A stretch of DNA of 64,000 nucleotides from Scenedesmus sp. ARA3 (taxonomy: Eukaryota > Chlorophyta > Chlorophyceae > Sphaeropleales > Scenedesmaceae): the NCBI GenBank assembly GCA_004335835.1, contig RWJK01001396.1:110168-174167 (forward strand), given 5' to 3'. The notes under the pieces are model-generated. The model had not been told where the DNA came from. It ran no database searches and saw only the letters and a list, made by a program, of their open reading frames with translations. The position numbers and the translations under genes were made by a program. Positions 1 to 64,000 of the stretch are shown here, piece after piece. Positions within the stretch are counted from its first letter, which is position 1. Each line of letters begins with the position of its first letter.

Positions 1-1192
1 TCGCGCTCACAGTCGCAGCCGCAAACACGCTGCTGCTGCCGCCCGACGCGCAGCCCGTACCCGAAGGCCCCCGCAGCCAACCGCTGCCGGCGGCACTGCG
101 CCCGCTGCGTTCAGCCGTCTGCGTCGCTCCTGCTGCTGCTGTCGAGCCCACAGCTGCCAGCGCTTCATTGCCTGGTGCATTGCCGCTGCCAGACGCCCCG
201 CTCGGCAGCGGCAGCTCAGAGCTGCCGGTTGCTGCCGTGCTGAAAGGGCTCGCTGCCGCTGCTGCAAAGGGGTTTGAGCCGCTGCCGCAGCCCTTGAGGC
301 TGCCAGTGCGACCAGCGCCCTTGCTGCTGCCGCTGGTGCTGGGGCGGCTGCCGCTGCCGCCGCCAGCTGTAGCTGCCGCTGCAGCATCACCTTCAGCACG
401 GGCTGGCTGCTGCGGCTCCAAACTATCCGGCGAGGGTGGACCGTTTGCTGCTGCCGCCATGGCTGCCTTGTCGTTGCACTGCCGCTGCTGCTCACCGCCC
501 GCAGGTGTGGGCGCCAGGTCAATGATCACCACTGTGATGTTGTCCCTGCTGCCGCGGTCCACAGCTGCCTTAGTGAGCACTGTGGCTGCAACGCGTGCGG
601 CTGCCTTGCGCGACGCGCCCTTCTCGCGTGCTCGCTTGATGGAGCGCAGCGCGAGGTCTGTTGCGTCCTGGTTGCTGAGCACATCCCACAGCCCATCGCT
701 GGCTAGCAGCAAGATCTCGTCACGCGGGTGGCGCGCAAACACAGAGATCTGCAGCAGCAGGCAGGCAGCAGCAGCGCACACAGCAGGCACCAGTGCAGAA
801 CATGAGGACAGCTTACGGCAGGGCAGATGGGGGCAGATGTACGCTGGAAACTTGCCGCATCTGCATACATTGACATACACACTCACATCAGCGCTGGCCT
901 ACAGGCGTCCTGTGCCACTCTAGCAAACACAAAACACGAGACAGGGGCTGAGGCGCGCGGCAGCCACACCCCAGACGTTGCACATCCTGACCCGCATTTG
1001 ATCTGCGCATACAGCAGCGCAGCAGCAAACCAGCATGCGGATCGCGCCCTCACACACACCTCTGGCTCAGGGATCACGTATGGCCGCAGGCAGTGGTCGC
1101 CAATGGCACGGGACATGGCAAGCACGCCCATCACACGGTGGCCGTTCCAGTACAGCACCTGCCCGCCAGCCTTCTCCACGCGCTCCTGCAAG

Positions 1193-1234
<42 letters not shown>

Positions 1235-4004
1235 GTCGCATAAGATGACATGCCTGCAGCAGGCTAGCCAAGGTGGCATCAGCGCAGGGCATAGCATGCA
1301 TGCAAGCGCCTGCACAGCCTCGCCCAAACCGCACACAAACAGGCGGCTGACGCACCCACGTGGCACGCACGCATGCACGCATGCATGCATGAAAAGCAAC
1401 ACCACCCGCTGCGCCACACACGCATGCGTGCATACGGCCCTGCTGCCGCACGCGTGATGCCAGCTTGCCAGCCAGCATAACCGGCTGCGGATCACAGCAT
1501 TGGCACACTGCCACTCACCGCCTCGTCCTCCCTCTCTGGCTTGTGGTCATCTGTCACCTGAATCGCCACGCCGGCCCTGCTCAGCACTGCCCGTGAGTCA
1601 CCTGCAGCGCCAGCCAACAATGCACACGCCGCAGGGACAGGTGGCGTCAGCCGATGCAGCGCTGAGGTGCACATGCAGTGTGCAAACGCTACACCCATCG
1701 CTTGCTTAACGTCCAAATGCAACCCATGCACACCCTGCCCAGAAATGAAATAGCTGCAGTTGCAGCTGCATCACGCAACAAAGAATCAGGCAATCCCCAC
1801 ATAACAGTGCCAAACAATGTGAGCTGCCCCCCACGCGGCCCTGGCTACAAATACTAACATGAACGCACATGCACACACGCTTTCTGCCCTGGCTGCACAG
1901 CCCCCGCAGCCCCCGCCCACTCACCGCAGTTGGCGATCCACACGCGGTGCGTGCCCACGAGTGCCACCACAGCAGTGCTGCCCACCAGCCCCGCCTGCAG
2001 CCCGCTGTTGCTGAACTCCTCATCTGTCTTTAGGAATGCATCTCGCAGCACCTCCTCCATAAGCCCGCAGAAAGAGGTGGCTGTGCCTTCGCTGCCCTCC
2101 GCACTGCCTTCATTGCTGTCCACCTCGCAGTCGCCGCTGCTGCCAGGGCTGCTGTTGCCGCTGTTGCCGCTGCTGGCCTGGCTGACTGAGCGCCCCAGCT
2201 CGCGATCGTCGCCGCTGCTGCCGCTGCTGCTGCTACTGCTGCTCAGGCTTTGAGCAGCGCCGCCGCTGCTGGAGGGGGCAGCTGCGGCTGCACCTTCTGA
2301 GTCTTCTGCTGCTGCAGTGGCTGCTAGCTGGCATTCGCCTGGGCTGCCAGAGTCGCCCACACGCGCAGTGTCCAGCGGAACATACCTCACCTAGAGCGCG
2401 GACACAGCAGCAACATCAGCAGCACACATACTTTACGGCCATGCATCACACAAGGCTGAACAACCAGCAAGCAACCAGTCAGCCTGGCGTTGGCAGAACC
2501 CACCGCAACCCTGTCACCGCACACCTGTTCTCCCTGCGCAACGCAAGGCATACACACTAAAGCGCATGGCAGGACCCGTTTTGGCAAATGCAACGCCGGC
2601 AACCCAGCTGCAGCAGCAGCAGCAGCAGCAGCAGCAGTGCCTGCCCACCTCAGGGTTCCAGCTGCCAGCCGCCTCATCACCAGCGCTGCTCTCCAGCCAC
2701 CCGTTTGCCAGCTCAGCCACTGCCTTTGACAGGTGGTAGTGCAGCCGCTGCGCGCAGTGCTGCGAGGCCTCAATGCCGCCGTGTCCATCATACACGCCGA
2801 AGAAGTGCAGCTTCTCGACGCTGCCACCCTCAGAGGATGATAAGCTGCTCACGCTGTTCTCGGCATCAGGCACAGCTGACAGTGGCGCAGGCACTAGGCT
2901 TGCAGAGCCTGCAAACGCTGCAGCAGTGTCCTCTGCAGCTGGGTCTGCGCCAGCAGCAGCGGCTTGCTGCACTGGGTCCAGCTGCAACTGCTGTGCTGGC
3001 GCTGCATCAAGAGACTGCGAGGCCCGTCGCTGCACAGGCGGCTGCCCTACCTGCTGTTGCTGCTGCTGTTGCTGCTGGTGGTGGTGGTGATGGTGATGCT
3101 GCTGTTGCTGCTGCTGCGCTGCATTGAGCTCTGCGCCTGCAGGTATGCCGCTGGCTGCTGCTGGTGGGCTGCTGATGCCATTGAGGTGTGGCGACTGCTG
3201 CTGCTGTGGCTGCTGCTGCCCATCTGCTGCTGGCATGTGCATGCAGTGGTTTTCAAACTGCACAGCAATGCGGTGCGGCAGCTTGTCTGCATACTCATGC
3301 GCCATGGGCGACATGGGCAACTCGCAGATGTTGGGGCACAGGGCATATGTGTCCTCCATGTTTGGCCGCTTGCCACATGTGGACTTGACAGCGTATGGAG
3401 GACACGTGCAACCGGGATCATGCATTCCCACGCCGTGGTCAACGCCGCCATTTGCATCCAGTGTCGCAGTGCTGGTGCGCTCGATCGCTGCTGTGACTGG
3501 AGGCCGCTGCGGCGGCGACGATGACACTGCACCTGTGATGCCACTGCTGTTGCCGCCTGGCTGCGACCGTGTCCTGGTGACAGGCAGCGGCGGGTGCAGC
3601 AAGCTTTCCTGCTGCGACAGCGGGACACCACCGCTGCTCCTGCTGCCACGGTGCTCGCGAATGGCTGCTAGCGGTGGTGCGGTGGTGCTGCTGCTGTTGC
3701 TGCTGCTGCTGTTGTTTTGGCTGCAGGCATTGCGTTCCTGCCTTTCATCAGCTTGAAAAGCATCTAGCACCTCCGCTGGCAGCTGCTGCGGCCGCGAGCT
3801 GAGCAGGGTGGGTGCTGTGCATGCTGCATCGCTGCTGCTGCCATCCTCCGCAGCAGCTGCTGCTGCCTGCTGCAGCTCAGCAGATTGCTGGCTAGCCTGC
3901 CTCAAGGCTCCTGCGAGGCCCTCACGGCTCTCGCCGCTGGACAGCCGGCCATCCAGCGCCAGGCGGGCTCCAACGGGGTCTGCAGGAAGGCAAGCAGGAG
4001 GCAT
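1..4004 (-). CDS. PP2C-family protein serine/threonine phosphatase, C-terminus cut by window edge
   Basis: Mn/Mg-dependent protein phosphatase. Exons on the minus strand: 4004-2649, 2390-1925, 1601-1519, 1185-1060, 748-1 (open at the edge); at least 926 residues. Motifs in order: PNMEDTYAL (near residue 216), GVYDGHGG (DGHGG near 406), [54 protein letters not shown] and [11 protein letters not shown], so the metal-binding acidic residues are all present. The order and wording of the last motifs are closest to plant clade-A (ABI1/HAB1-type) enzymes. About 190 residues separate the first two motifs, far more than usual, because of a Gln/His/Ala/Ser-rich insertion. A second Ser-rich insertion lies at the start of exon 2. 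The start was taken at the first in-frame ATG; an upstream exon cannot be excluded. Beyond the catalytic domain the tail is Ala/Ser/Gln-rich. Phosphatase call is secure; substrate unknown. Confidence 0.9.
1194..1232. repeat. (CAG)13 microsatellite in PP2C intron
   Basis: Uninterrupted CAG triplets on the plus strand, read as CTG in the sense of the phosphatase gene. The run ends a few bases before the 3' splice site of the exon that begins at 1185, so it takes the place of a polypyrimidine tract. Confidence 0.9.
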
Positions 4005-5955
4005 CAGCTCCGAGCTCTGCTCGCCACGCAAGCAGCAGCTGCAGCTGATTACCGGGCTCAGCGCGCAGGCACCGCAACCCCAGAGACCCCGAAGATCCTA
4101 AGCAAACGCTGTATTAAGCGCGGTGCATGCAAGCAGGCCCAAGTCCGGCGACAGCACAACTGCACTGTCTGTCCTAGCCCCGCCACGCACCAAGGGAGCA
4201 GGTGTCGCTCCTCGTCAGACACCGGGCCATGGACTGGCCAGCAGCAAAGGCTCCGTTGCAGACAGACGGGTGTGCGCTGAGGCTCGCTTTTCAGCTGAGG
4301 GGAGCCTCCTGCTGCCTTCAGCAGGCAGCCCCTCAAGGCAAAAGCTCCATGTTGTGTTTTGAAGTTTACTAGAGTCTGCTGCCTCTGCCCTCGTCCTTAG
4401 TTCATCCCAGCTCTATCACTGCCGCTGAAGCTCCAGCCAGTCCCCTGCAGCCAGCGGCCCTTATCTGCCTCAACCTTTAAAGTTGTGAAAGACAACGAAG
4501 CATCCGGGGTGAAGAAGACCCAGGCACGCTGTAAAAATCAAAGCTCGCGCAAGTAGGAGTAGCTGCTCAATGGGGTTCCGCGTGAAAGCGACATGCTGCT
4601 ACGGAAATCCTTACTGAACGCTGCTACTACGGTAGTGATGGCTCTGGCTGAGGCAACCCGCAGCTCAAACACCTTCTGACAGTGACTTCATGCAGAGAAA
4701 CTGTACGTGTAGCTATGAAAGGGGCTTGTAAAAGATCTTGCTGTGCCTTCTTTTGTTGAGTTGTGCTCAGGCTGCTTATTGGGCGCCTGGGCCACAGCAG
4801 CAGACACGGCGGTTCGGCACAGGTGTGCCTGCTACGGCAGCAGCCCGATCACTTCGCCAGCAAACAGGAATATCGGCTTGCTGTAACTAGGAGTCTTGAA
4901 CACAGCTCGGACCAGCTGCTGCACGTTGTGTAGTGAGGCAGCTTCTGCATAGCTCGCCAGCAGCAGTCTTGAGGCCAACCTGAAGTCACAGGTGCGTGAA
5001 TGATGATGGATTGCTTCAAGCTTGCTTGGACCGGTCTCTCTTGCTTATTGCATCATAATCGGCACGAACACTTGCTTCAAACAGAGTGAGTACCAGGCGG
5101 GCGAGGCCTCTCAAAGCACTGCTGCACTGCACCTGGCAGGTGGCAGACATGCGCCACACGGAACCAATCTCAGCATCTTTTCTAGCCAGGTTACTGTATC
5201 TCACACAACAGTTTGTAAGTGCAGTTAAGCCTTTTCACCTGTTTCAGTCAGCCAGTTGTCAACCCTAAAAAATGCACATACTTGCCGTTGCCTCAGCGTC
5301 AAAAGCTTGGCAGTGTGTCGCACATGGCACGGCGCCATTTGCTGTTGACTGTCTATCGACTGGTTGGTCACTGGGCACAACTTTGAATGGTGTTCTGTGC
5401 ATGCATGCCCTGCCGCGGCATTAGCTGGGCCTCAGGGCCTGGCACCATCAAAAAGCGCTAGACTAGAACATACACTGTGACCTGCGCGCAAGCAGCGATA
5501 GTGCCGACTCAGCGAGCCTCTGTGGCGCGTCGTAGCCTTACCAAAGCGTACCAAGTTGGTACGGCATGTATAGTGCGGATCTGCTTGGCGTGGCCAGTAC
5601 TATATTAAAGAAGTTAGGTTTTTACTATTGCATCCGGCATGGTTTCCTGCAAGTTCAGGATTCTCACAGGCTGGGTGTACCCATTGTGAAAAGGCAGTGT
5701 TGAGCATGGTGATGCGCAGCCATTGTCACACAGTGGGTGGGGGCTCTCCTGACCCAGCATTGCTTGAGGGTGCGCTGCTGTGCATTTATCGTGCATCATT
5801 CGCGTTTCTGCATGGAATTTGTCTACAGCGGCATGCCTGTTGTACACATTTGCCTTGTTACAGTGGAACCTGCCTGCAATACTAGTAGCATGCATAGCAG
5901 AATTTGTCTACAGCAGCATGCTCACAGGTAGGCCTGGGGCCACAGCTGCACCGCC

Positions 5956-5997
5956 AAATGAGTGACCCAGGGCATCAAATGAGTGACCCAGGGCATC
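5956..5997. repeat. Perfect 21-bp tandem duplication
   Basis: Two identical abutting 21-bp copies (5956-5976 and 5977-5997) beginning AAATGAGTGACC, in intergenic sequence. No function is visible. Confidence 0.9.
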
Positions 5998-6954
5998 AAG
6001 GCTGAACTATCAGCAGTGCAAAAAGCTGGTAGACGACCACAGATCCAAACCACACAGCAAGGGATTGCCAGCAAATGACACGGCACAGCCAAGCAGCCGA
6101 CGCAGAAACGCCCTCACCCAGGATTAATGCTAAAGCGCTGCTGCGGCACCAATCTGAGATGCACGAGAGCCAGAGCACCGCCAAATATCAAATTGCAAAC
6201 ATGATTGCACCATGATGGTAGAAATGCTGCCTTGAGGCCCCGACTGCTATCTACCACAATGCACATCAGCTGGCACCCTGCACCTTGTCAGCTGCAGGGT
6301 GCAGCGCGCATCTGCTGCAGACTATGTACAACTATTACAAACAGTCATCATTTACGCTTTACACTAGACACAAACAAGAAACGCATTAATCGCAATGTCG
6401 TGGTTGTTAGGCCAGCTGCCGCCGACAATTGCTGTCGGCCGGGGTATCCTATGTCAGGATGCTGCGCAACACTCACGCTGAACAAACATTTTTTCTGCTT
6501 GGTAAGCAAAGGCACCGAAAATCATCATGGTCTGTGTACTGCATTGCAAGGCAGCAGGATCGCCAATCACTCATCATCCCAGTGTGCTATGCCCCGTCAC
6601 AAACTCCAGCACAACAAGTATGCAAGCGAATCAACCAACCAATGCACTGCCATCCTGCTGCTGCAATTGGCGACGATCTGCATAACATGCTTGCTTTTAC
6701 AGCTGCAATCATCATGACAAAAGAGCAATGCAGGTCATGCGACTTTTCAGATCACCGGGATCTTGAATCTGTACATTGTATAGTGATGCAGCCATGGGGC
6801 TGCGGTGCATTGCTCAGTTTCAACACACCGTAACAGTGCTGTCCAAAGGAATAAGTCCACACACCAAGGCAACCTGCTGCTTGCTCGATGCCTGACCGCA
6901 GTGCACTGGCAGGACCTTGGCTGTTGTGCCACTCAAGCTGCATGACAGCAACCC

Positions 6955-6959
6955 TTACA
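6955..6959 (-). terminator. Candidate TGTAA poly(A) signal of LRR gene
   Basis: TGTAA on the minus strand, 42 bases beyond the LRR stop codon at 7001-7003. TGTAA is the usual polyadenylation signal in volvocalean and related green algae. A five-base motif can occur by chance. Confidence 0.45.
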
Positions 6960-6968
6960 GAGCCGCGC

Positions 6969-7000
<32 letters not shown>

Positions 7001-7002
<2 letters not shown>

Positions 7003-10000
7003 AAGGCTTCACAGCAGGCGACGGGCTGGCTGCGGCTGGGGTCAGCTTCGCACTTGGCTGGGCCGCCGCTACGCTGCTTGCTGCTGTTGCATTGTCTGCT
7101 GCTGTTGCATTGAGCGCACTGAGAGGTGCCTCAGCAGGGCCAACTGCTTCGCTTGTTGCTGTTGCTGCGCCTGCCACTGCTGCTTCGCCTGGCACTGCAG
7201 GTTCAACTGCATCAGCGCTGCTGATCACCCCTGCAGTTGCATTAGCAGGGGCTGTGCCACCCACAGCGGCAGGCGATGCCTCGGTGCCGGCACTGCCGGT
7301 TGCGTTTGCTGCCGCGGGCTCTGCTGCTGCTGCTCCTCCTGCAGCAGGTGGCTGTTCATCTGTGGAGGCTGGCGGCTCTAATGCAGCGTCAGTGGCATTG
7401 CCGGTGGCAGGCGCTGCAGCTGCAGCAGCACCGTCCGTCGGCATGCCGGTAGCAGCCTCTGTGCCATTAGCTGCTGTCGATGGCTCAGCCAAAGCCGGAT
7501 CTGCAGGCGTACTGCCTGCTGCTGGGTCCTCTGGCGCTGCAGTACCGTTCCCAGCTGCAGCAGAGCCCGGGACTTCACCTGCTGTTGAAGCAGCACCTTT
7601 TTCTGCAGCTCCTGTTGCATCTGTTGCATTTCCTGCAGGCGCATTGCTTGCATCGCCTGCAGGAGGCTGCTGCCCTATTGCTGTCGGCTCTGCTGCTGGC
7701 GACGCCGTGCCAGCTGCAGGGACAGGGCTGGGTTCCGGAACTGCTGGCTGCTCCTTCGGCAGCACTTTCGGCTTCTTTGCTGCTGCTGCTCCTGCCTCCT
7801 GGCACCAGCCTAACAGCTTTGTCTGTGCAACCGGGCCTTGGCCGGCTTCCAGGTCAGCGCCGCTGCCTGCGCCTGCGCCGACTGTTACGCGTGCTCCGGC
7901 TCCATCAGTGGAGTTTGCTGCTGTGCCGGCGCTGCCTTCTGTCATCATGTAAAAGGGCCGGTCCTGGAACTGAGCCGGCAGGCACCTGGATGGAAGAAAT
8001 GTAGGGGAGCGAGAGGCAGGTGTGTTGCAGGAAGGGTATGGGGGTTTGCAGCTAAGGCAGCTGGCATCCTACGGGTTGGAAACAGCAGTTGCTGCATCAG
8101 CTGCGGCAGTTGTTGTTGCTGCTGTGTGTGGCCTCAGCTTGTTGTGCACGGTAGCCGCTTGCAGCACTGCTGTGGGGTGAAAGCTGCGTTGAGGATGAGC
8201 ACGAAGCAAGTAGTAGTCGCCGCTGGCAGCGGCTGTCGCAGCTACTGTAGCAGCGCTGCTGCTCCACAGGCCTGTTTATGAACAGCACATGCAAGCACAT
8301 CTGCAAGCACAGCCACAACTGCTTGACGCAGCTGCTTGACAAAGAGTGATCAATAATCTTCAACAACCACGAATCCTAGCAGCACATGCTGCTCACCCCT
8401 CAAGCTGCGGGTTATTGAAGATGCCCAGCCAGCTTAGCTGGGGCATGGCACTCCATGAGGAGGCAGGGAAGGTGCCCATGAACATATTGCTTGACAGGTC
8501 GCTGCAAACACAACAGGAGAAACAGCGGAGATGTGCGTTGTTGGTTGGTGTTGTATACAGGCAGTTGTACATCTCTCAGGGCACAGGCAGGGAAGGTGCC
8601 CATGAACATGTCGCTGGACAGGTCGCTGCAGTGCAGCAGTAAAAACAGCAGACATGTGCATTGTTGGTTGGTTTGTTATTTGCAGGCAGTATCTCTTGCT
8701 GCATGCCCTGATGCAGCACGCCACGCCTCCTGCTTATGAAACAAGGCGCATGTAGCTTTCTCTGTCTACTGAACTACACATGTTTTCTCAGTCACTCACA
8801 TGCCAGTGAGGCTCTTCATCTGCGCCCAATTGGAGGGGATCTGCCCGAAAAAGTTGTTGTTGTTGAGGTACACCAGCTGCAGCTTCTCCAAGGCAGCATA
8901 CTCGTCAGGCAGCAGCCCTGAAAACATGTTGCCACCAAGGTACCTGCAGGCAGCCAGATGCAGCAGCAGCAGCAGCAGCGTCAAATAAGACAGCCCTTCT
9001 CAATGAACGCAGCCATGTGTTGGTGTTCTCAGTTCTGCAAAAACTACCTTGTTTTTGTCCCAAGCGCCTGCCAGCGCAAATGCAGTGGGCTACCATACAG
9101 CAGTCCGGTTTCAACACAGCTGATTGGTGCCAACAGCACAGTGTGCTGTCAGCACTGCTATCAGAAGCACTCACATGTACTCTAGGCTCTGCATCTTGCC
9201 GTATGACGTGGGCAGTGCCCCCAGCAGCCTGTTGTCACGCAGCCCCAGCACCTTCAGGTTGCTCAGGCCTGACCAGCTGGCTGGCAATGGCCCCACCTGC
9301 AGGCAAACACACAAAAGAAGGACACATTTCACTATGGCGGTGAGTTTGGCGGCAAGCTTTGGGGCAGTTATGCAGCCCCAGCACCTTACCAGCTGGAGGC
9401 AGCAGCACTACCCGCAGGCAGTGCAGTGCAACACAATGGAAATCACATGCATGTGCATGCACTGGGTCATCATACGCACACTGCAGTACCTCCGCAGCAA
9501 GCACTGCAAATGCAGCATAAGCCCACATGCCTGCGCCACAGCATCAGCAGCTAGCATTCCTTGCTTGCTTTGCAATCTTTGCAACGCTCACCAGCTGGTT
9601 TTGCTGCAGTGCGATGACCTTCAAGCTCTTCAATGCAGACCAGCCGCTCGGGAGCGTGCCCGCCAGATTCTTGCCAGGCAAGCTGATGTCAGTGACCAGC
9701 CCAGCTGCATTGCACTTAATGCCCAACCACTCGCTGCACATGTCTGTGGTGTCAGACCAGCTCTCCAGCGCTGCTGCACTGGGGCCTGCCAGGTCACTGC
9801 CTGTGGCCAGGAGCACTGTCACGTGCGGCACAGCACAGCACAGCAGCAGCAGCAGCACCACAGCAGCAGCGGCCCAGCACAGCAACAAAGCATACAGAAG
9901 GTCAGGTCACTGCCTGTGGCAAGGAGCACTGTAAGGTGTGGCACAGCACAGCAACAGAGCAAGCAGAAAAGGTTGGGCCAACAGGTGTGTGGCTAGGAGC

Positions 10001-11726
10001 ACTGTAGGGGTGCAACACAGCAGAGCGACAGAGAATGCAGGAGGCTGGCGAGAGCTGCGTGGCTAGGAATGTGCCGTGCTAGTAGCAGTGGGCGCAAGGC
10101 GTTGAGTTATGCGCATTCAAGCACACCTCAGATGCAACACGAGGAGAGAAGCTTTATCTGGCTGTACTGCTGACAGTAGGGTTTACTAGGTGAACAAATA
10201 CTTCCGGGTCATGAGCTTTTGTGTCATTTTGCGGTTGGTCTTACATTCCTTCTGTAGAGCCCTGGTGGCCTCTTGGGATGCTGTGAGCTCCGCAGCAGCA
10301 CTGCCGCCAGCCCCAGCCGCTGCTGCACTGCCCTGCACAGGCACTGCGCCACCTGGCTGCTCATCTGCAGGTCGCGTAGGCGGCGTGCCTGCATCGTCTG
10401 CTGTTATGTTGCTGCTGCTGCCGCCGCTGCTGCTGCCGCTGCCTGTTAGCTCTGGTGCAGGTACTGGAGATGCAGCTGCGCTGCTGGTGCTGTTGTCGCT
10501 GCTGTCAGCTGTCTCCTCAGGTGCTGTTTCTGGCCCAGTGGCGGCAGTTGCGTTTGCTGCCTCTGATGCTCCTGCTGGTGTTGAGTCTGGCTCAGGGCTA
10601 GCTTCTGCATCTAGAGCTGCTCCTTCTGGTTCAGGGCTAGCTGCTGCATCTGCAGCATCTGCTGCAGATGGCTCTGGGCTGTCTTCTGGACCGCCTGCTG
10701 CTGGAGCGGGTGACTCAGCAGCTGTGCTGCTCTCTGCTGGATCAGCAACAGCTTCTCCGCTTGTATCATTTGCAGCAGCTGCAGGAGCTGTTGCTGCTGC
10801 TGGGGCACTTGCTGGACCTGCAGCAGCTGCTGCTGCTGCGCCAGTCTCTGCTGCAGAAGTTTCGGTGGTGTTTGCACCAGCTGAGGTGCTGCTGGCTGGA
10901 GCATCAACAGCACTGTCAGTGATGTTGTCTGCGCCACCAGATGCCACACTATCAGTTGCAGTGTCTGCTGCTCCTACAGTATCTGCTGCCGGAGCAGCAT
11001 TGTCAGCAGAGATGTTTGCTACTGCAGTACCGCCTGGTGCAGTGACATTCCCTGCACCTGTGGCTGCTGCTGCAGCAGTGGCATTGCCGCTAGCTGCGGC
11101 TGGCACACCTGCTGCTACAGCTGCTGCTGTGGCTGGGCCTGCTGCTGCTGCAGTTGGTGTGGCTGTAGCATTGCCTGGTGCCTGCTGCAGCTGCCTGTTT
11201 GCGGCTGCATGCAGGGGACACAAAGGGAAGCCGGCAGGCAGCAGGATGCCGTTGACTACTCACAGAGTTTGTGGTCAGCTACAGCAATACAAGTTAGCTA
11301 CCGTGCATAGCCGGCAAGTGGAAACAGGTGTCACTGTCACTGCTGGCTGTCTGACCATTTGATGTTTTGGGAAAGGTCTGCGCCCAGCCATTCAATGGCT
11401 GGCTGCCAATGATTGGCATTCATACACTCGCGCATGCAGCAAAAGCTTGTGTGCAAGTACCCTGACGTGCGCTCCAGGCAGGCTTGCAAGTTGTCAACAT
11501 GAGAGTTGAAGTGGGCAGGTGGGCTGCACTCGGTGAGCAGGCACTTACCAGCAGCTGCTGTCACCAGTAGTCGTCTTGCAGGCCGTGCAAACGCTGCCGC
11601 CCCGGTCGCATATGCTCTATCATGAGTGCGTTGATGAGCTAAGCATAGCGGCGATGCCACGAGCAGCAGGGACAGCGCGATGCAAAACACTGGCCTAAGC
11701 GATGCAATGCAGCGAGTTGACTGCAT
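7001..11726 (-). CDS. Secreted leucine-rich-repeat glycoprotein with two sequon-rich arms
   Basis: Exons: 11726-11549, 11204-10245, 9800-9592, 9296-9175, 8943-8800, 8501-8397, 7985-7001; phases agree throughout and give 900 residues. A signal peptide at residues 1-31 has the core FCIALSLLLVASPLCLA. Residues about 60-370 are Ala/Pro/Ser/Thr/Glu-rich with around ten N-X-S/T sequons (GNATA, DNITD, ANTTE). An LRR N-cap follows (EATRALQKE joined to CSDLAGPS, then ALESWS and MCSEWLGIKC), then about six plant-type LRRs (LKVLGLRDNRLLGALP, LQLVYLNNNNFFGQIP). The last 300 residues form a second arm with about nine sequons and no membrane anchor. Joining the first two exons to the LRR exons uses a GTAAGA donor at 10244 and restores the N-cap; otherwise the LRR part has no ATG. 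Probably an extracellular matrix or cell-wall protein, resembling plant LRR-extensins in layout. Family is clear, role inferred. Confidence 0.75.
8073..8255 (-). other. Possible 183-nt in-frame cassette exon of LRR gene
   Basis: Between the exons 8501-8397 and 7985-7001 lies an open stretch with an acceptor AG just above 8255 and a GTAGGA donor just below 8073. It is 183 nt (61 codons), phase 2 at both ends, so inclusion or skipping both keep frame. Skipping gives NPQLEGCLPAQFQDR, which looks like a natural final LRR, so I treat the cassette as optional or intronic. Confidence 0.3.
8462..8709. repeat. 124-bp tandem duplication of an LRR exon junction
   Basis: 8462-8585 recurs at 8586-8709 with moderate divergence. 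Each copy carries the 5' end of the LRR exon (DLSSNMFMGTFPA in the intact copy, DLSSDMFMGTFPA in the other), its acceptor AG, and adjoining intron. Only the lower copy continues into a full LRR exon. Confidence 0.8.
9791..10018. repeat. 113-bp tandem duplication of LRR N-cap acceptor region
   Basis: The block starting AGGTCACTGCCTGTGGC at 9791 recurs at 9904, a 113-bp shift, with a third decayed partial copy near 9991. It duplicates the start of the N-cap exon (upper end 9800), its acceptor and the CTG-rich intron end. The extra copies contain stops and no complete exon. Confidence 0.75.
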
Positions 11727-13551
11727 CGATCCTTGAGCGATAACCGTCCTACTAACTTTTAATGATCCAAGTCACTGGTTGCTGATGGAGTGGATGGACT
11801 GTTTTGACGCGGAGGAAGCTATGGCAAACGTATCAACAAACAAGTCCAGTGGAGAGTGCGCAAAACAAGCTTTCATTCCACTGATACAATCGAGTGGTAG
11901 ATGAAACACTGAGAGGTGTGGGAAAAGTGATCAGAGTTCGGTGAACCTTCCTTGCATGTGGCGTGAGGAAAGTCAAATGGGAGGGCAGCAGCCGCGATGT
12001 ACAGGACGGCGCGTAAGAACACCACCACATGCAGTAGACAGGGACCAGATCCGCTGCGTTGGTAGGACTAGCTGTAACATCCGCTAGCTGCGTGAAGCTG
12101 CCACGCGAAGCTATTAGGCAGCGCCGGTGCCACCCTCAGATCTGCTTTCAGGCTAACAATTCAAGCCTAGAAACGAAAAAGTTTTATTCAATGAATGGCG
12201 GTCATACCTCGGGTGCATCTCGACCCGGTCGTGTGACTTAAATCACTCTTCTACAGGAACTACAGGGTGCACTGCAGCCAGTTACACGGCACAGAAACTC
12301 GACACAGCCTCACAGACCACGCTGCAGTTGCTGTTTTGATATATGATACATCCTGCGCTGCTCAAATGGCGTAAACACTAGCCTACTGCAGCCTACGATG
12401 GCAGTGAAGTGCGGTGTCAGAAGTCAAGTGCCTAAACTACCTTGTAATAATCAACTGAGTGTTGGGTGTCAAAGGCACTGTGCCATCCTGTCAAAACGCT
12501 GCCTCCAGGCGACATGTCAAACATCAAGTAACAACCAAACAGCCCGAGTATACTGTGCATGCCCTGCAAGAGCCATCCACACACGCGCAACACTGTGCCG
12601 AGAGCAACGGTGCTGTGCAGATGCATACGACCCAGCAGCATGCAACGCCCCCTACATGCAACTGCGAGTACTTCATGCATTTTACTGCAGATACATCTGC
12701 CACCTACTAGTACTGATGTGCCTGGTCATGCTAGTGGTCTATAACTTCAAACCAGTGTCAAAACCTCAGTGCTCTGCGCAGCTGCTCAACGTCCACCCGC
12801 GGTCAAAGCCGGTCAACATGCCAACCCTTGCAACCCCACAGCTATGCAGCAGCTGTTCAACCCACCCTCACACCTCAACAGTCATGTAACAGCTGTCCAT
12901 CTGACCCTTCCTTTTCCCTGCACAGGAAACAGACTTCAACGTCGCGTACGCCTTTGCAATTGACACAAAACATCCTCAGGACCACCTATGGTATCAGCCA
13001 CAGTATTGCTCCTCATGACAGCGCACCAGACAAACAGCAGACATGCATGTGCCATCTGATGCAGCCTCAACAGCTGTGCATTGCTGATAGCACCTGTGGT
13101 GCCAGTAGCTACTGCTATAGCATCGCTGTATGCTGTCACCTTTGCTTTACATGGCCAGTGTCACACACACACAGCAGCAGCAGCAGCAGCTGGTGCTGCT
13201 GAGGCTGCAGTGTCAACGCGCAGCCTAGCTGCTGCTCCCTGCAGCAGTTTACACCACGCGGGTCACCCTTGCAGGCCCTACAGCAAACATCACACAGCAA
13301 ACACACAGCGTTAGTACCTGTCTCGTGTTCGGTATGTGGTGGTTCTGCAGTTGTATTTTGTGCCTGGATGTTAGTTGATGGCAGCAACCACATGGCTTCA
13401 GCATGCAAGGCAGTGATTTCATCACCGGCGCGCAGCGTTGCACTCCTAGAGGAATGAAGCATTTGGCAAGCACACACACCCAACGGGCATTGTTCCTGTA
13501 ATGTGTGTGCATGGTGTCAGATGCTGCACGTGCTATCGCAAGGCACGTGCC
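11727..13551. other. Intergenic: 5' flank of LRR gene and 3' flank of ankyrin gene
   Basis: About 1.8 kb with no recognisable gene. Open frames on both strands are short and have ordinary composition. The part next to 11727 should hold the LRR-gene promoter; the part below 13552 the ankyrin-gene 3' UTR. Confidence 0.5.
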
Positions 13552-16500
13552 TCAGTGGTACAAAATACTATGTGTAGTACACTTGCCTGCAGCGGCGCCC
13601 TTGTGCTTGCGCTTGGATGAGGAGGCGGTGCCAGCAGCCGCTGTCTTTGCCTTCTTTGCAGCATTGGCAGCAGCCGCCGCACTGCTCTTGGCCGTCGGCT
13701 TGGCAGCCGGCACAGGGGAAGGCTTCACAGCAGCAGCAGAGGCTGGCAGTGCTGCCACGACTGCTCCAGGGGACTTGGGGGCTGCTGTAAAAGCCACATC
13801 AGCTGTGTGGTGGTCATCTGCCATGCCATCATCAGCAGAGGTGCTGACAGGGATAGCTGGCGTGGGAGTGCCGGCAGCAGCAGCAGCAGCGCTGATGTGC
13901 TTTGCCTGGTCTCCGGTGCTTGCGCGCATCTGCACGTCCTCGGTGGCATCTCCTGCAGGGCTGGGGGCCTGCAGTGCAGCGCAATGCAGGCACACATGCA
14001 CAATGAGCGGTTTGATGTTCAGCAGAAGGCCTGTTGACAGATGTGTGGTGGCGTCTCCAGCAAGGTGATGAGTCAGCAGCACAACAGCAACACGTACGCA
14101 TAATTGCAGCAATGAGCATGCTCTTGTTGACCAGCGCCCCCACAGCCACAAACCAAGAAAAGTACACACACTACACTCATGCTGGTTGCCTCTGGACTGC
14201 ATATCTTTGTCTTGGTGACATGTCACATGCATTGGTTCCAACGTAACAGAAGAACGAGATGCGTTTGGTGAGCATGTACAAGCAGGCCGTACCTTGCTGC
14301 TGGGTGTGAGGTTGGGTGCGTCCACGCCAATGCTTGCAGGGGCCCGCAGGAAGTACTCAAGCCTCACATCCTCCTCCTCCTCCACAGCAGCAACTGCAGG
14401 CATGGCAGTGCGGTAAGCAACACACATCAGCTGTTGCAGGAAATTGCATTGTCAAAGTCAGCAGCAGCAGCTTGCAGAAAGCGCTCCAGCCTCACATCCT
14501 CCTCCTCCTCGACAGCAGCAACTGCAGGCATGGCAGCACAGCAACGACAGGAGTGAGCTCAGAGGAGTGTAAACTGAGAGCAGGAAGCAGCAGCTGCAGC
14601 GTACTTGCGCCCTTGCAGGACGCTTACTTACACATCATTTCCTCCCTTTCTAGCAACAGGGGACCATGCGTTTACAGGCGGCGAGGCAAGTTCAAGAGCC
14701 AGCTCCGCACTCACTCTCTCCTGTCGCTGGGCTCAGGTTGCCGCCGTTGCCGTGCAGCGCGCTCCTGATCTGCTGCAGCAGCCGCGCATCGTCAGCGCTG
14801 TCCCTCTCGCGGCTCATGAAGCCTCCACCAGCACCCTCCGGCACTGGGCTGTTGCCGCCTGCATAAAATCACAATTTGTGCCAGGGCAGGCGCAGCAGCA
14901 GCAAAATGTATATTGGCGCTGCCCCTCTCGTGGCTCATGATGCCTCCATCAGCACCCTACGGCACAGGACTGTTGCCGCCTGCATGCATTTACAGTTTGT
15001 GCCAGCGCAGGTGCAGCAGCAGCATAATCAGTCAGGGCTGTACCTATCACGGCTCATGAAGCATTCACCAGCACCCTCTGGCACAGGGCTGTTGCCGCCT
15101 GCATGCAGTCACAGAGGGAAGCATTTTCCTGGGCAGGCAGATACACACTCTGCGCGGAGAGCGCCAGAGCACATCATTATTGCCGCTGCGCTGCAAGCTG
15201 CTCACTACCACTGCAGAAAGCAACTGTTCAGCAGCCACTGATTCCTCCAAAACTGGCGAGTGCACTCACCTGGGCTGGGGCCATCCTCTGGGGTGACGGG
15301 AGCAGCACCGGCAGGACAAGTGACACAGCTGTGCTGGCCCAGAACAGCTGCGGTAGCTGCCTCGATCCCTTGTCCAGCTTGCTATCTACACTGCCAACAA
15401 CGCGCCGCACGCTGCTCGCAAAGATCGCATTACACACAAGCAACTCATACCGCATACAGTCGGAACCCACCTGGGCTAGGGCCGCCCACTGGGGTGACGG
15501 GAGCAGCACCGCGCGGCTTCAATCCAACTGGAGACACCACCGGCTCCCTCGCCTGCCTCACCACAGGCCCCACACCTGCTGCTGCTGCTGCACTTGGCGC
15601 AGCAGCAGCAACAGCCTGCAGGTCGCAGCCGGAGCCGTCTTCTGCAGCTGCCTCTGCTGCTGCGCGGGCCACCACTGCCTTCACTGCCTCGCGCGCAAGG
15701 CTGGCAGCAGCAGCCTGCGCTGCGGCGCTCTCGCTGCTGACGGCGCTGCCTGCAGGACTCGCTGCACGTGAAGATGACTTGTGGCTGGCAGCAGCAGCAG
15801 TGGCAGAGCTGCCTGCTGCAGCAGCCAGGGACTCAGGGGTAGTCACGGCAGAGCTGCCAGGCTGCGCCGCTGCGCCCGCAACAGCAGCGGCGCGGCTGCG
15901 CAGGTGCGGCATGTGGGCCTTGATCCAGCCACCTGCTCCTCCTCCGCTGCTGCTGCTGGCCCTTTCAGCACGCTTGCTCGAGGTCGCAGCTGCCACAGGG
16001 TTGGATCCAATGCCTGCTGTGTTGGCGCCGGCGTCGCAGCTTGCTGTCGCAGCAGCGGCAGCAGCAGCGGCGTCAGCCGGGGGCTGTGGGGTGTAGGAGC
16101 TGACGTAGCGGCTGCTGGTAGGGTTGTTGCCCTGAGGCACACTGGCGGCACCATACCAGCGCACTGCCCTCAGCAGCTTGAAGAAGTCTGGGTCGTGTGC
16201 AAAGTTGAGGGGCAGCGCTCCGTGCTGTACATGTTGTTTGGGAAGCATCCGGGGTTGGGGTTTGTCATGAGGTACAGCAAGCAGGCAGGCACAGGTGGAG
16301 GTTAGGAAAGTGAGGTTGAAGCAGAGGTTGAGGTGGGTTATGAGTACAAATTGGTTGGTGCATTGGAGGCAAGCAACATGCGAGAGCTTCTTCTTCTCCT
16401 AGATGACTTTGAAAAGTACATCCATTCCTGTACTCACAGTACAGCAGCACTGACACGGCGCAAGTTATATGCTGCTGGCACCTGCAGCTGCTTCCCTGTG

Positions 16501-18410
16501 ACAACTACAACATGACTGCGCTGAGCAACCTACACCCGATTGGAAAATTGTTGAAAAAGGACAGGAACGCAGGCAGCAGGAGGTAGCTGCAGTGGAAGGT
16601 TCCCAAGTTGGTGCGCTGTGTGCGTTGCTGCTGCGCTCACCGTGTCTGCTGCATCAGTTGTGGCTCCCTTGTCCAGCAGCAGCTTTGCCAGCTGCGTGTG
16701 GTTGTTGTCCACCGCCAGGTGCAGCGGAGTGAAGCCGTGCTGCAGTACCAGGCACGCAAGCATCAAAGCAGGGGTAACAAGACAAGGCAGCATATCAGAA
16801 CTGTAGTACATTACACTAGTTGTACTGTTGTCCACTGCCAGGTGCAGCGGGGTGAAGCCGTGCTGCAAGACAGACACATACCATGATTGCAGCAGGGGCA
16901 ACCATGTAAGGCAGCAGGGGCAGCAGCAGCAGCAGGACGACAGTAGCTGAAGGATGCTGCAGGATCGTGGTACAATCGAATAGCAATAACTCAGTGGCAG
17001 CAAACATCAGCTTTGGTACCAAGCCCGGCAACCGAACATGATTTCATGTTCGTCTACCATTGCAGTTGCAACTCTGCTGGTGACCCCACCTTGTGCTTGC
17101 CCAGCAGGTCTGCCCCAGAGCCAACCGTCATGCAAACCATACCGCAACACAACAGATATACAGGCAGGGTATAAGTTGAACTGCACACGGATTCCTTACT
17201 CTGCCTTCGGACATACCTTGTCCTTAGCCAGCGGGTTGCCCCACCAGCCAACCACCATACAACTCATACCAAGGCATGATGGATATACAGGCAGAATAGC
17301 ATTTGTAATGTACAATGTTGTAGCTCTGCTGGTGACCCTACCTTGTCCTTAGCCAGCAGGTCTGCCCCGCCAGCCACCAGCGCTGCTGCAGCAGCCACGT
17401 GACCCTTCTCGCAGGCCAGGTGCAGAGGGGTGCGGCCCATCTGCAGCAGACAGCAGCGCGAGCAACAACAGCAACACGCACATGTCAGGTACATTGACAG
17501 CAAACAACCTGACAACCCGCCAGGCATGGTATGCAGTTAAAGGTATACAGGTGCGGCCTGCGTTCCTTCAACTGTGCAGGATGCCAACGCCAGATATGGC
17601 AGGTCCCTCTGTACGGAAGCTGACTACAACAGCAGCAAACCATTGTGAACATCCGCCACAGACGCAAACTGGCATCTAGCAACTGCAGCTGTACCACTGA
17701 TGTGAAATAAATGCCTACTGAGGTGCAGGAGTTACCTGTGAGCGCGCGTCCACCCACGCGCCCGCCTCCAGCAGCACAGCCACCACTGCTGCGCTGCCGC
17801 TCATCGCAGCCAGGTGCAGCGCGCGGTACTTGCTCTTCTGCAGGGCACGCAGCGCAACACAGGCAGCAGCAATGAAATCATGCCGCCAGTCAAACCATGG
17901 TCAGACAATGTGGGTGAGCCCGTGAGGATGTGTTTGACTTCATGCTGCATCCACGGATTTTGACTTCGCGACCGTTGCTGCCCTGCCATGACTGGCAATC
18001 CTCTGCCACGTGTTCGACATGCAAGGGTGGTTCTTTGCACTGCCCCTGGCTGCGGTCAGGCCAGTGCAGCAGCAGCAGTCGAGCACTCACCGCGCAGGCC
18101 AGGTCGTGCGGCACGCGTGCCATCATCTCCGCCACCACCTCAGCGTGGCCTCCCATCAACAGCATGATGAAGGGCAAAGAGCACAAAACGCGTCGCTGAT
18201 GTGCATGTGGAATGTCAGACCACGTCAACAAGCCCTTTTCGAGCTTCACGTCAAGTAGCCGTAACCAGTCACAAAACACTTGCTATCACAATGTGCCTAG
18301 CACTCACCGCGCAGGCCAGGTCATGCGGCACGCCGCGTGCCATCATCTCCGCCACCACCTCAGCGTGGCCTCCCCAGGCAGCCTCATGCAGCGCGCTGCT
18401 GGCAGCCTGA

Positions 18411-18441
<31 letters not shown>

Positions 18442-20947
18442 CAGATTATTGTACAGCAAGCTGGTGAGTGTGATGGACAGAAGGCCAGCCCGTGGTGTGG
18501 GAGTGTGTTTGCCAGGCAAGAGCAGCAGCTGCTGTTGAAGCCTGGGCAGCAGTGTTGGCTTGCTGTGGCAGAGTGTTGCGTCTGGCAGCATGGACCGCGT
18601 CAATCAGCCATTCGCATGGCTGCAATTGCAGATGCCAGTCCCCCTCGAGCAGCGTTCAGGGCTCCAACCCCAACCACAGCAGCATCTGCACACCACTCCT
18701 GCCGCCAGGTCCCTGCCTGGTCACTGTACAAGAGCCGCAGATACAGCCGCATCTCTGCATCTCCGCACACCACCCACCTTGTATGTTGCTGCCACGTTTG
18801 CGCCGCGCTCCATCAGCAGCGCCACCATGTCCTTGTGGCCCATTTTGGAGGCGTAAATCAGCGGTGTGGTGGGCCACAGCAGGCCCTGCACAGCACGCAG
18901 CACAGCAGGACACAGTATTTGAACAATGTAAACACACACCACCTGCTGCAGCAACCTTGCTTGTAGCAACACACTCAAGGAAGCGTGTAGCGTGATAGTG
19001 ACGTTTTGATTACAGGCGGTTTCAGAGCAGCTTGCGCAGCAGGTAGGCTGAAAGCTGGCTGCGCATAACCAAACAGAGGCCTGCATGTCACCTTGGTTGG
19101 TGGGTTGATGGCGCTGCCGTTGTCCATCAGCAGCGCCGCCACGTCCAGGCGGTTGAACCAGGCTGCAAAGTGCAGCGGCAGCATGCCCTCCTGCAAGGCA
19201 CATTCAGATAAACGATAAGGCAAAACGTGCTTCAGCAGCAAGGCAGCAGCAGGAGCAACAGCAGAAGCATCTACACCATGTGCTGTGTAGCGCCATCGCA
19301 CACGCTCACACAAGCTCACACAACCAGACACCGACACGTGCTCATAATCACAGCGCACGCCTGGTCAGCAGACAGACAGCACAGCCAGCAAGTAGGATTG
19401 CGCCCCATCGGTAGCCAAAACAGCACAGGCTTGCTACACTCACGGGGTCAGCCGCGTTCACGCTGCCGGCCTTCTCCAGCAGCAGCTCCACAGCGTCCAC
19501 GCTGCCCTGCCAAGCTGCGTAGTGCAGCGCGGTCAGGCCGGCCTGCAAAAGAGAGGAACAATGTGCAAGGCAGCGGCATATATGAGCAAGCAGCGCCGCT
19601 GGAAGGACAGCTGCGGTGGTGTAAGGTCCTACGCCAATTGGTTCCTGTGTGTGCAAATGGTGCTGAGTTACATGCACGATTTATATGTGCCGTGGTGCAT
19701 CGCTGGCCTGTGATGGGTAGCAGCACAACAATCGGCTTGCGCATCCAGCATCAAATGATATGCATGTTTGTGGTTGATGTAGCCGTTTCACACCAGGTGG
19801 GTGCCATGATTTGGCGGTCAACAGCCGGCTTACACTCTCCCAGCACAGCCCTTTGCTACAGCCTTGCCACATAACATAGAAACACATCAACTGACAGTGA
19901 ATAAAAGCGTGCCCACCTTGTCGCGGCGTGCCACGTCAGCGCCTGATGCCAGCTGCTCCAGCAGCTCGTTGGTGTTGGTGCGCCAGGCGGCAGCATGCAG
20001 CGCAAACGGTGTCTTCTGCAGGCCAGCAATGCAGCAGCACAGCGGGCAGACGGTGCATGCAGCAGGCAGTTCAGAGGCAGGATACGCATCGATGAGGAGG
20101 CCAAGCAGCAGACAATGATTGACAAGAAGGTGAGTGCTACCATTACCGACTTCTGCAGGCCAACAAAGCACAGCGCAGCAACATGGCGGCCAGCACTGAT
20201 TGGTACAATGATGGCGAGGGCAGCCAGAACAGGCAGGGCAGCAGGCAGTCGAAAGGCAGGATGCGCATCGCTGATGACGTCGGGCAGCAAAAGTTGTTTG
20301 AATACAAGGTGATAGGCAGTTTCCAGGGCGGCGACGATCCTGCTGTGATGCGGTGCATGTGAAACTGTCACTCACAACAGGAACATGTGTGCTTTGTGAG
20401 TAACATCGAAACGCCAGCAGCCTATCACATTCATGCGAACACACCCCTGTAAACACACCTTGGGGGCCTTGGGTGTCCTGTCGACCACAGCCACTGGCGC
20501 TGACTTCTTTGCTGAGCGTGCCAGGCGCTTGAGGATGGACTGCTTGTTGACTGCAGGGGCCGGGCCAGCATCAGTAGGCTTCTCTGCCTTCTCCTTCTTG
20601 CTGAAGTGCAGGCAGCTCAGCAGGCTCTTGACAGGCTTCTTGCTGCTCTTCGCTGCGTCCCTTGCCTGCTGGCTGTCGCTGGCAACACCACTGTCCCCCA
20701 GTAGGGTTGCTGTTGCTGGCACCTCTGCTTCGTCTGCACTGGCCTCAGCTGCAGCGGGCTCCGGCTCCGCAGGCGCCTCAAGCTGCTGAGGTGTCACATC
20801 TTTTGGCTCATCTGCATCCAGGATCTGGCGATCGGAGTCGCGCTGGGCAACAGCGTCCTCGTTTGGTACTGCCGAGTAGTGCGCCCCTCTGCGCTTGAAC
20901 AGGCGCTGCACACGCGACTGAACGCCTTTCTCCATCAGCGATGACAT
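13552..20947 (-). CDS. Ankyrin-repeat protein, 13 exons, one repeat per exon
   Basis: Exons: 20947-20459, 20015-19917, 19542-19444, 19190-19092, 18885-18778, 18406-18308, 17837-17736, 17440-17342, 16739-16641, 16224-15471, 14858-14715, 14393-14293, 13968-13552; total 902 residues in frame. Residues 1-163 are charged and disordered with Lys clusters (KSSKKPVKSLL, FSKKEKAEK). Eight exons of 99-108 nt each encode one ankyrin repeat (TALHYAAWQGSVDAVELLLE, RTPLHLACEKGHVAAAAALV, FTPLHLAVDNNHTQLAKLLL), and exon 10 opens with a ninth partial repeat (HGALPLNFAHDPDFFKLLRA). The C-terminal half is Ala/Ser/Pro-rich and ends in a basic stretch (SSSKRKHKG) that could be a nuclear signal. No catalytic domain is present, so a scaffold or protein-binding role is inferred. 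Transcribed divergently from ORC2. Confidence 0.85.
14394..14525. repeat. 128-bp duplicate of ankyrin-gene exon 12 acceptor half
   Basis: Exon 12 starts at 14393; a second copy of its acceptor and first 12 codons (AAVEEEEDVRLE) starts at 14521. The upper copy then diverges and reaches an in-frame stop, so use of it as an exon would truncate the protein. Confidence 0.8.
14859..15105. repeat. Two extra copies of ankyrin-gene exon 11 acceptor half
   Basis: Exon 11 begins at 14858 (GGNSPVPEGAGGGFMSRE). Decayed copies of its start with their own acceptor AG begin at 14979 and 15098, shifts of 121 and 119 bp. One copy has a stop in the exon frame. Confidence 0.8.
15268..15520. repeat. 201-bp duplicate of ankyrin-gene exon 10 donor end
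   Basis: The exon 10 end GAAPVTPVGGPSP with donor just below 15471 is repeated as GAAPVTPEDGPSP with donor just below 15270. Both retain a GT donor. Confidence 0.75.
16690..16870. repeat. 123-bp duplicate of ankyrin-gene exon 9 acceptor half
   Basis: Exon 9 starts at 16739 (HGFTPLHLAVDNNHT). A copy of its first half and acceptor (HGFTPLHLAVDN) starts at 16862; the rest of the repeat is missing. Confidence 0.8.
17088..17380. repeat. Two extra copies of ankyrin-gene exon 8 donor end
   Basis: The exon 8 end LLAKDK with its GT donor (exon end 17342) recurs with exon ends at 17217 (NPLAKDK) and 17090 (DLLGKHK), shifts of 125 and 127 bp. The extra copies lack the first half of the repeat and an acceptor. 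Confidence 0.8.
18088..18406. repeat. 217-bp duplicate of ankyrin-gene exon 6 donor half
   Basis: Exon 6 ends at 18308 (GGHAEVVAEMMARGVPHDL). A copy of its second half with the same donor ends at 18091 (GGHAEVVAEMMARVPHDL), missing one codon and the first half of the exon. Confidence 0.8.
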
Positions 20948-21485
20948 TGCTGCAACTAACGACGAATGGCGCCTGCTGTCCTGCAAGCAGCCAATGCAGC
21001 TATTGTTGTGGTGCTCTGGAAGTTGATGCTACCGTGTACATGGACAGATCACTTACTGTCGCTATGCTGTAACAGGTGCGGATCACGATCCTTTCTCCTT
21101 TGAGCGGAGCGCCTTTATCTGACACGACTGCGAAGGGTTGCGCGCGTCACTGAACCGTTGAGCCCTGGTCAAACGACTGCGAAACCACCATGAACACCTG
21201 CCAGAAATGCAAACAGTAATTTTAATATCGCCTTTAAGCCTGAATCTTGGTTTTACGGCAGCTTGCTTGCACGTTGACCTGACACTGTCACGTCAAGCAC
21301 AGGATCACTCGGCTTCCGTTGCGCACGACACTTGTCAAACGGCTGCTAATATGTTTCGGTCGACGAATGGAAAGGAAAACCCCACGATCAGCGCAGCTGT
21401 CTAGCAGGCAGAGGTACTGCTGTACGATTGCTCAGCGTGCGTGCGATTGCTGAGCTTAATACAGCATTAATTTGAAATTACCGCG
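20948..21485. promoter_or_regulatory. Divergent promoter region between ankyrin gene and ORC2
   Basis: 538 bp separates the ATG of the minus-strand ankyrin gene from the ATG of plus-strand ORC2, and every gene to the left is minus and to the right plus. It must hold both transcription starts. I see no clear TATA box or named factor site. Confidence 0.55.
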
Positions 21486-23895
21486 ATGTCGAGCCGCACC
21501 CGCTCATCCAGGTCCGCATCAGCATCAAAGCCTTCCAAACAGCAGCTTCGTCCCGCCCTCACCGAGAGTGAGGACGAGGGGGAGCTGTCAGACCAAGAAC
21601 AACGCACCAAAGGTAATGTTGCGGTGATTAAATGTCAGAGGAGGCTCAGTACCACATGCCGCGGCTGAGCACTGCTGCTGCTACTGCTGTGGGTGCTGCA
21701 CAACACCTGGGCACTGCAGCACGCCTTTCTGCCAGGCATCATGACATGGAGCAGCATACAGACAGCTCGGCTGAAGAAGATGTCGACAGCGATGCAGATG
21801 ACGACCGTGCAGGCAGCCATGCTGCAGCAGCAGCAGGCCCCAGCTCAGCAGCAGCAGCGCGAGGGAAGCAGAGCAGCAGCAAGAAGAGACCAGCTGGTGT
21901 AGCTTTCAAGGATGCCGTTAGCCTGCTGCCTGCTGATCTGGACGAGGCTATGATCAAGCGCACACTGCAGCAGCTGCAGCCACGCAACCGCATGCAGAAG
22001 CAGGCTCTGCTGCAGGGCTATCGTGCACAGTTCAGCCACTGGCGCCTGCTGCTCAGGTGTGTTGGGATATTGATGATGATACAGCATGGGCATTGTGTAT
22101 ATGACCTGTCATCCATACTGAGTATGTGGGGCGCATCCTGCAGATCAGCAGTAGCAGACTGCAGTCTTCCTGCCACATGCTGGGCCCAGCAGTCCTGTCG
22201 TATGGTGCTCTGTAGGCTTCCTGCATGCTGCCTGCGCCGCCCATCCCCTCATTCTTTGCTCAATCTGCAAACATGCATGCACCCACGTGCCACCACATGC
22301 CGCCTGTGCTGCGTCTGCCCCACTGCCTACCAAATCATTTCACTTCTTCTGGTAATCATCGCTCCTGCTGTCCATGCTTGCAGGCAGCACTTCAGCCTGC
22401 TGTTTTACGGCTTTGGCTCAAAGCAGGCGCTGCTCGAGCAGTTTGCGCAAGAGAAGCTGACAGACGGCGGCGTGCTGGCCTGCTACGGGCACCAGCCAGG
22501 CATGAGCAGCAAGCAGCTGCTGCAGGCAGTAGCTGGCGCGCTCACGCACCGCAGCTGCAAAGGCAGCAGCCACAGCGAGCTTCTGCGGCTGATCTGCGCA
22601 GAGCCGGCTTGCAGGAAGCTGTACGTCATCGTGCACAACATTGACGGCCCTGGTGAGTTGCTGTGCGGGACTGTGCTGTGTGATGTGCTGTGGCTGGAGC
22701 TATCACACTAGGTGCTGGTGGACTGCGTGGCAGCATGGCAGTGGACAGTATGTGCTGGCAGCCGTCTGAAAAAGCGCTCAATGTTGCACCGGCAGATCTG
22801 GCACTTGCAGGGTGTGTGGTAACGCAGCAACAGGGCGGCTTGAAATGATAAGTGTGCTGTAAGAGTTAAGGTTAAACGGCAGTGCAAGCGCCCAGCTGTG
22901 ACAGGGTACTTGAGAGTTGGCAAAGGCAAATGACAGCCCATGGCCTATGTGAAACCCTGCACGAACATCGTTGCCCTCACGCTCCTGGTCTCACGGTGAC
23001 ATCCTCAAGGCCAACACTGTTGTTGCTGTGTGGCATGTCTGGCATATGCTGTCTGTCCTGCACAGGCTTGCGAGGGGCGGAGGAGCAGCTGTGGCTCAGC
23101 CGGCTGTCGCAGGCGCCGGCAGTGCACCTGATCGCCAGCATCGACCACGTGAATGCTGCGCTGCTGTGGGACAACCGCACAGCAGCAGCGTTCAAGTGGC
23201 TGTGGCTGGATGTCACCAGCTACGCAGCATACAAGGCAGAGACCAGCAGTGCACTGCCCATCCTCACCAGTGAGTGCGGGATGTGATCTGTAGAGCAGCA
23301 GCGTGATGCTTGCATGCAGGGTGGCAGCAAGGTTGCTGCTGAGAGCAGCTTCAGCAGATGAGGCACACATGCGTCATGCTTGATACACCAGCAACAGCAG
23401 CGAAAGCAGCAGCACTCATAATCAAGGCATCGACAGCAGCAGCCATGAGCACATCGACACTGCTGCCGAGAGCCCTCCACCCCCAGAGCAGCTCCTCATG
23501 GGTCAAGAGTCCTCATCTGTCCACCCACCACTCAACCTCCCCTGCCCTTCCTGTTTCCTGCAGGCTGCAAGCAGAGCGCTGCGAAGCGCGGCGCTGCCAC
23601 TGTGCTGTCTAGCCTTGTCAGCAGCGCGCGGGAGGTCTTCAAGCTGCTTGCAGGCCAGCAGCTGGAGGACCCAGAAGCCCCAGGGCTCAGCTTCCCTGCG
23701 CTGCTGAAGCTGGTGCGCGAGCACTTCATCCTCAACTCGGAGCAGGCGCTCAAGTCTGTGCTCGTCGAGTTCAAGGACCATGAGCTGATCAAGCTGCGCA
23801 TGGGGCCGGATGGCGCGGAGGTTTTGTTTGTGCCTATGGAGCCAGATGTGCTGCGCAACGCGCTGACGGAGATGGAGGAGGGCGCTGCAGCTTGA
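21486..23895 (+). CDS. ORC2: Origin recognition complex subunit 2
   Basis: Subunit of the six-protein complex that marks DNA replication origins and loads MCM helicase. Exons: 21486-21612, 21762-22056, 22384-22652, 23066-23269, 23564-23895; 408 residues, between plant and animal ORC2 lengths. The N-terminus is acidic and disordered (SSAEEDVDSDADDD). The conserved core shows FSLLFYGFGSKQALLEQFA, LYVIVHNIDGPGLRG, VHLIASIDHVNAALLWDN and KWLWLDVTSY, all typical ORC2 blocks. The last exon carries the C-terminal winged-helix-like region ending in MEEGAAA. The start is the first ATG in frame with the acidic region. Exon 1 joins exon 2 at an acceptor ending 21761, the only nearby AG with the right phase. 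Read divergently from the ankyrin gene. Confidence 0.93.
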
Positions 23896-24518
23896 GGGGC
23901 AGCTGCTTGCAGGAACAGCAGGGCAGCGTGGGACAAGTGTGTGCGGGGCAGGCGGCCATGAGTGTGCGTACGCTGTGCGCATGTTTTCTTTAGCGGCTTG
24001 CGCAGCAGGCTCTTTGTGGACAGGCATGGCAGCGTGGTACTAGAACGGTGGGTGACCAATCTCTGCAGCGCATGCAGCACAATGTCCGTGCTTGCAATGC
24101 GCAGCTGCTGGCATATCTTTCTCGGGTCCAGTTCAAGTTTTCAAAGCCATCTGCTGCATACGCATATCTGCAACAGCGGATTGTGTCATACAGCTTGTGT
24201 TTGGCTAGCCACGCACAGCATATGCTGCCCCTGCACAGCATATGGTGCACCCTGGCTGCTGCTGTGCACAGCAGCATGCTGCACATGTGGGCACGTCAAT
24301 GGGCCCTAAACACTTTCCCCAACTGACATCATCATATAAATCCGCAACAAAGCTGAGCTTAGCTTATTCAAGACGTCGAGGTAAAACAATCTGCTTGTAT
24401 TGCTTAGCATTCGTTGTACAGGACTGCACAGTTTCAAAGTTGTGTTGAATTGCGTACACTTACAAGGGGACACGCGCTCCATATCCGCAGCAAAAACTAT
24501 CATACTGTGACAACAAAG
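23896..24518. other. Intergenic between ORC2 and flagellar-type gene
   Basis: 623 bp with ORC2 3' UTR and the promoter of the following gene. No gene, structured RNA or repeat array is recognised. Confidence 0.5.
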
Positions 24519-27160
24519 ATGCCGCTAGCCGTGGACAATGTGCCTTTCAGCGAGATGGGCCCATTGGCGCGAAGCAGCACTAGTCACCAGGGCCCCAGGA
24601 CGGTAAGGGACACGCTTGTTCCCATTTCAAGCTAAGGCTACTGTTTGCTGTTCTGTTTTAGTTGTCGGACATCGCCGCATGGTTCTCAGCAATTGAACTA
24701 GCCTGACATTCACACACAGGCTGGCAACAAGAGTCTGCTGACGTTCAGGAGTGATGTGGGCATTCCAGGATACACTGGCAAGCAAACCTACCCGGAATCC
24801 CCTCCATAGAGGTTGCTCAACTGCTGCAACCAGCTGTGCTCAGCAGTTGAAACGTAAGACAGCATCAGCTGTAGCAGGCAGCTGTGCCTTCACCACATGC
24901 ATCACCAGCACATCTTGGGTTGGAATTAAAATCACTGTCCGCAAATTGTCACTGTTGCAGGGTACACGCCGGGCTGGTGCACCGTGCCCATCCCCATCAA
25001 TGGCAGCACGCAGCACACTGGCAAGCTGCCAGATGACGGCCAAATGCTGGATGCGACAGTCAAAGCAGACTTGCGCAGCACAGCATCAGAGTACCGCAGC
25101 ACATACCAGGCAGACCCCAGCAACTACCACCCGCCTGGCCGCACCGGTGGGGGCTTCTGGTTCGAGGAGCGCCAGCGCAAGGCAGCAGGTGCGCCACTGA
25201 TGCGGCAGCTGCTCAAGTTGGTGTTAACATTGGTGTGAACAGCACACAGCTGCATGCGCTTGTTGGCCTGGCAGCTGTACATACAGGCTTCAATAGCATA
25301 GGGCCCTGCCAAGGATTGGCTTCAGTCATTCAAGCAGCTGCATGTGCCAGGAAACTGCACGTGATGGCCTGAACCCTCCAGGCCCTGACTCTGAATGTTT
25401 CCTGCAAGCTGCAGGCAACAGCCCGCCATTCCTGAGCAGCACCACCTACAAGTCGGAGCTGCTGGATGGCCAAGCCACAGCACAGCAGCAGCTCCAGCAG
25501 TCGCAGGGCCTGAACTCCAACCTAGTGACGTACAAGGTCGCCAGGGACCGTAGGGTACAGTCTGCAAGCCCATGCATGCGTAAGCATGCGCTGAGCAGCA
25601 CCACAGCATGCACCAGCAAGGGCGAGCTCATTGGCTACAAGACCACCTATGCAACCACCACAGCCCTGGCAGCAGAAAAGGCAGCCGGCGCAAAGGCTGC
25701 AGCAGCTGCACGGCCCATGTCCTGCACGGGCACAGAGCGGCTGCGCTTGGCGGTGAGTGGGGAGCAGCTGCGGCTACAAGAAATCAACCACATCTGTGCA
25801 TTTACAGAGCAACACGGCCATCAAAACACAAGCCGCGAATTAACAACACCCAGTTGGGTGGGGTGGAAGGCTGATGAACAATGCATGTAACGGCACTATT
25901 GCCCTGTGTTTGAACGTGTTCGGTGTCTGTTTGACCGTGCAGGTGATGCCGAACGCTGGCAAGCCACTTTTTGATGCCAGCAGCACCTACAGCAGGGACT
26001 TTGGCAGCCAGGGCAGCGACCCCATGCTGCGCGCAACAGCAGAGCCAACGCAGCAGACGCTGGCAGCCAGCACAAGGTATGGCATGGACATGGCGACAGC
26101 CTGCTGCCTATGTGAGGTGTCGCATGCACCAATTTGCTGCATTGGGTTATCAGCAAGCTCAGCATGCGCTGCTGGACCCCCTCATCTGCTGCTGCTGCTG
26201 CTGCTGCTGATCCGCTGCTGATGTTGACAATGATGTGGCTGCTCTGTTGCATGTCTGGCAGGGACCTGAATGATGGCACCACACGCTCATGCCGCCACCT
26301 TCCAGGCTACACGGGGTTCATCCCAGCAGCAGCAGTCAACGAGGCGGCTGTGCAGCAGGCTGCAGGCACCAGCACGAGGGCAGATGCCAAGGTGGGCAGG
26401 CTGAAGCATTTTGTGTGAGCGGGGAAGCGGTTGGGGCACACAAGCAGCAAGCAAGCAAACATTGGACACTGACCGCTAGTTGCCAATTGGTGTTGCAACA
26501 TCTACGGCTAGGGCAGCTGACGCAGCAGAGTCAATATGTTCATCTGCATCCCTGACGCCACGATCAATAATCTACACAGATTAGACGCTACCATGGAGTT
26601 TTAGCATACAACATGCAACCCACTGCTGTTCTGGCCTGGCTGCAGGCTGGCATGCTGCCTGCCACCCTGGACCAGTACAGCCGCTCGCGCCTAGCGCACT
26701 ACACAGGCTACAAGCCGCACGCGGGCGCTGGCGCGACAGCCGTGCAGCCGGCGCACGGCCCCACTGCGGAGACCACGCAGGGCTTTGCCAACCTGCAGGT
26801 GCTCAAGTATGGCCCGCAGCCAGCCCACTCTCGCCACGCCATCAACAGCCGCAAGGTGCGGGCGCTTTGACACATTGTAGCGGGGTTGCGGCAAGTTGCT
26901 GGGTGACACACAAAACAATCCAAGAGCAAACACGCCAGGTACAAATGGCTGTATTCATGGCAGGTTGCTGAACAACGGTTGCTGCTGCTGTCTGCCTGCA
27001 GGGCCTGATGACCTTCTTCACTGGCGGCATGGAGAGCGTGAGCGACAACGGCGAGGCAGACGCGCAGAAGTTCTTTGCCAAGCTGCGGCCGCTGGAGGGG
27101 CGCATGAAGACAGAGGCTGCCAGCACAACCAACCCCAGCGGCGCCAAGTTCACCCGCTGA
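24519..27160 (+). CDS. Candidate ciliary/flagellar-associated protein with repeated GYTG motifs
   Basis: Exons: 24519-24602, 24720-24777, 24961-25188, 25415-25752, 25943-26076, 26262-26391, 26646-26855, 27002-27160; 446 residues in frame. No enzyme domain. Short motifs IPGYTGYTPGW, LPGYTGFIP and HYTGYKPH recur, like the PGYTG(F/H)(I/V)P motif of microtubule-inner and flagellar-associated proteins of the CIMIP2/FAM166 (DUF2475) type. Short Tyr-containing segments (SSTTYKSELL, SSTYSRDFG, ASEYRSTYQ) are spaced as in proteins that thread along microtubules. The intron after exon 2 must use a GC donor (24778-24779), because no GT in that exon gives the phase needed by exon 3. A TGTAA lies 239 bases past the stop. 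Gene model is solid; the ciliary assignment rests on short motifs. Confidence 0.7.
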
Positions 27161-27398
27161 TCATCAGTGGCAGTTGCAGCTATCCTGCTTACTGTGCCAG
27201 TGCCTGTGGCTGGCCTGTACATTACCCTAGCAAATGTCAACCACTGTGCCTGTTGCAGCAAACTGACGGCTGATATGGCTGGTATCGGCTTTTGTTTTGA
27301 ATGATTTTGTGTTTGGCGGACAGCTGTCACTGCAGTGGACGCTGTCCAAAGTTCCGTCTGTTTTTACACAGCCACAGCTCGCTTGAGCGCCAGCACAA

Positions 27399-27403
27399 TG
27401 TAA
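27399..27403 (+). terminator. Candidate TGTAA poly(A) signal
   Basis: TGTAA, 239 bases after the stop codon of the flagellar-type gene and before the next gene, in an AT-richer patch. It matches the green-algal polyadenylation signal. Confidence 0.5.
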
Positions 27404-27834
27404 TATTTAACATTCTGCAATGAACTCAAATGCCGTGTAGCTGCTCTGGCTCTTCCTTGTTTAGGAGATCTCTGGTTTCGGAGCTGAGGGGCCCCTCAGC
27501 GACTGTGGCTTGACAGCCCTAGCACCCTCAGCGCGCGACTTTCCCGAGTATGTACTTTTCAGGTGAACAGTAAGTGTACCTGGCATTACAGTTTCGGTGC
27601 GTAAACCGATGATTGCCAGTGGTTGACACATGATTAACAGTGGCTGCTGGCCCCACATCATTCCCCCCCAACCCACGCTCATCGTCCTTGTTGTGACAAC
27701 AACACATCAAACGACATGTCCTGCTCACCCACACTTTCTTCAGAGCACAACACATATCACCGCTGCTGTTCATGCAGCTCTTTCGGCACTGAAGACAGCG
27801 GCCCGCCACACCAACGACATAGACACTTCTTCAA
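27404..27834. other. Intergenic upstream of IFRD gene
   Basis: 431 bp, presumably promoter and 5' UTR of the IFRD gene. Nothing else is recognised. Confidence 0.4.
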
Positions 27835-30800
27835 ATGGCAAAAAGTGAGCGCAGCAAGCTGCAACTATTAAGCTCTCACGGCAGGCTTACACGCCTGACG
27901 CTGCTCCTCCGCAAGCGGGCAATTGCACACAGTCAAGAGGCACGGCTCAACGCGCTTTGTTCGCTTTCGTGCCTGCAGAGAAAGGAAAGAAGGGGCAGGA
28001 CGATTTTGACGATGCCCACAGCATCTGCAGCACTGGCACATACACCAGCATGGGCAACGGGCAGGAGGAGCTGATAGACAGCCAGGCTGAGGCTTTCAGC
28101 CTTGCCATAGATGACACGTACGAGAGCAGGTGAGCCAGGCAGCAGCTGCGCAGCAGCCAGTGCGTGTGGGCCTCACCAGCGCGCGTTGTTAACAGCCAGC
28201 TGGGGCCAGCAGAGGGAACCATGCCTTAGCACCCCCACATCGGTTCAGCATTCAACACGTCTACTAAGCAATGCTGCTATCTGCTTAGCTTTGATCACAG
28301 CTTTGGCATGTGTGCTGGCATGAAGCTTTCTGTTGTGGTGGCTATTTCTGATCAGCATGCTTGTGCACCTGCAGGGCCACCACCAGGGAAAAGGCTTGGG
28401 AGCGCATCACAGCAATGCTGCGCAACCAAGTCAGGCAGGACGACTGCTTCCAGAAGTGAGCGGCGCAGCAGCTGTTCTTTGACGACATGTCACATGGCAC
28501 CGCTGCTGTGAGATATGCAGTGTTGATGTGGCCAGCTGGTTAGTCCGCCAACCCACCTTGTCGCACTCAGCAGCTGTGTAAATACTTAAAGCATTGCAGC
28601 AGCAACTCACATGGCACTGAGCTGGGCTTTCAGCTGAGGCTGCGTGCTGAAGTCCTTATGTTGCGACCTGCCAAGGCAGTGTGTTGTTCGCCCGAACTAG
28701 GGTTGTTATTCAGGGGTTGTGATTCTGTCTTCATTGTTGGACTGCAGTGCCTCCACGCTGACAGGCAGGTGCCTGAGCGCAATCAAGAAGGGCGGTGCTG
28801 CAGAGGCAGCATCAGCAGCAACAGCACTGGGTGAGCAGGCACGGCAGGCAACATGCAGGCAGCAGCAGCAGCAGTGGGCCAGGCAGCAACTGCTCCGCTC
28901 AGGAGCAGCTGGTGTGCTGCAGTGCAAGTTGCGCAACACGCATGCGTCGGCGCTGACAGTCTGTGTTGCATGCCTGGCAGCTGGTTGAAGTCAGCAGCAG
29001 CGTCTGTCGCCTGCTACGGCGCAGGCTGGTCGCTGCTGCGCCCTATGTCACCAGGTGTCTGTCGTGGCGTAGCCGCATGAGCTCACCGTTGTAACCGCTC
29101 TGCACATCGGTGGTTGCTGCTGAAGCATCTGCCGCCTGCTGCTTGCTCTGCAGGGCTGCACATGCTGACACTGGGGGAGCCTGATGAGAAGTGAGTATCA
29201 GTACTTGCAAAGTGTTTTGTCAGGTGCAGCCAGCGCTGTCTTGCCCCGCGCAGCAGGATGCAGCAGCAACAGCGATGCAGGCGTCGCAGCTAGTTTGTGC
29301 GGCAATCACAAGCAAGCAGCTGCAAGGCCTTGTCTGTGGCCATGAGCAGCCCATTTTTACCCTGCCTAGCACAGCAGCAGCCGCAGCTCTGTACCGGCCT
29401 TGTGGTACCATTGCTCTAACAACGCTGCATGCCCTGCTGCCGCATGTCCTGCGGCTGCTGCTGTTATTGCGCTGCAGCCTGTTCCAGGAGGTGCATACTG
29501 ACCTGGCCAAGGCTGCGAAGCAGGGCAAGGGCGCCGCCGTCAAAGTGGCAGCAGCTGAGGCGCTGGCGCTGTGCTGCTTCGTGGCTGCTGAGGATGAGCA
29601 CACCACGCTGGAGGTGATGGAGCAGCTGCACGCTCTATGGGGCAAAGGTGGGCGCAGCAGGCCAGAGGGTTTGGCACAGGGGTTATGGTTGCATTTGACT
29701 GCAGTTTGCTGCGAGGACGAGCTCACCACGCTGGAGGTGCTGGAGCAACTGCATGGCCTGTGGGGCAAAGGTGGGCTGGCGGTGGTTGGGTTTGGTGTAG
29801 GATGACTGCAGTTTGCGCTTGAAGCTGAGCTGGCAGCGCTGGCTGCATTGTGCTGTGTATGCTACCGCAGACCGCGCCAAGCTGCATGGCGGGCTCGACA
29901 TTCATCTACCCTGATGTTGACTCGTACCCCTGCCTTGCCGCTGCTGTGTCTCTTGTGCTTTGCCGACCTGCAGACAGTGCCAAGCTGCGCGCCACGGCGC
30001 TACGCGGCTGGTCCCTGCTGTACAGCTCCCTGTCTAGCCCTCTGGCCACGCGGCAGTTAGAAGCTGAGCTGGCAGCACTTGCGGCTTTGCTGCATGATGC
30101 TGACGTGGACGTGCGCGCGGCCGCCGGCGAGGGTTTAGGCCTGCTGTACAGCAGCTGCGGTTTAGGGGACAGCGACTTTGGGGAGGAGGAAGATCTGGAT
30201 GATTCAATAGAGGAAGAGGAGGAGGAGGAGGAAGAGCAGCAGCAGGAAGAGCAGCAGCAGGTTGAGCAGCAGGAGTTGGCGCCGGCAGGCGAGCAGCAGC
30301 AGCAGGTAGAGCTGGCGCAGAATGGTGTAGCTGGCGGCAGCAGCAGCCAGGCGCAGCAGGTGGTGCTGAATGGCATTCCTGAAGGCCTGGTCGTGCCTGG
30401 CACCACTACTAATCCAGGCAGCGGCGCGCGCCAGCGCATTGTGCAGCAGCAGCAGCAGCAGCGTGAGGGTGACGTGATGAGCTTAGGTAGCAGCGTGTCG
30501 GGGCTTGACATGGTGATAGACAGGGTGCGGGACCTGGCCAACAACAGGGGCGACCGACAGCGGCGCAGCAGGCGGGAGCGGCAGAGCATGCGCAGCAGCT
30601 TCCGGGAGCTACGCAGCGTGATGGAGGTGAGGCACTCTTATGTTTTGTGATGTATTTTTGTGATGTATGTTTTGTGGTTTACAGCAAACGCCGTGCATCA
30701 ACGGCAGATTTACGGCACTTGCATCGCGCTCATTGCAAGCAGAGGTGTGCCTACAACGCAGTTTTTTGTACGATATCGTCAGTTTGGAAGCAGTTATGGA

Positions 30801-31497
30801 TGTGTGCAGCAGCTTGAGGCGCCTTGACAAGCAGCTGCAACAGCATGCACCATATCGGCACCGTAGTTTCAACAACTATACATCTGCTGCTGCTGCTGCT
30901 GCTGCTGCCGCTGCTGCTGCTGCTGCTGCTCCTGCTGCTGCTGCTGCAGGACGGCCGCGTGCGTGAGCAGAAGATCAAGCTGCGCCACGGCGACACGCTC
31001 ATCATCAACACACTGGAGGGCAACGTCATGATGAACTTCCTCAAGCGCTTCATCGCGGGCGGCTTCCAGGTGCGGGTGGCTGCAGGGAGCTGTTGCATAA
31101 CACATTCATAACATGTGACATGTCATTCTACAGAGACTGTGGAGGTTGCTTGCTTGGCTGTCGACAGCTGCACTGGGCTGACAGGGCAAGAGTGCGGCCT
31201 ACATTGTGTGTGCCTGTGCTGGGACGTGTTGCTGCCGCTGACCCTCTTTCCTGCTGGGTGCTTGTTGGTGACCTTGCGTGTGCTGCATGTGTCTGTCTGC
31301 TGCAGGTGCACCTGCAGGAGAACCCCTTCCTGCACAACCTGTTTGACTTCAGCCCGCTGGAGGGCCGCCCCGACAAGCTGTCCCAGCAGGAGAAGCGCGC
31401 CTTCCGCAGCCCCTGCAGCGCCGCCAGCAAGGCGCGCAGCCAGGCGCGGCGCAGCCAGCGCAGCTACAAGGGAGGCTCCTCAGGCGCTGATTGGTAG
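27835..31497 (+). CDS. Interferon-related developmental regulator (IFRD) family protein
   Basis: IFRD proteins are conserved armadillo-like eukaryotic regulators linked to transcription and ribosome handling; no enzyme activity is known. Exons: 27835-27844, 27979-28129, 28375-28455, 28748-28830, 29154-29190, 29478-29647, 29974-30626, 30950-31069, 31306-31497; 498 residues in frame. The start lies in a 10-nt coding exon, giving MAKKKGKKGQDDFDD. N-terminal IFRD features: DDTYESRATTREKAWERI, TLTGRCLSAIKKG and KVAAAEALALCCFVAAED. An acidic Glu/Gln-rich linker (DDSIEEEEEEEEE) precedes the IFRD C-terminal domain: REQKIKLRHGDTLIINT, MMNFLKRFIAGGFQVHLQEN and LHNLFDFSPLE. The C-tail is basic (SQARRSQRSYKGG). 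Exon 6 and the 3' end have tandem partial copies downstream. Family assignment is confident; cellular role in algae unknown. Confidence 0.88.
29598..29790. repeat. 123-bp duplicate of IFRD exon 6 donor end
   Basis: Exon 6 ends TTLEVMEQLHALWGK with donor after 29647; a copy, TTLEVLEQLHGLWGK, with donor after 29770 lies in the following intron. The copy has no acceptor of its own. A second fragment at 29820, matching exon 7 sequence at 30060 (240 bp away), follows. Confidence 0.8.
30884..30948. repeat. CTG repeat abutting IFRD exon 8 acceptor
   Basis: About twenty CTG triplets with two interruptions run directly into the acceptor AG at 30948-30949 before GACGGCCGC. Confidence 0.85.
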
Positions 31498-31730
31498 CTG
31501 CAGAGGTTTGTGCAGATGTTTGCGGCTGCTGCTGCTGCAGTAGCTGTGCCGCCAGCAAGGCGCGCAGCCAGGCGCGGCGCAGCCAGCACAGCTTCAAGGG
31601 AGGCTCAGGCGCTGACTGGTAGCTGCAGACTTGAGAGAAGGTCTGTGGCTGCTGCTGCTGCAGCCCCTGCAGTGCCGCCAGCAAGGCGCGGCGCAGCCAG
31701 CGCAGCTACAAGGGAGGGTGGTTAGCTGCG
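31420..31730. repeat. Threefold tandem repeat of IFRD coding end and stop
   Basis: The block beginning GCCGCCAGCAAGGCG starts at 31420 (coding), 31548 and 31674 (both after the stop), periods 128 and 126 bp. The first two copies carry the same TGGTAGCTGCAG stop context, so the 3' UTR contains a decayed copy of the protein's basic tail plus another partial one. Confidence 0.85.
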
Positions 31731-33434
31731 GAGTGGTAGCTGGGATGATGTGCACTGTTGTTGCGGCAGCAGCGCTGAAGACTCCTGAATTGCAGGCGGC
31801 AGGCGCACGCGCGGCTCGGCGGGGCGGACTAGTAGCCGCATTGCTTGCTGCTGCTGTGGCGCTGGACATGCCTGCACATGCAGGGCGTGCGCCGCCATCT
31901 GCCAAGCTAGCTGCACAGGCCGAGCTATTGCTGATAGGAGCATGTCGGGAGCTGCTGCTTGGCTGGGCTGGTGTGAATGGGGTGTTAGGCATTGCAATGC
32001 CTCAACAATTGTTGAGATTGTTGTGGGGGCATGGGTCTGTTGCGGGGCCGTGTATGAACGAGGGATACAACTTGGCTTGGGGAGGAGGGAATGTGGGGCA
32101 GCGGGGGTTGCAGGGCCGGGCGCTTGAAGAGTGTGCAGGACACTGGCGTATCTGTGTTTGCTTATGTGTAGTATATACCCCTGCTGTGTAGTTTGGGGGT
32201 TTCAAACACAGTGTGTGTGGCTGAGGGTGGCGCCCTGTGGTGCGCTGCTATGACGCGTTCATCTGCGTGTAGTTACGACAGAGTGCGTGCAGCGCCTGTC
32301 TTTTCATGTGAATTGGCTAGGCAGTGCTGCCTGACATGCTTACGACAGCTTGTACAGACTGTGTAGAGAAAGGGTTTGTCACAGGTTTGTCACTTTTGCT
32401 GTATGTAGATGACGTGTGTGTGCTGCGTTTGCATGATTGACCGAGCTTGCAGGCAGCATGTGGTGCTTGCAGCGACTCCTTTTCCTCTTGTGCTCTCCCT
32501 GAGGTAGTACATGAGAATCCGTGTCAACAGCTAAACAATGTTGTCGAGCAGTGCCACTGTTGCCAAGATTTTTTTGGTGTGGTGCTGTGCCTGCTGGGCT
32601 GTCGCTGAAAAATCATGGTTGCTGTCTGGCAGGGTGCACGCAGCAGCGTACGGGTGCGCTGCGGAAGCAGAGCATGCCTTGGGCCTGACTGATGAGCTTG
32701 TGCAGCCATGGTGAACGTGTCAAATTGCACGTAAGGTCACACAGTGCATGGAAGCAGCAGTGCAGTTGCGCGGTCGTAGACATGTTGCCTACGCAGCTTT
32801 GCTTGTGCCAAGATGATGCTGCAGTCAGTGAGTGTGCAGTGGGATTATGCGTGGCAACAGCTGCCCATAAGGTGTTGGGACATTGGTGATGTTGTTTTTA
32901 CAGCTGTGGTCTGGTCTGTACCATGTGCCAGACCTGAGCGGTGTTGTGTCAAGCAAGCGCACTTGCCCGTGTAACTGCATTGCTTCTGTAACTGCGTCCC
33001 GGCAGTCTAGGGTTCAGCGGTGCTGTATGTTGTCTGTGCAACGTCAAGCAGTGATGAAGAAGCTCCAGGCGTTGACACAAGTATTCTTTGTCGTGTTGTT
33101 CTTCCCGCTGTTAGCGAAACATGGTGCAGTCAAGTGATGGAGCAAGTGCTCTGTCGGGCTAGTATCTTGGCCAGAACGGCACAGCTGGACGCAGCTGCAT
33201 AGTCTATGTGATAACAGCTGAAACTCAACACACCCACAGGTGCTCAATTGAAGTATGCCGCGCACTGCTACCGCAGCAGTGTGATTCGGTTCAGCCAGCT
33301 CAACGGCCCTTCGTCAACATAGCCGGCCAATTGCTCGCTGCGTTCAGCACCATTTGCAGGATATCGAGTGCTAAGCAGACCCGAATTAGCTCGCTGTGAA
33401 GGCCGCTGTAACAGCAGCAGCAGCAGCAGCAGCA
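31731..33434. other. Intergenic between IFRD gene and MYND array
   Basis: 1.7 kb downstream of the 3' repeat block. Open frames are short and unremarkable. It holds the distal IFRD 3' flank and the promoter of the first MYND gene; a CAG run (33413-33434) directly precedes that gene's ATG. Confidence 0.45.
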
Positions 33435-33950
33435 ATGGCTTCTGTCAGGCGCCCGCCTCAATTTCAGCAGGTGCTGGCACAGCTATGCAAGGCCAGCAGC
33501 TGCCCGACATTCGAGGAAGATGTCGCTCTGGTGTGGGACCTGGAAGACATGAATGTGTGGATGCTCCAGCACATGGCGTCAGCAACGCCTGGCCGGGAGG
33601 CAGACATGGCATTTGAGGTGGGTTGATGACACGGCACCCAAGACTTCAACAGGAAAGACAGCCACTGCGCTGAGGTGCTTGCAGCTTCCTATTTTACCAG
33701 GTGTCTGTGGTGGCGTATGCCGCATGAACACACCGTGTAACCCCTCTATCTATCTAACAGGGAGAGACTTGTGAAACATAGTCTGAAGCTCCGCTGACTG
33801 CTTGTCAGCTCTGCTGTATGGATGCACAGCCGTGGTGAACATGCAGCGACATGGCTGCTGCTGCTGCCATGCTATGTCTACTTACATGTCAGCTTCCATA
33901 AACTGCACCTCCCGCCCGGACTAACTCGTGGAGGGACTGAGCTGTGGACC

Positions 33951-33983
<33 letters not shown>

Positions 33984-36900
33984 GTGCTCGTGCGCATGTG
34001 TTGTTAAGAGCAGGACGCCCCTGCGGCGGTGCATAAGCATGTGGCAGAAGTGGCTGCGGCGGCAGCGCACAGCCTGCGGCTGTGGGCGTGGCGGCCGCCT
34101 GCGCTGCACAAGCCGTCTTTCATGACGCTCGTGCTGCAGCAGCTTGTGTCCTGCTGCACCAACTACCTGTGCTTCCCTTGGGAGCCTGGGCAGGCCCACA
34201 AGGCGAGGCAGCAGGCCATGGTCCCAGGTGCGGCTTCGCTCACTCAGGCATCAAAATAACATCGGTGAAACAGCGACTCTTATGTCGCATACATTCTTAT
34301 GTCGCATATATTCAGTTTGAGCAGCGCAGGCAGGTTCATCACCGCAGCAGCATCAAGACACTCATGCCAAAGTGTGAATGTGTTAGACTCAACACACTGG
34401 CCCACCCTGATGAGCCCTACCGCGCATGATTGCTGTTGCAAGCAGCGTGTCGTGCCTGCTTGACACCAACCACGCTGCTTTCTGCGCCCGGCTGCTGCAG
34501 GCTTCCTGCCAGCCTTTTCTGCTGCATGTGTGGCCCTGGCAGGGGGGCTAGCCCAAGCCAGCAGTGCAGCAGAAGTGGCTTTTGATGTGCCAGGGCTGTG
34601 CACGCTGCTGCTGTCCTTCTCGAAAGCTCTGCTGGCCACATTCAGGCCAAGGAAATGTATCACGCATTCTGATGTGGCAGCAGCAACGCCGTGCACAGCA
34701 CAGCTGGCAGTGGCAGGTGCGGCAATGCCGGTTTATTGCTTTCGTCGGGGTTGCGTGTATGGATGCGTTCCACAGCCAAGTGCTGTGCCGCATCATTCAC
34801 AAGAGGTGACTGCCGTGCCAGTGATGCTGCTTCTTTTGCTTCTGCTGCTGCTGCTACTGCCCAAGTAGTGCGCCTAAGGCTTATGTTGCTTCCCCTGCTG
34901 TCCTCTTTCCGCTGCTGCTGCTGCTGCTGCTGCTACTGCCCAAATAGTGCACCTGAAGCTTCATGTTGCTTCCCCTGCTGTCACCTTACTGCAGCTGCTG
35001 CTGCTGCTGCTGCAGTACTGCGCTGCTGGGCTGGTCCGGGGTCAGCTGCTGCCAGCCGCAGCAGCAACCCTGGCGGAGCTCGCCAGGCGTTGCACATCAC
35101 CCTGGATGTGCTGATGCACCTGGTGCGAGACATCTACTGCTTTGCAGACCCACACAGTAGCTTCAGCAGCAGTGACTTCAAGCTGCAGACGCCACTTCCA
35201 GGGGGCTTGGCTGCTTCGCAGCATGTGCAGTGGCTGCTGTCATGCCACGCCGCACTAGTTGCGCAGCTGCTGCACAAGCAGCAGCGCGGGCGGTCCATGG
35301 CAGCACCACTGACGCCTGGCAGCAGCAGCAGCAGCCAGACACAGCATGATCAGCAGCAGCAGCAGCAGCAGCAGCAGATGAAGGTTGCAGCAGTGCACAA
35401 GCAGCTACTGGAGGGCTTGGGTGTGCCAGAGCTAGTGGGTGTTGAGTACCCAAGGCAGGAGGGGCAGCAGCAGTCAGGCATAGCAATTGCGACTTCGTAC
35501 CCAGCCATCATATCCTGGTATGTTTGTGATTGCCAGGAGGTGTACTCCACCGGCAGCAGCAGCAGCAGTGCACAGCAGCAGCTGCTGACGCCAACAGTGC
35601 ACCTGCGCCGTGCAGCAGTGCTGCTTGAGCTGTGCCTGTTAGACAACCGCACCATGCCGCTGACCTACGGCCTCAAATGCCTGCACAAAGAGCTTGCCTG
35701 CCTGCTGTCATGCGTGCTGGAAGAGATGCAAGGAGATGTTATCGCAGCAGACGCGAGAGTATATGCTGCGGTGGAGAGTGGCCTGTTGCCGGCGCTGCTG
35801 CAGCAGCTGCCGGCAGCCGTGTTTTATGCGGTGCAGTCTGCGCGCCAGGTGAAGCAGCGGCTGGGGCATGTGCGGGGTGACAGCAGCAGGCCAGTTACGC
35901 TGATGGCAATCCTGCTGGCTGAGGTGCTGCCAAGTGAGCAGAAGTACCTGGCGGCGATTTGAAATTTATCAGCAACATATGTTTTGTGTCAATAACAATC
36001 CTGCTGGCGGAGGTGCTGCCAGGTGGGCAATTTTCCCTTGGGCAGAGATAATTGGCGGTGATTTGAAAGTTACCAGTAACATATGTTAGTGTCAATAACA
36101 TGGGAACGATCCGCCATGCCTGCCACAGCCAGTGCTGCATATAGTCTGCTGGGTAATGGCCTTGCTTGGTTGCCGTGGCTACACCGGCACGTTGTTAGTA
36201 CAGCTGCTGAATGTGCCGGTACCCGTTGGGCTGATGGCTTTTCTGTGCTCAGCAGGTTGGTCAGTAATAAAAGGGACGTGCTGTGTTGCATGGCGGCCAG
36301 GACATTTATCGAAGCTTCTGTGCTGCTGCCCCTTGTGCTTGCAGGCACAGGCCCTGGGCAGCAGCTGCTGCTTGAGTCGCTGCAGTGCTGCAGCTTTGTA
36401 CAGCTGCTGGAGCAGGGTCTACGCAGCTGGGGTTCAAGCATTGCAGATCAGCCCTGCCCCCTGGCTTCAATGCCAGCCTCGCTGATGGCAGTGCAGCGGC
36501 TGTGCCATGTGCTGGTTGCTGCACTAGCAAGCAAGCTAGGTGGGGAACCACCAGCAGCAGCAACAGCAGCAGCAGCAGCAGCACAAATGCACCTGTTGTA
36601 CGGTAGCTCAGAGGTGCTTGCTCTGTGTGTGACCTGCCTCAAAATCTCCACATATGCAGGAGGTTGCGCCTTCGTGCCTGCGGCACAGGATGCGAGACAC
36701 GACAGCAGCAGCAGCAGCGGCGACGACGGCACAAGACAGCTTGCGGCTACTGCGCTGGTTCAAGCAGTAATGACAGCTGACCTTGCAGTGCATGCAGCCT
36801 GCAGCTGTAGTCATATCAGGACAGATGACGCCACTGGCAGCAGCAGCAGTAGGTCAAAGATGCTGCGTGCGTGGCAGCTGTTGCTGGCTGACAGCTTGCA

Positions 36901-37006
36901 TGCTGCAGGCAGCGTGATGCTGGCTCTTCATACTGACGATGGTGAAATGCTGCTTCAGTCAGCCGCATCGCCACCACAGCAACTCAGCAGTCAGCCATCA
37001 ACAAGC

Positions 37007-37038
<32 letters not shown>

Positions 37039-38396
37039 GGCTCCAATCGCATTGCAGGGACAATCTCTTGCATTGATGCAAAACCTGTCAGCAGCAGTTG
37101 CGTGGATCGGCCTGCAACTGGCAGCAACGCAGCATCAAGCACCAAGGCAGGCTGCCGCACTACTCGAGCAGCAGCAACAGGTACAGGCAGCATTGGGGCA
37201 CGTCCTCGCAGCAGGCAGCAGCAGCAGCAGCAGCTGGCAGGACATATTGGGCACCTGCACTACAGACAGCACCACATACCTGGAGCTGCTGTTATCCCTC
37301 AAAGCAGCAGTCAGTGCTGAGCTGGCGCAGCAGCTGGCGGGATTTGGTGCCGCGCTGAGCGGCCGCTTCCCTGCCAAGCTGTGCTGCAATGCGCCCGGCT
37401 GCACTAGTCTTGATAAGTTCAGTGAGCTGGAGGCTGTGGGGGGCAAGGCCTGCATGTGTGAGCGCTGCAGGACGGCTAGGTGGGTATGCCTGTCAAACAC
37501 AGTCCCTGAGTGCTCATCCATCATTGATTCATGTGCTTGTGTTGCAGGAGTTTGGCGCAGCTGAGTGGCAGTCATTATTGGCAACAGCAGCAGCCTGGTT
37601 GGATTTGTGCAGGCCAGCAGAGATTGTTCTGACTCTTGAGTTACGTCCTTACCCAGCAAGGCTGTCTTCATAATGAGCTGCATAAGCAGTGATGTTAATA
37701 TTAAGTGAGAATTGCTGCTGCCGCTGCTTCATGTCTCCTGCTGCTGCTGCTGCTGCTGCCTCCTCCTGCTGCTGCCGCTGCTGCAGGTACTGTTGCCGGG
37801 CCTGCCAGGAGTCGCACTGGAAGGCACACAAGGCCGCATGCAGGGCGCTGGCAGCAGCGCAGGCGCATGGGGGGGGCCCAGCAGCAGTGAAGCAGCTGCA
37901 GCTGGCATGCAGCAGTGAACTACTAGTAGCTGCAGCTGGTGTGCAGCTGCGACAGCTGCAATCGATATCCAGCAGTAACGAAGCTGCAGCTGGTATCCGC
38001 GGTGAAGCAGCTGCAGCTGATTTCCAGCAGGCTGCAGTTGTGAAAGTGTGCATGGGAAAATCATGTGTGGATACATGGCAGCCATTTTTCCTACCACCTT
38101 TTGGCTGTCATAGAGATAGAAATGCATCATATGATTCGTATCATCCACAAACGAACATGTGGGGGGATGTGCAGCATGCCTGCTGCTGTGCACAGCTAGC
38201 AGCATGTGTGTTTTTGATCATTGGCAGTGAACTGCAACGCTGGCAGGCAGCGCTGCACTGGCCCATTGTTCTGCCGTCAGCTGCTGTGAAATTTGAACAG
38301 TCACCTGCTGTAATATGGAGCACTTCTTTTACAGCGGCAAGTTGGCTTCCAATTTTGAAGGTGATTGGTGGCGCATGTATGGCTGGGTGCATGTGA
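33435..38396 (+). CDS. MYND-type zinc finger protein, array unit 1, extended C-terminus
   Basis: Exons: 33435-33617, 34014-34227, 34501-34716, 35016-35933, 36345-37479, 37787-38396; 1091 residues in frame. Layout is shared with the four later units: a 61-residue first exon, a LRLWAWRPPAL block, GFLPAFSAAC, VLRCWAGP, HVQWLLSCHAALVAQLLHKQ, LLTPTVHLRRAAVLLELCL, LRAWQLLLADSLHAAGS, AELAQQLAGFGAALSGRFP, and a C-terminal MYND finger. Zinc ligands are CCNAPGC, CMCERC, YCCRAC and HWKAHKAAC. Gln/Ser/Ala runs separate the blocks. MYND fingers bind proline-containing peptides in partner proteins; no SET domain is present. The siblings stop after ALAAARQ, but here the frame reads ALAAAQAHGGG and continues about 176 residues to 38396. 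This is the most diverged unit of the array. Function unknown. Confidence 0.82.
34858..35015. repeat. 79-bp intronic tandem duplication before MYND1 exon 4
   Basis: The block TGCCCAAGTAGTGC at 34858 recurs as TGCCCAAATAGTGC at 34937, each followed by TTGCTTCCCCTGCTGTC. Both lie in the intron upstream of the acceptor at 35015. Confidence 0.75.
35906..36100. repeat. 89-bp duplicate of MYND1 exon 4 donor end
   Basis: The exon end CAATCCTGCTGGCTGAGGTG, with a donor after 35933, recurs with a donor after 36022. The second copy has the GTGGGC donor seen in sibling genes, but reading on to it meets a stop at 35960-35962, so the first donor must be used. Confidence 0.75.
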
Positions 38397-38732
38397 CACC
38401 CAGGGATCCGGTCCTATTTCACATGATGTTCCATGACAAGATGAGAGCCTGAGCCAGCAGTGCAAGCACCCTATACGATGCTGCGATATGGGGATGTCTT
38501 CTCATTGTCATTCGGTGCCAACTGAGTGACACACCCGTCACTCAGCCGCAGCAAGTAACAGGTGCTGGGATCTATTTGGCTACACGGCGCAGCCTGCACA
38601 CAGTACAGCCCGCGATTGTTCTTGAAACGGCATTATAGTGTTTTTTGTTAACTTGCTGATAGAGAACTTTCTACATCCCCGTGTGTGGCGCGTGCTGTGC
38701 GATTTCAAACCAGGCCCGGCTGTGCTGCAGCG
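38397..38732. other. Short intergenic spacer before first SUMO gene
   Basis: 336 bp between the MYND unit 1 stop and the SUMO ATG, presumably 3' UTR and promoter. No other feature is seen. Confidence 0.45.
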
Positions 38733-38989
38733 ATGGCTGACGAGACGGTGAAGCAAGAGCAGAAGCACATTACACTGATAGTAAAAAACCAAGTGGGCGA
38801 GGAGGTGCAGTTCAAGGTGCGTGGTGTGTGTGCATCAAGCTGCAGAGTACAGCCCAAAGGTGTCACCAGATGCCAGCAGCAGGCCGTGCTTAGGCCGTCC
38901 AACACCATTACAGACCATGAAATGTTGCAAGTACGTTGCATCCTTGGGGTTAAGTGCTGCATCAGCAACACACCTCATGTTCTGCCCTT

Positions 38990-39020
<31 letters not shown>

Positions 39021-39990
39021 CAGGCAGCAGCACTGTGGCGCTCATGAGCTTGCATGTGCCCTGAAAAACCGCAGGTCAAGCTCAACACCGTGTTTGAGAA
39101 GGTCTTCAAAGCATACAGTGATAAGAAGGGTGTCCAGAACACCAAGTGAGTAAGCAGACAATGACAATGACTGCAGGCAAGACGAGCATGCACTGAAAGC
39201 AACAGCAGCGGCGGGAAGGAGCAGCTGGTTAGTCTGCATGCACAACACCTTTCAGGAAAGCGAATGGACGGAGTCAGGCATAGGAGTCGCAGGTTGCATC
39301 GGTGTTGTGTCACGTGTGTTCATGTTGTGCTAGCCACACCCACACAGCACCGGCGCTCAAAAACAGATACAGAGATGCCTTTTAGATGTGCCTTGCAACC
39401 CGTGGTTGCATGCAGCATCCTGACACCCTCCCACGTGCCCCTCTACTAATTGCCTCTCTAGCAAACTGTTGCAGCTGTTCAGGTGTCTTGCAGCCCTGTT
39501 GCTGGCCCTGCAGCATCTACAGAAGGGAGTGAACCTAACCTACTATGCATGCTAAGCCATGCCACATCCACGAGGGATCAGCCTATGTAAGCTTTGCTCC
39601 TTACCTGCTTTTGACTTTCCCTGCTGTGCAGGTTCCTGTTTGACGGGCACCGCATCAAGGCAACTGACACACCAGCTGATGTGAGTGCATTCGCAGCGTA
39701 CAGCACAAGCATGCTGGGCTCAGCAGCGTCACTTGAACCCCAGGGTCTCATCACACAGGGCAAGGTGTCATTGTCTGTGTTGCGGTTCAGCAACTCACAG
39801 CCTTCCGTTCCCTCCCTTTACTCTAGAATGTGAGCACACAAGTGCTATTAACACGGCAGGGCTCGGCAGGTGTGACCATCTTCATAAAGTCTGGGTAGGC
39901 TTTTGCGCACACCACACAGTGCCAAGAGCTGGCCTGAGTCCGTGGCTAATACAGCTGTCAGCACCGCCGCTGGAATTCGACCAATGGATA

Positions 39991-40039
<49 letters not shown>

Positions 40040-40154
40040 GCTGCTACTGCTGCTGCTGCTGCTGCTGCTGCCTGTGCAGTTGGACATGGAGGATGGTGAC
40101 ATCATAGATGCTATGCTGGAGCAGCTAGGAGGATCTCAGCGGCTCAGCCAGTGA
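38733..40154 (+). CDS. SUMO: Small ubiquitin-like modifier (SUMO), copy A
   Basis: SUMO is conjugated to lysines of target proteins, mostly nuclear, through an E1-E2-E3 cascade. Exons: 38733-38816, 39075-39145, 39632-39680, 40080-40154; 92 residues. Ubiquitin-like fold residues are clear: HITLIVKNQVGEEVQFKVK, FLFDGHRIKATDTPADLDME and DGDIIDAMLEQLGG. The Gly-Gly needed for conjugation is at 85-86, followed by SQRLSQ, a six-residue tail to be removed by a SUMO protease. VKQE at residues 6-9 fits the psi-K-x-E sumoylation consensus, so chains through Lys7 are possible. The third intron contains a long CTG repeat. Intron positions are the same as in copy B. Confidence 0.95.
39992..40072. repeat. 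CTG repeat in last intron of SUMO copy A
   Basis: About 80 bp of CTG triplets with two CTA interruptions ends just before the acceptor AG at 40078-40079. Confidence 0.85.
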
Positions 40155-41537
40155 CATATGAAGCAGGATCCTTGCCAGTGCTGCAGCATGCTGTCTGGTG
40201 ACAGCTTTTAGGTAGGGGCACTGGTAAGAGCGTTCAGGCAGGCACACTGGTGTCAACATGATGCTTGCAAGGGCAGATGATGAGCACTGGGGTGCCGGCA
40301 GACAGGGTACTGTGCTGATGGATTTGTGGGTTGCACAGTATTTAATGTACATATGCAGAAGCGTGCAGCGCACGCGCAGTGCCGCTGGCATGTGTGCCAG
40401 TTAGCACTGATGCTTGTGATTTTGTTGTTTGATTCTGCAAATGGTTGAACCTGCAGAAGACCGCTTGTCTGGGTTGTGTTCTGTCAATTGTCGTTGTGCA
40501 GTTTGGCATGCAGCGCCCATTTGCCGCATCGCAATTTTGATTTGCCGGTAGCTCTGCAGCAGCAGAGTTGACTGTGTTGAAGCCTTCATGAATCAAGTAC
40601 TGGTTGCCATCTGCTTTGCACTGGCCGAGACAGGAGGTGCAGATGTTGTCATTGACCTGCGTGTCTTCATTATGGAGCTTTTGTTGTTGCTTGGTCATCA
40701 GGTGCAGTTATTGCAAGCTGTCCAAGCACCTGAAGCAGCAGCAGTAGCAGGACAGAACGCCTTGTATGTAATGAATAGCCAGGTTTATCGCAGGACAACC
40801 AGCTGGTGTTGATGCCATCAATGATCCGGTGGCTGCCCCACGAGCCTGTCACTGGCTCAACTGGGCAGCGTTCCCATTGTGTAACACAACAAGTATCATG
40901 CATTGTGCATTCTCCGTTGGCATGCCACTGCAGAACCGTCTTGGTGAACGGACAGTGGTGTGTCAGCAGTAGACTGTTTGAGCGATTTGTGCCACTCGGC
41001 GCTGCTTGCTCTGCTGCAGCTGCAGAGATGGGCCATTATGCAGTGGTACGGAGCAATCCACGATTTCAAACACAACGCGTCCAGTTCATTTGACAGTCGC
41101 CTGGGTGGCTCTGGACAGTGCTTGCAGGAAACTGGCATTGCCAGATACATTGATGGGCCTCCTGTCTAGGCGTGAGGGCGCCACAGCTGCCAGATGTTAA
41201 TGCAGTGCACAAGATTGGAGTATGAGTTTTGCATGGTGCACTAACAGGTGCCAAGCATAATCAGCATGCTATGCGCGACATCGATTACACCGCTGTTATT
41301 TGCTACGAGTGCAGCAAGAGCAAGGACGCCGGCCGACCCTGCACTGCTGGCTTGAAACCTTATCTCGATATGTGCTTGCACTGCTGCACATGGTGAAAGT
41401 TCACCAATGTTGCTTCTAGTGTAGCAGTTGTGGTGAAGAAGTTACGTCGCACACACAAAGGCACGCTGCGAAGAAGAGTTTGCGCAGACAGGCCAGACCC
41501 GCAAGAGCGTGCTGTGCTGATCAGAGCCTGTGCAGCT
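40155..41537. other. Intergenic between the two SUMO genes
   Basis: 1.4 kb with no recognised coding sequence and no obvious remnant of a MYND unit. It should hold the copy A 3' UTR and the copy B promoter. Confidence 0.45.
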
Positions 41538-42868
41538 ATGTCTGCTGAAGATGTGAAACGCGAGTCAAAAACGCTCAACCTGTCGATCAAAAATCAAAAT
41601 AACGAAGAGGTTCACTTCAAGGTGCGCACTGGACACCATGAACACAGCACAGAAAGTTTGTGCTGTATGTGCTCTTCGAAAGTGGGTTTGGCAGCTGTTG
41701 CCCCGTCAGTCTCACGGCTCACTTACAGACAAACACATCTCGATCAACTAAAGCACCGCGTCTCTGCAGTAGCCCGTCCCGGGCTACAGCTGAAGACGGC
41801 GGCAGCAGCAGCAGCAGAAGTCGCTGCTGCAGGTTAATTCCACTGTGATTGCACGCGTGCTAGCTGTAGCAGTGGCTGCTACACGGCAGACAAGAAACCA
41901 GGTGTTTTGAAACGAGATAAATGTTTGACAAGGCTTGTGCAACTGCTGTTGAACTGCCTGTGCAACTGCTGTGTAAACGCCTGTGTGCACACTTTGCAGG
42001 TGAAGCTCTCCACCAAGTTGCACAAGGTGTTTGAGGCATACAATGCCAGAAAAGGGGTTGATCCTGGTGCCTACAGGTGGGAATGTGGTGTCAATTGCAG
42101 CGCAGTCCCGCTTATCTGATGTGCATGCCACGTTTTATACGTTGGCAACCAACTAATGTCAGCTACAAGTTGATAGGCTTCAATCCGAGTCTCACTGAGG
42201 ATGATCCTTCGTATGTGTCGATGAATCCTGTGAAGGATACAGAGGGACCATTACTGCCCAGCATGGCAGCTGCTTTGCAAGCTGCCAACATTTGGCGGAT
42301 GGTCTGCACAGGCCTGCCAAGTGCTTCTAAGTGGCCCCATGACATCAAGCACGGTGTCCAATATCGGACCATTGATGGTCCCGCTGGATGCTCAGCAATG
42401 CTTGTGCATGCATGCATGCCACCTCATGACACTTCTGCTGACGCCTCTACATGTGACGCAACACGCTTGCAGGTTTGTGTTTGAGGGCAATCGCATTGCA
42501 GGAGATAAGACGCCAGCTGAGGTGAGTCATGCTGGTGCTGGTTGCAGCAAGCTGGCAGTCGCTGAGCAGCACGCTGTGTCGCCCTGGCTTGAATTCTAAC
42601 ATTACACACTGCACGATCTAGGCAAGCTTTGGCCCAGGGCATTCTTACAGTCTAGCACTGCCGCAATGTTTGGCAAAGTCATTTGATGGATTCAACGGCA
42701 ACAACGTGTTGGGTTGGTAATTCTCACCCAGCCCACACTGCATCACAATATACAGAAGCTGATTGCTGGTTCTGCACTGCGGCATGTTCATAATTTCCAT
42801 ATGAGTTGCGTGCATACTGTCACGGTGCGTTCAGTTGTCTGCCATACAGGCTGCCTCATGGGTTAAAA

Positions 42869-42911
<43 letters not shown>

Positions 42912-43017
42912 ACACCTGCTGCTGCTGTTCATGTAGCTTGAGATGGAAGACGGCGACTGCATAGATGCTTACACGGAGCAGATCGGTGGGGGAGCATCAG
43001 CCGGATCCAAGATGTAG
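41538..43017 (+). CDS. SUMO: Small ubiquitin-like modifier (SUMO), copy B
   Basis: Exons: 41538-41621, 42000-42076, 42473-42521, 42937-43017; 96 residues. Same gene layout as copy A: exons 1 and 3 have equal lengths and all three introns have the same phase (0, 2, 0). Blocks: LNLSIKNQNNEEVHFKVK, FVFEGNRIAGDKTPAELEME and DGDCIDAYTEQIGG. The Gly-Gly is at 87-88 with an eight-residue tail (GASAGSKM) to be cleaved before use. VKRE at residues 6-9 keeps the chain-forming consensus lysine. The two copies differ at many positions, so the duplication is not recent. Confidence 0.94.
42871..42908. repeat. CTG repeat in last intron of SUMO copy B
   Basis: About twelve CTG triplets, in the same intron as the repeat in copy A, about 28 bases before the acceptor at 42936. 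Confidence 0.85.
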
Positions 43018-43917
43018 CCCCGGGCCAACGATGCAGAAGCATCCTACATGCAGATGATATCTTGCTGTTACCTAACCAATGCTTGAGGCAGGTAGGGAGG
43101 CAGCTGGAGCACTGAGAATGGCAGCTCAGGATGCTGCTGGCTGTCTACCATGATTCTGGTTGCATGCTGGTGTGGATGTGACGGGTGATTGTGCAGTCGC
43201 AGTTCCAGCACTGCACCCGTACAGCTGCTGGCCACTAGGTGGTGTGGGCCGCAGCTGCAACTCCGAGTTGCGAGAGTCTCGCCACCTGGCATCATCACTG
43301 GCGCTACAGTTGGCCTGCGCCTTCAAGGCCTGCCGTTGAGATGTTGCAAGTGTGCGGGCTGGAGCCAGGCAAGCCCTATTGGCCAACTGCACTGATGCCA
43401 TGGCTTATCAGGGATTCAGCTGTTGATGTGACACTGTTTGTCCATGGTTATCTTTGCAGGCGTGACTGTGAAAGGGGCTACTGAGATGCAGCTATCATTT
43501 TTGTTGAAGTTTCATGTAACGAATCTGAGTTGTTTTTGAAGTGCACGCCACTGCAGGTGAATGTGCCAGCAGCTGTGCACGTGGTCACTGGCGGGCCCGG
43601 CCCTAGCCCAGCAGGGTTCGGGTGAGGAGGATGGGGGCAGCGCCCATGTAGTATCATCCAGCCGTATTTACTCTACCTCGGTTGCTTATAAAGGTTGGAG
43701 GTGCAAGCAGGTCAATCGATGATATCCTGTTTGAATCGCACTGTCCCCTCCTGTGCTCGAGTGTGCCGAACTTGGTGTCGCCGTACTTTCTTCGACAGGC
43801 AAAGCAGTAAAGATTCAGCGACAGGGCCCGCTGTTGTTCCCTGGATGCTAGGAGGGGCTGCTCTGGCTTGCTGCTGTCACTTGCTGCTGCTGCCACTTCC
43901 CTAAGCAACCAGCGACC
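43018..43917. other. Intergenic between SUMO copy B and MYND unit 2
   Basis: 900 bp. On the minus strand an ATG-started open frame (43401-43126, 91 codons) begins with a Ser/Ala/Arg-rich, chloroplast-transit-like stretch (MASVQLANRACLAPART); no second exon or domain could be attached, so it is not called a gene. Otherwise it is SUMO 3' flank and MYND promoter. Confidence 0.4.
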
Positions 43918-46900
43918 ATGTTTCCCCCGTTTAGACCACCAAACGCTCCAAACGTGCCAAGGGCAACGCGCCTTCGCCGGTACACAGCGCTGCTGGCAGA
44001 GCTATTGGCTGCAACCAGCATTGCTGAGGATGATGACGCTGCTGTTCAGAAGGAGCTGGAAGACATGAAGTTCTGGATAGCGAATGAGTTTGTGTGGACA
44101 GCTGGAGGAATTGGAGGATTGACATACGACGTAAGCAATGGCAGTTACAGCAAGGCTTAGCTCAGGCAGTCATTGTCTTTATGTTGACCCCTGAACGATG
44201 CCGTTGTGCCTTGCAGGATTCGCCAAGGGATGTACAGCAGCTAGTCGTTGACTGCGTGGAAACAACCAGCCACGTGCTGCGCCTGTGGGCCAACCGGCCG
44301 TGTGTCCTGCAAGGCTCCTCAGCAGCAGCAAAGGAGCTGACGTCAGTGCTGCTGCTGTATGTGGGCATGACCTGGCAAGGGCCCTCAATATCAGAGGCAA
44401 GGCAGCAGGTGGCCAGCCCTGGTGAGCAGTTGAAGCAAAAACAACGCCTGGCTACTGCCTAGCTGGGACAGCAAATGTCTGCCTGACTGCCTGGCTGCCT
44501 GCCTAATGTTTTGTTGCATGCCTTGCTTGCTGTGGTTCTGGAGCCACAGGTTTTGCTGCAAGTGCGACCGCGTGTGCGCCTGCTGCCTGAGCTCTTTGCT
44601 GCGCAGCTGCGGGACACTGCCATGTACTGCACAGAGATCTGCATCTGCATGCATTATTGCTCTCTTTGCAGGCCTGTTGGCCAATGTTGCATTGTTTTGT
44701 TGCTGCAGCACCCGGGCCTTGCTGTTGTTCCTGCACTGCCCATGACAGCCTACGATTGGCTCTGCTTGCTGTGTTGCTGCAGGCTTCCTCATAGCTTACA
44801 CCAGCACCTGCGATGCCCTCGCAGCAGCGCTTGACAAGGCCAGCGCTGCTGATGTACCGCAGCACCTGGGAGAGTTTACAGCCATGCTGCTGTGGACGTG
44901 GGGTGGGCTCCTGAAGATGTATGAAGAGAGCAGCAGCGGCTTTTCAGACCCGGTGCTGCAGCCGATGCTGCTGCCGTCGGCGCGGCTGGCAGGTGCAGGT
45001 GTGTGCGGCTGCTGCGGACGAAGCAGCAGGCAGTGCCGGGCGGAGTCAGGCGATGCGGACGGACTGGACTGGGCACTTCCAAGCAGCAAGCAGATGTGCA
45101 GATGTAGCAGCCATATCTGCGATTGCAGCCGTTTGCGTTTGCCGCATCTCCGCAATGTCTGAACGGCATCACCTCCCCGTGCAGCTGACGAGCCGCGTTG
45201 TCTGGAACAGCATCACTCCACAGTGCAGCAAACAATTGCAGATGGTGGCACTTGCACGCCAACTTTTTTGCACTGATGCTCAGTTTTCACACAGACAGGG
45301 AGGGTGCAACTTTGCTGATACCTGTTGCGCCGCCTTTGTTGTGCTGCCTGTAGCGCTGCGGTGCTGGGCGGGGCCGGCAGCAGCAGGCTTGGAGCGGACT
45401 GTGCCCCTTAGCAAAGCTATTCATGCAGCCACTGATGTGTCAGTTATGCTGGTGAAGGGGGCTCAAGAGATCAGCGCGCACCTTCGCGAGACCAGAATCA
45501 AGTCATTGCGCGACAGTATTGCTGCATCGCATGAGGTCCAGTGGCTGCTGTGCTGCTATGCTGCACTGGCAGCACAGGCGCTGCACAGGCAGCTACGAGG
45601 CAGGCAGCCGGCTTCGCTGCCGGCAACTAACACCACCACCATCCAACAGCAGCGGCAGCAGTCAGGCCAGCAGCAGCAGCAGCAGGAGCGAGCAAAGGTA
45701 GCGCCAATGCACAAGCGCTTGCTCGAGGGCTTGCAGGTACCTGGGCTGATTGGCTGGGAGAGTGAAGGGATGCTCAACAGGGAAGTGTGGAATGAGCCGG
45801 AAGCCTTCTCAGTAGCAAGCGCGTGTGCTGTGTTCAGCAATCTACATGCATATGGAATGGGCAGCAGCAGCAGCAGCAGCGGCAGCAGCAGTAGAGACGG
45901 GCGGGAGCTGCCGCTGCTGACAGCAACCGTGCACTTGCGCCGCGCAGCAGTGCTGCTTGAGCTGTGCCTGCTCTTTCCGGAGCGGCATGTGCTGTGCATG
46001 TGTCTGCAGGATATCACAAGGGAGGTGCAGTGCATGTTCTTTCGCCTGCGGGAGGAAGTTGGCGGCGTTGCAGCAACATGGGACAGAGTGCAAGCAGCAG
46101 TAGCGAGCGGCATTCTGCCAACGCTGCTGCAGCAGCTGCTGCCAGTACTGGCACGTGTGCTGCAGGCTGCTAGTGAGGAGCCGGTTGCAATCTCAGATGC
46201 CTGCAGCAGGGCTGCTGCTGAAGTGGGAATGCTTCTTGCAAATGTGGTGCCAGGTGGGTACAGTTTTGCGTTGCAATGTTAAGTTTGAGCCACAGTGCAG
46301 CCTTTGCCTGTGTTGCGATGTTGATGCTGAGTTGAGACACTGAGAATAGCATCATGATTGGGCTGGTGTACGATGTGGATAGCACAGGCAGAGGTTTCGT
46401 ATAAGGCAAGCCATGCGCGTTGTTGGATGGTTAAGATATTGCCGCCCTTGCCTTGCCCACGTTTGCGGACTTTGTACCTCATCTGCTTGCAAGCAGCGGC
46501 GCACCAATCCACTCACTCCCACAGCTGCTGTTTCCATGCAGGCCCGCATTGCCCGCTGCAGCAGCTGCTGAATGTGCTGCAGCAGCCCAGCAGTGTGTCT
46601 GCTCTGGAGGCTTGCATCCGCTGCTGGACGCAGCTGCATACAACACTGCCGCAGCCCCACATAGAGCTCTTGCACATCCAGCAGCTCACAACAGCGCTGG
46701 CTGGGACGCTGGCAGCAGCAGTAACAACACAGCCCACAGCAGTAGGAGCAGGAGCAGCAACAATAGCGGAAGACGCTGCCTGGCTGTTTGCCAGCCAGGA
46801 CGTCTTTGCGCTGTTTGCCACCGGCCTGAAAGCTGGGGTGTTTGCAGCTGGCAAGGCAATCGAAGACCTGCGCGGCACAGCAGGCGATGCGTCGCAGTCT

Positions 46901-47031
46901 ACCAGCAGCAGAAGCAGCAGCAGCAGCAGCAGCATTGCTTGCAGGCGCATAGTCCTGCTGCTGTTGCAGGCAACAATGACAGCTGACATCGCCATGGCTG
47001 CCAGCAGCAGCCTCGCCAGCAGCAGTAGCAA

Positions 47032-47086
<55 letters not shown>

Positions 47087-48154
47087 GATCTGCGGGCGGC
47101 ATGGCAGCTGCTGCTGGCTCACAGCTTGCATGCTGTTGGCAGCATACTGCTAGCTGTGCATGCAGTCGACTTGCCGCCAGTGGAACCGCAGCTGCAAGAT
47201 CAGCAGCATGGATATCAGGCTGTGCTGCAGGGCGTGGCTGCAACAGTGGCATGGGCAAGACCGCAGCTCAACGCTCTGCAGCAGCAAGCAGCAGCAGCAG
47301 TTGCAGCAGCAGCAACAACAGGAACAGGGCTGCAGCGATCAGAACAGAAACAGGACAGACTGCTGGCTCTCCTGCAGCAGCAGGAGAGCTTGAGTGACAG
47401 CTTTGCACAGCTCCTGACAGCTGCTGCGAGCAGCAGCAGTGAGTTGAAAGTTTATGCAGCGGAGTTTAGAGCTCCACTCGCGGATGTTGCGCAGGATCAG
47501 GCAGCACTCCAGTGGCTGCTATCCCTGAAAGGCGCAGTGCCTGCGGAGCTAGCGCAGCAGCTAACCAACTTTGGTGCTGCGTTGAGTGGACGCTTCCCTG
47601 CCAGGCTGTGCTGCAATGCGCCCGGCTGCAGCAGCATGGCCAGGTTCAGTGAGCTGGAGGCTGTGGGGGGCAAGGCCTGCATGTGCTCCGGCTGCAAGAC
47701 TGCCAGGTGCGGCAGCAGCGTATGGTTGTCCATCTGTGTGTATGTCTGCTAAGGAATGAGTGCCGACATCAGATGCTTGCAACGTATACTATCTGGCAGC
47801 AATGCAATGCACTTGTATGTTTGAGCACATCTGCAACTAGTGCTGCAGCAGATATCAGGCCTGATACACGCACTGCATCATGCTTCAGCATTTCAATGTA
47901 GAGTAACGCAGTTAAACGGTTCCTTACATTGTGGTCAGTTGGGCAATGCACTGGCTGTGTGCTTGCAGAAGGGAGGCCCTGTATAACCTTGTAGTACCCT
48001 GCTCACTGCCGTGCTGCTGTTTCCTGCCTCCTCCTGCTGTCCCTCCTCCTGCTGCTGCTGCTGCCGATGAAGGTACTGCTGCCGGGCCTGCCAGGAGTCC
48101 CACTGGAAGGCACACAAGGCCGCATGCAGGGCGCTGGCAGCGGCGCGGCAGTAA
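43918..48154 (+). CDS. MYND-type zinc finger protein, array unit 2
   Basis: Exons: 43918-44130, 44217-44421, 44783-44998, 45354-46253, 46542-47706, 48073-48154; 926 residues in frame. Shared blocks: LLAELLAATSIAEDDD (exon 1), VLRLWANRPCVLQGSSAA (exon 2), GFLIAYTSTCDALAAALDKA (exon 3), ALRCWAGPAAAG, EVQWLLCCYAALAAQALHRQ and LLTATVHLRRAAVLLELCL (exon 4), LQQPSSVSALEACIRCW and RAAWQLLLAHSLHAVGS (exon 5). The C-terminal MYND finger (CCNAPGC, CMCSGC, YCCRAC, HWKAHKAAC) is split by the last intron, and the protein ends ALAAARQ. The long middle is predicted helical from composition, with Gln/Ser runs between blocks. No SET or other catalytic domain is seen. A TGTAA at 48359 is a possible poly(A) signal. 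Family call is firm, function unknown. Confidence 0.85.
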
Positions 48155-48769
48155 CAGGCATGCACGTGCCGTCAGCAGCTTCAGATGTTTTCAACTGCTG
48201 CTGCGTGAGCGTGGCGCCCGGTATTGGGAAATGTCTCTGCCGTAGGCATGGTACCTGGTACGCTCTGTCAGGCTGTCAGAGTGTGGACGCGGGTGTGAAC
48301 TGCAGCTCAAGGCTCAGCCATTCCTGTTGGCACCAACCTGTTTCAGGACATTTTCACGTGTAACCTGTACCCGACCCCGCCAACGTTACTGGGGCAGCTT
48401 GAGCAAAAACACACATGTTGTTGATGTACAGCTGATGACAACTGTGAACCAGGGTTTGGCCCTGGAGGTGATAGTCGCCTCTTGCAGTGCAAATTCGCCA
48501 AAAAGCTTGCCATCACGCTGTGTTTCCACAATTGCTCTGCGATCTCAGGACCTTGAGCGTGAGGTGCCAGCACGCCCCACACCACCACCGGTATCGTCGA
48601 ACTGTGCTGCAGTCAGCGTGCTGATGCGTACACCACTGATACACCCAACATGTCATTGGTTTTAGCACGAATGCACCCTCAGTAGTCCTGCTGCCGCCGT
48701 ACAGCCACTGCTAGGACAGCTGCTGCTTGTGCACTGCTGCTCTGGCCACAACACCAGCAGCCAGCAGCC
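48155..48769. promoter_or_regulatory. Spacer and 5' region of MYND unit 3, conserved in array
   Basis: 615 bp. A block from about 48450 to 48640 (around CCAGGGTTTGGCCC and the GTCAGCGTGCTGATGCG motif) has diverged counterparts at 53536-53720 and more weakly at 58830-59010. The final 62 bases (48708-48769) are identical to 53800-53861 before unit 4. It contains the unit 2 3' end (TGTAA at 48359) and the unit 3 promoter. Confidence 0.55.
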
Positions 48770-50820
48770 ATGCAAGCCTCCAGCAGCGACGCTGGAAGGA
48801 TGGAACGCTGTAAGCTGCTGCTGGCTAAGCTGCAAGCTGCAACAAGCGTTCCAGAGGAAGACGACGTGCATGCCATGCTAGAGCTGGATGCAATGAAGAG
48901 GTGGATGATTGGAGAGCTGGGCGCCGCTGTATATTGCGGCTCAACATACGAGGTGAACAATGCTGCCTCGAATAGACTGTTTCAGCAATTGGTTATTGGC
49001 TGAGCATGCCTGGTTTGAGCAGCGGTCACCCTGACCGTTTGGGGCCTGCGCATAGCCCTCCTGCAGATGCACAGCAGGGTGGTGTCCGACATGTTGTGCG
49101 GGCGGCACAGCTGCCACCTGACACAGTACATGGGCTGCTAGTGTTGATCTGGACTAAAAGCATTGCTAGCCTGCCTTGGTCATGCACCGCTGCGACCGTT
49201 AGCGCTGCTGCAACATCAAGGAAAGCGGCACCAGCACATGCACACACACAACACCTCGCAACGCAACACACCATTCAAATGTAACGGCTGCTTTTGTTCG
49301 ACTGCATCTGCTGTGCAGGCTGCCTCTGCAGAGCTTCACCGCTTCGCTTTGAGCTACGCCATAACCGCCACACACCTGCTGCGGCTGTGGGCCAACCGGC
49401 CCTGCGTCCTGCAAGGCTCCTCTGCAGCACCTCGGCTCACAACAGCAGTAGTGCAAAACTACATCGGCTTTCCCTGGGCGGGTGACTCATGCGCTAAAGT
49501 GCGGCGCTATGCACTCACTCCAGGTGAGCTGGGAAGCAGGCTGTTGTGGGTGTGCCTTGTTTGCTACTACTGCCTGCTGCTTCATCTGCCTGCGAGCAGG
49601 CCTGCATATATGCCTGCTGACAAGGCTCATTCTTCTGCTGCCATGGTCGGCCATTCCTGCAAGCAGCAGTGTTTCAAAGCTCCTGCAACATATCCGCTAT
49701 GCGTGCTTTCTGTGTTGTTGCTGCTGTAGGCTTCGTGTCAGCCTATGCTGCTGCCTGCCAGGCACTCGCAGCAGCGCTTGACAAGGCCAGCCCTGCTGAC
49801 GTGCCTTCACACATAGCAGAGACGACTCTGGTGCTGCTGTGGCTGTGGCGAGCAGCAATGGAGTCGTTCGACGGCGCAGCAGCCCCAGGAGACACCGTTG
49901 TGCGTTCACTGGTGCTGCCAGTGGCGCAGCTGGCAGGTGCAGGTGCGTGGTGCTGCTGTTGGCAGGACAAGGCGCTGTAGGGGTGGGAGGTGCGCAGCAG
50001 CTGTACTCTGTATGTTTGATGCGTTGCTGCTAACTTTCAGAGCCTGCTAAGCAGCAGGTGGCTTGCAGCACTGTCTGTCAAGCTCGCACAGCGCGCTGCC
50101 GCCCGCAGGTGCCTGTAGCTTGGGTTACTGGAATTGTTGGGATTGTGTGGTTGTGACGGGGCGTCATATAGGGTGCTGAGGCGCAAGTGACCTCATCCAG
50201 TGCCCTAACATGCCGCTGTTGCTGCTGCTGTCGCCGCTGGTTGCCTGCTGCTCTTTGTGCAGCTCTGCGTTGCTGGGCCGGGCCGACAGCAGCCAGCAGC
50301 AGCAGGGCAGGCAGCGCCAGCAATGCAATGAGCGCAGCAGTTGATGTGGCAGTCATGCTAGCCAAGGCAGCAGCGGAGATCTGCCACTGCGAGGAGGTTA
50401 TGAGGAACAGGCTCTATTGGGTCTGCAACACCGGCTCTAGCTCGCATGACCTGCAGTGGCTGCTGTGCTGCTATGTGGGACTAGTTGCGCAGGCGGTGCA
50501 CAAGCAGCAGAACGGGAAGCAGCGGCCGCTGGTGCCCGCAGCTGGCAGCAGCTGGCCCCAGCAGCAGCAGCAGCAGCAGCAGCAGCCCGCCAAAGTGGCT
50601 GCTGTTCACAAGCGGCTGCTGGAAGGGTTGCGTGTGCCTGGGTTGATTGGCTGGCAGTACACAGGGCACACCAGCGAGCAGCTCTGGCAAGATCCAAAGG
50701 CAACGGTGGCTGTCTGTGCTTGCGCTGATCTCAGCATCGATCTGGCACACCCAGACCCAGATATGGACCTCAGCAGCAGCGGCGGCGGTGGCAGCAGCAG
50801 AGCTAGCATGCAGCAGCAGC

Positions 50821-50851
<31 letters not shown>

Positions 50852-52078
50852 CGCGCACGATCCGCCGCTGCTGACGGCGACAGTGCACCTGCGCCGCGCA
50901 GCAGTGCTGCTTGAGCTGTGCCTGCTGCAGCCCAACAGCTGCACTTATTTCATTGTCATAGGGTGCATCCAGCAAAGCATGACCTGCATGTTCCGCTGCC
51001 TGAGAGCTGAGTCCAGCAGCGATGCGGCAGCATGGGACAGGGTGTATGCGGCTATCGGCAATGGGATCCTGCCTGCTGTGCTGCAGCAGCTGCTGCCTGT
51101 GCTGCCGCTGCTGATGCAGCAAGCGGAGCAGGCTTCAGGTGCTACTGGTGGTGGTTCTGTAGCGCAGGGGTTGGCAATGCCTATGAGTACGGTTCTAGCA
51201 GGTGGGTGGAGCTTGCAGGAAGTTCAGGAAGTTGCAGGAAGTTTGCAGGACGCACATGCCCATGCAGCATCGCTGGTGTGAGCATGCAGACTGTTGTTGA
51301 CAATCCTGCAGGATTACAAGATCTGTGTTGCGTGTGCTGTCAAACTGATGATCGGCATGATGCTGAACTGCTCACAGTCAAGTGGGAACAGTGGTTACAA
51401 TGGGCTGATTTTGTCTGGCGTGGGTGATGGCAGGCAGCTGATGCATGTGCATGTTGCATGCCTGCACGCACGTGCACAACGTTGCTACTGGCTCCTGGCT
51501 GCCCACTTGTGCTGCCCACTTGTGCGAGCACTCTGGCAAGCAACCGCCAGCTTGCGCCGTTGCCTGCTTGCTCTTGCAGGCACGCACATCCCGGATGCAC
51601 AGCTGATTGATGCGCTGCAGCAGCCCAGCAGTGCAGCTGCTTTGAAGAGCTGCGTGCGCTGCTGGGCACACCAGCTGGTGGTTGACCCTGCACAGCTGCC
51701 ACCATCCCAGCAGGATTGGATGCTGGTGCAGCGGCTCGCTGGCATACTGGCGTCCAATGTAGCATGCACGGCTGAAGCAGCTACTGCTTCCTTTGATGCA
51801 GTAGCTGCCAGTGCAGGGGCTGCTGCTGCTGCAGCAGCAACACCAGAGGCAGGGGAAATGCTGCAGAGTGCCGAGTGCTTTACGCTGTGTGTTAGCTGCT
51901 TGAAGGTGATGCAAAGCGCAGCAACAGCAGCAAATGCAGCGGGCGCAGCGGCCGCGGCTCGTGCCCAGCAGTCAGTGCTGAGCCTCGGCAGCAGCGCCCA
52001 CAGCTGGCTCAGCTTGGATGCTGCCTTCACACGTGTGACAACGATTATCGAACTGGCAGCGCATGCGTGCCGCAGCCT

Positions 52079-52109
<31 letters not shown>

Positions 52110-53223
52110 GTAGTGCCAATGCTGCGTGCGTGGCAGCTGCTGCTGGCTCACAGCTTGCATGCTGCAGGCAGCATGCTGCTTGCCGTGCACACAGAGGGGC
52201 TGCTGCCAGCAGCACCACCTCAGCAGCAGCAGCAGCAGGCCGGCAGTGCAGCTGCCAGCTCAGACCAGGGGGCTGCAGGTGTGCCGCTACGGGATCACCC
52301 TCAAGCGATGGATGCTGTGCGCTGCTTGTCGTCAGCGGTTGCTGGCCTGGGGCCGCAGCTAACAGCAATGCAGGGGACCGCTGCATTGCCAGCAACAGCA
52401 GCAGCAGCAGCAGCGGTGCCAGCAGCTGGTTCTCAGGGCTCAAGCAGGAAGGGCAATGCCTGGCTCATGCAGCAGCACGAGGAGTTGAGCAGACGCTTTG
52501 CACAGCTTGTAGCTGCAGCTGACACTCTCATCATCATCAGCCACTCTGAGGAGCAGCTTGCGCAGTTTTTGTTTGGGGAGGCTTTTGGACGGGAGTCTTT
52601 GAAGGAGCTGCTCTCCCTGCGTTCAGCAGTACCTGCTGAGCTGGCTCAGCAGCTGGTGGGCTTTGCAGCTGCGCTGAGTGGCCGCTTCCCGGTCAAGCTG
52701 TGCTGCAACGCGCCTGGATGCACTAGTCTGGATGAGTTCAGTGAGCTGGAGGCTGTGGGGGGCAAGGCATGCATGTGCTCCGGCTGCAAGACTGCCAGGT
52801 GCGACTGTTTGCCATACGACTATCTGTATCTGTGCGTATGTGATACACAGAAGGATGCCAGCAACATCCAACACGAGCAACATGGCTGCAATGCCCTGCA
52901 GCTGATGCTGCGGCAGACATCAGTGCCTCAACATCAATGTTTTAACATTCATGCCTCCAACATCTACTGCATGAAGCTTTGCCGTGCAATGTTGTCAGTC
53001 AAATTCGGCGCTGGCTGTGTGCTCGCTTGTGGGAGGGAGGCCACTTGCAGCCTTCCACTGAGTTCCCTCACTGCCTTGCCGCTGCTGCCTGCCTCCTCCT
53101 GCTGCCGCCCCCTGCTGCTGCTGCTGCTGCCGCTGCTGCAGGTACTGCTGCCGGGCCTGCCAGGAGTCCCACTGGAAGGTGCACAAAGCCGCATGCAGGG
53201 CGCTGGCAGCAGCGCGGCAGTGA
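48770..53223 (+). CDS. MYND-type zinc finger protein, array unit 3
   Basis: Exons: 48770-48952, 49319-49523, 49730-49942, 50263-51201, 51580-52798, 53142-53223; 946 residues in frame. Exon 1 (61 codons) carries KLLLAKLQAATSVPEEDD; exon 2 LLRLWANRPCVLQGSSAA and KVRRYALTPG; exon 3 GFVSAYAAACQALAAALDKA; exon 4 ALRCWAGPTAA, DLQWLLCCYVGLVAQAVHKQ, VPGLIGWQYTGH and LLTATVHLRRAAVLLELCL; exon 5 LQQPSSAAALKSCVRCWAHQ, CFTLCVSCLKVM and LRAWQLLLAHSLHAAGS, then the start of the MYND finger. Exon 6 completes the finger and ends ALAAARQ. This is the best consensus representative of the array. Coding length varies between units mainly through Gln, Ser and Ala runs. Confidence 0.86.
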
Positions 53224-53861
53224 CAGGCATACATGTGCCCTATGCCAACATCTCAATCATATAGTATGTATTCGACGGGCGTCGCTTGATATGGGTGCCT
53301 GGCAGTAGGAGGAGTCTCTGCAGTTTGCAGGGCCCCTGCCCGGGCAACACCTGTCGAAGAGTATGGGCTCAAGTTGTGGACTGCCAAGTTATGCTCAAAA
53401 GCCTAGTCCCGCATCAACATGTTGAGGGCTGTTCCAAGTGTGACATGCATGACCGTCTTGCCAATCTGTCAGGGGTGAGAGGCATCTCGAGCAAAGCCAC
53501 TCAGGCTGCTCACACTTGGTTGCTTATGACAGTTGTAACCAGGGTTTGGCCCGCCAGGTGATAGGGGCCTCTTGCTTTGCACTTTCGTCGCTCAAATGCT
53601 TGCCATCACATCGTGTGATTATCTTCGCTGTGTGATCTTGGAATGTCGAGCGTAACAGCACGACCCACACCATCACCGGCACCGTCGCACTGTCCTGCTG
53701 TCAGCGTGCTGATGCGCATACCACCATATGTCCCTTGGGTATAACCGTCTTTCTTAGCAAGTTTGAACTCTCAACAGCTGCTGCTGTCGTCGGCAGCGAC
53801 TGCTAGGACAGCTGCTGCTTGTGCACTGCTGCTCTGGCCACAACACCAGCAGCCAGCAGCC
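53224..53861. promoter_or_regulatory. Spacer and 5' region of MYND unit 4, conserved in array
   Basis: 638 bp, alignable by eye to the spacer before unit 3. A TGTAA at 53534-53538 may end unit 3 transcripts. The last 62 bases and the first codons of unit 4 match unit 3 exactly. Confidence 0.5.
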
Positions 53862-55702
53862 ATGCAAGCCTCCAGCAGCGACGCTGGAATGATGGACCGA
53901 TACAAGCAGCTGCTGGCCAAGCTGCAAGCTGCAACAAGCGTTCCGGACGATGGGCGTGACATGCAAAAGATAGATGCAATGAAGCTGTGGATGGATGACT
54001 GCACAGCTGGTGAGCCCTTTATTCAGTGGCCTGAGTTTTGAGGTACAAGTTGCTGCCTCTTATAGCCTGTTGCAGCCATGTCTCCTAGCAAAGCATGGGC
54101 GATTCCTAGCAGTTGTTTCTGGCTGATTGGGCTGCGCATAAGCGCTGCATGCTAGGCCGCCTGAAGATAGACAGCAGGGATAAGTGCCACACGTTGTGCT
54201 GGCAGTACAGCTGTTGACACGATGTATGGAACACCTGTGTTCACATAGACTCTGAGCATCACTGGGCTTCCTCGCTCAAGCGTCACCACAACAGCTTGTG
54301 CTGCTGCAACCGCAAGAGAAGCACCACACGCACGTGCACACCCAGCAAACCGTGATGCAACACAGCATCCCAATGTAACATTTGACTATGTTGACTAACT
54401 TTGACGGTATCTGCCTTTTGACTACATTTGACTGCATCGACTGTGCAGGCTGCGCCTGCAGAGCTCCACCAGTTCGCTTTGAGCTGCGCCACAACCGCTG
54501 CACACCAGCTGCGACTGTGGGCTGACAGGCCGTGTGTCCTGCAAGGCTCTCCTGCAGCAGCAGCACGGCTCACAACAGCAGTGGTGCAGGGCTACATTCA
54601 CTTCCCCTGGACCGGGGACTCGCGAGCAAAGGTCAGGCGCAACGTACTCACTCCAGGTGAGGGGGTTCACATACTGTTGTGAGTCTGCCTGTGATCACTA
54701 CTGCTTGTTGTTTCCTCTGCCTGCCCTCTTGCCTGCATGAATGCTGTTAACTGCCAATCCTGCACAGCCACGCCTTGCAGCAAAAGCTTATTGCAACTCC
54801 TACATGACTGATAACTTCGCAATGCTGCGCTTGCACGTGCTTAGTGCTGGTGTTGTGCTGCTGCAGGCTTCCTGTCAGCCTACACTGCTGCCTGTGAGGC
54901 GCTCGCAGCAGCCCTGGAAACAGCCAGTGCTGAAAATTTGGAGGCAGATATAGCAGAAATGACCGCGGTGCTGCTGTGGGTGTGGCAAGCAGCAATGGAG
55001 ATGTTTGATGATGGAGCGGCCTTAGAGGACAGCACGATGTACTCACTGGTGCTGCCTGTGGTGCAGCTAGCAGGAGCAGGTGTGTGTGCCACTGCTGTTG
55101 GCAGAGAACAGCAGCTTGCAGGAGAGAGAGGGGTGTGCAGAGTCTGCACTCCATACATTGTGCAGCTTGCTGAAGTGTCCAGTATGCAACGCAGGAGGCA
55201 TGCAGTCTCATGCTAAGCACGCGTAGCATGCTCCCACTCTCAGGTGCCAGAAGGCCGGGTGGTGGGAGTGCCACATACAGTGTATGGTGGCGAGGGGCAC
55301 GGTGTGCTGTGTTGGGCGGGCATGATGTGACGGCACCGTGCTCCTGACTGACATGCTGCTGTTGTGCGTCTGCTGCTGCCGCCGCACTCTTGCTGCTGCT
55401 CTGTGCAGCGCTGCGCTGCTGGTCTGGGCCTGCAGCAGTACACATCATCAAGGGAGAGGTCGCTGGCATGACCATCAGTGCAGCAATGGATGTGGCCTTG
55501 ATGCTGCTGAAAGCAGCTGATCACCACCTGCAACAAGAAGGCATTGGAGAAGAGGCTGTCACAGGACTGCAGCAGTATCTCTGGCTCGCAGGACGTGCAG
55601 TGGCTGCTGTGCTGCTGTGTGGCACTGCTTGCGCAAGCGGTGCACAAGAAGCAGAAAGGGCTGCCGCAGCCGGTGGCGCCTGCAGCTGGCAGCAGCCAGC
55701 CT

Positions 55703-55749
<47 letters not shown>

Positions 55750-58441
55750 AAAAGTGGCTGCTGTCCACAAGAGACTGCTGGAGGGTCTGGGCGTGCCTGG
55801 CTTGATTGCCTGGCAGTATATAGGTCTCGTGAGCAAGCAGCTCTGGCTAGACCCGCAGGCATTTCCAGCGTTCCTTGCGTGCAGGGTGTTTGCTATTCAG
55901 CTGGCCCACCAGGACAGCAGCAGCAGCAGCAGCGGCGGTGCCAGCACTAATGCCAGCAGCAGCAGAGGAGCTAGCATGCAGCAGCAACGCAGCCACAGGC
56001 TGACAGCAACAGTGCACCTGCGCCGCGCAGCAGTACTGTTGGAGCTGTGCCTGCTGCAGCCCAACAACAGTGCGCTGCTATACACCATAGGGTGCATCAA
56101 GCACAGCTGGGACTGCATGTATTGCTGCGTGCGAGCTGAGCACAGCAGCGACGCGGAAGCATCAAACAGGGTTCGTGCAGCTTTTGGCAATGGCATCTTG
56201 CCAGCTTTGCTGCAGCAGCAGCTGCCTGTGGTGCCGCTTCTACTGCAGCAAGCGGAGCAAGGCAGCTTCACAGCAAGGGCAGTGGGGGAGCTCCTGAGCC
56301 GGGCGCTCCTAGGTGGGTTGAGCTTTGCAGGCAGCTTGCAGGAAGCTGGCCTGCAGAAGGCTTGCTTGCAGGAAGCTTGCAGATAGCTTACAGGAAGCTT
56401 GCAGGAAGCTGGCTGGAAGCTTGCTTGCAGGAAGCTGGCCTGCAAACAGCTTGCTTGCAGGCAGCTTGCAGGAAGCTTGCATGACACAGAGGGCCATGCT
56501 GTGCAGTAAGGGCATGTAGAATGGTGTTTGTGGTTGTTGGGATGCAGGGGAACGATATGGCGGCAGAAAGACGAATCACGGGTGGTGCATGGTGCGCGGC
56601 ATGATCTGCTTGGTGCTGCGCTGTTTGCTGACAAGTGATGCTTGAAAGTGTGATCAGCCGCTGAAGCCCGTATGGGATATGGCAGGGAGCATGAGCGAAG
56701 GGCATTCTGCTCGCAAGCCCGCGCACAGGTTGCTGATTCCCTCCTGGCACTTTTCACCTGCCTGTGAATGCAGGCAGTCAAATCCCAGACCTGCAGCTGC
56801 TTGCTGCGCTGCAGCAGCCCAGCAGTGCAGCCGCTTTGGAGAGCAGCATCCGCTGCTGGGCCCATCAGCTAACAATAGACCCTGCAAGCCTCACACCGCC
56901 CCAGCAGAGGTGGCCGCTGCTGCAGGGGCTGGGCAGTGTCGTGGTGGCAAACTTGGCTTGGGTGTGCGAAGCTGCTGCCGGAGGTGCAGCAGCAGCGGCA
57001 GAGCCAAGCAAAGTGCTGCACAGCGCAGAGTGCTTTGCGCTGTGTGTGAGCTGCCTGAAGGCACTGGCATGCGCAGCCACAGCAGCTGTGTCGGCTGGAA
57101 AACAAGAGCCGCAATGTGCTGAGCAATCGGCCATGAGCAGCAGGTCCCAGAGCTGGCTGAGCTTGGATGCTGCTGTCACACGTGTGACTATGATAGCTGA
57201 GCTGGCAGCAAATGCGTGCCGCCACCTCAGCAGCAGCGGCAGCGGCATGGCGGCGCAGATGCTGCCGGCATGGCAGCTGCTGCTGGCACACACCTTGCAT
57301 GCTGCAGGCAGCAGGTGGTGCAGCACCTGCCAGCTCGAGCAATGGAGATACAGATGTGTTGATTGGTTGTGTTCCGCTGGCGAAAGAGGTGCTGGGCCGC
57401 TTGTCATCAGCCCTTGTTAGCTTGGGTCCGCAGCTGACAGCAATGCAGAGGCAGCTGCCGCCTCCACCCGCATCAGCAGCACCGGCAGCAGCAGCAGCAG
57501 CTGCTCCAGGAGGTTCAAGCAGCAGGCCGGATGCCTGGGCGAGGCTCGTGCAGCAGCAAGATGACCTGAGCAGGTGCTTCACACAGCTGTTCGCGGCAGC
57601 TGACACCAGCGGCAGCAGGAGCAGCGGCAGCAGCAGCGGCAGCGGCAGCTGGGTGGAGCAGGTTGCACAGGCCGGCAGAGTGTCATTATCGCTGCGGTCA
57701 GCAGTACCTGCCGAGCTGGCGCAGCAGCTAACCAACTTTGCAGCTGTGCTGAGTGGCCGCTTCCCCGCCAGGCTGTGCTGCAACGCGCCCGGCTGCAGCA
57801 GCCTGGCCAGGTTCAGTGAGCTGGAGGCTGTGGGGGGCAAGGCCTGCATGTGCTCAGGCTGCAAGACTGCCAGGTGCGGCAGCAGTGTGTGCTGATGAGC
57901 GTGCCTGCGCGACACAGGCATGCCTGGGTGCATCATCTGTACAATCGTTGCTGTGTGGACTGATGCTTTTGCGTTTTCTTTAACTGTGTCTGTGTCTGTG
58001 TCATTGACCAGAGATACGTGGCCAACAATGTGCAGTGCATGCGAGTATGTTCCAGGTTGGCGACTTAATTGATATTGGTATACTTGCTGTGCTGCGGCAG
58101 ACAGCGCTGCCTCCCACAGTTATGGCTTGCGGCTGTGGCAACATAGGATAGAGGGGTTGCACGGTGTGTTCATGCGGCATACGCCACCACAGACACCTGG
58201 TAAAATAGGAAGCTGTGGCATCATAATGTGGCCACTTCAGATTGGCATTGTTTGCGCTGGTGTGCTTGTGGACAAAGCGCCTGCATCACCTACCGCTGAA
58301 TTCTGCCCCTGCCTCGCTGCTGCTGCCGCCCCCTCCTCCTGCTGCTGCTGCTGCTGCAGGTACTGCTGCCGGGCCTGCCAGGAGTCGCACTGGAAGGCAC
58401 ACAAGGCCGCATGCAGGGCGCTGGCAGCGGCACGGCAGTGA
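53862..58441 (+). pseudogene. MYND-type zinc finger gene, array unit 4, frame broken in three exons
   Basis: Exon equivalents: 53862-54042, 54449-54656, 54867-55079, 55409-56312, 56774-57873, 58360-58441. Splice sites and the finger exon (YCCRACQESHWKAHKAAC, ending ALAAARQ) are intact, and exons 2 and 3 are normal. Three exons break frame: exon 1 is 181 nt instead of 183 and meets a stop at 54039-54041; exon 4 (904 nt) changes frame between about 55515 and 55550, after LMLLKAAD and before CSSISGSQDVQWLLCC; exon 5 (1100 nt) changes frame near 57305-57325, after LLLAHTLHAAGS. No alternative splice site I found repairs them. The exon 4 poly-Gln run (55690-55748) is the longest in the array. Either a decaying copy or a gene hit by assembly errors in repeats. 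Confidence 0.6.
56327..56482. repeat. Minisatellite in intron 4 of MYND unit 4
   Basis: A run of imperfect 12-24-bp repeats built on GCTTGCAGGAAGCTGG. Short versions occur at the same intron position in unit 3 (about 51215-51255) and unit 5 (about 61670-61710), so the motif is ancestral and expanded here. Confidence 0.8.
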
Positions 58442-59153
58442 CAGGCATGCCTGTGACAACACATGTGCATGTGCGTTTGGCCAGCAACACACTGGGTCAG
58501 CGTGACACAATGGTTTGCATGTTTCTGCCTGCCCTGAAGGCAGTGGTTTTACAGTAGGCAGTGTCAGTGTTGTTGCTATGGCTTGCTTGGTAATTCCATG
58601 ACGAGAAGTCAGTTGGCAATACCCCAGGATGGACTTGGTTGTGGGCTGCTAGCTGAGCTTGATGAGGGACGTGTTAGTCTGGCATCAACATGTCCAAAGT
58701 GTCGAATGCATTGTGTAACCGCCATCTTGCCGACCTTCATGGGGTGTGAGGCGTACAGGGGCTGAATTTCTCGGCCGTAAAATCCAGGGCATTGCTTTGA
58801 ACCACCTGCTAGGGCTCATGGCAACCTTGGTTGGGTTTGACCCCGGAAGGTGAAGACGCCTCTTGCTGTGCACTGCAGGTCGCTAAAAAGCATTGAAGCG
58901 TGTTGTTTAAGTTGACTCGCTGTGCGATCTCAAGACTTCAAGCGTCTGGTCATGGCACACCCCACACTAGCACCTGCCCCGTCGAACTTTGCTGCAGTCG
59001 GCCTGCCGATCGATTAACAATCAATAGTGTACCGTGTGAGGTTTTTCATTCGTTAGTATGCAACCTGACTAGCTTCTGCGTGTGTCGGACAGCCAGTACT
59101 AGGGCTGCTTCTGCTGCTTGTGCACTGCTGCTTGCCCACAACAGGCAACAGCT
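58442..59153. promoter_or_regulatory. Spacer and 5' region of MYND unit 5
   Basis: 712 bp with unit 4 3' flank (TGTAA at 58714-58718) and unit 5 promoter. It aligns loosely with the spacers before units 3 and 4, including CGAACTTTGCTGCAGTCGG near 58983. Confidence 0.5.
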
Positions 59154-60614
59154 ATGCAAATCTTCAGCATTGATGCTGAAAACCTTCATGGTTTCAAGCT
59201 GCTGATGGCTAAGCTGCAAGCTGCAACAAGCAATGCAGAGGAAGATGACGTGGCTGCCATGCAAGAGCTAGACAAGATGAGGACTTGCATGACTGTAGCG
59301 CTGATCGTCCCTGTCAGTAAGGGCCTAACATATGAGGTGAGCTACGTTGGGTATAACAGGCTGTTGCAGAGGTTGGCTTCAGGCTGAGCATGCTGAGTTA
59401 GCAGCTGGCACAGATAGTGAGTGTGGCAATGATCGGCCTTCCAGATAATCTGCCACTGTAGTCTGCAGCCACGCTACATGTGTTGTGCTGGCAGGGTAGC
59501 TGTCTACACAACACATGTATTGCGTACTTCCCAGTCACGTCCAATTAGTGCTTCCGTGCTCATGCATCGCTGCGGCAAGCGCACTACTTGCAGCAGCATC
59601 AAGAAGCGCCACAGGGACAGCACTGCACACAACAGACCGCCGTGCAACAGCATCCAAATTGCAACGTTGACTACGTTGACTGCGTTGACTATGTTTGACT
59701 GCATCTGCTGAGCAGGCGGCGCCTGCAGAGGTCCATCGCATGGCCGTCAACGCCTCGATCACCGCTGCACACCTGCTGCGGCTGTGGGCCGACCGGCCGT
59801 GTGTCCTGCAAGGATCCTCTGCAGCAGCAAGGCTCACGACAGCAGTGGTGCGTCACCACATAAGCTTCCCCTGGGAGGGTGAATCACGCACAAAAGTGCG
59901 GCGCTATGCACTGACTCCAGGTGAGCTGCGCAGCAGACTTTTGAGTGTGTAGTGTCTGTGATTTCTCCCAATGCCTGCTGCTTCCTGTTCATGTCCGCTT
60001 GCCAACCTGCTGCTTGCCTATTTGGCTGCTGTTCATTGCCACTTGCCAACCACGCCTGTGAGTTGCAATACCTCCAGGTGAATCTGCTACAGCATATACT
60101 GACTTTATGTGTTATTGTTATTGCTGTGCTGCTGCAGGCTTTGTGTCGGCCTACTCTACCGCCTGTGAGGCGCTGGCAGCAGCGCTTGACAAGGCCAGGG
60201 CTGCTGATGTACCGCAGCACATAGCAGAGATGGCCGCGATGTTGCTGGGGGTGTGGCAAGCAGCAGTGGCAATGTTTGATGATGCCGGGGCCCTGGAGGA
60301 CAGCACCATGTTCTCATTGGTGCTGCCTGTGGTGCAGCTGGCAGGTGCAGGTGGGTGGTACTGCTGTTAGCAGGGTAGTGTAAGCGTAGAAAGTTGCGCA
60401 CCATCTGTACCTTCTGGGTCACACAATTTGTTGAATTGTTGTGCATGTACATGCATTGCAAGCGACATGCAGCATTGTTTTCAGCACGCTAGCGTGCACT
60501 GCCAGCCACAAGTCCTTGAAGGAAACATGCATGGTATGAGTGTTGGGCTTGTGTAGGGTCGAAGGGAGAGTGACTTCAAACCCCAGCTGCCTGATATGCT
60601 GCTGCTGCCACCGG

Positions 60615-60653
<39 letters not shown>

Positions 60654-61287
60654 ACTTCTTCTTCCTGCACTTTGTGAAGCGCTACGCTGCTGGGCTGGGC
60701 CGGCAGCAGCCAGCAGCAGCAGCAGCAGCAGCAGCAGGACAGAGGCCACCAGCAATGCAATCAACGCAGCAGTGGATGTGGGTGTTATTCTGTTTGAGAC
60801 AGCAGCAGAAGCAGCAGAGACCCGCAACCGCCCGGAGCGTGCACCAAGGGAGGCACTGCGTGCAAACTGCAGCAGCATTTCCAGCTCGCAGGAGCTGCAG
60901 TGGCTGCTGTGCACCTGTGTGGTGCTGCTTGCGCAAGCACTGCACACGAAGCAGAACGGGCTGCAGTGCCTAGTGGCGCCTGCAGCTGGCAGCAGCCAGG
61001 CGCAGCAGCAGCAGCAGCAGCAGGTCAAAGTGGGTGCTTACCATCTGAAAGTGCTGGTACACTTGGGAGTGCCTGGCTTGAGAGGTTGGCAGTATACAGG
61101 CCGCAGAAGCAAGGGGCTATGGCAAGAGCCGCAAGCATCTGCAGCAATCCTTGCATGCAGTGTGTTTGACATTGAGAAGGCACACCCAAGTGCCAACATC
61201 AGCGGCGGCGGGAGCAGTGGCAGCAGCGGCAGTGCCAGCGCTAGCGCCAGCAGTAGCAGGGGCAGCAGGGGCAGCAGAGCTAGCTTG

Positions 61288-61318
<31 letters not shown>

Positions 61319-63085
61319 CGCTGCTGGGTGCCGCAGAGCATATGGGCCGTGCAGGAGTGCTGGTGGAGTTGTGCCAGTTGCAGCTAGAGACTGGTACACT
61401 GCGGCTCGTGCTGTGGTGCCTTTCCAGGAGCCTGCAGTGCATTTTCCGCTGCCTTTTAGCTGAAGCCAGCAGCGATGCAGCAGCATGGGAGATGGTGTAC
61501 AATGGTGTCGGCACGGGGCTTCTGCCGCAGCTGCTGGAGCAGCTGCTGCCTGCGCTGCCGCTGCTGATGCAGCAAGCGCAGCAGCATGCAGAGGCGGCTG
61601 CTGATGGCCCGGGGACAGCAGTGGACTTGGGGCTGTTCCTGAGTGGGGCGCTGCCAGGTGGGCTGGTTGTGCAGGAAACTTGCAGGAAGCTTGCAGGAAC
61701 TTGCAGGAGGCACCACGCTGTGCAGCATACCTATGGGCAAGCTGGCTGGTTGTTGATGAGGCTGCAGGAAGATGGGTATGTGCATAAAAGCATGATCAAC
61801 ATGGCCTTGCGTTGGTTGCTGACCGATTCAATGCGTGGGGTGTGCTCAAAGATAACGCTGTTGGAGGTAGCGCGGTGTACAGCCCACAGCACTGGCAGAC
61901 GAGCCATTGTGCAGGCATGCATGCATGCATGCATGCTGCAAAAATCTCTGCTGGTGTATGTGTGTCACTGCACATAGTGGCGCGCTTCAACTTGTGCTGC
62001 TATTTGCTGTCACCTGCCTGCAGTGCACGTGCTGCATGTAGGCACGTATCATCTGAATGCAGACCTGCTTGCTGCGCTGCAGCAGCCCAGCAGTGCACGC
62101 GCTTTGGAAAGCAGCATCCGCTGCTGGGCCCATCAGTTAACAGTAGACCCTGCAAGCCTCAAACCGCCCCAGCAGAATTGGCTGCTGCTGCAGCGCCTTG
62201 CAGGCACGCTGACACTGTCATTAGCAGAGCTGTTTGAGGAGGCAGCAGCAGCAACAGCAACAGCAGCAGGGCCAAGTGGTGTGCTGCAGCGGCTTGCAGG
62301 CACACTCAGGCGGCCATTCTCATGGCTGTTTGGAGCTGCTGTGGGTGGCAAAACTGCAGCAGCAGCAGCAGCAGCAGCAGCAGAGCCAGGCGCAGTGCTG
62401 CGCATCGCAGAGTGCTTTGCAATCTGTGTGAGCTGCCTGAAGGCATCCGCATGTGCAGCTCAGAAGGCTGTCTTAGACAACTCAGCAGCGGCAGCAGCTG
62501 GTCAGCACTCGGCATCGAGTCGCAGCAGCAGCAGCAGCAGCAGCAGGGGCTTCTGCTGGCTGACCCTTGCTGCTGCCCTGACACGCATAACCACCATACT
62601 TGACTTGGCAGCCATTGCTTGCCGCAGCCTTGGCAGCAGCGCCAGCAGCAGCAGCGGAGGCGGCACCAGCGCCGGCGGCGGCGGCGCGCCAGCCGCATCG
62701 CTGCCTGCATGGCAGCTGCTGCTGGCGCACACCTTGCACGCTGCAGGCCGTGTGCTGGCCTCCTTGCATACAGTTGGTGTGTTGCCAGGAACAGGGCCCC
62801 AGCAGCAGCAGCAGCAGCAGCAGGCTGGAGCTGCAGCGGTTTTGGCAGCAGATCACCCCGAGATGATGAGGCTCCTGGTCAGCTTGTCATCTGTTACTAC
62901 TGGCCTATTGAGCCCGCAGCTTGCCGCAATGCGAGGCAACCTTTCGCCGCCAGCAGCGTCAACAACAGCAGCAGCAGCAGCAGCAGCAGGTGCAAGCAGC
63001 AGGCCGGATGCCTGGGCGAGGCTTGTGCAGCAGCAAGAGGACCTGAGCAGGTGCTTCAGACAGCTCTGTCAAGCAGCTGACATGC

Positions 63086-63126
<41 letters not shown>

Positions 63127-64000
63127 TGCGATCAGCGGCTTGTGCTTTCCGAGTTGGAGCGGCATGCATTGAAAATGCTGCTGTATCTGAGAGTAGCAGT
63201 CAGTGCCGAGCTGGCGCAGCAGCTGGTGGCCTTTGCGGCTGCGCTGAGTGGCCGCTTCCCTGCCAAGCTGTGCTGCAATGCGCCCGGCTGCACTAGTCTT
63301 GATAAGTTCAGTGAGCTGGAGGTTGTAGGCGGCAAAAGCTGCATGTGCTCAGGCTGCAGGACTGCCAGGTGGGCAGCAATGACAACTATTTGAATTTGTG
63401 TGTTTGCCAAGTGTGCATGCGCAGCTGTGGCTGCATGGTGCCGGTGCACTGGTGCCTTCAGCGACGTGGCTTTTGGTGTTTGCATGCTGTTAGGCTGGTT
63501 GCAAAGAACGAGAGGTGCGGTTGCTGTTGAGGCCACGTCGTGCTCACTTTGCGGCACTTCACAGCATGGCAGCCAGTCCCACCCGTGGCTACGCATCATG
63601 TACATGTTGAGCAACAGCGACATATCTGCCTGCCGTCAAAGTCTTTCCAGTAGTATACTCTCCTGCACATTGGCATTGGAGGGAGGCGGCAGCTTTTAGA
63701 TACATGTCGTTCTTGTGCGTGTGCCGCAGCCTGCCGCTCGCTGAACGCAAGGGTGTGCTGCCGCTGCCGTCTCCTGCTGCAGGTACTGCTGTCGGCAAGC
63801 AGTAGGTGCTCCAAGCCGCTCCGTCTGCAGCCAGGTTGACATGAATATCCACAGGCAAGTACATGGGCCTGACAAGAGCTTCCGTCGTGTTTCTGCTGCT
63901 GCCTGCCGCCCCCTCCTTCTGCTGCTGCTGCCCCCTCCTGCAGGTACTGCTGCCGGGCCTGCCAGGAGTCGCACTGGAAGGCACACAAGGCCGCATGCAG
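59154..64000 (+). CDS. MYND-type zinc finger protein, array unit 5, cut by window edge
   Basis: Exons: 59154-59336, 59716-59920, 60138-60350, 60680-61657, 62042-63368, 63944-64000 (runs off the window). 987 residues are visible, in frame throughout. Exon 1 has KLLMAKLQAATSNAEEDD; exon 2 LLRLWADRPCVLQGSSAA; exon 3 GFVSAYSTACEALAAALDKA; exon 4 ALRCWAGPAA and ELQWLLCTCVVLLAQALHTK, but the block LLTATVHLRRAAVLLELCL of its sisters has become EHMGRAGVLVELCQL. Exon 5 is the longest of the family (1327 nt), with an internal near-repeat of VLQRLAGTL. The finger begins CCNAPGC, CMCSGC; the last exon starts YCCRACQESHWKAHKAAC. The normal stop should lie about 25 bases beyond the window. Confidence 0.84.
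60615..60653. repeat. CTG repeat before MYND unit 5 exon 4
   Basis: Thirteen CTG triplets end about 25 bases before the acceptor at 60678-60679, again in sense CTG orientation. Confidence 0.85.
61915..61936. repeat. GCAT tandem tract
   Basis: GCATGCATGC repeats, alternating purine and pyrimidine, in intron 4 of MYND unit 5. A similar tract lies at about 1369-1391 in a PP2C intron. Such tracts can adopt left-handed DNA; no function is shown. Confidence 0.8.
63755..63950. repeat. 161-bp duplicate of MYND finger-exon acceptor, unit 5
   Basis: CTCCTGCTGCAGGTACTGCTG at the junction before 63783 resembles the true finger-exon acceptor before 63944. After a few codons (YCCRQA) the upper copy loses similarity, so it would not rebuild the finger. 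Confidence 0.65.

Follow-up and report, generated by a model that had tools for sequence, protein, structure and literature searches.

In potato, the gain of an intron in the RdRp gene has been ascribed to a tandem copy that crosses an intron-exon boundary (PMC4974935; review PMC3443670). As far as the accessible portions of these sources go, this tandem genomic duplication model resembles the situation described here in that the copy runs from the 3′ portion of an intron into the 5′ portion of the exon that follows. In the model, one event makes a new intron, whereas in the alga Scenedesmus sp. ARA3 the duplications are frequent, form a size class and involve donors and acceptors alike, and the old intron usually seems to be left longer. 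When staggered breaks are repaired in cells of mouse and human, tandem duplications result (PMC8355091, PMC5730883), which are likewise local and direct, with a length that reflects the overhang; in the available text of both reports, however, they arose by induction in cell lines, from overhangs tens of bases long, and neither a natural ~120-bp class nor a link to splice sites is described. Introners are presented, in the part of the source at hand, as mobile families that change intron content genome-wide (PMC9860276), whereas the examined copies in the alga are of local sequence. In Chlamydomonas and Volvox, tandem repeats are enriched near intron-exon junctions, a likeness limited by unit length, which in the accessible part of that study is 1-50 bp only (PMC3887541) as opposed to ~120 bp here. 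A term search of the main text of the S. obliquus AS-6-11 genome paper (PMC7590803) turned up neither introns nor tandem repeats.

Sample and methods

The sample comprised 322 kb, namely a 64-kb window (the whole stretch of DNA in which the duplications were originally predicted) and 27 other stretches of the genome. Repeat clusters were scored at a threshold of at least 40 bits, with simple CAG-type repeats masked. Splice sites were taken from a home-made gene finder that reproduced most exons read by eye; all junctions are predicted ones. For offset counts, six clusters were removed (four in stretch L019, an ankyrin paralogue pair at 19112 and a CAG-rich pair at 46712); the set of 44 two-copy events still includes the latter two pairs and leaves out arrays and offsets beyond 60-400. 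Array counts from Tandem Repeats Finder exclude L019, which carries BRCA2-like repeats. Four repeat-bearing pieces of the window were searched against the whole genome (87 Mb), with only the best candidates scored. In the decay simulation, ~120-bp duplications were placed at random and decayed neutrally, with uniform ages and author-set rates and gene models.

Local duplications and their unit length

The repeats are real and widespread across the parts examined. A total of 76 clusters were found in the sampled sequence, versus 0 in one shuffled copy, and chance is therefore ruled out. The 70 clusters left after removals correspond to roughly one per 4.6 kb sampled. The offset mode of 100-139 bp holds 30 of these 70, and 23 of 60 when only clusters outside the set on which the prediction was based are counted; Tandem Repeats Finder reported 10 arrays with a period of 101-148 bp and 0 at both 61-100 and 149-224 bp. 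The predicted narrow class of 113-128 bp thus recurs in unrelated genes across the sample but is broader than had been proposed. Because simulated units of at least 75 bp were detected at a rate of 0.73-1.0 (0.11-0.28 for units of 30-60 bp, against a background of 0.21), the upper side of this peak is not produced by detection. Direct pairs outnumber inverted ones by 143 to 5, with arrays counted several times; in 15 hand-picked full tandem pairs, identity stays at 73-93% throughout the unit, and offset shows no clear dependence on block length (rho 0.17 overall and 0.11 below 190). An assembly artefact might be suspected from the tandem structure and from the many contigs of the assembly (1567), but it is extremely improbable, since the copies almost all diverge by 3-30%, in coding as well as intronic parts, which collapse or stutter of one sequence would not give.

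Within the window (Table 1), all offsets quoted in the original prediction were recovered in alignments: 124 and 113 in the LRR gene; 128, 121, 119, 123, 125-127, 201 and 217-220 in the ankyrin gene; 123, 128/126 and 239 (given as 240) in the IFRD gene; and 89-103 and 161 for the MYND genes. The gene names also agree with Pfam (LRR_8, Ank, IFRD with IFRD_C, and zf-MYND, the last for a segment of one gene only). The weakest of the quoted pairs are the IFRD pair at 29821/30060 (36.7 bits), which falls under the 40-bit limit used for cluster counts, and the pair at 63758/63919 (42 bits), which may be due to chance. The pair at 14346/14474 (90 bits) is absent from the 76-cluster scan, having been masked owing to its GAG run; its acceptor-like ctgcag was recognized in both copies by eye only, and the gene finder does not treat the gene as continuous at this point. 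A 352-bp pair at 19112/19461 was rejected as a recent copy, as it consists of two homologous ankyrin exons.

Table 1. Duplicated segments in the 64-kb window
Feature	Positions	Offset (bp)	Strand	Evidence
LRR gene, acceptor with 41 nt of exon, and intronic copy	8461-8565 / 8585-8690	124	-	83% over 107 aligned columns
LRR gene, predicted exon at first copy of 8461..8690	8397-8501		-	gene finder
LRR gene, acceptor region copied	9790-9852 / 9903-9966	113	-	alignment
Ankyrin gene, acceptor-like motif with exon-like sequence	14346-14408 / 14474-14536	128	-	92%
Ankyrin gene, ~2.7 tandem units of ~121 bp	14774..15114		-	alignment, tandem-repeat scan
Ankyrin gene, donor and exon end copied	15465-15511 (long exon) / 15264-15310 (intron)	201	-	alignment
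Ankyrin gene, acceptor with ~40 nt of exon / intronic copy	16703-16792 / 16826-16916	123	-	alignment
Ankyrin gene, donor region, three copies	17065..17376	~127	-	alignment
Ankyrin gene, exon end and donor / sharp intronic copy	18299-18374 / 18082-18154	217-220	-	alignment
IFRD gene, exon end and donor / intronic copy	29584-29653 / 29708-29776	123	+	alignment
IFRD gene, 30 nt of following exon / intronic copy	30060-30089 / from 29821	239	+	weak, 36.7 bits
IFRD gene, coding end and following sequence, three copies	31406..31780	114-128	+	alignment
~80-bp tandem duplication, predicted intronic, without junction	34837..35021		+	alignment
MYND gene, donor region copied	35907..36100	89-103	+	alignment
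Weak 38-nt pair	63758..63956	161	+	42 bits, without predicted junction

In the search of the 87-Mb genome, three of the four window pieces matched themselves only, and in the fourth only a spacer (with 4 nt of block) has a relative, at one place and at 75%. No other place in the genome was found for the LRR repeat 8461..8690, the ankyrin array 14774..15114 or the IFRD repeat 29584..29776. Among 15 arrays and 10 window repeats, common matches are short and CTG-rich (the longest 50 nt at 76%), and related arrays at many places, as a satellite would have, were not found. Likewise, similar intron sequences at many unrelated loci did not appear within the sample; two spacers have one relative each. 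The earlier view that introner-like insertion is a poor fit therefore holds: copies are local in the pieces searched, and units or spacers shared within the sample do not go beyond CTG/CAG-rich matches.

Relation to splice junctions

A predicted junction is spanned in 28 of the 44 two-copy events, versus 10.2 ± 2.6 for randomly placed blocks, so that in this sample repeats are commoner at junctions than random controls, as had been anticipated. A fairer null is provided by simulated random ~120-bp duplications with decay, placed in the same intron-rich genes, of which 35% (342 of 988 detected) span a junction; the excess over this null (64% versus 35%, binomial p = 8e-5) goes beyond tandem duplication and drift alone. 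Most listed pairs also have a donor or acceptor within the block that is kept in both copies, in line with the intact AG or GT predicted for them, and each unit at 14774..15114 has a pyrimidine-rich stretch, an AG and an exon start. Clear splice-site losses were read in the alignments at 37882, L017 5161 and L027 2052.

The original claim of a process acting at exon edges is thus supported in part only: junctions show an excess, but targeting is not established, since survival or retention of copies and detection, which both work in favour of blocks whose one exonic copy is conserved, could contribute to that excess or give it. A mutational process aimed at exon edges, e.g., through breaks or jumps of the polymerase that accompany transcription or splicing, would agree with the counts above and with the shorter, sharply bounded copies treated below, 11 of 18 of which span a junction, with the block in 10 of these 11 extending just 6-17 nt into the intron. 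Such a process is nonetheless regarded as unlikely, given the weak excess in full arrays (10 of 15 versus 6.3 ± 1.8 expected), the 16 of 44 two-copy events that have no predicted junction in a block, and the bias from survival and detection.

The pairs might also represent births of new introns by tandem duplication, as in the AGGT model. In the full-unit class the copies are indeed direct, tandem and, in the pieces searched, local. A copy that supplies the splice sites of a new intron, with intron length equal to the offset, is not the general pattern, however: an end copying the neighbouring exon occurs in only 5 of 368 predicted introns, versus ~1.4 expected by chance, with candidates at L020 5572-5700 and L022 5020-5126. 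Of these five, two fall within repeats already described for the window (15287-15470 and 31571-31663), the latter probably being a false intron, and most pairs sit inside longer introns without setting both intron ends, making this origin very improbable for the pairs.

Near-tandem copies and their spacers

Eighteen of the 44 two-copy events are sharp copies of 24-83 bp with unrelated spacers, and are near-tandem rather than tandem. In the ankyrin gene, the blocks of 18082..18374 are separated by an unrelated 144-nt spacer, and copies 1 and 3 of 17065..17376 have a common sharp tract of 52 nt at 88%. The median ratio of block to offset is 0.44 over all 44 events, versus 0.96 in simulation. The simulation thus rejects tandem duplication with neutral drift for all events, leaving the sharp ones over, and a second process was therefore added to the explanation. 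Tandem duplication followed by deletion is unsupported, as the match between the spacers of sharp events and their flanks is no stronger than that of other sequence from the same stretch (means 20.7 and 20.7); the 18 spacers do match their own flanks better than those of other events, with 6 of 18 above the 95% level. Similarity between the flanks of 21 sharp events exceeded that of permuted pairs (p 0.001 and 0.006), but when four events shortened by masking, whose flanks do align, were set aside, the left flank became marginal for the remaining 17 (p 0.05) and the right gave p 0.41. Selection on spare copies was rejected as a general cause of the sharp blocks because the pooled pN/pS lies close to 0.5; pairs taken singly do look constrained in some cases.

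If the spacers were small mobile elements, the blocks could be read as long target-site duplications. Two spacers have relatives that are not of the CAG type: 18155-18298, with one relative in the genome (C1113, 75% over 118 nt) that contains an inverted repeat, and part of the L017 7323 spacer, with 60 nt at 82% in L008. In addition, the initial 31-54 nt of the query L021 8400-8780 are repeated at more than 30 other places. These observations keep the mobile-element idea alive at low odds, the long target-site reading having been rejected on several counts. No spacer family was found in the sample: among 36 spacers, the 24 spacer-spacer matches at E ≤ 0.01 are of CAG/GCN type except one of 18 nt, and, apart from the relatives just named, the spacer matches in the sample are CAG-rich, local or in dropped pairs. 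The ankyrin spacer 15312-15463 matches itself only, the likeness to C1113 begins ~40 nt within the spacer on the first copy's side, off the block edge, and full tandem arrays have no spacer at all.

A structured RNA in spacer 18155-18298 was also considered and rejected: Rfam gave no match at gathering score (window 8000-32500 and L029), and the fold of the window spacer is not more stable than those of shuffled versions (z -0.8). Greater stability was seen in the C1113 relative (z -2.4), for which its inverted repeat is the probable reason.

Fate of the spare copies

Across 25 pairs of which one copy is exonic, counts of 42 synonymous and 52 nonsynonymous changes give a pN/pS of 0.49 (pooled range 0.49-0.52; 0.46 in better supported exons), and the spare copies hold 4 stop codons. 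Because this value is near the ~0.5 expected when one copy drifts freely, the spare copies look neutral on average. The nine pairs in which both copies are predicted to be exonic yield almost the same value (0.56), and pN/pS alone therefore separates spare from used copies poorly.

It is quite improbable that the spare copies are in use, as alternative exons or as splice sites that selection maintains. Such use would be consistent with the intact GT or AG in most copies, with differences that are synonymous only in several pairs (two such changes in the exon part at 16703, and likewise at 18299, L005 4337 and L018 6589), and with a frame that is open through both copies in IFRD and, by reading, at 16703. 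Besides the pooled pN/pS and the stop codons, however, offsets of two-copy events are generally not multiples of three, and relatives' proteins omit the spare copy in both genes checked: five relatives skip the copy in the IFRD repeat 29584..29776, and in the ankyrin gene one Scenedesmus relative's protein (P0013) follows the first copy of 18082..18374. At the IFRD coding end (31406..31780), the annotated T. obliquus protein stops at the first copy.

Discussion

The reading preferred here, to which a probability of roughly 0.5 is assigned, is that tandem duplications of ~120 bp arise by break repair and are later hidden by splicing, with additional short local re-copying. The genome would gain local direct duplications of ~100-140 bp, seen mostly in genes, and their likeliest source would be repair of breaks with long staggered ends, in which fill-in and joining produce a tandem copy of the overhang. 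Because exons in these genes are short and introns closely spaced, a ~120-bp unit would often span one splice junction; splicing could then go on using one of the two sites, so that the spare exon edge would lie unused in the intron and drift, while copies wholly within exons would mostly be lost. A second, shorter process, either gene conversion or a template switch between neighbouring sites, would re-copy tracts of 24-83 bp, often exon edges, leaving sharp blocks with unrelated sequence between them.

Small tandem duplications from staggered-break fill-in were reportedly described by Vaughn and Bennetzen in 2014 and by Schiml in 2016. Gao and Lynch are said to have described in 2009 a ubiquitous internal gene duplication that may alter introns; the likeness would be that the duplications lie inside genes. 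As regards staggered-break repair, the duplications in the alga are direct only and include full units, while 18 of the 44 two-copy events have unrelated spacers, and the break-repair view leaves the unit length of ~120 bp unaccounted for. Alternatively, a repair or replication process with a fixed reach of ~120 bp might repeatedly copy exon edges into adjacent introns during transcription or splicing, such that introns of this lineage grow, change and occasionally arise quantally; this is unlikely, and would make intron change a matter of quantal local copying, unlike change by mobile elements.

Tandem duplications that cross a junction have come to light one at a time, in hard-won cases of intron gain, while in this alga local duplications are frequent and their copies graded in age, making it a ready test bed for intron change. 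The ~120-bp class demands a physical explanation, and a comparison of strains could measure the rate, place and size of the copies and the frequency with which they turn into introns or exons.

Recurrence and Size of the Tandem Duplications

The offsets originally predicted for tandem copies of splice junctions in the LRR, ankyrin, and IFRD genes were all found again when the window was compared with itself, both without and with gaps, with the splice sites common to both copies visible in the alignments, and the gene identities are borne out by Pfam (LRR_8, Ank, IFRD and IFRD_C, and zf-MYND). The containing genome spans 87.3 Mb in 1567 contigs. From it, a sample of 322 kb (28 sources) was assembled, comprising the window and 27 further 10-kb stretches, of which two lie immediately upstream of it, six come from low-numbered contigs, and 19 are spread over contig numbers. 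All except the two upstream stretches (25/27) are contig starts, and ~12 kb of the added sequence is N.

A direct-repeat scan with simple repeats masked yielded 76 clusters of at least 40 bits, versus none in one shuffled copy. Six were excluded (four in stretch L019, which holds a BRCA2-like gene, one paralogous ankyrin exon pair, and one CAG-rich pair); among the 70 retained, which occur at ~1 per 4.6 kb with at least one in 19 of the 28 sources, the best offset was 100-139 bp in 30. The predicted size class recurs beyond the interval in which it was first noticed, where 23 of 60 clusters fall at 100-139 bp, versus 13 at 60-99, 12 at 140-199, eight at 200-299, and four above. Because simulated duplications were detected at rates of 0.73-1.0 for units of at least 75 bp, the drop above 140 bp is real; detection was near background (0.21) at 60 bp or less, and the scan says little below 75 bp, sizes that were covered by Tandem Repeats Finder. 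Beyond periods of up to 60 bp, the latter reported arrays solely at 101-148 bp and 225-267 bp; with L019 excluded, these were 10 arrays of 101-148 bp (mean 122, SD 13) and one of 232 bp. Placement of 10/10 arrays in the 101-148 band has a probability of ~5e-6 under a log-uniform distribution from 61 to 224, bounds that were picked post hoc. At 30-400 bp, there were 143 direct pairs versus five inverted. A single satellite family was ruled out, since matches common to the 15 arrays and 10 window repeats compared are short and CTG-rich (longest, 50 nt at 76%).

Coordinates of features in the sample (L-numbers denote other stretches of the same genome)
Stretch	Position	Feature
Window	8462..31740	Interval of the original prediction
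Window	17065-17376	Triple repeat; outer copies have a 52-nt tract at 88%, which the middle copy matches less well
Window	18155-18298	Intronic spacer; one match elsewhere in the genome (L029, ~120 nt, 75%); the two are perhaps an old short mobile element
Window	49000-64000	Predicted genes alike in look and rich in runs of alanine and glutamine; a MYND finger in one of them; perhaps paralogues in tandem
L008	9730-9789	Matches part of the L017 7323 spacer (82% over 60 nt)
L017	7366-7615	Intronic; contains the matching part of the 7323 spacer
L019	G000:C752:1-10000	Predicted gene with several tandem BRCA2-type repeats (Pfam PF00634, E 7e-9, segment) and long glutamine runs; by sequence, its product is a BRCA2-like protein of the alga
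L020	1-10000	4.6 kb is N
L020	5572-5700	Short predicted intron; ends copy adjoining exon
L021	1-10000	7.0 kb is N
L021	8400-8453	Left edge of repeat pair 8426-8508 / 8673-8755; first 31 nt at >30 other genome places (93-100%), by eye not a simple repeat; perhaps one end of a dispersed element adjoining the duplication
L022	5020-5126	Short predicted intron; ends copy adjoining exon
L029	G000:C1113:31999-32117	Relative of spacer 18155-18298; carries a 16-17 nt inverted repeat

Association with Splice Junctions

Junctions were predicted from sequence by a small hidden-Markov gene finder trained on the sample, which recovers most exons read by eye (consensus AG/GTGAG and CTGCAG/G; median predicted exon ~150 bp, intron ~297 bp). 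A predicted junction lay inside the block in 28 of 44 two-copy events (offsets 60-400), versus 10.2 ± 2.6 for random blocks of the same size. Since a surviving block is shorter than the unit originally duplicated, this comparison is too lenient; therefore, the decay of random ~118-bp units in real sequence was simulated. After 607 of 3000 drawn units, those wholly within predicted exons, were discarded, 1500 of the remainder were decayed and subjected to the same detection. The junction share was 35% (342/988 detected events), compared to 64% observed (binomial p = 8e-5); the simulated share depends on the predicted gene models as well as on rates and ages that were assumed. A weaker excess was seen for full arrays (10 of 15 versus 6.3 ± 1.8 expected), in a set including four from L019. 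The events that survive are, then, biased toward exon edges; the proposed targeting of these edges by the mutational process is one possible source of the bias.

Fate of the Spare Copies

In the 25 pairs of which a single copy is exonic, synonymous differences numbered 42 and non-synonymous ones 52 (pN/pS 0.49), and the spare copies (the extra exon edges left in introns) contained four stop codons; better supported exons gave 0.46 (16 pairs, the ankyrin paralogue pair included). Such values would be expected if one copy were constrained and the other drifting, but pN/pS discriminates poorly in this setting, because pairs predicted to be exonic on both sides give 0.56 (n = 9). A few pairs differ at synonymous sites only, and so some spare copies may be in use.

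Seven relatives' proteins were compared, of 132 matches listed; most are probably gene predictions, and P0004 looks, from its name, like a transcriptome entry. At the IFRD site, the spare copy is skipped and exon joined to exon in all five fetched proteins spanning it (P0001-P0005; 12 matches), the joined exons being 98% identical to a Tetradesmus obliquus protein and 86% to one of Scenedesmus sp. NREL 46B-D3, which makes T. obliquus or a near relative the probable source of the DNA. At the IFRD tail, the T. obliquus protein stops at the first of three copies, and for the ankyrin gene one relative, P0013, goes with the first copy.

Two Kinds of Event and a Proposed Mechanism

Full tandem units (15 hand-picked alignments) show 73-93% identity and an indel/substitution ratio of 0.23. 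Sharp events (n = 18) are short copied blocks (24-83 bp, offsets 63-293) with an unrelated spacer between them. Over all 44 two-copy events, the median block/offset ratio was 0.44 versus 0.96 simulated, and 0.33 versus 0.99 for pairs of at least 88% identity. Of the 18 sharp events, 11 span a predicted junction, and for 10 of them the block stops 6-17 nt inside the intron. The spacers of the 18 are no more like their surroundings than is other sequence of the same stretch, although the resemblance exceeds that of flanks from other events. Spacer-spacer matches (n = 24) were CAG/GCN-type except one of 18 nt, and no spacer family was found among those compared within the sample. Relatives in another stretch or contig, other than CAG/GCN-type, were found for 2 of 36 spacers, some of them searched genome-wide; one searched alone against the genome matched only itself.

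Offset depends weakly on block length (rho 0.17), and block length varies inversely with spacer length (rho -0.41; -0.59 for offsets <190, partly a result of that cut), relations that fit an original ~120-bp unit of which only part was re-copied. Sharp blocks may reflect conversion or templated insertion, and the outer-copy tract of the triple repeat is as would be expected from re-copying between non-adjacent copies. As the source of the units, we favor break repair at long, staggered ends: such repair would generate ~120-bp tandem units, whose copies would drift neutrally in introns, with local re-copying as a further step. Duplications arising at staggered breaks have been documented in cells of mammals (PMC8355091, PMC5730883).

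Relation to Known Duplications and Intron Birth

Among titles and abstract beginnings, with few subscription journals, no description was found of algal duplications that cross junctions and form a ~120-bp class. A survey of plants and green algae reports an excess of tandem repeats near intron ends, having covered units of 1-50 bp only (PMC3887541). The potato RdRp case shows that duplication across an intron-exon boundary can make a new intron (PMC4974935). In this genome, a birth signature of that kind is present in only 5 of 368 predicted introns (~1.4 expected), two of the five lying in the window's known repeats. The short predicted introns of L020 and L022 are candidate cases of intron birth through tandem duplication.
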